In this document: piece after piece, positions 1 through 38,180 of the stretch
How the letters are laid out: each line of letters begins with the position of its first letter
Position numbering within the stretch: position 1 is the stretch's first letter
Assembly (NCBI GenBank): GCA_017505525.1
Contig: JAFVPB010000035.1
Coordinates: forward strand, 1 to 38,180
DNA length: 38,180 nucleotides
Direction: 5' to 3'
DNA from: Clostridia bacterium
GTDB taxonomy: Bacteria; Bacillota; Clostridia; UMGS1883
Program-made: the position numbers and the translations under genes
Notes under the pieces: model-generated
The model's input: only the letters and a program-made list of their open reading frames with translations
Databases searched by the model: none
What the model was told of the DNA's origin: nothing

Positions 1-27
1 CACAGTTTTCAGGGGCTTTTGCTTGCT

Positions 28-140
28 TCTGTCCAATACAATCTCTACCGTACAATCGTACGCCGACGAGCTTGTATTGAACAGATTTACCTTCCTTTTT
101 CCCAGTCTGCCAGCGTGCCGATAGGTTTATCGACACGCTG
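28..140 (+). other. Structured 3' tail of an upstream transcript (identity unknown)
   Basis: The stretch is visibly richer in GC than its surroundings and packed with inverted repeats. Bases 28-41 pair with 72-85 in an imperfect 13-bp stem, enclosing a CGTAC/GTACG hairpin (49-53 with 58-62). A second hairpin pairs 111-123 with 128-140, with one C/A mismatch and loop GGTT. A rho-independent terminator follows at once, so this is the end of a transcript that begins outside the window. A plus-strand frame open from base 1 ends in TGA at 139-141, so the tail of a coding gene is not excluded, but the encoded peptide is not recognisable. The antiporter's own promoter lies downstream of the terminator, which argues against a leader riboswitch for that gene. 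I do not recognise the RNA family. Confidence 0.35.
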
Positions 141-173
141 AACTCTCTGCTTGTGGCAGAGAGTTATTTTTTT
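141..173 (+). terminator. Strong rho-independent terminator
   Basis: A ten-base perfect stem (141-150 with 156-165) closes the loop TTGTG and is followed by ATTTTTTT. It ends whatever transcript enters the window from the left and insulates the antiporter gene. Confidence 0.85.
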
Positions 174-192
174 CAAAAAACTAAATTTGCTA

Positions 193-221
193 TTGACTAT
201 AGAGGAAGAAATCATTATAAT
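193..221 (+). promoter_or_regulatory. Sigma-A promoter of the antiporter gene
   Basis: TTGACT (193-198) and TATAAT (216-221) are separated by 17 bases. Transcription would start near 228, giving a leader of about 35 bases before the ATG at 264. Confidence 0.8.
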
Positions 222-263
222 AGTTTGGGTGTGAAAAATAAATAGAAAGAAGAGATTATAATT

Positions 264-1553
264 ATGAATGGAATCTTATCGGTTTCAGTAGCGCTTTTGG
301 CAGGACTTTTAATGACAAGACTATTTAAGATATTTAAGCTTCCTGCCGTTACTTCATATCTTGTGGCAGGCGTGTTAATCGGGCCTTATTGCATAGGCGC
401 ATTAAATCTGCAGAGCTTCGGATTTCATAATGCCGAAGAGGTAGGAAAATTGGGAATGCTTTCGGAAGTTGCACTTGGTTTCATAGCTTTTTCAATCGGA
501 AGTGAATTCAGAAAAGATGAACTTAAGAAAACAGGAAAGCAAGCGATTATAATAGGTATATTTCAGGCGCTTGCAGCAACAGTTTTAGTTGATCTGGCAC
601 TTTATGGCTTCTATCTTTTAATGCCCGGAAAAATATCGGTTTCACAACTTATCACATTAGGAGCTATCGCAACAGCAACTGCTCCTGCAGCAACACTTAT
701 GGTTGTAAGGCAGTATAAGGCAAACGGACCACTCACAAAGCTTCTTTTGCCTATAGTTGCTCTTGATGATGCAGTTGGTCTTATTGTGTTTGCGGTTTCT
801 TTTGGAATTGCAAAAACGCTTATTTCAGGAACTGTTGATATTGCAGCGATAATTCTTAATCCTTTGATTGAGATTGTTTGCTCTTTAGGTTTAGGTGCAA
901 TTATGGGTGTGATACTTACGTATCTTGAAAAGCTTTATAATTCAAATACAAACCGCCTTAATTTAACTATCGGTCTTGTTTTGTTAACTGTTGCACTCAC
1001 ATCTGTTAAATTTGAAATAGGCACAATACATATCGGATTTTCATCGCTTCTTACATGTATGATGCTTGGAACAATATTTTGTAATATCTGTCCTCTTTCA
1101 GAAAACCTTATGGAAAAAGCAGATAAATGGACTTCTCCGCTGTTTGCAGTTTTCTTTGTGATGAGCGGTGCAGCACTTGAAATGAATGTGTTTACCGATA
1201 TTGCAATAGTTGCAATCGGAGTTGTTTATATCATATTCCGTTCACTCGGTAAGTATTTTGGTGCATTCTACAGCGCTAAAATGACAAAGTGTTCAGACGG
1301 CATATGCAAATATCTTGGTATTACACTTCTTCCGCAGGCGGGTGTTGCACTCGGAATGTGTACCACTGCAATGCAGCTTGGGGAAGAGGGCAACCTTATA
1401 AGAAATATTACTCTTTTTGCCGTACTTATATACGAACTTGTAGGTCCGCTTCTTACTAAAAATGCCCTCATGGCAGCAGGTGAAATTACGCCAATGTCTG
1501 ATGAGGTAAAGAACCGCAGAAAGACAATGCTTGAAAATAAAAACAACGCATGA
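264..1553 (+). CDS. Cation:proton antiporter, CPA2 (NapA/KefB-like) type
   Basis: Predicted integral membrane protein of 429 residues that would exchange Na+ or K+ for H+ across the cytoplasmic membrane. It is hydrophobic throughout, with about twelve membrane segments and a short charged C-terminal tail (NRRKTMLENKNNA). Family hallmarks seen are an N-terminal RLFKIFKLPAVTSYLVAGVL-type segment, the extended-helix motif ATATAPAAT near residues 136-144, and an Asp pair (LDDAVG, residues 168-169) at the expected ion site. In characterised CPA relatives two adjacent acids go with electrogenic transport, but that is inference here. There is no TrkA-N/RCK regulatory domain, unlike full-length Kef proteins. 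It is transcribed alone, from its own promoter to its own terminator. The Shine-Dalgarno is weak (AGAAGAG). Ion specificity cannot be decided. Confidence 0.9.
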   Translation: MNGILSVSVALLAGLLMTRLFKIFKLPAVTSYLVAGVLIGPYCIGALNLQSFGFHNAEEVGKLGMLSEVALGFIAFSIGSEFRKDELKKTGKQAIIIGIFQALAATVLVDLALYGFYLLMPGKISVSQLITLGAIATATAPAATLMVVRQYKANGPLTKLLLPIVALDDAVGLIVFAVSFGIAKTLISGTVDIAAIILNPLIEIVCSLGLGAIMGVILTYLEKLYNSNTNRLNLTIGLVLLTVALTSVKFEIGTIHIGFSSLLTCMMLGTIFCNICPLSENLMEKADKWTSPLFAVFFVMSGAALEMNVFTDIAIVAIGVVYIIFRSLGKYFGAFYSAKMTKCSDGICKYLGITLLPQAGVALGMCTTAMQLGEEGNLIRNITLFAVLIYELVGPLLTKNALMAAGEITPMSDEVKNRRKTMLENKNNA

Positions 1554-1576
1554 TTACATTTTAATATATGGAAAGA

Positions 1577-1613
1577 AGATGTAAAAAACTAGTTTTTTAC
1601 ATCTTCTTTTTTA
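1577..1613 (+). terminator. Terminator of the antiporter gene
   Basis: GAAGATGTAAAAAA (1577-1590) pairs with TTTTTTACATCTTC around a CTAG loop and is followed by a T run. It lies about 25 bases after the stop codon. Confidence 0.8.
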
Positions 1614-1665
1614 TGTGCTTTTTTGTGGGTTGAGTGCTTTATGCTGTTCGTAAATGCTATATGTA

Positions 1666-1692
1666 GTGTAATATTTTCCAAAAATATTACAC
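1666..1692. repeat. Perfect 12-bp inverted repeat in the 1554-1919 intergenic gap
   Basis: GTGTAATATTTT (1666-1677) is followed by CCA and its exact reverse complement (1681-1692). There is no adjacent T run on the plus strand, so it is more likely an operator or a stable RNA stem than a terminator. It lies about 170 bases upstream of the next promoter. Apart from this repeat, the antiporter terminator and the promoter elements listed, the 366-base gap holds nothing I recognise. Confidence 0.6.
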
Positions 1693-1828
1693 ATATTGAT
1701 TTGCAAATGTTACAATGATTGCTTTTGTAGTCATAAAAAAATAAAAAGATTAATAGAAATATAAATGTAAGCAAAAGCCTGTTATATTGGGGGATCAGAG
1801 GTTGGAACAAAACAAAAAATTAAACAAA

Positions 1829-1845
1829 TGTTACAAAGTTATAAC
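1829..1845 (+). promoter_or_regulatory. Possible WalR-like box upstream of the G5-3D gene
   Basis: TGTTAC, five bases (AAAGT), then TATAAC. The known WalR (YycF) consensus is TGTWAH-N5-TGTWAH, so the second half has one mismatch (A for G). It ends 18 bases before the -35 element of a cell-wall-protein gene, a sensible activator position. In Bacillus subtilis the 3D-domain gene yocH is in the WalR regulon. No WalR is encoded in this window, so this is inference. Confidence 0.35.
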
Positions 1846-1863
1846 AAAAAAGCACAAAAAAGC

Positions 1864-1892
1864 TTGACAAATGTCAATTAATTAGTTATAAT
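1864..1892 (+). promoter_or_regulatory. Consensus sigma-A promoter of the G5-3D gene
   Basis: TTGACA (1864-1869), a 17-base spacer and TATAAT (1887-1892): a perfect match to the vegetative consensus at both boxes. The start would fall near 1899, about 20 bases before the ATG. Confidence 0.9.
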
Positions 1893-1919
1893 AGGGATTG
1901 TTTTGGAGGAAGTGGTAAT

Positions 1920-2735
1920 ATGAAACTCAAAAATAAAAGTATGAAAAAAATAATATCAGGATGTTTGGCAATATCTACTATTATGGCTAATACAATTATT
2001 GCTTTTGCATATCCCATGAATTATAACTATGAAGATAATATAAGGAAAAAAGCTCTTGGAGAGTATCTTTCATCAAATAGCTTTATAGTTGCCATGGCGA
2101 ATAATGCAGAAACATCTCACGAGAAGGCAGCTCTTGGTGCTCAGATAACTCAGGCAGTTGTTTATGCAGAAGAAACACAGGTTGAAGAAATTCCATTCAA
2201 CACTGTAAAACGCCTTAATACATCTCTTGATGCCGGACAGACCGTAACAGTGCGTGAAGGGCAGACAGGTCAGCTTACAAAGAATGTTAAGATTAAATAT
2301 ATAAACGGTGAAGTAGCTGAAACAACAGTATTAAGTGAGGTTGTAACAGTTAATCCAGTGGATAAGATTGTTGAATACGGAAGCTCAAACGAACAAACAG
2401 TTTCTGCTTCTGTAAATGGATTAAGTTATAAATATGTTATTGAATGTGAAGCTACTGCTTATGATATGTCTCCCGAAGAAAACGGAGGATATGGCGGACA
2501 AACCGCAACGGGGGTTCCGCTTGATAAAGGTGTAATAGCAGTTGACCCGCGCGTTATTCCGCTTGGTTCAAGAGTGTATATCGAAGCTCTTGATGGAAGC
2601 TGGAGCTACGGATATGCAGTTGCAGCAGATACGGGCGGAGCTATTAAGGGAAAACGTGTTGACCTTTGCTATAGAACACGCAGTGAATGTATACAGTTTG
2701 GCAGAAGAAAATGCCGCGTATATGTATTAAGCTAA
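1920..2735 (+). CDS. Secreted G5 and 3D domain protein, probable peptidoglycan lytic enzyme
   Basis: 271-residue exported cell-wall protein. A basic start and hydrophobic segment (residues 1-30, ending near AFAYP) form a signal peptide. Residues about 85-155 form a G5 domain (DAGQTVTVREGQTGQLTKNV, then a VLSE.VTVNPVDKIVEYG ending), a module that binds peptidoglycan or sugars. Residues about 174-271 form a 3D domain, named for its three Asp: D209 (AVDPRVIPLGS), D237 (AADTGG) and D248 (RVDL). In the RpfB/YabE/YuiC families this fold is a lytic transglycosylase. It lacks the DUF348 repeats of YabE and ends four residues after the usual RVYVL. It is monocistronic, with Shine-Dalgarno GGAGGAAG and a promoter and terminator of its own. 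A role in wall turnover or resuscitation is inferred from the family. Confidence 0.88.
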   Translation: MKLKNKSMKKIISGCLAISTIMANTIIAFAYPMNYNYEDNIRKKALGEYLSSNSFIVAMANNAETSHEKAALGAQITQAVVYAEETQVEEIPFNTVKRLNTSLDAGQTVTVREGQTGQLTKNVKIKYINGEVAETTVLSEVVTVNPVDKIVEYGSSNEQTVSASVNGLSYKYVIECEATAYDMSPEENGGYGGQTATGVPLDKGVIAVDPRVIPLGSRVYIEALDGSWSYGYAVAADTGGAIKGKRVDLCYRTRSECIQFGRRKCRVYVLS

Positions 2736-2743
2736 ACTATAAG

Positions 2744-2783
2744 AAGATGTTTAAAGACCTTACGTTTTTAAACATCTTTTTTG
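2744..2783 (+). terminator. Terminator after the G5-3D gene
   Basis: AAGATGTTTAAA (2744-2755) pairs with TTTAAACATCTT (2767-2778), followed by T-rich sequence. It starts eight bases after the stop codon. Confidence 0.8.
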
Positions 2784-2841
2784 TTTGGTGGAATATATTT
2801 ACCTAAATGGTTTTCTTTATAAATATATTTTATTCATTTTG

Positions 2842-2870
2842 TTGACAAAGAAAACTGCAGGGTATATATT
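2842..2870 (+). promoter_or_regulatory. Sigma-A promoter of the phosphodiesterase gene
   Basis: TTGACA (2842-2847), a 17-base spacer and TATATT (2865-2870). The predicted start is near 2877, 19 bases before the ATG. Confidence 0.82.
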
Positions 2871-2895
2871 AAACTGCGAAAGGTGGTAGAGTGCT

Positions 2896-3687
2896 ATGTA
2901 TACAACAAAAAAAGGTGCAACAATGCTTGATGCCCATCGCGGAGTAAGCACTGAATATCCTGAAAATACAATGAGTGCTTTTAAGGCAGCATCAGAACAA
3001 GGGTACGAGGTTATAGAACTTGACCCTGCCGTAACAAAAGACGGTGTAATCGTATTTATGCACGATTCTACGATAAACAGAACTGGCAGAAGGCAGGATG
3101 GAAGCATAATCGAAAAAAGAACATATGTTGATTCACTTACCTATGCAGAACTTTGTGAATTTGATTTCGGCATTCATTTCAACGAAAAATTTAAGGGGAC
3201 AAAAGCACCAACGCTTGATGAAGTTCTTGATTTTGCTTATGAAAACAATATGATTCTTAAAATAGATGCAAAGCTTGAGCTTTTCAGAATGGAGGCACTT
3301 ACAACCTTTGTTGAAACAGTGAAGGCTCATAAAGCGAAGAAACTTGTGGAGTTTACTGTGCAGACGCTTCCGTTTCTTGATTTTATTGTAAGCCATTTTC
3401 CGGATAATTATATTCACTATGATCTGTATATGGATAAGTGGCACCTTAAAGAGTGCCGAAAAAGGCTTAAAAACAATAAACTTACGGTATGGCTTCGTAT
3501 GGATAATGAAGAAAGCAAGTGGTGTATATATCCTCCTGTTAACGGTCGAATATATCGTTTGGCAAAAAAATATGCCGATAGTATTGGTATATGGATTCTT
3601 ACAGAGGAGAAAGAGGCTGAAATAGCCATAAGAAAATACAAACCAAGAATTATTGAAACAACAGGCTCGATAAAACCTAATTCATAA
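2896..3687 (+). CDS. Glycerophosphodiester phosphodiesterase
   Basis: 263-residue member of the GDPD family, a TIM-barrel enzyme that cleaves glycerophosphodiesters such as deacylated phospholipids to glycerol-3-phosphate and an alcohol. The N-terminal half carries the family signature: AHRG (H14, R15), PENTMSAF (E24, N25), the metal ligands in IELDPAVTKDG (E41, D43) and the second catalytic His in FMHD (H56). The usual internal Glu ligand (normally IEIK) appears as Asp in LKIDAKL near residue 124, a conservative change. No signal peptide is seen, so it is predicted cytoplasmic, like UgpQ. Shine-Dalgarno AAAGGTGG supports this start. It is flanked by its own promoter and terminator; the next gene converges on it. 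Confidence 0.9.
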   Translation: MYTTKKGATMLDAHRGVSTEYPENTMSAFKAASEQGYEVIELDPAVTKDGVIVFMHDSTINRTGRRQDGSIIEKRTYVDSLTYAELCEFDFGIHFNEKFKGTKAPTLDEVLDFAYENNMILKIDAKLELFRMEALTTFVETVKAHKAKKLVEFTVQTLPFLDFIVSHFPDNYIHYDLYMDKWHLKECRKRLKNNKLTVWLRMDNEESKWCIYPPVNGRIYRLAKKYADSIGIWILTEEKEAEIAIRKYKPRIIETTGSIKPNS

Positions 3688-3706
3688 AATTTAGTTAATT
3701 TCCTCA

Positions 3707-3754
3707 AAAGAAGCTGTTTAAAAACCTCGTGTTTTTAAACAGCTTCTTTTTTTG
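3707..3754. terminator. Bidirectional terminator between convergent genes
   Basis: AGAAGCTGTTTAAAAAC pairs with GTTTTTAAACAGCTTCT around a short CTCGT loop. The plus strand continues with seven T after the stem. The minus strand also reads into TTTT, so it can end both the phosphodiesterase transcript and the histidine kinase transcript. Confidence 0.85.
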
Positions 3755-3774
3755 TTCTCAGTTTTTAATTGTAG

Positions 3775-5553
3775 CTATGTTGTGGGAAATTTCAATGTTA
3801 CTATAGTTCCGTTTTCATCACTTTTAACTTTAACACCGAATTCATTACCATAAATAAGCTTTATACGCTGGTTTATATTTTTTAATCCGACGTGTGAGCT
3901 TCCGAACATATAATCTTCATCAAGTGCTTCGGTAAGCTCTTTAAGTTTAGAGCTTTCCATTCCAAGGCCGTTGTCTGTAATTGTGATGATAATGTTTTTA
4001 TCCTCTTTTTTTATGTTCAGGTCGATATGGCCTTTCCTGCGGGTGGGTTTAATTCCGTGATAGAGAGCATTTTCAATAAGAGGCTGAAGCACAAGTCTTG
4101 GAGTTTTGCAATCTTCAAGCCCTTCTTCAACATTCCAGCTTATGGTGAAAATATCTTTGTGGCGAAGCTCTAATATTTTTGTATATTGCTCTGTGTAGGC
4201 AAGCTCGCTTTTAAGATCGGCAATATAGTTTGAAGTATCAATATTTCGCTTGAATAATTCTCCAAGAACTGTTAAAGCCTCTGAAATATCGTTTTCTCCG
4301 TCGAACTTATCTATTGCCATCCAGTTAATCGTGTCGAGTGTGTTGAAAAGGAAGTGAGGATTAATCTGCGATTGCAGCACAACAATCTGCGAGTGCTTTA
4401 AAAGCATAAGACGCATATCAAGCTCTTCCTTAAGTTGCTCGTTCGTTGCAAGTGCTTTAGATATATGGTTAAGAATATATGTGCTTTCATTCTGATGTGT
4501 GGAAGAGAGCAAATCGTTTGTTCTTTTTTCCGATGGAGTATCTATAAGCTCAATAATGTTTTCAATAGGCCTGAATGTTCGTATGCTTAAGTAAAATGCA
4601 CCGAAAAGCCCTACAATAAGTGAAATAGTCATAAGGATAAGAAGATAATCCGTAACAGACTTTGTAAGAGGGGTGAAAGAAGTCATCGGCACAATGCAGT
4701 GATAGTGCCAGTTGAAAAATTGCGACTTTATTTCAGAAAACATATACGTAGTATTTTTTGCTTCAAAGGTTGACTGATTATTTTCGCGAGCTTTGAAAAT
4801 ATTGGAAAGAATAGCGGTTTGTTCCACTTTTTTCAAAAGGTCGCGCTGTTCTTCGCTGTAGATAACAGTGTTGTTATCATCTGTTATATAAAACTTCTGT
4901 GTTGAAAGAGAGTTCATATCAAGCGAATAGAAAACGTCCGTCATTTCCTGAATGTTGATGTTTATAATAACGGCGCCTTTTTTATCAACATCGGTGGGGT
5001 ATATAGGATGAATGATGGTTATAAAAAACGGGTAGTAGTTGTTTTTCTTACGAGCAAATATAACGGTTTCTTCTTTGTTGAGATTTAAATACTCTTCATA
5101 CCAGCCACGGTCTGAAAAGTTTTTAAAATCAAATATGCCATAGTCTGTAAGAATGGTGTCGGCTCCGTCGCCATATATGTATATGGAATGAAGATGTTTA
5201 AGCGTGTTTGTGTAACTGTAGCAGTATTCCATAAGTGCATTTAAATCCGAATAATTTGTGGAATCGGGATTTGCGGCGTAGTGGTCAACCTTATCGAGAT
5301 GCGCTGTGTTTATTGTGAGTGTGCGCGCTTCATTCATTATGGTATCAGTAATATTTCGCACAGTGTAGGCATAATTCTGGTTGGTGCGTGAAATTTCATT
5401 ATACATCGATTTCATATTTCTGTTGTGAAAGAAAATACTTAAAATATCAAGCGGAATCATTACCACAAGAAAAATAATAATAAAATTTCGCACAAATAAG
5501 CTTTGCAGCTTATAGTTTTTTATGTTTTGAAAAAGCGATCTAAGGCGCGACAC
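3775..5553 (-). CDS. YesM-like membrane sensor histidine kinase
   Basis: 592-residue sensor kinase of the YesM/LytS class (His_kinase PF06580 plus HATPase). A short cytoplasmic N terminus precedes a membrane helix (about residues 22-43). An extracellular sensing region of roughly 260 residues and a second helix (about 303-325, ending in RTFRPIENI) lead to a HAMP-like linker. The phosphoacceptor motif is QINPHFLFNTLD with H400. ATP-binding features follow: LIENALYHG (N495), DNGLGM, and HVGLKNINQR. Start GTG at 5553 is used, with GGGGG about eight bases upstream. It lies 14 bases after the response regulator in the same operon. In Bacillus and Paenibacillus such pairs control carbohydrate uptake or degradation genes, matching the divergent locus here. 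The ligand is unknown. Confidence 0.93.
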   Translation of the reverse strand: MSRLRSLFQNIKNYKLQSLFVRNFIIIFLVVMIPLDILSIFFHNRNMKSMYNEISRTNQNYAYTVRNITDTIMNEARTLTINTAHLDKVDHYAANPDSTNYSDLNALMEYCYSYTNTLKHLHSIYIYGDGADTILTDYGIFDFKNFSDRGWYEEYLNLNKEETVIFARKKNNYYPFFITIIHPIYPTDVDKKGAVIININIQEMTDVFYSLDMNSLSTQKFYITDDNNTVIYSEEQRDLLKKVEQTAILSNIFKARENNQSTFEAKNTTYMFSEIKSQFFNWHYHCIVPMTSFTPLTKSVTDYLLILMTISLIVGLFGAFYLSIRTFRPIENIIELIDTPSEKRTNDLLSSTHQNESTYILNHISKALATNEQLKEELDMRLMLLKHSQIVVLQSQINPHFLFNTLDTINWMAIDKFDGENDISEALTVLGELFKRNIDTSNYIADLKSELAYTEQYTKILELRHKDIFTISWNVEEGLEDCKTPRLVLQPLIENALYHGIKPTRRKGHIDLNIKKEDKNIIITITDNGLGMESSKLKELTEALDEDYMFGSSHVGLKNINQRIKLIYGNEFGVKVKSDENGTIVTLKFPTT

Positions 5554-5567
5554 AAAAATGCCCCCTG

Positions 5568-7061
5568 TCAGTTAATTTTACTGTAGTCCGAAGGTGTTTG
5601 ACCTGTGTATTGCTTAAAGATTTTAGCAAAATACTTGCTTGATTTATATCCGCAGGCATCGCTGATTTCGTGAATTTTATACTTGTGTTCACGAAGCATA
5701 TCACAAGCAAGATTTATGCGGATTTTTGTGAGATAATCGGTGAGAGTTATCCCTGTATGCTGCTTGAAAAAACGGCTGAAATATACGGGGTTTAAGTATA
5801 CAAAACCTGCAATATCTTCAAGAGCGATATTTTCTGATATATGGTCGAAAATATATTTCTTTGCTTTGGCAATTGTTGGGTTTTCTATATCTTCACTGCT
5901 TGAAACCTTGTCGAAAATACACGAGAGTGCCTCTTTACCTTTTTCAAACAATTCAGACTCACTGTCGGCATCATCGAAAGATACTTGAGAAAACTGAAGA
6001 TCATCAAAAATAACGTTGCTGATTTTACCAAAAAGCTTCGACATAAGGTTTTTACTGTCGCTTATTGAAATGGATTGAGAGTAAATACGTAAATCGTTAA
6101 GAACTTCTGTTGCACTCTGGTAATCGTGAGATAAAATTGCCGAAAGAAGTGATTTCATTTTATCCTCAATAAGTGTTGAATCAGAAAAAGCTCCGCTTTC
6201 TCCGTTGTGGTAGTCGAGAAGTGAATAAATATTTTTACCTGAAAAAAGTACGTTGTAATTTGTATTCAGGGATAAAAGCTCAAGAGCGTTTTCTGTGATT
6301 GCGCCAAGGTCTTTACAAACGCTTTCAAAAAGCTCTTCGCAGTTTGAAAAACCGCTGAATTCCCCTAAATAAAAGGATTCCTGGCCACTTTGTGTAAGCA
6401 GAATAGCATCCTTTAGACCTGTAATTTCACGTAGCAAATTTAAAAGGCAATTATGGAGCTCATCTCCGCTGTAGTAACAATCTTCGCCGGGAAGAATGGT
6501 TAAAGAAAAAACCAAGCATTGAGTGTTTTCCAGAAATTCTTTTCCAAGGCGGATTTTTTCTGCACGAAGAGAGATTTCTTCGGGGCTTTTAAGTATTCCG
6601 AGAAGAATATCACTGTAGAAATCGCGCTTAACTATTGAAAGAAGAGTTTGAAGGTCTTCGCTATCTTTTTCGATGCTTTCGCGCTCGGTGCGTAATTCAT
6701 CAATAAGCTTGTTTACCGACTCTTTAAGCTCGGATAATTTTATAGGCTTTGAAAGATAATTCTTTACACCGTATTTTATAGCTTGCTTTGCATATTCGAA
6801 TTCCTGATAGGCACTTAAAAAAACCACCTTTGTATCGGGAGAATTTTCGAAAATAAATTGCGCCACGTCAATGCCGCTTTTTTCCGACATTTTGATATCA
6901 GTGAGGACAATATCTGAGTGATTGCTTTCTAAAAATTCGATAGCATCTTTTCCATCTGAAAAGACCCCTATTATATTAAGTTCGGGAAAAGAACGCCTTA
7001 TGTATTTTGATAATCCCTCGCGGATAGTTTCTTCATCATCAACTATAATTGTGTTAAACAT
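5568..7061 (-). CDS. YesN-like response regulator, REC plus AraC-type HTH
   Basis: 497-residue DNA-binding response regulator. Residues 1-120 are a receiver domain with acidic pocket VDDE (D8, D9), phospho-acceptor D55 in LTDIKM, and the conserved Lys in YLSKPIKL. A middle region of about 270 residues is variable, as in other YesN proteins. The last 100 residues are an AraC/XylS helix-turn-helix pair, with ALEDIAGFVYLNPVYFSRFF as the first helix-turn-helix and ISDACGYKSSKYFAKIFK as the second. I place the start at the ATG at 7061 because GGAGG lies five bases upstream. A TTG four codons earlier would overlap that site. The partner kinase is the next gene in the operon. Divergent genes at 7384 onward are the obvious targets, but no binding site can be proven. 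Confidence 0.93.
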   Translation of the reverse strand: MFNTIIVDDEETIREGLSKYIRRSFPELNIIGVFSDGKDAIEFLESNHSDIVLTDIKMSEKSGIDVAQFIFENSPDTKVVFLSAYQEFEYAKQAIKYGVKNYLSKPIKLSELKESVNKLIDELRTERESIEKDSEDLQTLLSIVKRDFYSDILLGILKSPEEISLRAEKIRLGKEFLENTQCLVFSLTILPGEDCYYSGDELHNCLLNLLREITGLKDAILLTQSGQESFYLGEFSGFSNCEELFESVCKDLGAITENALELLSLNTNYNVLFSGKNIYSLLDYHNGESGAFSDSTLIEDKMKSLLSAILSHDYQSATEVLNDLRIYSQSISISDSKNLMSKLFGKISNVIFDDLQFSQVSFDDADSESELFEKGKEALSCIFDKVSSSEDIENPTIAKAKKYIFDHISENIALEDIAGFVYLNPVYFSRFFKQHTGITLTDYLTKIRINLACDMLREHKYKIHEISDACGYKSSKYFAKIFKQYTGQTPSDYSKIN

Positions 7062-7094
7062 ATTATCCTCCAAAAAACTTCAAATCTTACGTTA

Positions 7095-7123
7095 ATTGTA
7101 CTATAAAAAAAGTTGAATTGCAA
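7095..7123 (-). promoter_or_regulatory. Sigma-A promoter of the YesN-YesM operon
   Basis: Read on the minus strand: TTGCAA (7118-7123), 17 bases, TACAAT (7095-7100). The start would fall near 7088, about 27 bases before the ATG at 7061. It shares the 310-base intergenic region 7074-7383 with the divergent binding-protein gene. Confidence 0.7.
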
Positions 7124-7274
7124 GTAAATAAAAAAGCATATGCAATTAATGGGAAAATACGAACATATTGGGAAAAAGTTATGTTTTTGAGCCTTAAATT
7201 AACGTATTTTTACAAAAGAGGTAAACAGAGGATACGGATGTAAAAATAATGGCGTTGTGAAGAAAAAGAAGCTA

Positions 7275-7309
7275 TGTTACAATTATGTTACAGTGTATTA
7301 CTGTATAAG
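7275..7309 (+). promoter_or_regulatory. Direct-repeat box and weak -10 upstream of the binding-protein gene
   Basis: TGTTAC (7275-7280), five bases, TGTTAC (7286-7291), that is two exact half-sites one helical turn apart. This is a full match to the WalR-type consensus TGTWAH-N5-TGTWAH, though other regulators also use direct repeats. A -10-like TATAAG lies at 7304-7309. The position where a -35 should be (about 7281-7286) has no match and lies inside the repeat, as at activator-dependent promoters. The leader to the ATG at 7384 would be about 70 bases. The rest of the 7074-7383 gap shows no further recognisable element besides the minus-strand promoter. Confidence 0.4.
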
Positions 7310-7383
7310 GGGGTAGTGCACCCAAAAATAGTTTGAAATTAATTTTATTAATATAAATTTTTAATTAACAGGAGGAATTCTTT

Positions 7384-8922
7384 ATGAAAAAAAGAATGCT
7401 TGCAATTATGCTTGCAATGGTGCTTGTAATAGCTGCTTTTGCAACAGGTTGCACAAAGAAAGAAACCGCAGCCGATAACGGCGGAGAGGTAACACTCAAG
7501 TGGCTCCTTGGCGGAAACGGACAGCCAAAGGATGGAGAAATGGTTTGGAAAGAATACAACAAACAACTTCAGGAGTATCTTCCAAACACAAAAGTAGATT
7601 TTGAGGTTATTCCTTTTTCAGATTTTGCTGAAAAGTGGCGTCTTATGGCAGCTGCACAGGAAGAGGTTGACCTTCTTTGGGTAGGCTGGATGCTCGACCT
7701 TTATGAAGAAGCAAACAAAGGCTCGCTTCTTGCTATGGACGATTATCTTCACCTTGTTCCCGATCTTACGGCAGAACTCCCCGAGTATCTTATAGACCTT
7801 GGAAGAGTTAAGGGAAAGCTTTATGCAGTTCCCAACTATCAGATTCAGACATCTCTTCCTTACGGTACAAAAACACAGAAAGCTCTTGCAGAAAAGTATC
7901 TCGATATTGAAGCAGTTACAAAGAACTTTGATAAAGATACATACCCTGTGAAAGAAGACTACCAGGTTTTTGAAGATTATCTTGCTAAGCTTAAAGAGGC
8001 AGGAAAGCTTCAGAAGGGCGTATCAAAGAGCTTCCTTGATTACATTCTCGGTTGCATAGGCAGAGGCCCATGGATGGAAACAGTTGCAGGAAATGCCCGC
8101 ATTGATGTTAGGGATCCTGAACTTAAGGTTTACGATTTTCTGACAGATTTCCCTGAAAACGAAGATTACTTTGCAATAACTAACGACTGGTTCAAGAAGG
8201 GCTATATCCGTAAGGATATCCTCTCGGTTCAGGACCATAAGGCAGATGAAAACAAAGAAGACGGATATGTTCTGTGGTCGCATTCATCATTTAAGGGTGC
8301 AAGCGAAACCGACTCGGCAAAGTATGGATTTGATATTCTTTCAATTCCCACACATCAGCATATCTACATTCCGTTTACAAGACCTTCTTCAAAAACGGGT
8401 ATTTCAAGAACAACTAAAAATCCTGAACGCAGCATCAAGCTTCTTGAACTTATGAATACCCAAAAGGGTAAAGACCTGTTCAATCTCCTCACATTCGGTC
8501 TTGAGGGAGTTCACTACGAAAAAACAGATAAAGAAAACATTATAAACTGGCTGGGCGATTCAGCACCTGGCGCAAGTGCAGATGCTCCTTATGGTTTCAA
8601 CAACTGGGCAATCGGTAATATCTTCAACGGTTACGAAACACAGTACGATGCAGAGGGCTGGAACGACTATATCAAGAACGATGTTAACGTTAATGCAGAG
8701 CCTTCTCCGCTTATCGGATTTACACTTGATACATCTCCCATTAAGCTTGAACTTGCACAGTACAGTGCTATTATGAAGGAATACGAATACGTAACACTCG
8801 GTACAAACGACAACTGGAAAGAGCTTATTGCAGAGCGTAATGCAAAGCTTAAAAAAGCTGGCAGTGATAAGATTGTGGAAGAGGTTCGCCGCCAGATTGA
8901 AGAGTGGAAAAAAATAAAATAA
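7384..8922 (+). CDS. Extracellular solute-binding lipoprotein (family 1, DUF3502-like C terminus)
   Basis: 512-residue ABC-type sugar-binding lipoprotein. The signal peptide ends in lipobox ATGC with the lipid-modified Cys at residue 23, followed by a short polar linker. The mature part has the family 1 pattern (VTLKWLLGGNGQPKDGEMVW, then VDLLWVGWMLDLYEEA). The last 80 residues (YEYVTLGTNDNWKEL ending in VRRQIEEWKK) resemble the DUF3502 tail of LplA-like proteins, which bind oligosaccharides. Shine-Dalgarno AGGAGG is eight bases upstream. It would sit on the outer face of the membrane, lipidated by Lgt (encoded at 29074). No permease or ATPase gene lies beside it, which is odd: it must use a transporter encoded elsewhere or act as a sensor partner for the divergent YesM kinase. 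Confidence 0.9.
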   Translation: MKKRMLAIMLAMVLVIAAFATGCTKKETAADNGGEVTLKWLLGGNGQPKDGEMVWKEYNKQLQEYLPNTKVDFEVIPFSDFAEKWRLMAAAQEEVDLLWVGWMLDLYEEANKGSLLAMDDYLHLVPDLTAELPEYLIDLGRVKGKLYAVPNYQIQTSLPYGTKTQKALAEKYLDIEAVTKNFDKDTYPVKEDYQVFEDYLAKLKEAGKLQKGVSKSFLDYILGCIGRGPWMETVAGNARIDVRDPELKVYDFLTDFPENEDYFAITNDWFKKGYIRKDILSVQDHKADENKEDGYVLWSHSSFKGASETDSAKYGFDILSIPTHQHIYIPFTRPSSKTGISRTTKNPERSIKLLELMNTQKGKDLFNLLTFGLEGVHYEKTDKENIINWLGDSAPGASADAPYGFNNWAIGNIFNGYETQYDAEGWNDYIKNDVNVNAEPSPLIGFTLDTSPIKLELAQYSAIMKEYEYVTLGTNDNWKELIAERNAKLKKAGSDKIVEEVRRQIEEWKKIK

Positions 8923-8965
8923 CCGACTTTTGCAGTGGAAAATTTTAAAAGTCAGGAGGATTTAT

Positions 8966-11587
8966 ATGAGAAAACGTATATTTGCAATGATTATTGCAAT
9001 GCTCATGCTACTTTCCATTGTGCCATCAGCTATGGCAGAGGGGAGCGACACTGTTGAAATCTATGTTTCCGTTTCCGGTAACGACAGTGCTGCGGGAACA
9101 AAAGATGCTCCTTTAAAATCCCTTACAGCAGCAAGAGATAAAATAAGAAGCCTTAAGGAAAGCGGCATAGCACCTGCGGGCGGGTTTGTGGTTTATCTTC
9201 GCGGCGGAGATTATCAGCAAACAGAATGCTTAGAACTCGATAGCCGAGATTCGGGCACAAAGGAAGCGCCTGTTGTGTATCGCGCTTATCCGGGGGAAAA
9301 GGTAACGCTTGTAGGCGGTGCAAGTATTCCCGGAAGTTCCTTTAAAAAGGTAACAGATAAAACAGTGCTTGAAAGAATTATCGATGAAAATGCACGTGGA
9401 AAAGTTATGGTAGCAGACCTTGCTGCTTTAGGATTTACCGAATTTGGCGAGCCATTCTGGCCCGGTGCATACAGCTATATGGCAAGCTGGCTTACAGAAC
9501 CAAGCGCAGCATCGCCCGAGCTTTTCATCGATGGAAAGGTGCAAACCCTTGCACGTTATCCCAATGAAGGCTATATGAAGGTTAAGGAAGTTTTCCATGC
9601 GGGCGCAGCACCAAGATACTGGGAGCCCGATATGGCAGGCGATGCAAGATATAAGCCTGAAGGTCAGCGCGACCCTGAAGACACATTTGAAATATCTTTC
9701 GATGATAACCGTTTCCTCAAGTGGACAAAGGTTTCACCAAGAACGGCTATTATGTCGGGCTATTTCTGGTACGACTGGGCAGACCATAGCGTTCCGATTG
9801 AAAAGGTTGAGGGCGGAAAGATTTATTCATCCGAGCCAAGCTGGTACGGCGTAAGAACAGGGCAGAGGCTTTTCGTTTTGAATCTTATCGAAGAGATTGA
9901 TATTCCGGGCGAATATTACCTCGACAGAGAAAATGCTCTTTTATACGTATATCCTGAAAAGGATTTAACAGATGCCGATATTAAATTCTCGCTTCTTGAA
10001 AACGACCTTGTTCACGTAGACGGAGCAGAGCATATCACATTTAAAGACCTTAAAATGACAGCTATGCGTTCAAGCGCAGTTGTTATCAACACAGGTAATA
10101 ACATTGAAATCCGTGATTGCGAAATTGAATATACTGCCGATTATGCAGTTGTTATGGAGCCGGCAACACGTGAATGCCGTGTGATAGATAGCTATCTTCA
10201 CGATGTAAACGGCGGCGTGTATATGCGAAGCGGAGATTACCCAACTCTTACCGAGGGTAACAGTAAGGTGGTAAATAACGTTATTACACGTTTCTCGAGA
10301 ATAAATAAAACATACACTCCTGCAGTTCAGCTTCAGGGTGTTGGTAACCACATTCAGCACAACGAAATGTATGATGCACCTCACTGTGCAATTCAGTATG
10401 CAGGTAACGAGCACGATATTTCCTATAACGAAATATACGATGTTTGCCAGCAGGCAGACGATATGGGTGCAATTTACTCTGGCAGAAGCTGGGTGCAGCG
10501 CGGAACAAAAATTCACTATAACCACATCCACGATGTGCGCACCGACTCAAAGGCAACACTTGGTTTGTTTATGATTTATTTCGACGACAGACTTTCACAG
10601 CAGTCGGTTGTGGGTAACCTTATCCGTAACTGCGACGGCCATGCATTCTTCTCGAACGGCGGACGCGACCATGTGTATTACAACAACATTATTATAAATC
10701 AGGAAAAATGCTATAAGGTAGGCGCTTTAATTCCGCCCGACCCGATGGCAATTGACCCTGTAAACCTTATGAATTCACTTAAAACAGTTCCATGGCAGAA
10801 TGAACAGTGGACAAAGAAATATCCGCTTCTTTCAACAATTCTTGATATTGAGGGCGATGCAACATACCCCAATAACAACTATGCGGGAAATAACCTCCTT
10901 GTAAACTGTGCACCAAGAATAGTTGACGCTGAATATATCCACCCCGAAGCTTATGCGCGTGGAACATTCGACAAGGATTACGAAGTAGCAAGCATAGAAT
11001 TTGTGGATGAAGAAAACGGAATTTATCTTCTTCCCGAGGATTCACCCGTATTCAAAGAGCTTCCCGATTTTAAAAACCTTCCCGTAACAAGAATGGGAAC
11101 ATATTCTCACCGCGCAAAGGCGAGAGTGAATGAAGCCGTAACAATGGCAGTGGGAAGCCCCAACGTAATCAAAAAGGGAGAAAACACCTTTATCGATACT
11201 GAAAATAATGCAGTTGTTCCCGTTATAAAGGATTCAAGAACTTTCGTTCCACTCCGCTTTATTTCAGAGGCGTTTGGTATGGACGTTCAGTTTAATAACG
11301 AAACACGTGAAATCACAATTTCAGGAAACGGAATAGTTTTAAGCCTTTTCCCGGGAGAAGCATCAATCAATAAAAACGGAGTGGCAACACAGATAGATGC
11401 TCCGGCATATATCTCGGGCGAGGGAAGAACAATGGTTCCTCTTCGCGCGATAAGCGAAATGCTTGATAAGAAGGTTTACTGGAACAACCGTGGCCTTATT
11501 ATCATAAGCGATACAGAAAATATCATCAACGATAAGGCTGATGATAACTTAGTAGATTATCTCTACAGTGAATTAATTAACTATTAA
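8966..11587 (+). CDS. Secreted right-handed beta-helix protein with copper-amine-oxidase-N-like repeats
   Basis: 873-residue exported protein, probably a polysaccharide-active enzyme. Residues 1-25 are a signal peptide ending near AMAEG. Residues about 30-110 have the opening typical of beta-helix enzymes (IYVSVSGNDSAAGTKDAPLK, then GFVVYLRGGDY). The central part (about 330-560) has parallel beta-helix rungs rich in NxI/HDIxYNEI units, with a conserved segment QADDMGAIYSGRSWVQRG. The overall pattern recalls unclassified beta-helix glycoside hydrolases such as GH141, but I cannot assign a family or substrate. Residues about 760-860 hold two copper-amine-oxidase-N-like units (RTFVPLRFISEAFG and RTMVPLRAISEML), common on clostridial surface proteins. 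Start is the ATG at 8966, seven bases after AGGAGG; an upstream in-frame ATG at 8930 lacks such a site. Confidence 0.82.
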   Translation: MRKRIFAMIIAMLMLLSIVPSAMAEGSDTVEIYVSVSGNDSAAGTKDAPLKSLTAARDKIRSLKESGIAPAGGFVVYLRGGDYQQTECLELDSRDSGTKEAPVVYRAYPGEKVTLVGGASIPGSSFKKVTDKTVLERIIDENARGKVMVADLAALGFTEFGEPFWPGAYSYMASWLTEPSAASPELFIDGKVQTLARYPNEGYMKVKEVFHAGAAPRYWEPDMAGDARYKPEGQRDPEDTFEISFDDNRFLKWTKVSPRTAIMSGYFWYDWADHSVPIEKVEGGKIYSSEPSWYGVRTGQRLFVLNLIEEIDIPGEYYLDRENALLYVYPEKDLTDADIKFSLLENDLVHVDGAEHITFKDLKMTAMRSSAVVINTGNNIEIRDCEIEYTADYAVVMEPATRECRVIDSYLHDVNGGVYMRSGDYPTLTEGNSKVVNNVITRFSRINKTYTPAVQLQGVGNHIQHNEMYDAPHCAIQYAGNEHDISYNEIYDVCQQADDMGAIYSGRSWVQRGTKIHYNHIHDVRTDSKATLGLFMIYFDDRLSQQSVVGNLIRNCDGHAFFSNGGRDHVYYNNIIINQEKCYKVGALIPPDPMAIDPVNLMNSLKTVPWQNEQWTKKYPLLSTILDIEGDATYPNNNYAGNNLLVNCAPRIVDAEYIHPEAYARGTFDKDYEVASIEFVDEENGIYLLPEDSPVFKELPDFKNLPVTRMGTYSHRAKARVNEAVTMAVGSPNVIKKGENTFIDTENNAVVPVIKDSRTFVPLRFISEAFGMDVQFNNETREITISGNGIVLSLFPGEASINKNGVATQIDAPAYISGEGRTMVPLRAISEMLDKKVYWNNRGLIIISDTENIINDKADDNLVDYLYSELINY

Positions 11588-11607
11588 TATAATTGGAGGA
11601 AAATTTT

Positions 11608-14103
11608 ATGAAAAAATTATTATCATTATTTACTATCCTCTGCTGCATTTTTTCATTCGCATCATTTCCGGCATTAGCAGCGGAAACAAGCGCACAGGTT
11701 GTTACCTTCAGTGATAACTTCGAAACAGAAGATGGAGTTCCCGATAACTGGAGATTATACGGAAATAGTTCGGGTGCTGAACTTACTGTTGAAGAAGAAA
11801 ACGGAAATAAGTTTTTAAGACTTAACCCCACACAACAGTGCTGGTCAAATGAGGCTACTGCGCCAATTGCTATTACCAAAGAAGGAAAAGTAAACCTTCC
11901 TACAAACAGAGGCGTAGTTCGTGTTAAAATGAAGTTCCGTGTAGCTGATATTACAGGTGCAAACTCAATGCCTACTGTAAGACTTGCATATCCCGAAGAA
12001 ACAAACGGTAGCATCTATACACCAACTTATGCAAATGAATATCTTCTTTTTGTAGCTCGCGATTATGGTACTGAAAAAGATATGTTCTGCTATGCGGGGA
12101 CTTCTGATAACGCTGTAAATTCAAGTGGAATTGCATTAGTTAACAACACCTGGTACGATGTTACAGCGATGATGGACTACAGTGCAAAGAAAATTTATTA
12201 TATTGTTGGAAGCAGAGAAACAGGTTACAAAAGATTTTCTTCAAATATAAATGGTTCATCTTTATCAAATGTTGAAGTTATTGACAATATTACTGTTAAA
12301 CTTATGCAGGTGAATGCAAATAACTACACAGATATAGATGATGTTTCTATAAGTTATCTCCCCAATGCTAAGAATTTCTATGATAATTTCGAAACAGAAA
12401 CAGATACAACTCCTGATAACTGGGAAGTTGCACAGTCAAGTGAGAACACAACGGTAACTGTACAGAGTGAAGAAAATGGTAATAAATATCTTCGCCTTCA
12501 GCTTAATGAAACTTTATCCGGATGGAATAAAAAGAATCCCGCGGCTGCTACAAAGGCAGGAATTGTTTCAATGCCCCTTGCCGATAAGCCTGTTCTCGTG
12601 AAATATAGAGCAAGATTCGATGCTCATAATGGTTCTGCGCCGGAGTTCCATGTAAGAGTGGCAGTTCCCGGTGGTGCCACGGCACCAGAAGATACTTCTA
12701 ACAAGTATAAGTTAGTAGAAGTAAGAACAGCTAAAGATAGTAATGAAGTAAAAACAGCAACACTTAGATACTATACAACCAACACATATCCTTCTGTTTG
12801 CTCAAAAATAACATTTAATCCTGGAGAATGGTATGATATTTATGCGCTTGCAGAGCCTTTAACATCAAAAGTTAGATATGCAGTGGGAAATAAAGATGGT
12901 GAATATGTAGTATTTAACGATGCTAAGTTTGAAATACTTGGCACTGCATCTGTTGATGTCATAGACAACCTTTATCTTTCAATGTTAAATTCAAATAAGG
13001 GATTATATATGGACCTTGACGATGTGTATGTAGGGTATTATGAAGACTATACAGACTATCTGCCATCTGTACTCAGCTTTGAAGATACATTTGAAAATGC
13101 AGCGGTAGATTCTGTTCCCGCTAACTGGATAGACAGAGCAGGTGTTTCCACAATCAAGGTTATGGAAGAAACAGGCAATAAATATGTTCGTGTTACAAAG
13201 TCTGCTAATACAACAGGTGTACCTCAGGTTTCAACAAAAGATGGCGTTATAAATATTCCGTGGAACGGAGAATACGGAAAGGGAATTATTGTTGAAGCTA
13301 AAATCAGGCAGCAAAATGCAAATTACAGAAGCCTTCTTATGGTTAATTCTCCGTATCTTGCAAACGATACAGAGCTTAGCGGCAATTACGGAACTCCTTT
13401 CTATATCCACACAAATATGAGTGCCTACTTTATGCCAGGCTACAAAGCTGCAAATGCTGCAGTAGCAACACTTGGCGAGTGGCTCAACTACAGAGCCGTT
13501 ATAATTCCCGGAGAAACTCAAACAGAAATTCGCCACTACTTTAACAATGAGCAACCAATAATAACATATGCAAATGCAAGCAATATGCCCGAGCTTTTCA
13601 ATCCTGAAAGCCTTTACAATATCGCATTTACATGGAGACCTGATTCAGGAAATCCGTCATCAGCAATAACCACAGGATATATGGACTTTGACGATATCAA
13701 GGTATACGAAGTAAAAGCACCTATCTACGAGGTTAAGGTTACAAATGCACAGGGTACAGAAATTGAGAATATTGAAAACGGAACAATAACAGTTGACGCA
13801 AAGGTTGTTAATAACGGCACAGGCAGAACAGTTGACGTTATTGGTGCTCTTTACACAAAGGTAGGGGATAGCTGGAAGCTTACCGAAACAAAGAAAGTTA
13901 TTAACCCCGATGAAAATGATTACCTGTATGCCTTTGCATGGAGAACGGGTACAGGTACACTTTCTCTTAACGTTACAGATGCAGCAAATCAGATGATTAA
14001 AGTGTTTGTATGGAACAGAACTGCAGACCTTGATGATGATGCGTCAGCATTTGAAACATCGCTTCGCGCTATACCCGTTTGTGAACCTATCGTAATTGAC
14101 TAA
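11608..14103 (+). CDS. Secreted protein with three related beta-sandwich-like modules
   Basis: 831-residue exported protein of unknown activity. A signal peptide (residues 1-27, ending ALAAE) precedes three diverged copies of a module of about 210-235 residues. Each opens with a DNFE...PDNW-type motif (near residues 32, 258 and 492) and closes with an acidic D-x-DDV/I strand (IDDVSISYL, LDDVYVGYY, FDDIKVYE). The shape recalls concanavalin-like or LamG-like carbohydrate-binding folds, but this is inference. Residues 700-831 form an Ig-like C-terminal domain with MIKVFVWN near its end, a type seen on clostridial surface proteins. There is no SLH, LPXTG or catalytic motif, so it may be released or held by its neighbour. 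Start chosen at 11608 after TTGGAGG. The gene begins 20 bases after the beta-helix gene, so they are probably cotranscribed. Confidence 0.75.
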   Translation: MKKLLSLFTILCCIFSFASFPALAAETSAQVVTFSDNFETEDGVPDNWRLYGNSSGAELTVEEENGNKFLRLNPTQQCWSNEATAPIAITKEGKVNLPTNRGVVRVKMKFRVADITGANSMPTVRLAYPEETNGSIYTPTYANEYLLFVARDYGTEKDMFCYAGTSDNAVNSSGIALVNNTWYDVTAMMDYSAKKIYYIVGSRETGYKRFSSNINGSSLSNVEVIDNITVKLMQVNANNYTDIDDVSISYLPNAKNFYDNFETETDTTPDNWEVAQSSENTTVTVQSEENGNKYLRLQLNETLSGWNKKNPAAATKAGIVSMPLADKPVLVKYRARFDAHNGSAPEFHVRVAVPGGATAPEDTSNKYKLVEVRTAKDSNEVKTATLRYYTTNTYPSVCSKITFNPGEWYDIYALAEPLTSKVRYAVGNKDGEYVVFNDAKFEILGTASVDVIDNLYLSMLNSNKGLYMDLDDVYVGYYEDYTDYLPSVLSFEDTFENAAVDSVPANWIDRAGVSTIKVMEETGNKYVRVTKSANTTGVPQVSTKDGVINIPWNGEYGKGIIVEAKIRQQNANYRSLLMVNSPYLANDTELSGNYGTPFYIHTNMSAYFMPGYKAANAAVATLGEWLNYRAVIIPGETQTEIRHYFNNEQPIITYANASNMPELFNPESLYNIAFTWRPDSGNPSSAITTGYMDFDDIKVYEVKAPIYEVKVTNAQGTEIENIENGTITVDAKVVNNGTGRTVDVIGALYTKVGDSWKLTETKKVINPDENDYLYAFAWRTGTGTLSLNVTDAANQMIKVFVWNRTADLDDDASAFETSLRAIPVCEPIVID

Positions 14104-14112
14104 TTAATTATA

Positions 14113-14148
14113 GTGCAGTGGCAAAATTAAATGTTTTTGCCACTGCAC
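14113..14148 (+). other. Strong stem-loop between the two modular surface-protein genes
   Basis: GTGCAGTGGCAAAA (14113-14126) pairs with TTTTGCCACTGCAC (14135-14148) around a short loop: 14 consecutive pairs starting ten bases after the stop codon. It has no U tract downstream, so it is a poor terminator. It may set differential mRNA stability or partial attenuation between 11608-14103 and the following gene. Confidence 0.65.
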
Positions 14149-14214
14149 GCAAGAATGTTTTACAGGATAATTTGTACAGGGTATTTTTTACCCATATTCA
14201 AGGAGGACAATTTG

Positions 14215-17200
14215 ATGAAAAGATTATTATCTTTATTTACTATCCTCTGTTGTGTTTTCAGTTTTGTAACGTTCCCCGTGGCAGTAAAAGCCGAGGTAGT
14301 TACATTCAGCGATAACTTTCAAACAGAAACCGACACAGTGCCTGATAACTGGTCTGTTGCGGCAACGAGTTTAAATACAACTGCAACGGTTGAAACCGAA
14401 AACGGCAATAAATTTCTTCGCCTTGCAGCAACTGCACAGCGCTGGTCTAGTGCGCTTCCATCAGTTGTAACAAAGGAGAATATGATTTCGGTGCCACTTA
14501 CAGATAAAGAAGTTCTTATTAAATATAAGACAAGAATGAGCAGTGAAAACAGCACTAAAATTCAGTTTTATATGCGTGCAGGCGTTCCGGGAGGAGCAAG
14601 CTCTACAACAGAGATTACAGGAAACAACTATAAGGTTGTGGAAATAAGAAGAAACGGCGATGCAGAAAGAACCTCGCTTTACTACTACACAACAAACACA
14701 TGGCCGAGCGAGCATACCGGTATATCATTTAACAAGGATGTGTGGTATGAGGTAGAAGCTCTTATAAATCCAACGGATGAAACGATCGTATACACCGTTG
14801 GCAATGAAACAGACGGCTATATTACACTCGATGCGAAGATGGAAATAAACAGCTTATCATCGCTTGAACTTATTGATAACCTTGCAGCTGTGATGTGCTA
14901 TGCAAATGCAGGTGCATATATGGATATCGACGATGTATATGTTGGATATCCCGAGGAAACCGAAGTTCCCGAAACCCCTGAAGTTCCCGAAATTCCCGAA
15001 GAACCACAGGAACCTGAAGAAGTAGTTAATAAAGAGAGATACATTCTTTATGATGACTTTGAAAGCGACGGAACAACACCCCAAAACTGGCAGCTTTACA
15101 GTGGTACGCTTGCAACAGTTGAAGTTAAAGAGGAAGAGAATAATAGCTTCCTTCGCTTAAAAGCAACAGAGGGAGTTGTAAATAACGGCTCTAACACAGC
15201 AAAGCAGCCGATTGCTATTACAAAGCCCGGAGTTATGGACTTTAAGCTCAGCGAAACTGAAAAGCTTGTGATAAAAGCAAAGCTTCGCCATAACGAAACG
15301 GGAAGCGGCAATATGAGCTCGCTTCGCCTTGGATATCCCTATCCCGAGGCTAATTTCACGGATACTGTTTCAGGAAGTTATGCAATATTCGGCTTTCGTG
15401 AAAACACAGTCCGTCATCTTGACTATGACGGCAGCCACACACAGTCGTGGCTTGACACTGTGGCAAGTTACACAACATCAGTAGACAAGTGGTATGACAC
15501 TACAACAGTAATTAATCCTGCTGATATGACATACACACTTACAATTACCGATGGCACAAATACTAAAACTGCTACAGGTAATATGACAAGAACAGGCACA
15601 GATTCATTCTTTAATGAATTAGACCTTGTAAAATCACTTGCATTAAAAATAACAGGTGCTTCATCTTCAAGCACCTATATGGACGCAGATGATGTGATAG
15701 TTTATAAGGTTTATACAAGTCCCAAGGCAGATCTTGTGGCAGATAACGGCTACATTGCAGCAAATGCAAGCTCGGTCAATGTTAAATTCGATAAGGATAT
15801 GGACGAAGCTACCCTTACCGAAACCACAGTTTTACTTGAAGATGCTGATGGTGGAGAGTTAACTTATGAGGGAAGCTATGATAAGGAAACAAAAACATAT
15901 AAAATTGTTCCCGATGAGGCTCTTATCCCCGGAGAAACCTACTATGTGAAGCTTGATGAAGAAATCTATGCTAACAACATAGGCGAGATAGGCGACACTG
16001 AATACGATGGCGGTAAGCTTACAGGAACAAAGGAATTTTCCTTTGTTGTAGCAGCGCCAAAGAGCGATAACGCACGCCTTTCAGCAATCACTGTAAATGG
16101 CGAAGAAATCGCAGATTTTGATGGCGATACTACAGCGTATACAGTGAAGCTTATGTATGCAGATGATTTGGAAATGCCCGTAGTTACTGCAACAACAGAG
16201 GATGCAAAAGCTAAAGCACCGCAGATAACTTACCCCGACGAAGTGGGAAAAGATATTACTATTAAATCTGTTGCAGAAGACGGCATAACAGAGATTATCT
16301 ATACTGTTTCTGTTAAGCTTATTGGCAAGGAAATGGCAAAACTTGGTGAAAACCTTGTTGTTAACCCCGGCTTTGAAACAGGAAATCTTGACGGTTATAC
16401 CTCAATGGATACCTTCAAGATAGAGTCGTCCACTGCTCACACCGGCTCTTACAGCGGAAAGAGCGTTGGAAGAACAAATCCGCAGTCGGGCTTTTACAGA
16501 CAAAACGTAAATGTTAAGGCAAACCGTACATATCTTCTTTCGGCGTGGTTTAAAACATCATCAGGAACTCAGCAGTACGAAATATATCCAAACACATCAA
16601 ATGTTGAACGTCCGTACCGCGAAAGTGAAACGGTGGCAGGCTCTCCCACAGAGTGGACAAGAGTAATCCTTACAATTGTTCCAAAGATTGACACTCCTAT
16701 CACACCTTCAGTTCTTTCGTGGACAACAACAGAGGATTACTATGTAGATGATATATACGTTGGAGAGATTAAGCCATCTGTTGTTTACAATGGCATTAAT
16801 ACGGTTGCAGTAGACAGAAGCAAGGAAGTTCGCAGCGAGCTTAAAGCCGATATTGTAAACCAGTTTGGAACAAAGAACGGTCTCGCATCTGCTGAAATTA
16901 CAGAGTGGAGAATAGTTTCTGCTCCTTACGGTGTTTCGACAAGCGGAAACGAGCTTATTGTTTCAAGAGAGGCAGAAGCGGGTACAGCAGTAATCGATAT
17001 CGTGTTTGAGCCTAATTATGTTGGTGCAAACCGCGTGCTCGATGAAGATGTTCCCGAATGGACAAAGAGAATAGAAATTACTGTTACAGATGATACAGAG
17101 CCTATTCCTTATGCAAAAGAGCTTAAAATTCTTGGCGAGGTAGTGCTCGATGGAGAGCTTGAGGCAGACTACCGTTATTATCATAATGGTGGAGTGGATG

Positions 17201-18609
17201 AAAAGCTTCCTGCAAATATAGTGTGGCTTTACAGCGACAGCGCTAATGGTACATACAATGAAATCCCTGAAGCTACAGGTGAAAAATATATTGTGGAAGA
17301 GGACTACGTGAATAAATTTATCCGCGTAAAGGTTACTCCTGAAGCAATCGACGGCACTGTTGGACCCAGCGCAACAAGCAATTACGTTTGTGCGCAGGCA
17401 CTTCCAACTGCAACAGTAACTGTTGAAACTCCACAGGCTTACGCAGTAGGCGACACGCTCAAGGGCGATTATGTATACAGCGATATCAACCTTGACAAAG
17501 AGGGCGAGACAACCTTCAGATGGTTAAGATTCAATAAAGAAACAGAAAAATATGAGGCTATAGTGGGAGCAACAGGAAAAACCTATGTTCTCACAGAAGA
17601 TGATTGCTTCACAAAGCTTAAATTTGAAGTTAAGCCTGTAAGCACAAAAGAACCAACAAGTGCAGAAGATAATTTGTTCTACAGTGAAGAAATCAACGGA
17701 CCCGATAAGCCATATATTGAAAACCTTAAGATAAAAGTAAGCGGCAAGATTGCTACAGTAAGCTATGATTACAAGCATCCAAACGGAGTAGCCGAGGGTG
17801 CAACCATCATTAAATGGACTGTAGACGGAAAGTCAAAGGGCGAGGGAGCAAGCTGTATTGCATCAGAAAGCTCCACAATAAAGGTTGAGGTTACACCTGT
17901 TGCTTCAAAAGAACCAAGCAAGGGAGAAACAAAAACTGCAACTAAAAAAGGTGAGTCAACACCGCAGTCAGGCGGTGGCGGCGGCGGAAAAGTTACTGCC
18001 GGCAGCATCGTAATTCTTCCCGAGGTTACAGTTACACCTGAAAAGAGCGAACAGTTCCTTACAGGAAGTGAAGCTAACCACTGGGGCGCAAGTGCTATTG
18101 AATGGGCAATTGCAGGCGGATATATGGAAAAAGAAGCAGACGGCCTCTTTAATCCGGATATGGAATATAACAGACAAAACTTCCTTACAAGCGTATTAAA
18201 GATGGTTGGAATGAAAGGTTCGCTTTATAAAGACACATTTAAAGATGTTGAAAAAGGTGAATTTGCAAATCTCTTACAGTCGGCGGTTGATGCAGGAATA
18301 ATCAGTGTTGACGAAAACTTCAATCCTCAGAGAAATGTTTCAAGAGAAGAAGTTTGTAAGATAATTGTTACTTCTCTTACCTATATGGGTCTTGATAAGA
18401 ATGCTAAGGGCGATATCACTAAGTTTACCGATAGCGCAGAAATCGGTGCGTGGGCAGAAGAATATATAGCGAAAATGCTTGGAACAGGCCTTATGGTTGG
18501 TACTGACGATGGCAGATTTATGCCGAAGGGTACTCTTACAAAGGCGCAGACTGCAACAATACTTCGCAGACTTTCCGAGTATGTGGAAAATGTTAAGGAG
18601 GGTAAATGA
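14215..18609 (+). CDS. SLH-anchored multidomain surface protein
   Basis: 1464-residue exported protein, probably a surface scaffold or adhesin rather than an enzyme. In order: signal peptide (1-25); two modules related to those of the previous gene (about 28-245 and 275-502), joined by a Pro/Glu linker with PEVPEIPEEPQEPEE; a Big_5-type Ig domain (503-612); a cadherin-like sandwich (614-702, TVNGEEIADFDGDTTAYTV); a CBM4/9-like region opening with NLVVNPGFETGNLDGY (712-852); a beta-rich region; two and a half copies of an Ig-like repeat (about 965-1242); a Gly-rich linker (SGGGGGG); and three SLH domains (about 1279-1337, 1340-1399, 1400-1459) that bind pyruvylated secondary wall polymer. The start is the ATG at 14215 with AGGAGG; a longer frame from 14131 runs through the intergenic hairpin and is not credible. 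Its TGA overlaps the next start. Confidence 0.88.
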   Translation: MKRLLSLFTILCCVFSFVTFPVAVKAEVVTFSDNFQTETDTVPDNWSVAATSLNTTATVETENGNKFLRLAATAQRWSSALPSVVTKENMISVPLTDKEVLIKYKTRMSSENSTKIQFYMRAGVPGGASSTTEITGNNYKVVEIRRNGDAERTSLYYYTTNTWPSEHTGISFNKDVWYEVEALINPTDETIVYTVGNETDGYITLDAKMEINSLSSLELIDNLAAVMCYANAGAYMDIDDVYVGYPEETEVPETPEVPEIPEEPQEPEEVVNKERYILYDDFESDGTTPQNWQLYSGTLATVEVKEEENNSFLRLKATEGVVNNGSNTAKQPIAITKPGVMDFKLSETEKLVIKAKLRHNETGSGNMSSLRLGYPYPEANFTDTVSGSYAIFGFRENTVRHLDYDGSHTQSWLDTVASYTTSVDKWYDTTTVINPADMTYTLTITDGTNTKTATGNMTRTGTDSFFNELDLVKSLALKITGASSSSTYMDADDVIVYKVYTSPKADLVADNGYIAANASSVNVKFDKDMDEATLTETTVLLEDADGGELTYEGSYDKETKTYKIVPDEALIPGETYYVKLDEEIYANNIGEIGDTEYDGGKLTGTKEFSFVVAAPKSDNARLSAITVNGEEIADFDGDTTAYTVKLMYADDLEMPVVTATTEDAKAKAPQITYPDEVGKDITIKSVAEDGITEIIYTVSVKLIGKEMAKLGENLVVNPGFETGNLDGYTSMDTFKIESSTAHTGSYSGKSVGRTNPQSGFYRQNVNVKANRTYLLSAWFKTSSGTQQYEIYPNTSNVERPYRESETVAGSPTEWTRVILTIVPKIDTPITPSVLSWTTTEDYYVDDIYVGEIKPSVVYNGINTVAVDRSKEVRSELKADIVNQFGTKNGLASAEITEWRIVSAPYGVSTSGNELIVSREAEAGTAVIDIVFEPNYVGANRVLDEDVPEWTKRIEITVTDDTEPIPYAKELKILGEVVLDGELEADYRYYHNGGVDEKLPANIVWLYSDSANGTYNEIPEATGEKYIVEEDYVNKFIRVKVTPEAIDGTVGPSATSNYVCAQALPTATVTVETPQAYAVGDTLKGDYVYSDINLDKEGETTFRWLRFNKETEKYEAIVGATGKTYVLTEDDCFTKLKFEVKPVSTKEPTSAEDNLFYSEEINGPDKPYIENLKIKVSGKIATVSYDYKHPNGVAEGATIIKWTVDGKSKGEGASCIASESSTIKVEVTPVASKEPSKGETKTATKKGESTPQSGGGGGGKVTAGSIVILPEVTVTPEKSEQFLTGSEANHWGASAIEWAIAGGYMEKEADGLFNPDMEYNRQNFLTSVLKMVGMKGSLYKDTFKDVEKGEFANLLQSAVDAGIISVDENFNPQRNVSREEVCKIIVTSLTYMGLDKNAKGDITKFTDSAEIGAWAEEYIAKMLGTGLMVGTDDGRFMPKGTLTKAQTATILRRLSEYVENVKEGK

Positions 18610-21233
18610 TGAAAAAGTTAATAAAGATTTTATCATTCCTTATGGCACTTCTTGTTTTCAGTACATCGGTGCTTGCCGAAAGCCCGAAAGAAACGGTTAA
18701 AAATATGATGGATAACGATCTTGATTATTTTGAAGATGTTTACCGTTTCGACCTTTCTATCCAGAAAGAAACCCAAGATGATACAAAGGAAAAATTAACT
18801 AACCCAAATGCAGTATTCATGGTGCTTACACTTGGCATTATGAAGAATATGCCTGATGGAACATTCAGCGAAAATCTGATTGTTACATACCCTGAATTTG
18901 CATCAATGGTATACACTTTATCGGCAGGAACAGAAAGCGGATTCGTTCCCGACTACAGCTCTTTCGATAACAGCAATATCACAGTGGGAGAAGCTACTTA
19001 TCATGTGCTTAATGCTCTTGGCTACACAATGGGAAGAGCATACGGTTCGTTTGATGAAATGGCTTTGGCACAGAAAATCGGTCTTTTCAAGGGCGGAATT
19101 ATGAAAAAAGAATCGCTTGTAACACGCGGATTTGCGGCACAACTTTTCTATAATGCTCTTGAAATTGATATGATGGCTCAGGTTTCTTACGGAGAAAATG
19201 ATAACTATTCAATTCAGAAGGGCAGCACTCTTTTAAGTGATGTGTTTAACGTTGAAAGAATAGAAGGAACCGTGAATGCAACTCCCGGAATAAACATTTA
19301 TTCAACGGTTCTTCCTGAAAACGACCAAATTCAGATCGACAGAGCAGTTTATATAGCGGGAAAGCTTGACTTTACAGATTTTCTCGGAATGTATGTAGAG
19401 GGATATGTAAAAATTGATGATAAAAACAACTATCCCGTTGTACTTGGCCTCAGAAAGAGCGACAAGGGAAATTCGATAAAGATTAAGCTTACAGATATTG
19501 AATCTGTAAGTGATACTGCAATAAAGTATTACGATGGAGAAAAGCTCAGAAGCATAAATATTTCAGGAATAAAAAATGTGCTTTACAATGCTGATTCAAA
19601 GGTTAACTACAAGTTTACCGAATCACTCATCGATAAAGAGGGCGAAATCGTATTTACAGGCGGAAAGAACGGCAAATATACAAATGCAATTATAAAAGAT
19701 AAGGCAAGCTACACAGTACGCCATATTGCAGAAAAGAATAAAAAGATATTCCTTAACAACGGTCTTCTCTTTAACGGAAGCGATTATATCGACGTTTCAA
19801 ATGAGGATGACGACAGATTTATAAGAATAGTTAAGGATGGAGCTATTATTTCCCTTGCAGATATTAAGGTGAACAATGCTATAAGCGTTATTCAGCGCGC
19901 AGATAAGCGCTATACTTATATCGAGGTAAGCGACAAAACTGCTTCGGGTGTTGTAAATGCCCGTAACGATAATATGATTACAGTTGGTAATAAGGATTAT
20001 TACGTTACATCTCTTTATGAAGAAGCTTCACAGCTTGAAGATTCAACTGCACGTAACTTTGTGCGCGGCGACAGCGGTGTTTTCTATCTTACAGACGACG
20101 GATTTATTGCAGGCTACAGTGGTAACGACGGGGTTAAATACGGTATTATCTCTTTGTTTGGTAAAACCGACGGAATGGACCCTGAGCTTAAGGTAAAGAT
20201 CTTCACTGAAAACAGTGAGTGGATTACAGTTATGGCTGCAAAGAAAATTGAGCTTGATGGTAAGGAAATGACTAAGCTTGAAGCAGCGGATATTCTTGAT
20301 GCTGAAAAAGAAGATATTGAATATAACCCTGTAAGATTTAAGCTTAATGCAGATGGAGAGCTTGTATTACTTGATACGATGAGCGAAACAGAATACAGTG
20401 ACCACAAAGAGGCGCTTTCTCCTGATAAAAAGGTAACGTGGTCGGGCGAAACGAACTGGACATCTCCTTACGTTATTTATAGTGGAAGCGAAAGCTACAG
20501 TATTTTTGATGCTAAGATGTTCATTGTTCCTGAAGAAGCTAAGCGTGATAACGAAGAACTTTATTCAGTGCAGAAATCCACAAGTATTTCTTCAGGCGCA
20601 CATATCTCTCTTGACATCTATAACCGCGATGAATTAGGCCATGCTGCACTTTTAGTAAGAAGTGCAGGCGGCGGATCAGACCTCTATGGCTCAAGAATTA
20701 TAGCAATAGAAAATGTTCGTCATTCAATAAGTGATGATGGAGACCGCGATGTTATCATAGGATATCAGCATAACGGATCATCACCCGGCGTAGGTACGTG
20801 GGATTCGGTAACGCTTGCTATAAGCGATACGCTTCTTAAGAAAGAACCCGATATAAGCTTTAAACCCGGAGATGTTATTCTCTATGCTAAAGATTCAACG
20901 GGAAAAGAGCTTATAAACTACAAGCTTCTTGTTCGCGACGGAGCTTTGTATCCGGGAATAAATACCACACAGTTTGATGCTAACACAAACATCACATACG
21001 CCTACGGCATAGCTAATGCATTCAATTTTGATTCATCAGCTAAGCTTATGCAGGTTAAAGCAGATCTTGGTGGCGGCATATTCGGCACTTATACATTTAT
21101 ACCGCGCGGAGTTGTGGAATGGAAATCTTCCGAGAAGCGCTTCAACTCAATTTCACTTGATGAAATTTCCCCCGGTGAAAAGGTGCTTGTTTCAGGACAG
21201 GGTTGCCACGTTAGTGCAATTGTGTTAAGATAA
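18609..21233 (+). CDS. SLH-type surface protein, translationally coupled
   Basis: 874-residue exported protein. A signal peptide (to about residue 23, VLAES) is followed by degenerate SLH repeats at about 55-180, with readable cores LGIMKNMPDGTF..VTYPEFA and LVTRGFAAQLFYNAL. The remaining 690 residues are beta-rich and without known catalytic motifs. A segment with FYLTDDGFIAGYS and KIELDGKEMTKLEA resembles FFVDYTGQIAAIKY and KIELDGKEVNASAA in the SLH protein at 29981, so the two are distant paralogues. The start overlaps the upstream stop (ATGATGA): AAGGAGG at 18595-18601 suits the second ATG (seven-base spacing) better than the first at 18606. The coupling suggests the two SLH proteins are made in a fixed ratio. 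An S-layer-like role is likely; the exact function is unknown. Confidence 0.8.
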   Translation: MKKLIKILSFLMALLVFSTSVLAESPKETVKNMMDNDLDYFEDVYRFDLSIQKETQDDTKEKLTNPNAVFMVLTLGIMKNMPDGTFSENLIVTYPEFASMVYTLSAGTESGFVPDYSSFDNSNITVGEATYHVLNALGYTMGRAYGSFDEMALAQKIGLFKGGIMKKESLVTRGFAAQLFYNALEIDMMAQVSYGENDNYSIQKGSTLLSDVFNVERIEGTVNATPGINIYSTVLPENDQIQIDRAVYIAGKLDFTDFLGMYVEGYVKIDDKNNYPVVLGLRKSDKGNSIKIKLTDIESVSDTAIKYYDGEKLRSINISGIKNVLYNADSKVNYKFTESLIDKEGEIVFTGGKNGKYTNAIIKDKASYTVRHIAEKNKKIFLNNGLLFNGSDYIDVSNEDDDRFIRIVKDGAIISLADIKVNNAISVIQRADKRYTYIEVSDKTASGVVNARNDNMITVGNKDYYVTSLYEEASQLEDSTARNFVRGDSGVFYLTDDGFIAGYSGNDGVKYGIISLFGKTDGMDPELKVKIFTENSEWITVMAAKKIELDGKEMTKLEAADILDAEKEDIEYNPVRFKLNADGELVLLDTMSETEYSDHKEALSPDKKVTWSGETNWTSPYVIYSGSESYSIFDAKMFIVPEEAKRDNEELYSVQKSTSISSGAHISLDIYNRDELGHAALLVRSAGGGSDLYGSRIIAIENVRHSISDDGDRDVIIGYQHNGSSPGVGTWDSVTLAISDTLLKKEPDISFKPGDVILYAKDSTGKELINYKLLVRDGALYPGINTTQFDANTNITYAYGIANAFNFDSSAKLMQVKADLGGGIFGTYTFIPRGVVEWKSSEKRFNSISLDEISPGEKVLVSGQGCHVSAIVLR

Positions 21234-21276
21234 TGAAATAAATTAGTTTGTTTCATTCTGAATAGGAGGATGTCGT

Positions 21277-22569
21277 ATGAATAATGAGATTAAAGTGTTC
21301 TTACCGCAGAAATTTGATTTGGTAAAAGGCGATTTATTTCAGCTCTTTTACCGGGGGGTAGTAGATGCACCGGATCCATTCGTCTATGACATCCTTTCTG
21401 TTTGCGAAAAAGGCAGAAATTTTCCAAGATATTTTGAATTTCTTCCAGAAGACGAAGGAGAATTTGAGCTTGAAATTTATGTGTATGGTGCAGGAAAAGA
21501 GCTTTTGGGTAAAGGGAAAACCATTTTAAAGGTTACAGATTCGAAACCTGCCGAAAAAAATGTAAATATTCTTTGCATCGGTGATTCTCTTACTGCAGGC
21601 GGAGAATGGGTTGGCGAAGCGAAAAGAAGGCTGACAGAAAACGGAGGAGAGCCTTTCGGTGTTGGGTTTGACGGTATTAATTTCGTTGGAAACTGCAATA
21701 AAAACGGAGCTTCGTTTGAAGCCTTTGGTGGATGGAAGTGGGAAAGCTTTTACAGTTGCGTGCATTCCTCTATGTGGATTGAATGTGAGCACGATAAAAC
21801 GGCAGTAGATCAGCATTCTTTGTGGGAAGACGAGCGCGGAAGCTTGTGGGTTCTTGAAACTATTGAAAAAGAGCGCCTTAAGTTTAATCGTGCATACCTT
21901 CATGCAGAGCCTGTTCCCGAAAGCGGTGTTCTTAAATGCTTTGGTTATGCCACAAACACTTCTCCGATAAAAATTAAAAAAAGCTTTGAAGAACAAAACA
22001 GCCCATTTATCAATCCCGAGACAAACGAAGCGGATATAAGATGGTATCTTGATAAAAACAATATAGATAATCTTGATTTGGTTTATATTCTTTTAGGTAC
22101 AAATGGATGGAAAAGTGAGCCTCATGAGGGCCTCACAGACGAGGAATACGTAAAACTCCATGCTGATAACGGAAGAAAGCTCGCAGATTTAATTCACGAA
22201 GCTTCCCCCAATGCTAAAATAAAGGTTTTGGGACTAATCGGATGCAGCGTGAATGGGGGAACGGGCACAAGCTATGGTGCAAGGCTTCCTTATTGCGACG
22301 ATTATGGATATATGCACTTTACAATGCTTTTAAATAAAGCATATGAAGAGTGGACAAACGAAGAAAAATATAAAGACTTTATGGAGTTTGTTAATCTTTC
22401 CGGTCAGATAGATGCAGACCATGCTTTCCCATGTGAAGAAAAGAGAGTTAACACAAGAAGCACTGCTACAGAAACAATAGGTACTAACGGTGCTCATCCT
22501 TCTTATGAGGGATATATGCAGATTGCAGATGCAGCGTGGAGAAATATGGTAGCATCATTAAAGAAATGA
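21277..22569 (+). CDS. SGNH/GDSL-type hydrolase with N-terminal beta domain
   Basis: 430-residue hydrolase-like protein. Residues 1-90 look like an all-beta accessory domain; the SGNH fold begins at NILCIGDSLTAGG with the nucleophile Ser104. The block III motif is LLGTNGW and the C-terminal block is TNGAHPSYEG with His407. Most SGNH esterases have Asp three residues before this His; here it is Asn404, so either the family uses a Ser-His dyad or another acid helps. No signal peptide is visible, so it is predicted cytoplasmic. The family includes carbohydrate acetyl esterases, so deacetylating imported oligosaccharides fits the locus, but the substrate is inferred. It starts 43 bases after the SLH gene, with AGGAGG upstream, and a strong terminator closes the series. 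Confidence 0.85.
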   Translation: MNNEIKVFLPQKFDLVKGDLFQLFYRGVVDAPDPFVYDILSVCEKGRNFPRYFEFLPEDEGEFELEIYVYGAGKELLGKGKTILKVTDSKPAEKNVNILCIGDSLTAGGEWVGEAKRRLTENGGEPFGVGFDGINFVGNCNKNGASFEAFGGWKWESFYSCVHSSMWIECEHDKTAVDQHSLWEDERGSLWVLETIEKERLKFNRAYLHAEPVPESGVLKCFGYATNTSPIKIKKSFEEQNSPFINPETNEADIRWYLDKNNIDNLDLVYILLGTNGWKSEPHEGLTDEEYVKLHADNGRKLADLIHEASPNAKIKVLGLIGCSVNGGTGTSYGARLPYCDDYGYMHFTMLLNKAYEEWTNEEKYKDFMEFVNLSGQIDADHAFPCEEKRVNTRSTATETIGTNGAHPSYEGYMQIADAAWRNMVASLKK

Positions 22570-22577
22570 TATTAAAA

Positions 22578-22615
22578 AAATACGGAGATGTTTTTTAGCA
22601 TCTCCGTATTTTTTT
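22578..22615 (+). terminator. Terminator of the surface-polysaccharide gene series
   Basis: AAATACGGAGATG (22578-22590) pairs perfectly with CATCTCCGTATTT (22599-22611) around TTTTTTAG and runs into a T tract. Confidence 0.9.
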
Positions 22616-22616
22616 G

Positions 22617-22650
22617 TTGATTGAAAACGGTGTGTGTGATATAATATAAT
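22617..22650 (+). promoter_or_regulatory. Promoter of the GNAT-RdgB operon
   Basis: TTGATT (22617-22622), 17 bases, then TATAAT (22640-22645), preceded by an extended TGA element. A second TATAAT overlaps at 22645-22650 and would pair with TTGAAA at 22621 over 18 bases. Either gives a start about 40 bases before the first gene. Confidence 0.75.
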
Positions 22651-22691
22651 GAAAATATTGAATTAGTAATTTAAATAAAGAGGGAAACGTT

Positions 22692-23177
22692 ATGAAAGTC
22701 AGAAAAGCGCTGCCGGAGGATTTGAATTCAATATTTGAAATATATGAAACAGCCCGTGAGTATATGCGAAGAACAGGCAATCCCACCCAGTGGGGAACTA
22801 ACAAGCCATCTGAAGAGCTTTTGGTAGACGACATACGAAAAGGTGAGCTTTACGTTGGAGAGGCAGAAGACGGGAATATTCACTTCGTTTTTGCGTTTAT
22901 ACTTGGAGAGGACCCAACATATTCGTATATAGAAAACGGGAAATGGCTTTCCGATGCTCCTTACGGAACAATTCATCGTATCGCAAGCGACGGAGTGGTT
23001 TCGGGCGTTGTTAAAACGGCAGTTGATTTCTGCAAAAAAACTATTACAAATTTAAGGATAGATACGCACGAGAATAATAAAACCATGCAGCATGTTGTAG
23101 AAAAGCTTGGGTTTGTTAAATGCGGTATTATATACATAGATGATGGCACCCCAAGAATTGCATATCAACTTTTATAA
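22692..23177 (+). CDS. GNAT-family N-acetyltransferase
   Basis: 161-residue protein with the GNAT opening MKVRKALPEDLNSIFEIYETA and the C-terminal family motif LRIDTHENNKTMQHVVEKLGF. The acetyl-CoA-binding loop, usually R/Q-x-x-G-x-G/A, is degenerate (SGVVSGVVKTAVDF region), so activity is less certain than for the other GNAT in this operon. It is the first gene of a five-gene operon with gaps of 3-21 bases. The acceptor substrate cannot be predicted. Confidence 0.82.
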   Translation: MKVRKALPEDLNSIFEIYETAREYMRRTGNPTQWGTNKPSEELLVDDIRKGELYVGEAEDGNIHFVFAFILGEDPTYSYIENGKWLSDAPYGTIHRIASDGVVSGVVKTAVDFCKKTITNLRIDTHENNKTMQHVVEKLGFVKCGIIYIDDGTPRIAYQLL

Positions 23178-23197
23178 TATAAGAAAGGAAGTATATT

Positions 23198-23995
23198 ATG
23201 GAAATTATTGCTAACCACGCTCATATTTTTCAAAAAGAGGTGCGGGAAGATGGGTGTGTTGAAGCACTTCTGGATTTTCTGGATGAATGCTCAATAGCTA
23301 AGGCAGTATGCTTTGCACCATTTGATGATTATTTTAACTCAAACGGGGAAAGCGCAAGCAGATGGATGTATGAGCAAATAAAAAATAACGACCGTTTGAT
23401 GGCTTTTGGTACAATTGATTTTACTAAGGAAAATCTTAAAGACCAGGTTGAAGAGATATATAGCTTAGGATTAGCAGGAATCAAGATGCATCCCGCCTAT
23501 CAGAAGTTTAAAGTGGACGGGGAAAGAGCGTGTGAGGTTTACGAGATAGCCGAAAAAAGAGGTCTTCCCATATCTTTTCACACAGGAATACACTGGCACA
23601 GAATCTCAAGTTACAACACGCTTTTGTATGATGAGGTTGCATATAAATTTCCCGAGCTTAAAATATGTATGGAACATGTGGGCGGTTATTCATTTTTCAA
23701 TGATGCAATTGCAGTAATGAGTAACAATGGAAGCAATATTTATGCAGGCCTTACAAGTGTATTTCATCACGATACACATAAGCATTGGTATCTTGGTAAA
23801 GAAAGAGTTAAAGATCTTATTTGGCTTACAGATGTTAAACAGTGCGTTTTCGGACTGGATTTTCCATATACGAAGCCTTATCAGATTAAGGAAGCAATCA
23901 ATTCACTGCGCGAATGCATAGATGAGATGAATCTTGGGGAAGAAGCGCTTAGTGATGTTTTTGGCGGAAATCTTATGCGTATGATAGGAAAATAA
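23198..23995 (+). CDS. Amidohydrolase-family metal-dependent hydrolase
   Basis: 265-residue TIM-barrel hydrolase of the amidohydrolase-2 type (COG2159-like). Metal and catalytic motifs lie in the expected order: N-terminal HAH (H7, H9), GIKMHP in the middle, ISFHTG, MEHVGG, and the terminal Asp in FGLDFPY. These proteins hydrolyse or decarboxylate small ring and carboxylate compounds; the substrate here is unknown. No signal peptide, so cytoplasmic. Shine-Dalgarno AGAAAGGAAG is upstream, and the gene is 20 bases from the GNAT gene. Confidence 0.85.
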   Translation: MEIIANHAHIFQKEVREDGCVEALLDFLDECSIAKAVCFAPFDDYFNSNGESASRWMYEQIKNNDRLMAFGTIDFTKENLKDQVEEIYSLGLAGIKMHPAYQKFKVDGERACEVYEIAEKRGLPISFHTGIHWHRISSYNTLLYDEVAYKFPELKICMEHVGGYSFFNDAIAVMSNNGSNIYAGLTSVFHHDTHKHWYLGKERVKDLIWLTDVKQCVFGLDFPYTKPYQIKEAINSLRECIDEMNLGEEALSDVFGGNLMRMIGK

Positions 23996-24016
23996 ATTTT
24001 ACAGGAGGACATATAC

Positions 24017-24685
24017 GTGGAATTAAAAGGACTAAAGATTAATTTTCTAGGCGACAGCATCACAGAGGGGGTTGGTGTAAGCACTCCTGATGCTCTTTAC
24101 CACGCAATTTTAAAAAGGGAGGCAGGACTTAAAGAAGCGCGCAACTACGGAATAAGTGCGACAAGATATGCACTTCAGAAGGGTTATCCCGCAAGACCGA
24201 AAGACGACTATGTTGATGTTAATTCTTTCTCTGAAAGATTTAACAAAATGGACGACGATGCCGATGTGGTTGTTGTATTTGGAGGAACTAACGACTATGG
24301 CCACGGAGATGCACCGATAGGAACCTTTGAAGACAGAACTCCCGAAACTTTTTATGGCGCGTGCCATTATTTATACAGTGGACTTATAAAAAAATATCTT
24401 GGAAAAACAATCGTTATAATGACGCCTCTTCATAGAATAGGGGAAGAAAGCAGGTCATATGGCGTTAAACCCGGAGAATACGGCAGCCTTAAAGAATATG
24501 TAGATATAATAAGAGAAGTTGCACAATACTACTCGCTTCCCGTTCTTGATTTATTTAAAGAAAGCGGACTTCAGCCTGCAGTAAAAGAAATTCAGGATAA
24601 ATACATTCCTGATGGACTTCATCCAAATGATGAGGGTCATAAAATAATAGCAAATAAGCTTAAAAATTTTCTTAAAAATCTATAA
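24017..24685 (+). CDS. SGNH/GDSL hydrolase
   Basis: 222-residue single-domain esterase or lipase-like enzyme. All four blocks are canonical: FLGDSITEG with Ser14, the block II Gly in the RNYGISATRY region, block III VVVFGGTNDYG, and block V PDGLHPNDEGH with Asp199 and His202. It begins at GTG 24017, eight bases after AGGAGG. No signal peptide. It is distinct from the longer SGNH protein at 21277, which lacks the catalytic Asp. It probably removes acetyl or acyl groups from a small glycoside or lipid; the substrate is unknown. Confidence 0.88.
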   Translation: MELKGLKINFLGDSITEGVGVSTPDALYHAILKREAGLKEARNYGISATRYALQKGYPARPKDDYVDVNSFSERFNKMDDDADVVVVFGGTNDYGHGDAPIGTFEDRTPETFYGACHYLYSGLIKKYLGKTIVIMTPLHRIGEESRSYGVKPGEYGSLKEYVDIIREVAQYYSLPVLDLFKESGLQPAVKEIQDKYIPDGLHPNDEGHKIIANKLKNFLKNL

Positions 24686-24696
24686 AGGAACATATA

Positions 24697-25221
24697 ATGG
24701 TAAGACAAGCACTTAAAGAGGAAAAAGAAAAAGTAATAAAATTTTATGATGTTGTTATCGAAGCAAATAACAAGGCAGAAATTAATCTGAGATGGCAAAA
24801 AAACATTCATCCGTCGCACAAGCTTTTAAATGAATCGGTAGATAACGGAGAGCTATTTATTTACGAGGAAAAAGGTGATATCCTTGGTGCATGCATAATG
24901 AATAAAAGCTTTAATGAAAGCTACTTGCAGATAGAGTGGGGCGTTGATGTACAGTTATGCGAACTTGGAATAATTCACGTTTTCGGGGTACATCCCGAAT
25001 GTTTTAGAAAAGGCATAGGAGAAAAGCTTTTAAACGGAGTTAAAGAATATGCGAGAAAAAACAAAATAAAAGCAATAAGGCTTGATGTTTTTAAAATAAA
25101 CACGCCTGCCGTAAAGCTCTACGAAAAGCTTGGGTTTTTAAGAATGGGAGAAATTGTAATGTTTGTTCCAAATATTGGAGATGAAGATTTTTATTTATAC
25201 GAATATAAAACCGAGGTGTAA
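24697..25221 (+). CDS. GNAT-family N-acetyltransferase
   Basis: 174-residue acetyltransferase. The acetyl-CoA-binding motif is clear in VHPECFRKGIGEKLLNGVKE (R-K-G-I-G), followed by the conserved AVKLYEKLGFLRMG. The N-terminal region begins MVRQALKEEKEKVIKFYDVV, as in RimI-like general acetyltransferases. The acceptor is unknown. It starts 11 bases after the SGNH gene and ends three bases before rdgB. Confidence 0.87.
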   Translation: MVRQALKEEKEKVIKFYDVVIEANNKAEINLRWQKNIHPSHKLLNESVDNGELFIYEEKGDILGACIMNKSFNESYLQIEWGVDVQLCELGIIHVFGVHPECFRKGIGEKLLNGVKEYARKNKIKAIRLDVFKINTPAVKLYEKLGFLRMGEIVMFVPNIGDEDFYLYEYKTEV

Positions 25222-25224
25222 AAA

Positions 25225-25812
25225 ATGAAAGTTATAGCAGCAACAAAAAATAAAAATAAAATCCGTGAATTTAAAGAAATTTTACCTGATTTTGAAATAA
25301 TAAGTCAAGAAGAAGCGGGAATAGATATAGATGTGGAGGAAACAGGCGCCACTTTTGAAGAGAACTCAATGCTTAAGGCAAGTGCAATTTATGAAAAATC
25401 GGGGATTGCATCTATCGCAGATGACAGCGGTCTTGAAGTTTATGCTCTTAAAAATGCACCCGGGGTATATAGCGCTCGTTATGGCGGAGAAGGTCTCAGT
25501 GATGAAGAAAGAGTTGAGCTTTTACTTAAGAATATGAAAGATATTCCAAAAGAAGAGCGTGGTGCAAGATTCGTATGTGCAATAACTCTTGTTTCAGATG
25601 AAGGTGTTATTACAGCACGAGGAGAATGCGAGGGCGAGATTAATTATGCGCCGATAGGAGAAAATGGATTTGGATACGATCCTGTTTTCTATGTTGAAAA
25701 ATTTGATAAAACCACAGCACAGTTGCTTCCTGAAGAAAAGAATGCTATAAGCCACAGAGGAAAGGCACTTAGGGAATTTGTAAAAAAATTAAATGAAAAA
25801 CAAGGGGTGTAA
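25225..25812 (+). CDS. rdgB: XTP/dITP diphosphatase (RdgB/HAM1 family)
   Basis: 195-residue house-cleaning enzyme that hydrolyses dITP, XTP and related non-canonical purine nucleotides to monophosphates, protecting DNA and RNA. Family motifs are complete: AATKNKNKIREFKEIL at the N terminus, IADDSGLEVYALKNAPGVYS with the catalytic acids, the GFGYDPVFYV segment, and EKNAISHRGKALREF near the C terminus. The length is normal. It is the last gene of the operon from 22692. Its stop codon lies inside a hairpin that acts as the terminator of the convergent small gene. Confidence 0.95.
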   Translation: MKVIAATKNKNKIREFKEILPDFEIISQEEAGIDIDVEETGATFEENSMLKASAIYEKSGIASIADDSGLEVYALKNAPGVYSARYGGEGLSDEERVELLLKNMKDIPKEERGARFVCAITLVSDEGVITARGECEGEINYAPIGENGFGYDPVFYVEKFDKTTAQLLPEEKNAISHRGKALREFVKKLNEKQGV

Positions 25813-25824
25813 AACACCCCTTGT
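25789..25824 (-). terminator. Terminator of the small minus-strand gene, overlapping the rdgB stop
   Basis: ACAAGGGGTG (25800-25809) pairs with CACCCCTTGT (25815-25824) around TAAAA, ten perfect pairs. On the minus strand it continues into TTTTTCATTT, a usable U tract; on the plus strand no T run follows. The rdgB TAA is bases 25810-25812, within the loop. Confidence 0.75.
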
Positions 25825-25843
25825 ATACATCCGCTATAGGGAC

Positions 25844-25966
25844 TTAGCAGCCACAGCTACCGTTGCAACCATAGTTGTTTCCGCCACAAGCGCAGTTGAG
25901 TAAAAGAACAATGATGATTATCCAGATTATCCATTCGCAGCCGCAGTTATTATTACCGAAAAACAT
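25844..25966 (-). CDS. 40-residue Cys-rich single-pass membrane peptide
   Basis: The minus strand encodes a 40-residue peptide beginning MFFGNNNCGCEW, continuing with an Ile/Val/Leu-rich helix (residues 12-23), and ending in a Gly/Asn/Cys tail (NCACGGNNYGCNGSCGC). It has seven Cys. AAAGGAG lies seven bases before the ATG, and a hairpin plus U tract follows the stop, so the expression signals are complete. Short Cys- and Gly-rich peptides with one hydrophobic helix are widespread in spore-formers, some annotated YjcZ-like sporulation proteins. Membership here is inference. A -10-like TATACT lies at 26017-26022 on the minus strand, without a clear -35. Confidence 0.75.
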   Translation of the reverse strand: MFFGNNNCGCEWIIWIIIIVLLLNCACGGNNYGCNGSCGC

Positions 25967-26122
25967 AGTAGATCTCCTTTCAGATTCTATATATATTAAG
26001 TAGGTCGCCCTACATTAGTATAGTATGAAATATGTCGAATATTGTTCCTGCTTTTTATGATTATTTATAGAAAAACGGGAAATAATAGCGTTGTATTCCA
26101 AAAAAGAAAGGAAAATTTTATT

Positions 26123-26458
26123 ATGAAAAAACTTTTATGCTTAATTTTTGCGCTGACAATCCTTACAACTGCCTGCGGAAGAAACGATAACAACGAAAAC
26201 GACAATGTAAACGATAACTCAGGTAATACCACAATGACAGACAATGCCGATAAGAATAACGATGAAATGGGAAATGGCACAGCTGATGACGAAGATGGCA
26301 TACTAGATGACGAAGATATGGATGATAACGATAGTATGCTGGAAGATGCAACAGATGGTTTGGCAGAGGGAACACAGGATATAACAAACGGAGCAAAGAA
26401 TGTTGTCGACGATGCGGCCCGTGGTGTGCAGAACACGGTGGACGATATGACCAAATAA
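26123..26458 (+). CDS. Small acidic Asn/Asp-rich putative lipoprotein
   Basis: 111-residue exported protein. A basic-hydrophobic leader (MKKLLCLIFALTILTTACG) ends in a lipobox-like TTAC with Cys at residue 18, so lipidation is likely though the box is not perfect. The mature part is low-complexity and strongly acidic (runs of D, N, E), finishing with an amphipathic segment (TNGAKNVVDDAARGVQNTVDD). No enzyme motif; the function is unknown. The longer frame from 26042 is rejected because GAAAGGA lies upstream of 26123 and the extra residues do not look like part of a leader. The region 25967-26122 between it and the divergent Cys-rich gene holds an inverted GTAGG/CCTAC repeat (about 26000-26013) but no convincing plus-strand promoter. 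Confidence 0.72.
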   Translation: MKKLLCLIFALTILTTACGRNDNNENDNVNDNSGNTTMTDNADKNNDEMGNGTADDEDGILDDEDMDDNDSMLEDATDGLAEGTQDITNGAKNVVDDAARGVQNTVDDMTK

Positions 26459-26465
26459 CTATAAA

Positions 26466-26493
26466 AAAGATGTTTGAAAAAAACATCTTTCTA
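26466..26493. terminator. Terminator after the acidic lipoprotein
   Basis: AAAGATGTTT (26466-26475) pairs with AAACATCTTT (26481-26490). The plus-strand U tract is short (TTTCT). The minus-strand one (CTTTTTT) is better, but no minus-strand gene needs it. Confidence 0.6.
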
Positions 26494-26525
26494 CATATAG
26501 GGAAAATAGAATAAGGAGGAAAAGA

Positions 26526-27782
26526 ATGATTAAGGAAAGTTTAAAAAAGGGAATTAACCTTTATATGATAAAAGACAGTAAGTTTAAATCTTTCAGAGCT
26601 TGCGTTATGATTCACCGCAATCTTATAAAGGAAGAGGTAACGCTCAATACTCTTTTGGCAGCAGTTCTCAGAATGCAATGTGAAAAATACAATACCTTTG
26701 AAGAAATATCAACTGAACTTGAAAATCTCTATGGTGCTGATATGATTGCGCGTGCGAGTAAATACGGCGAGAATCAGATTATAAAAATCGGTATTCAGGC
26801 ACCGTGCGACAGCGCTATAGGTGAAAAGGGTAATTTTAATAAAGCAATAAAGCTTCTTGAGAATCTTGCTTTCCATTCAGGAAACGGAAAAACGTTTTCA
26901 AAAGAGATTATAGATACCGAAAAAAAGAACATAGAGGATGCAATTTTATCGCAGAAAAACGATAAACGTACCTACAGCACATTAAGGCTCCAGGAAGAAA
27001 TGTGCAAAAACGAGCCATATGGTATTAATCCAATGGGTTATATTGATAAACTTGGCGAAATTGATTCTGAAAAACTGTGGAAACACTATAATTTTGTTCT
27101 TCAAAGCAGTAAAATAGATATAATTTTTACAGGGAATTTTGACGAAAACGAGGCACGGGAATGTGCAAGAAGTTTTTGTGAAAATCTTTCCGAAAGAGAA
27201 GTAACTTTCGATAAAACAGAAAATATAAAAGCAGTTGACGAAGTTAAAACAGTAACGGACAAAATGGATGTTACTCAGGGAAAACTTTGCATGGGATTTC
27301 GCACAAGCGAAAACATTAAAAGCGAAAAATATGCTCAGGCAGTTTTATATAATACAATTTTTGGAGGAAGTGCCACAAGTAAGCTTTTTAACAATGTGAG
27401 AGAAAAGCTAAGCCTTTGCTACTATGTTTCAAGTAATCTCGACAGATTAAAGGAGATAATGATAGTGCGCAGCGGCGTGGAGTTTGAAAACTTTAAAAAA
27501 GCATACGATGAAATTCTTTCTCAACAAAAGGATATGTGTGAAGGTAATTTTACAACTGAAGACATAGATGCTGCTAAGAAATATCTTATTGGAGCATATA
27601 ATTCAAATTACGATAGTCTGGGAGCAACAGAGGAATACTATACAATGCAGCTTCTTCTGGGAACTGATATATCAATAAAGGAAATGACCGATTCAATTGA
27701 AAAAGTAACAAAAGATGAAATTGTAGCTGTTGCAAATTCAATGCAGCTTGATACAGTGTATTACCTTGACAGAGAGGAGTGA
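26526..27782 (+). CDS. yfmF: YfmF-like M16 peptidase homologue, non-catalytic partner
   Basis: 418-residue protein of the insulinase (M16) superfamily. The fold is recognisable from its N-terminal KKGINLYMIKDSKFKSF region, the ENLYGADM segment, and the C-terminal half (LCMGFRT, TIFGGSATSKLFNNVREKLSLCYYVSS). The zinc motif HxxEH is absent, as in the non-catalytic half of M16 heterodimers. Its partner follows immediately with an intact site. In Bacillus subtilis the YfmF/YfmH pair (ymfF, ymfH) is needed for the 5-aminopentanol modification of elongation factor P; the mechanism is not settled. First gene of an operon, preceded by AAGGAGG. Confidence 0.88.
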   Translation: MIKESLKKGINLYMIKDSKFKSFRACVMIHRNLIKEEVTLNTLLAAVLRMQCEKYNTFEEISTELENLYGADMIARASKYGENQIIKIGIQAPCDSAIGEKGNFNKAIKLLENLAFHSGNGKTFSKEIIDTEKKNIEDAILSQKNDKRTYSTLRLQEEMCKNEPYGINPMGYIDKLGEIDSEKLWKHYNFVLQSSKIDIIFTGNFDENEARECARSFCENLSEREVTFDKTENIKAVDEVKTVTDKMDVTQGKLCMGFRTSENIKSEKYAQAVLYNTIFGGSATSKLFNNVREKLSLCYYVSSNLDRLKEIMIVRSGVEFENFKKAYDEILSQQKDMCEGNFTTEDIDAAKKYLIGAYNSNYDSLGATEEYYTMQLLLGTDISIKEMTDSIEKVTKDEIVAVANSMQLDTVYYLDREE

Positions 27783-27787
27783 AATGT

Positions 27788-29077
27788 GTGAATTTCGTTG
27801 AAGAATACAATTATGAATTAAAAGAAACTATATTTAAGGCAAAGCATAAAAGCGGACTTAGCATTATTCTTATAAAAAAACCGGGATTTAAAAAGAGCTA
27901 TGCAACATTCAGCACAAAATATGGTTCTATAAACACAGAGTTTGTTGTTCCTGGTGAGAGTGAAAGCACAAAAGTGATCGATGGAATAGCACATTTTCTC
28001 GAACATAAGGTTTTTGAACAACCCGACGGAACAAATGCTTTCAATCAGTTTTCTCTTTATGGTGCAAATGCAAATGCTTTTACAAGCTTTGGCGTAACCA
28101 ACTATCTTTTCAGTGCAACGGATTATTTTTATGAAAATCTGGAAATCCTTTTGAAATTTGTGCAAACTCCTTATTTTACGGAAGAAAATGTTGAAAAAGA
28201 AAAAGGCATTATAGCTCAGGAAATAAAGATGTATGAAGATGATGCAGAGCAGACTTGCTATTATAATTGCCTTGAGGGAATGTATTACAACCATCCTGTA
28301 AAGACAAAAATAGCGGGAAGTGTGGAGGAAATAATGAAAACCACGCCCGAGCTTTTATACAAATGCTACAACACTTTCTATCATCCTTCTAATATGGCGG
28401 TTATCTGTGTGGGCGACCTTGATGAAAATAGATTAGGCGAAATTGTTGAAAAATGCATAGATAAAGAAGCGCCAAGCGGAAAAATCACACAGGTTTTCCC
28501 GAATGAGAAGAAAGGATCTAAAGAAAAAAGGGTAGAGGCGCATTTTGATATTCCTATGCCTATGTTTATGCTTGGATTTAAAGATTCTGATGAAGCTTTA
28601 AGCGGCGAAGAACTTTTAAAACGCGATATTCTTACAAGTGCTCTTTTAAGAACGCTTTTTGGAAAGAGCAGTAAATTTTTTGCAAGACTCTATGAAAAGG
28701 GAATAATTAATAAAAGCTTTTGTGCTTTCTATGAATATGAAGATAGCTGTGCATATGCAGCCTTTTCGGGAGATTGTCCGAATCCTGATGAAGTAGCGGA
28801 AAATATATTCATTGAAATAGAAAATACAATTAAAACCGGAATTAACAAGGATGATTTCGAGCGCGCAAAAAAGGTTCTTTTAGGCAACTTTATCTCTATG
28901 CTTGATTCTACAGAAAACCTCGGGAACGAGTATATGTTTGCTTACCATCGTGGTATAGACTTGTTTGATTATCCAAGGATTTCCAAGGAAATTACAACAG
29001 AAGAAGCAGAAAAAAGACTTAAAGAATTATTTGCAAAGGAGAATAGCACTCTTAGTGTGGTGCTGCCTAAAAAATGA
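27788..29077 (+). CDS. yfmH: YfmH-like M16 zinc peptidase, catalytic partner
   Basis: 429-residue M16 peptidase. The zinc site is complete: H69-F-L-E72-H73 (HFLEH), followed 76 residues later by the third ligand E150 (IKMYEDD), the exact HxxEH(X)76E spacing of the family. The C-terminal half provides the usual substrate-binding region with SALLRTLFGKSSKFFARLYEKG. The start is ambiguous: a GTG at 27779 overlaps the Shine-Dalgarno GAGGAG, so I prefer the GTG at 27788, eight bases after it. It is tightly linked to yfmF and overlaps lgt by four bases. Role inferred from Bacillus: EF-P modification together with YfmF. A processing role on a peptide cannot be excluded. Confidence 0.87.
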   Translation: MNFVEEYNYELKETIFKAKHKSGLSIILIKKPGFKKSYATFSTKYGSINTEFVVPGESESTKVIDGIAHFLEHKVFEQPDGTNAFNQFSLYGANANAFTSFGVTNYLFSATDYFYENLEILLKFVQTPYFTEENVEKEKGIIAQEIKMYEDDAEQTCYYNCLEGMYYNHPVKTKIAGSVEEIMKTTPELLYKCYNTFYHPSNMAVICVGDLDENRLGEIVEKCIDKEAPSGKITQVFPNEKKGSKEKRVEAHFDIPMPMFMLGFKDSDEALSGEELLKRDILTSALLRTLFGKSSKFFARLYEKGIINKSFCAFYEYEDSCAYAAFSGDCPNPDEVAENIFIEIENTIKTGINKDDFERAKKVLLGNFISMLDSTENLGNEYMFAYHRGIDLFDYPRISKEITTEEAEKRLKELFAKENSTLSVVLPKK

Positions 29078-29871
29078 TGAATAATATAGAGTTTCCAGCA
29101 GTTGGAATCAAATTTAATATCGATCCCATTTTAATCCATTATAAAAATGGTGGGGGAATACACTGGTACGGAATAATTATAGCTTTGGGTGTTTTACTTG
29201 CAGTGCTTTATTCAAGGTATGTTGCCGCGCGTGAAAATGAAAACAAGGATGTTATTGTTGATTTGGTTTTGTATGCCATTCCTGTATCAGTTGTTTTTGC
29301 GCGTACATATTACGTGATTTTCTCATGGGACAGTTACAAGGACAATTTTATTGATGTCTTTAAAATATGGGAAGGCGGTATAGCAATATATGGTGCAATA
29401 ATCGGTGCCGTGCTTACTGCATTCGTTTTTTTCAAAATTAAGAAAATGAATGTTCTTAAAATGTTTGATATATGTTCGCTTGGACTTATAATCGGGCAAA
29501 TAATTGGCAGATGGGGAAACTTTGTAAACGGAGAGGCACACGGTAGAGAGTGTAACTTTCCATGGGGCATGACCATAAATGGAAAAGGACCTTTTCATCC
29601 CACTTTTCTTTATGAATCATTATGGAACTTATTGGGTTTTATAATTCTCTCGCATCTCAATAAAAAACGCCCATTTTACGGCTTTACTTTTTTTATGTAT
29701 GTGGCGTGGTACGGCTTGGGAAGATTCTTTATAGAGGCGTTGAGAACAGACAGCCTTTATCTTGGTCCGATAAGAGTTTCCCAATTGGTGGGAGGTATAT
29801 GTGTTGTGGTAGGAACGGTATTTTTGATTGTTCTGCATAAAAAATCAAGAAAAGATGATAAAATTTCCTGA
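29074..29871 (+). CDS. lgt: Prolipoprotein diacylglyceryl transferase
   Basis: 265-residue polytopic membrane enzyme that transfers diacylglyceryl from phosphatidylglycerol to the lipobox Cys of prolipoproteins, the first step of lipoprotein maturation. About seven membrane segments are visible. The signature GRWGNFVNGEAHG (residues 145-157) is intact, with an IHWYGIIIALG segment near the start. It overlaps the end of yfmH (ATGATGA) without a clear Shine-Dalgarno, so translation is likely coupled; the start may be either of two adjacent ATGs. Lipoproteins encoded at 7384 and 26123 are plausible substrates. No lspA is present here. Confidence 0.95.
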   Translation: MMNNIEFPAVGIKFNIDPILIHYKNGGGIHWYGIIIALGVLLAVLYSRYVAARENENKDVIVDLVLYAIPVSVVFARTYYVIFSWDSYKDNFIDVFKIWEGGIAIYGAIIGAVLTAFVFFKIKKMNVLKMFDICSLGLIIGQIIGRWGNFVNGEAHGRECNFPWGMTINGKGPFHPTFLYESLWNLLGFIILSHLNKKRPFYGFTFFMYVAWYGLGRFFIEALRTDSLYLGPIRVSQLVGGICVVVGTVFLIVLHKKSRKDDKIS

Positions 29872-29899
29872 TTGTGCAAAAATTTAAAAAAATACTGTA

Positions 29900-29928
29900 T
29901 TGACTTATGACATAGGAAAAGGTAAAAT
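29900..29928 (+). promoter_or_regulatory. Sigma-A promoter of the 991-residue SLH protein
   Basis: TTGACT (29900-29905), 17 bases, TAAAAT (29923-29928). It gives a start near 29935 and a leader of about 45 bases. Confidence 0.82.
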
Positions 29929-29980
29929 ATATATAAGTGGTATTATGGACTACAATTTATAAAAACAAAGGAGAGACAAT

Positions 29981-32956
29981 ATGAAAAAGTTTTTTTCGGT
30001 TTTGATTGCAGTTACAATGATTCTTTCGTCATTTGTATCTTTTGCAGCAGAAACTACAAATACAACCACAGATGCTGCGATTAATCTGCAGTTCAGCGAT
30101 GTTGAAAAGGGAAGCGTGGTTGAGGAGGCTGTTGAAAATCTTGTTGCCAATAATATTATCAACGGCTATCCCGACGGAACTTTTAAACCTAACGGTGATA
30201 TTACGCGTGCTGAATTTGCGGCAGTTATTGCAAGATTTAAAGGAATAGCAACCAATCTTTCAGAAGATGCTGTAACAGGGTTTAGCGATCTTGATAGCGA
30301 CGATTCATATAAATGGGCACGTCCTTATGTTAAAGCAGCGGTAGATTCGGGGATTATCAATGGCTTTGAAGATGGAACTTTCAGAGCAAGTGAATATGTT
30401 ACATATGAACAGGCTGTAAAGATGATAGTATGTGCTATTGATTATCATGCAATGGCAAACAGCGAATTAACAAGACTTAAAATGCTTGATTCATCTGTAA
30501 GATGGTCGGCAGGTTATATATCAGCTGCAAGTAAAATAGGTGTATCTAAAAATGCATTGATGTCAGATGTTACACAGCCCGCTAACCGTGGTTTGGTTGC
30601 GATTCTTACCAATAATGCATTTTCAGCGCCTAAAGTAGATGTTACTACAGATAAGCAAGGTAATGTGAGCTACTCTCCATCCACAGGTGGAGGTTCTTCA
30701 GGCGGAGACAGAAGTGATACCCAGGAAATGATTAAGGGTATTGTTACAGCTACTAAATACACTTCTTTAGATGGCCAGGATTCCGGTCTTAAAAACAGAG
30801 AAATTAAAATTGGCGACAAGGTGTATGAGGTTGAAAGAGAGCTTAATGATAAACTGAACTACCTTGATCTTATAGGTAACCGTGTTACGGCATATTACTC
30901 GAAGAGCGACGGAGAAATCAGCTCTATAAAAGTAACTACAAATGAAAAGTATATTGTTCGGATTGAAGAAGAAGATCTGGTAAGACCGTTTGTGGCAGAG
31001 GAAATCAAACATCTTGATAGTGAACTTAAAAATAAATCAGAAGAGATGAATGGTTATAAGTTTATCTATAATGGAAAATATATCCCTGATGCTACATTTG
31101 ATATGTTTGATCTTGATGGTGAGTATCCATTTAAAAATGGTTCTTTAGAAATTATAAAGGATTCATCATCAAAAGTTGTAAAAATAACAAGTTTTGACGT
31201 TTTTGTTGTTAGGAGATTTGATTCTTCAAACAAAAAAGTAACTTTCAGATACAAGAAAAAATACAATGGACAGGATTATTATGAGTTTCCTTCAAGACCA
31301 AGTGAACGTCCTGTGATTTACAAAAATGGTAAGCAAACAGATCTTGACGAGCTAACTCTTAAAGACTACGATGTTATAAATCTTATGGAGTCGCCCAAGG
31401 AGACTGTTGGAGAGCATGCAAAATTAATGTATGTTACTTCTGGAGGAAAAACGGGAGAAGTTGAAGAAGAACTTATAGATTCCCGTGAAATTCAAATAGG
31501 CGGAAGGATTTACTATCTTACGAATGATTATGCAAACTATGAGCCTCAGTCTACAGGCGACGAAGAAAAACCGTCATTCAGAATAGAAGATAAGTATAAT
31601 TTCTTTGTTGATTACACAGGACAGATTGCAGCAATAAAATATAGCGCAGCAACAACTGTAACAAACTATAAATACGGTTATCTTATTATAGCTGACAATT
31701 CTGAAGAAACCTGCAGAATTCGTTATATTGATGAAAACGGTAACGCGCAGAACAGAAACTTAAAGAGCAAAATAGAACTTGATGGTAAAGAAGTAAATGC
31801 AAGTGCTGCAGTAAACTCACTTATAAGAAGTGCAAAAGAGGCGAACAGAGCATATAATGCAAGGGTAGAAGCTGACGAAAAGTGGAATGCGAGTCCTCTC
31901 AGCGGCGATTATTATGCACAACCAATAAGAATTTCTTTAACAGGTGCTATGGTTGATGGAATTGATACCGTTCTTAAGGGAGAAGGCGGTCCGGAAGATT
32001 TGCTTAACTGTGTTACAAGTCTTGAAAGTGGAAAAGTATCTGTTAATACAACAACAGCAGGCTCAAGCAGCGTTAACAGTTCCACCAAGATTCTTTATGT
32101 TCCTGATGACAGAACAGATTCTGCTGCCTATCGTTCATTGTCGAATTCAGAGGCATTTAGTATTAATAAGAAGAGATATGTGGAAGTGTTTACAACAACA
32201 GGTACTGCTGCATATATTCTTGTATATCAAACTAATCCTCTTCACGAATTCAAGGGAACATCTCCTTATATGATGGTTTCGTTTATAGATAAGAACGGAG
32301 ACTTTATAAACGGTTACGGAAGCTCTACCGGTGAAACTGCCGAAAAGCTTATTATAGCAGACTCTGATAATTTCAAAACAGATATTGATCCTGCGTGTGT
32401 TGCTGTAAGTGATTTGAATAAGGGCGATGTAATTCAGTATGTTCTTGATACGAAAAGATCACCTCATGAGGTTGTCGCTATAAGACGTATTTATAATGCA
32501 GCGAATCCGTCGCAGGCAGTGCCGGTTGAGGAGGTTGATCTTGCTAAAGCCAACAGATATTGTGATTACAGTGTAGGAAATACTTATCTTAGAGCTTCTT
32601 ACGGTTCTCTTTTATACGATTATGCATTGAACGAGAGTGGAAAGGTAAGATTCACATGGTTTATCAAGGAGGATTCAAACGAGCTTCCAAAGGAAAGTGT
32701 TGAAGGAACAATAGCATTTAATGTATCAGGCAAAAATCTTATAGAGTTTAACGGAAGTGAAGTCAAAAAACTTAACTCGTTAGGTTCAATTGCAACAATG
32801 GATGAATCTAATCCTTCAGAGGTTTTGATTATGTCTTCAAGTATTGCAAACAACTCTGCTGCAGGATGTGTATTTGTATTTAATACGAAGCCGGTTGTTG
32901 ATAATGATGATGACGAACCTACAGACGAAGACTCTACTGAAGGGAAAACAGAATAA
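29981..32956 (+). CDS. SLH-domain surface protein, probable S-layer component
   Basis: 991-residue exported protein. Signal peptide (1-22, VSFAAE), then three N-terminal SLH domains (about 35-78, 93-145 and 150-215) with textbook cores such as NNIINGYPDGTFKPNGDITRAEFA, which bind secondary wall polymer. A Gly/Ser linker (STGGGSSGGD, about 228-240) leads into 730 residues of beta-rich sequence without catalytic motifs. The C-terminal tail is very acidic (DNDDDEPTDEDSTEG). It shares internal motifs (KIELDGKE, F-x-x-D-x-x-G-x-I-A) with the SLH protein at 18609. Its own strong promoter, a good Shine-Dalgarno (AAGGAGAG) and a strong terminator suggest abundant expression, in keeping with an S-layer-type protein. 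Confidence 0.85.
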   Translation: MKKFFSVLIAVTMILSSFVSFAAETTNTTTDAAINLQFSDVEKGSVVEEAVENLVANNIINGYPDGTFKPNGDITRAEFAAVIARFKGIATNLSEDAVTGFSDLDSDDSYKWARPYVKAAVDSGIINGFEDGTFRASEYVTYEQAVKMIVCAIDYHAMANSELTRLKMLDSSVRWSAGYISAASKIGVSKNALMSDVTQPANRGLVAILTNNAFSAPKVDVTTDKQGNVSYSPSTGGGSSGGDRSDTQEMIKGIVTATKYTSLDGQDSGLKNREIKIGDKVYEVERELNDKLNYLDLIGNRVTAYYSKSDGEISSIKVTTNEKYIVRIEEEDLVRPFVAEEIKHLDSELKNKSEEMNGYKFIYNGKYIPDATFDMFDLDGEYPFKNGSLEIIKDSSSKVVKITSFDVFVVRRFDSSNKKVTFRYKKKYNGQDYYEFPSRPSERPVIYKNGKQTDLDELTLKDYDVINLMESPKETVGEHAKLMYVTSGGKTGEVEEELIDSREIQIGGRIYYLTNDYANYEPQSTGDEEKPSFRIEDKYNFFVDYTGQIAAIKYSAATTVTNYKYGYLIIADNSEETCRIRYIDENGNAQNRNLKSKIELDGKEVNASAAVNSLIRSAKEANRAYNARVEADEKWNASPLSGDYYAQPIRISLTGAMVDGIDTVLKGEGGPEDLLNCVTSLESGKVSVNTTTAGSSSVNSSTKILYVPDDRTDSAAYRSLSNSEAFSINKKRYVEVFTTTGTAAYILVYQTNPLHEFKGTSPYMMVSFIDKNGDFINGYGSSTGETAEKLIIADSDNFKTDIDPACVAVSDLNKGDVIQYVLDTKRSPHEVVAIRRIYNAANPSQAVPVEEVDLAKANRYCDYSVGNTYLRASYGSLLYDYALNESGKVRFTWFIKEDSNELPKESVEGTIAFNVSGKNLIEFNGSEVKKLNSLGSIATMDESNPSEVLIMSSSIANNSAAGCVFVFNTKPVVDNDDDEPTDEDSTEGKTE

Positions 32957-32957
32957 T

Positions 32958-32996
32958 AAAAAAGCTTTTGCGTTTTTCAACGCAAAAGCTTTTTTA
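32958..32996 (+). terminator. Strong terminator after the SLH protein
   Basis: AAAAAAGCTTTTGCG (32958-32972) pairs perfectly with its complement (32981-32995) around TTTTTCAA, with T-rich sequence built into the stem. It begins two bases after the stop codon. Confidence 0.9.
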
Positions 32997-32999
32997 CTC

Positions 33000-33028
33000 T
33001 TTACCTATTTGTTTTTTAGTGGTATAAT
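33000..33028 (+). promoter_or_regulatory. Promoter of the ispG-polC operon
   Basis: TTTACC (33000-33005), 17 bases, TATAAT (33023-33028) with an extended TGG just before the -10. The start would be about 25 bases before the ispG ATG. Confidence 0.75.
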
Positions 33029-33059
33029 ATAATTCATATCAGGGAGAGGGGGATAAAGT

Positions 33060-34109
33060 ATGCAAAGCAAAAGGGTTTCCCGAAGTATAAGTGTTGGAAA
33101 TATAAAAATCGGCGGAGGTGCACCTGTCAGCGTACAGTCGATGTGCAATACTGATACGAAAAATATAGAAGCAACTTTAAAACAAATAGCAGAATTAAAA
33201 AAATGCGGATGCGAAATTGTCAGGCTTGCAGTCCTTGATATGGAGGCGGCAAGGGCAATAAGGGAAATAAAAAAGGAATCACCTCTTCCAATAGTTGCTG
33301 ATATTCATTTTGATTATCGTCTGGCAATAGAATGTGCCAAAGGCGGAGTTGATAAAATCAGAATTAACCCGGGAAATATTGGCTCGGTTGATAAAATAAA
33401 AATGGTAGCAGACGAATGTGGAAAGCGAAAAATTCCAATAAGAATAGGTGTTAACGGAGGCTCGCTTGAAAAAGACATACTGGAAAAATTTTCTCATCCC
33501 ACACCTGAGGCATTGTGCGAAAGTGCGTTAAGACATATAAAACTTTTGGAAGACATAGGCTTTTATGATATTGCACTATCTTTAAAATCGAGCAATGTTT
33601 CTTTAATGGTGGAGGCATATCGCAAAATTTCAAAAATGATTGATTATCCGCTGCATATTGGCGTTACAGAGGCGGGAACGGAATATAGCGGAATTATAAA
33701 AAACAGTATCGGAATAGGTGCGTTGCTCCTTGATGGAATAGGCGATACAATACGTGTTTCGCTTACTGCAGACCCTGTGCGAGAGGTTGTTGCAGGGATT
33801 GAAATACTTAAAGCTCTTGGGCTTAGAAATGGAGCAAAGCTTGTAAGCTGTCCAACTTGCGGAAGGTGCAAGGTAGATATGATACCCATTGCAAACGAGG
33901 TGCAAAAACGCATAATAAATCTGGATAAAAATATAACAGTAGCTGTGATGGGATGCGCGGTTAACGGCCCGGGAGAAGCTCGTGAAGCGGATATCGGATT
34001 TGCTTGCGGAGATGGGGAAGCTCTTTTAATAAAAAAGGGAGAAATACTTAGAAAGGTGCCAATTGAAGCGGCATGTGAAGAACTAATGATAGAAATTGAG
34101 GAATTATAA
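33060..34109 (+). CDS. ispG: 4-hydroxy-3-methylbut-2-en-1-yl diphosphate synthase
   Basis: 349-residue iron-sulfur enzyme of the MEP isoprenoid pathway, converting methylerythritol cyclodiphosphate to HMBPP in the cytoplasm. The N-terminal TIM barrel begins VGNIKIGGGAPVSVQSMCNTDT. The cluster-binding domain has SCPTCGRC (C264, C267) and MGCAVNGPGEA (C299, E306), the three Cys plus Glu that ligate the 4Fe-4S cluster. The length is typical for the compact bacterial form. Shine-Dalgarno GGGAGAGGGGG precedes the ATG. It directly abuts polC, whose ATG follows the ispG stop with no gap. No other MEP gene is in the window. Confidence 0.96.
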   Translation: MQSKRVSRSISVGNIKIGGGAPVSVQSMCNTDTKNIEATLKQIAELKKCGCEIVRLAVLDMEAARAIREIKKESPLPIVADIHFDYRLAIECAKGGVDKIRINPGNIGSVDKIKMVADECGKRKIPIRIGVNGGSLEKDILEKFSHPTPEALCESALRHIKLLEDIGFYDIALSLKSSNVSLMVEAYRKISKMIDYPLHIGVTEAGTEYSGIIKNSIGIGALLLDGIGDTIRVSLTADPVREVVAGIEILKALGLRNGAKLVSCPTCGRCKVDMIPIANEVQKRIINLDKNITVAVMGCAVNGPGEAREADIGFACGDGEALLIKKGEILRKVPIEAACEELMIEIEEL

Positions 34110-37100
34110 ATGGCTGAAAACTATTCTTTTAAGGAAACCTTTTCTTTGGCAGAAATTGATGAAGAAACAGGCAGAGGAATTCTCAGTAATCTAAGTTGTG
34201 ATTTAGAAAAAAGAAGCATATCTGCAAATATAACCTTCAAAAATATAATTTCATATTCTGAACTGATTAATGCAAAAGATGAAATAAAAAAAGCCTATAA
34301 GCTTAATGAATTTTCTCTTCAGGAAAAGTTTGAAATAGAGGAATCGCTAAACAAGGCAGAAGCTATGGCATATTGTATTTCTAAAACAGAGGAAAAAAAT
34401 GCACTTTGGTGGACGATTTTTGATTCGTGTATTATAACTGATAGTGAAAGCTCGGTTATAATTACGCTAAGGCATGGTAACCGCCAGATTTTAGAAGATG
34501 AAAAAGTAATAGATTTTCTTAAATTACAAATGAAAACACTTTTTTCAGTGGATACGGAAATTAATCTTGCTGAAGACGAGATTGAAGTAACGCATGATCT
34601 TAAGCCTATCTTTGTTGAAAAGCCACAGGAGAAGCCACAGGCACCTAAAGAAGAGGGGGTAGTAATAGGGAAACCGTTTACCCCCGATGATATAACGCCC
34701 ATTGTTGAGGTGAATACAGACATTGGAAACTGCATGATTCACGGAAATGTGTTTAATATAGATATGCGGGAAATTACAAAGATAAAGAAGCATATAATAT
34801 CGTTTTACATAACGGATTTTACGTCTTCAATTTCCTGTAAGTGCTTTGTTCCTTCAAAAGCAGCAGATGAGGTGGCAGACAGCCTTAAAAAGGCAGGCTG
34901 TGTTGCACTTCGCGGAAAGGTTGAGTTTGACACTTTTTCACGCGAGGTAACTGTTATGGCACGTGATATAATTGTGGATAAACTACCAACTGTAAAGGAT
35001 GAGGCAGAGGAAAAACGTGTTGAACTTCATGCTCATACTAAATCTTCGGCGCTTGATGCTGTTGTAAGTGCGAAAGACCTTGTTTCCCAGGCTATCAGGT
35101 TTGGCCATAAGGCAATTGCAATTACAGACCACGGATGCGTACAGGCATTTCCCGAAGCTTTTAAAACGGCAGGCGATAAAATAAAAATTCTGTATGGATG
35201 CGAGGGATATCTTATCGAAAAAGGTGCTCCGCTTGCAAAAGAAACAAAACGCTATCATATAATTTTAATTGCGCAGAATCTGATTGGACTTAAAAATTTA
35301 TATAAGCTTATAAGTGCTTCTAATCTCGAGCATTTTTACCGTCGTCCGCTTATACCACGCGATGTGCTGGATAGCCACCGCGAGGGACTTATAGTAGGCT
35401 CGGCGTGCGAAGCGGGTGAGCTTTTCAGGGCAGTGCTTGATGGAAAAGATGAAGAGGAGCTTATGAAAATAGGCTCTTATTACGACTATTTTGAAATACA
35501 ACCCATTGGTAACAATGGATATCTTGTCAGAAATAACACAGTAGACAGTGAAGAAACTTTAAAAGATTTCAATAGAAAAATTGTTCAGCTTGGAGAAAAA
35601 ATGGAAAAAACCGTTGTTGCAACGTGCGATGTTCATTTTCTTCACGCGCGTGATGAAATCTTCAGGCGTATCCTTCAGGCGGGGCAAGGCTATACAGATG
35701 CCGATATTCAGCCCCCATTATACTTTAGAACTACGGAAGAAATGCTTGATGAATTCCGTTATCTTGGAGAAGAAAAGGCGTACGAGATAGTTGTTACAAA
35801 CACAAATAAAATTGCCGATATGGTCGAGAATATTCGTCCCGTACCAAAGGGAAATTTTCCTCCAAAAATTGAGGGAAGTGCTGAAGATATAGAAAGAATA
35901 GCCCGTGAAACGGCGCGTAATTTGTATGGAGAGCCACTCCCCGAAATCGTTGAAAAAAGGCTTAAGCGCGAGCTTGAAAGCGTTATAGGAAACGGTTATG
36001 CCGACTTGTACAACATAGCAAGGCTTCTTGTAGCACATTCGCGTGAACAGGGATATGTGGTTGGCTCGCGAGGCAGTGTTGGTTCGTCGTTCCTTGCTTT
36101 CTGTGCTAAAATAACAGAGGTTAATAGCCTTCAACCACATTATAGATGTCCGAATTGTAAGCATTCTGAATTTATAGATGATGAACAGTATGACTCAGGC
36201 TGTGATATGCCTGATAAGGATTGCCCTGTGTGCAACACACCATACGTTAAAGACGGGCACAACATTCCATTTGAAACATTCCTTGGATTCAAGGGCGATA
36301 AGCAGCCCGATATCGACCTTAACTTTTCAGGTGAAAACCAATCGAGTGCACATAAATACACTGAAGAAATATTTGGTGAAGGCTATGTTTTCCGTGCAGG
36401 TACTGTGAGTACGGTTGCTGAAAAAACGGCTTATGGATATGTAAAACGCTATTTTGAAGACAGAGGAATTCATATCCATAATGCAGAGGTCGAAAGATTA
36501 AAACAGGGTATTATGAAGGTTAAAACAACAACAGGTCAGCATCCGGGCGGTGTTATAGTTTTACCAAAAGGGCACGATATTCACGAATTCACGCCGGTTC
36601 AGCATCCTGCGGAGGATGTGGGGAGCGATATAATTACCACTCACTTTGATTATCACAGTATTGATGAAAACCTTTTAAAGCTTGACATTCTCGGACACGA
36701 CGACCCGACTATGATTAAAATGCTTAAAGACTTAACGGGAGTGGAGCCAACAGAGGTGCCTCTTGATGATAAAAAGGTAATGAGTCTTTTCTTGAATACA
36801 GAGGCTTTGGGCGTTACCCCTGAAGATATAGGTAGTGAAACTGGAACTTTTGCTATCCCTGAATTTGGTACTAAATTCGTAAGGCAGATGCTTGTTGATA
36901 CCAAGCCAACAACACTTGGCGAGCTTGTAAGAATTTCAGGACTTTCACATGGTACAGATGTGTGGACCAACAATGCTCAGACGCTTGTAGAAAAGAAAAT
37001 ATGCACGCTTAAAAATGCAATCTGCTGCCGTGATGATATCATGATTTACTTAATAAACCGTGGACTTCCGCCTGAGCGAGCATTTACAATAATGGAGCAG

Positions 37101-37739
37101 GTAAGAAAAGGTAAAAAACTGAAACCGGGCGACGAAGAAGAAATGCGGGCTCATGATGTTCCGGAATGGTATATTGAATCGTGTAATAAAATTCAGTATA
37201 TGTTCCCAAGAGCGCACGCAGCGGCATATGTTACAATGTCGCTCAGAGTAGCATATTTTAAGGTGTATCATCCGATAGCATTTTATCAGTCATACTATAC
37301 TGTTCGTGCTGATACGTTTGATTATGAAACGATGGCTACAGGCAGGGAAAATGCCCTTAGAAAAATGCACGAGCTGATGCAGATAGAAAAACCGTCTGCA
37401 CGTGATAAAGCAACAATAACAATTCTTGAAGTTGTAAACGAAATGTATGCAAGAAAAATAGAGTTTTTACCTATAGATATTTACAGGTCGCATCCTACTA
37501 AATATCTAAACATAGGCGGTAAAATTTTACCGGCACTCAATAGCATTGCAGGTCTTGGTGATAAAGCGGCACAATCTATTGCTGATGCAAGAGAAAATGG
37601 CAAGTTTTTCTCAATCGATGATTTTAAGAGCCGTACGTCAGTAAGCGAAACTCACATTGAGCTCTTTAAAAAGTTTGGTTGCTTCAAAGGAATCCCTCAA
37701 AGTGCACAGGTTGATTTGTTTGAAACCTTTTCCATGTAA
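34110..37739 (+). CDS. polC: PolC-type DNA polymerase III alpha subunit lacking the exonuclease domain
   Basis: 1209-residue replicative polymerase, shorter than the roughly 1440 residues of Bacillus PolC. Order: N-terminal domain (1-190), OB domain (about 200-290), PHP domain (VELHAHT at 304-310, AIAITDHG at 335-342, VATCDVHF at 503-510), the four-Cys zinc motif (CPNCKH, later CDMPDKDCPVC), catalytic PDIDLNFSGE and LKLDILGHDDPT with the polymerase Asp residues, helix-hairpin-helix SIAGLGDKAA, and a C-terminal clamp-binding motif QVDLF. In standard PolC a DnaQ-like exonuclease (opening FDVETTG) is inserted inside PHP; here ILYGCEGYLIEKG passes directly into KRYHIILIAQN, with no exonuclease motif anywhere. 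The reading frame is clean through the junction. Proofreading would need a separate protein. Confidence 0.95.
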   Translation: MAENYSFKETFSLAEIDEETGRGILSNLSCDLEKRSISANITFKNIISYSELINAKDEIKKAYKLNEFSLQEKFEIEESLNKAEAMAYCISKTEEKNALWWTIFDSCIITDSESSVIITLRHGNRQILEDEKVIDFLKLQMKTLFSVDTEINLAEDEIEVTHDLKPIFVEKPQEKPQAPKEEGVVIGKPFTPDDITPIVEVNTDIGNCMIHGNVFNIDMREITKIKKHIISFYITDFTSSISCKCFVPSKAADEVADSLKKAGCVALRGKVEFDTFSREVTVMARDIIVDKLPTVKDEAEEKRVELHAHTKSSALDAVVSAKDLVSQAIRFGHKAIAITDHGCVQAFPEAFKTAGDKIKILYGCEGYLIEKGAPLAKETKRYHIILIAQNLIGLKNLYKLISASNLEHFYRRPLIPRDVLDSHREGLIVGSACEAGELFRAVLDGKDEEELMKIGSYYDYFEIQPIGNNGYLVRNNTVDSEETLKDFNRKIVQLGEKMEKTVVATCDVHFLHARDEIFRRILQAGQGYTDADIQPPLYFRTTEEMLDEFRYLGEEKAYEIVVTNTNKIADMVENIRPVPKGNFPPKIEGSAEDIERIARETARNLYGEPLPEIVEKRLKRELESVIGNGYADLYNIARLLVAHSREQGYVVGSRGSVGSSFLAFCAKITEVNSLQPHYRCPNCKHSEFIDDEQYDSGCDMPDKDCPVCNTPYVKDGHNIPFETFLGFKGDKQPDIDLNFSGENQSSAHKYTEEIFGEGYVFRAGTVSTVAEKTAYGYVKRYFEDRGIHIHNAEVERLKQGIMKVKTTTGQHPGGVIVLPKGHDIHEFTPVQHPAEDVGSDIITTHFDYHSIDENLLKLDILGHDDPTMIKMLKDLTGVEPTEVPLDDKKVMSLFLNTEALGVTPEDIGSETGTFAIPEFGTKFVRQMLVDTKPTTLGELVRISGLSHGTDVWTNNAQTLVEKKICTLKNAICCRDDIMIYLINRGLPPERAFTIMEQVRKGKKLKPGDEEEMRAHDVPEWYIESCNKIQYMFPRAHAAAYVTMSLRVAYFKVYHPIAFYQSYYTVRADTFDYETMATGRENALRKMHELMQIEKPSARDKATITILEVVNEMYARKIEFLPIDIYRSHPTKYLNIGGKILPALNSIAGLGDKAAQSIADARENGKFFSIDDFKSRTSVSETHIELFKKFGCFKGIPQSAQVDLFETFSM

Positions 37740-37748
37740 CAAAAATCA

Positions 37749-37777
37749 CCTCTCATAAGTAATATGGTAAAGAGAGG
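37749..37777 (+). promoter_or_regulatory. Possible hairpin sequestering the Shine-Dalgarno of the 48-residue peptide
   Basis: CCTCTC (37749-37754) can pair with GAGAGG (37772-37777), part of the ribosome binding site of the gene starting at 37789. The stem is short with a 17-base loop, so it is a weak candidate. No terminator separates this from polC. Confidence 0.3.
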
Positions 37778-37788
37778 GGGTACCTTAT

Positions 37789-37935
37789 ATGAAAAGGTGC
37801 AGAAAACCCTGCGGCATAGGAATGATGGCTTTTGTTGCAGGTATATTTGTTGCTCTTATATTTCCCGTTTGGCTTTTGGCGGTAATAGAAGGTGCCCTTA
37901 TTATAATACTGGGCTGTACGTTGCTCAGAATATAG
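37789..37935 (+). CDS. 48-residue membrane peptide upstream of spoVM
   Basis: Begins MKRCRKPCGIGMMAFVAG, with a basic Cys-containing head followed by two short hydrophobic helices (FVAGIFVALIFPVWLL and AVIEGALIIILGC) joined at a Pro/Trp turn, and ends LLRI. GAGAGGGGG lies about nine bases before the ATG. It sits 14 bases upstream of spoVM, so a sporulation-related membrane role is plausible by association only. I do not recognise a named family. Confidence 0.75.
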   Translation: MKRCRKPCGIGMMAFVAGIFVALIFPVWLLAVIEGALIIILGCTLLRI

Positions 37936-37949
37936 AAAGGGTGGCAGGC

Positions 37950-38021
37950 ATGAAAATAGTAGTTTTTAAAATGCCAAAAGGATTAGCAGGAATTACAAAA
38001 GCAATATTCAGGATTAAATAA
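37950..38021 (+). CDS. spoVM: Stage V sporulation protein M
   Basis: A 23-residue peptide starting MKIVVFKMPKGLAGITKAIF and ending RIK. It matches the SpoVM pattern: Met-Lys, a short hydrophobic stretch, K-x-P-K, then an amphipathic helix with G-x-x-x-A-I-F (Bacillus has MKFYTIKLPKFLGGIVRAML). SpoVM lies flat on the positively curved forespore membrane and recruits SpoIVA to build the spore coat. AAAGGGTGG lies upstream of the ATG. A longer frame from 37764 through the same codons has no ribosome site and overlaps the 48-residue gene, so it is not used. The gene shows the organism's lineage makes endospores. Confidence 0.85.
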   Translation: MKIVVFKMPKGLAGITKAIFRIK

Positions 38022-38047
38022 AAAAACGCCCATTGGGCGTTTTTTTA
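38021..38047 (+). terminator. Terminator after spoVM
   Basis: AAAAAACGCCC (38021-38031) pairs with GGGCGTTTTTT (38035-38045) around ATT. The stem begins at the last base of the spoVM stop codon. Confidence 0.9.
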
Positions 38048-38056
38048 TTGTATAAC

Positions 38057-38082
38057 GAAAACCACGCGATAGTCGCGTGGTT
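38057..38082 (-). terminator. Terminator for a convergent minus-strand gene
   Basis: AACCACGCGA and TCGCGTGGTT (38060-38069 with 38073-38082) form a ten-pair stem around TAG. Read on the minus strand it is followed by TTTCGTT, a modest U tract. It lies about ten bases after the stop of the partial frame at 38092. Confidence 0.65.
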
Positions 38083-38091
38083 CAAAAAAGG

Positions 38092-38178
38092 TTAACCGAT
38101 GAGCAGATAACGAAGTACAAGATATTCCAAAAAGCAAATTATTATTGTAATATTGCAGTATAGCACAAATAATTTGTT
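38092..38178 (-). CDS. C-terminal end of a probable membrane protein (partial)
   Basis: An open minus-strand frame enters from the right edge and ends in TAA at 38092-38094, just before a hairpin terminator. The visible 28 residues are hydrophobic (LFVLYCNITIIICFLEYLV, then LRYLLIG), consistent with a final transmembrane helix. The rest lies outside the window, so identity is unknown. Confidence 0.4.
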   Translation of the reverse strand, partial: NKLFVLYCNITIIICFLEYLVLRYLLIG

Positions 38179-38180
38179 GG

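Follow-up and report, generated by a model that had tools for sequence, protein, structure and literature searches.

In the NgtS-NgtP1-NgtP2 system of Streptococcus pneumoniae, the solute-binding protein (SBP) comes with two permeases (PMC5215778), and one MsmX/MsmK-type ATPase serves several Gram-positive sugar transporters (PMC9601137). Another arrangement is that of CuaDSR in Ruminiclostridium cellulolyticum, where the gene for the SBP CuaD stands beside those for a kinase and a regulator, CuaD binds the CuaS ectodomain, and transport is carried out by CuaA (PMC10384115). The locus that we describe lies on contig C9 of a 2.4-Mb draft genome of a Clostridia bacterium (G000; 71 contigs, 95% complete); the whole contig, 38,180 bp long, was analysed and is referred to as the window. 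Like CuaDSR and the XylFII-LytS system of Clostridium beijerinckii, it has a permease-less SBP gene beside genes for a histidine kinase and a regulator of the YesN/AraC family. Unlike the window locus, CuaDSR is not known to have a surface polysaccharide-handling operon behind it, and while binding of CuaD to CuaS is proven, the likeness of the window is one of gene order alone. The window SBP also resembles those of LplB/YtcP/DUF3502-SBP transporters such as NgtS, the C-terminal half matching the NgtS structure 5swa (E = 4.9e-24), but NgtS lies with two permeases and the window locus is without them. With MsmX/MsmK sharing it has in common a component used by several loci, a single MalK-type ATPase, while here a permease pair appears to be shared as well. 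Sharing of the permease pair is less common for sugar transporters.

The unit extends from 3706 to 22615, between two terminator-like repeats, and comprises eight genes, all with intact, long frames. On the left it is bounded by a 20-pair terminator-like inverted repeat (3706-3750) between a convergent GDPD gene and the kinase gene, and on the right by a 17-pair palindromic terminator-like repeat (22574-22615). The minus strand carries a YesM-type sensor kinase (3775-5553), which has His_kinase and HATPase_c domains and an N-terminal membrane-spanning ectodomain of ~255 aa, beside a YesN-type response regulator (5568-7073) with a receiver and an AraC HTH, so that the two have the make-up of a YesM/YesN two-component system. 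This pair diverges across a 310-bp promoter region (7074-7383) from six plus-strand genes, the gaps between which are short or absent. The first of the six encodes a type I SBP (7384-8922), whose DUF3502 score of 65.2 bits against a cut-off of 24.4 and signal peptide with a lipobox at Cys23 identify it as a lipoprotein of the DUF3502 (LipO/YtcQ/NgtS-like) kind. It is followed by a secreted right-handed beta-helix protein with a GH141-like N-terminal part and a C-terminal Cu_amine_oxidN1 domain (8966-11587; ORF from 8930), a secreted multi-module protein without a Pfam match (11608-14103; ORF from 11593), a secreted surface protein with CBM_4_9, Big_5, IG_AIR9 and C-terminal SLH domains (14215-18609; ORF from 14131), its ~880-aa secreted partner, whose gene overlaps the preceding one (18606-21233), and, as the last gene of the operon, an SGNH/GDSL hydrolase (21277-22569). 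The ATG codons at 8966, 11608 and 14215, judged from the signal peptides, are likely the true starts. The genes named in a preliminary description of this DNA are thus present where it had placed them, and strong terminator-like repeats close the unit at both ends.

To the right of the locus follows a core block, rdgB-M16-M16-lgt-SLH (with ispG-polC where seen), that is common to other members of the genus; since the left neighbour of rdgB differs in those members, the stretch that holds the locus is lineage-specific. The block includes a second large SLH protein (29981-32956), which adjoins lgt in the genus members examined and is a candidate for the main S-layer or anchor protein. Rfam gave no match, ncbifam gave no specific name, and a promoter scan found no more sites than in shuffled sequences. 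Among the papers searched, none combined YesM, YesN and solute-binding protein in those terms, and a single one, devoted to another subject, named DUF3502.

None of the genes on this 38,180-bp contig matched permease or ABC ATPase families, including BPD_transp_1, and a tblastn search with 69 related permeases found no remnant in the window (best E = 0.014), nor was one found in the sister locus on contig C36. The absence of a permease and an ATPase noted in the preliminary description was thereby confirmed for the entire contig, and the window does not have the two permease genes beside the SBP that would make a complete CUT1 oligosaccharide ABC transporter. As the window is a whole contig, permeases could still lie beyond its ends, although the terminator-like repeats close off the unit. 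That an ATPase is missing is unremarkable for this class of transporter, since a single MalK-type ATPase was present in every one of the five genomes examined for it. As to the permeases, it had been stated that the binding protein usually lies next to them. In 59 genomes sampled across the class, we counted matching permB genes within 6 kb of a DUF3502 SBP: 31/36 such SBPs in 16 other genomes had one, versus 5/18 in G000 and a second genome, G036 (p = 3.5e-5 by Fisher's test, and 1.8e-4 when contig-cut cases are dropped; G000 and G036 had been picked after the fact).

Six DUF3502 SBPs are encoded in the genome of the window, and five of them form one group with 52-59% identity to the window SBP. 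The copy on C36 repeats the whole plan, with YesN-YesM divergent from the SBP, the beta-helix protein, the SLH protein and its partner, and it likewise has no permeases. Partial copies of the cassette are found on C14 and C44, and C56 has an SBP at its contig end. The remaining SBP, on C23, shares only 29% identity with that of the window and adjoins permB and permC. A large repertoire of glycan-binding SBPs, with several in clusters, is also known from the Family 1 SBP expansion of Bifidobacterium longum subsp. infantis, which belongs to a different phylum (PMC3057974).

We compared the gene order with that in related genomes, using a set of 14 chosen for the similarity of their SBPs to that of the window. 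The cassette recurs with a permease pair between YesN/YesM and the SBP, and its full order reads YesN-YesM, permB-permC, SBP, GH141-like beta-helix protein, large modular/SLH proteins and ~880-aa partner; this permease-bearing plan is present in other genomes of several families. The orthologue of the C36 copy in a goat-cecum Clostridia MAG (L051 in genome G401), which is 70% identical in the SBP, 73% in the beta-helix protein, 67% in YesM and 62% in the SLH protein, carries the permB-permC pair between YesN and the SBP, which argues that the permeases were lost and not primitively absent. The orthologous locus also encodes, between YesN and permB (L051 6261-7874), a 537-aa protein without a Pfam match that is absent from the C36 copy. 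On another G401 contig, C15, the order is YesN-YesM-permB-permC-SBP-beta-helix, and the SBP is 49% identical to that of the window. In the window itself, the 310-bp divergent region occupies the position of permB-permC in relatives and retains no remnant of them. Ten secure permease-less SBPs need ten state changes on the SBP tree, so that loss of the permeases was recurrent; this strict set omits contig-cut cases and SBPs with permeases 10-16 kb away, a first count having given 12 changes. Permease-less copies with divergent YesN/YesM include three in G036 (C34, C13 and C65). The preliminary description had considered that relatives might carry the permeases and that only this locus had lost them; relatives do carry them in this position, but the loss recurs in several lineages.

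Matching permeases elsewhere in the genome were searched for with a permB profile built from DUF3502 loci, on which permeases of its own type score above 320 bits and other CUT1 permeases nearly all below 300 bits. In the genome of the window the profile found the permB on C23 and a cut copy, of which the first 92 residues are encoded by the last bases of C14. This C14-end permB groups with the permB of G401 C11 (support 98/92), that is, the permease sitting with the C36 orthologue. Upstream of the SBP on C56, itself 56% identical to the window SBP, the contig end bears a permC fragment coding for the 45 C-terminal residues, and these have their highest identity, 81%, to the permC of G401 C11. 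On the simplest reading, the two fragments would belong to one type I pair split by an assembly gap. Permeases elsewhere, which the preliminary description had proposed to look for, are thus present in the matching type I subtype, as two contig-end fragments. Two other pairs were considered as partners: that on C23, though of the DUF3502 type, differs in subtype and already has an SBP, which makes it a second choice; an orphan pair on C26 was rejected because it falls outside the DUF3502-type clade, in another group of CUT1 permeases. The C26 pair (L030 7652-9596) has no SBP adjoining it.

SBP and permease trees co-vary. In a mirror-tree analysis of 28 loci with both genes, SBP and permB distances correlated with r = 0.75, a value reached in 0/1000 within-genome shuffles (mean 0.33), and three subtypes agree across the SBP, permB and YesM trees. 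The tree-predicted partner of the window SBP is the C14-end permB, at rank 1 of 34. The prediction fails for the type I SBPs on C21 and C50 of G036, for which the nearest permease is of type II despite a type I pair on C88. In comparison-set genomes at least 85% complete, every permease-less SBP has a subtype-matched permB in the same genome; the exceptions without one are G153, which is 65% complete, and G017, where the SBP is contig-cut. Some permease pairs lie apart from SBPs that they match. On G401 C14 a pair stands alone among unrelated genes (L113 8936-10806) and corresponds in tree position to the permease-less SBP C15b, and on G320 C7 a pair with no SBP within 6 kb (L125 5246-7074) matches the SBP on C70. 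In G104, three tandem DUF3502 SBPs follow one permease pair (C61; L082 9941-14874), and a fourth close SBP copy, on C75, is without permeases.

Among the surface proteins, the beta-helix protein matches the structure 5mqp of the GH141 beta-helix glycosidase BT_1002 (E = 6e-10) with a likeness limited to its N-terminal region, residues 42-135, only ~95 residues aligning by sequence. This resemblance hints at a possibly pectin-like substrate and at no more than that, as do neighbours of the sister copies, among them a GH106-like protein on C14, a protein resembling GHL6/fucosidase on C44 and, on C23, a GH28 enzyme. Of the SLH-coupled pair previously described, the SLH domains are borne out by Pfam in the product of 14131-18609, but the partner (18606-21233) has no Pfam match. 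The two modular surface genes (11593-18609) are paralogous over ~520 N-terminal residues, which are 32% identical, a tandem duplication within the operon. The ~880-aa secreted family without a Pfam match adjoins an SLH protein in most cassettes, across several families, as in the window and at L026 225-2873 and L051 18215-20869. Structure predictions from two-row alignments were too poor for a fold search both for this partner (pLDDT 32) and for YesM (pLDDT 51), and a PDB sequence search with the partner or with the SGNH protein gave no match. The SGNH protein had been counted as an esterase of the surface system; it scores 26.0 bits in Pfam, below the cut-off of 32.9, and since it has no signal peptide it is probably cytoplasmic and outside any surface display. 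A probably cytoplasmic enzyme in this operon fits import better than display, and it would be compatible with the import of an acylated oligosaccharide.

On this evidence, we consider it somewhat probable that this locus represents a satellite version of a modular cassette for glycan uptake and that its SBP feeds a shared type I permease pair. In such a system, YesM/YesN would sense a sugar signal and switch on the divergent operon, and the SLH and beta-helix proteins would bind and process a complex, perhaps pectin-like, polysaccharide at the wall. The lipoprotein SBP would capture the released oligosaccharides and, the permease pair having been lost from the window copy, would dock on the subtype-matched pair found elsewhere in the genome, import through this shared pair being powered by the single MalK/MsmX-type ATPase. 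Of the two roles suggested in the preliminary description, feeding a shared transporter gains support from the own-subtype permease pair elsewhere in the genome and from the co-variation of the SBP and permease trees (r = 0.75), while surface sensing and display without transport is not favoured over transport, the relatives carrying the permease pair in this very position. More broadly, and more tentatively, we propose hub-and-satellite uptake in Clostridia, in which one permease pair per subtype may serve several SBPs, each with its own YesM/YesN and wall proteins, and satellites may arise by repeated permease loss.

The main alternative, which we hold to be rather unlikely, is that the SBP is a dedicated sensor which, loaded with sugar, binds the YesM ectodomain and takes no part in transport, import being left to other SBPs. 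A sensor-only SBP would give an identical gene order: the window has the CuaDSR/XylFII-LytS kind of arrangement, with the SBP gene adjoining those for kinase and regulator and no permeases, and SBP and YesNM share a divergent promoter region in the window, in C36, in G401 C15b and in G036 C34, C13 and C65. CuaD, which binds the CuaS ectodomain, provides a clostridial precedent with a YesN-family regulator (PMC10384115). However, the window YesM falls into one clade with the YesM proteins of permease-bearing type I loci, and because the same YesM family adjoins permease-bearing copies, the sensor did not originate when the permeases were lost. Furthermore, the SBP is very similar to paired transport SBPs and retains the sites conserved among them. 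At 51 positions conserved among paired SBPs, the retained fraction is 0.87 in permease-less and 0.88 in paired SBPs (0.83 by leave-one-out), a retention that is not proof of docking, since such sites are important for folding and for binding sugar as well. The probably cytoplasmic hydrolase encoded in the operon also speaks against a pure sensor. A dual role, in which the SBP both signals to YesM and delivers to the shared permease, appears improbable to us; nothing in the anatomy of the locus opposes it, and SBP-dependent kinases (PMC10384115) and shared transporter components (PMC9601137) are both known, but in CuaDSR sensing and transport fall to two distinct SBPs.

Two further explanations seem to us very improbable. 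A locus in decay, its permeases gone and the remainder on its way out, would agree with their absence here and presence in relatives, but the eight intact long frames, the clean boundaries, the kept conserved sites of the SBP and the recurrence of the permease-less state in other genomes all oppose it. An assembly that skipped permeases really present at the locus is conceivable in a 71-contig draft in which C14, C56 and C44 break at or near permease or SBP genes, but C36 of the same genome shows the same permease-less junction, and the separate genome G036 has three further copies with divergent YesN/YesM and no permeases. Repeats usually give breaks and not clean joins.

Were satellite SBPs to share a permease pair, a locus-by-locus tally of transporters would misjudge the import range of these Clostridia, and loss of a single such pair should shut down several glycan systems together. 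Should the hub-and-satellite organization hold, new glycan specificities would be gained without a new transporter. If instead the SBPs are sensors, these loci would provide a ready set of natural SBP-kinase pairs. On either reading, the paired and permease-less copies of the cassette within the same genomes offer a clean comparison for the function of an SBP without its permease.
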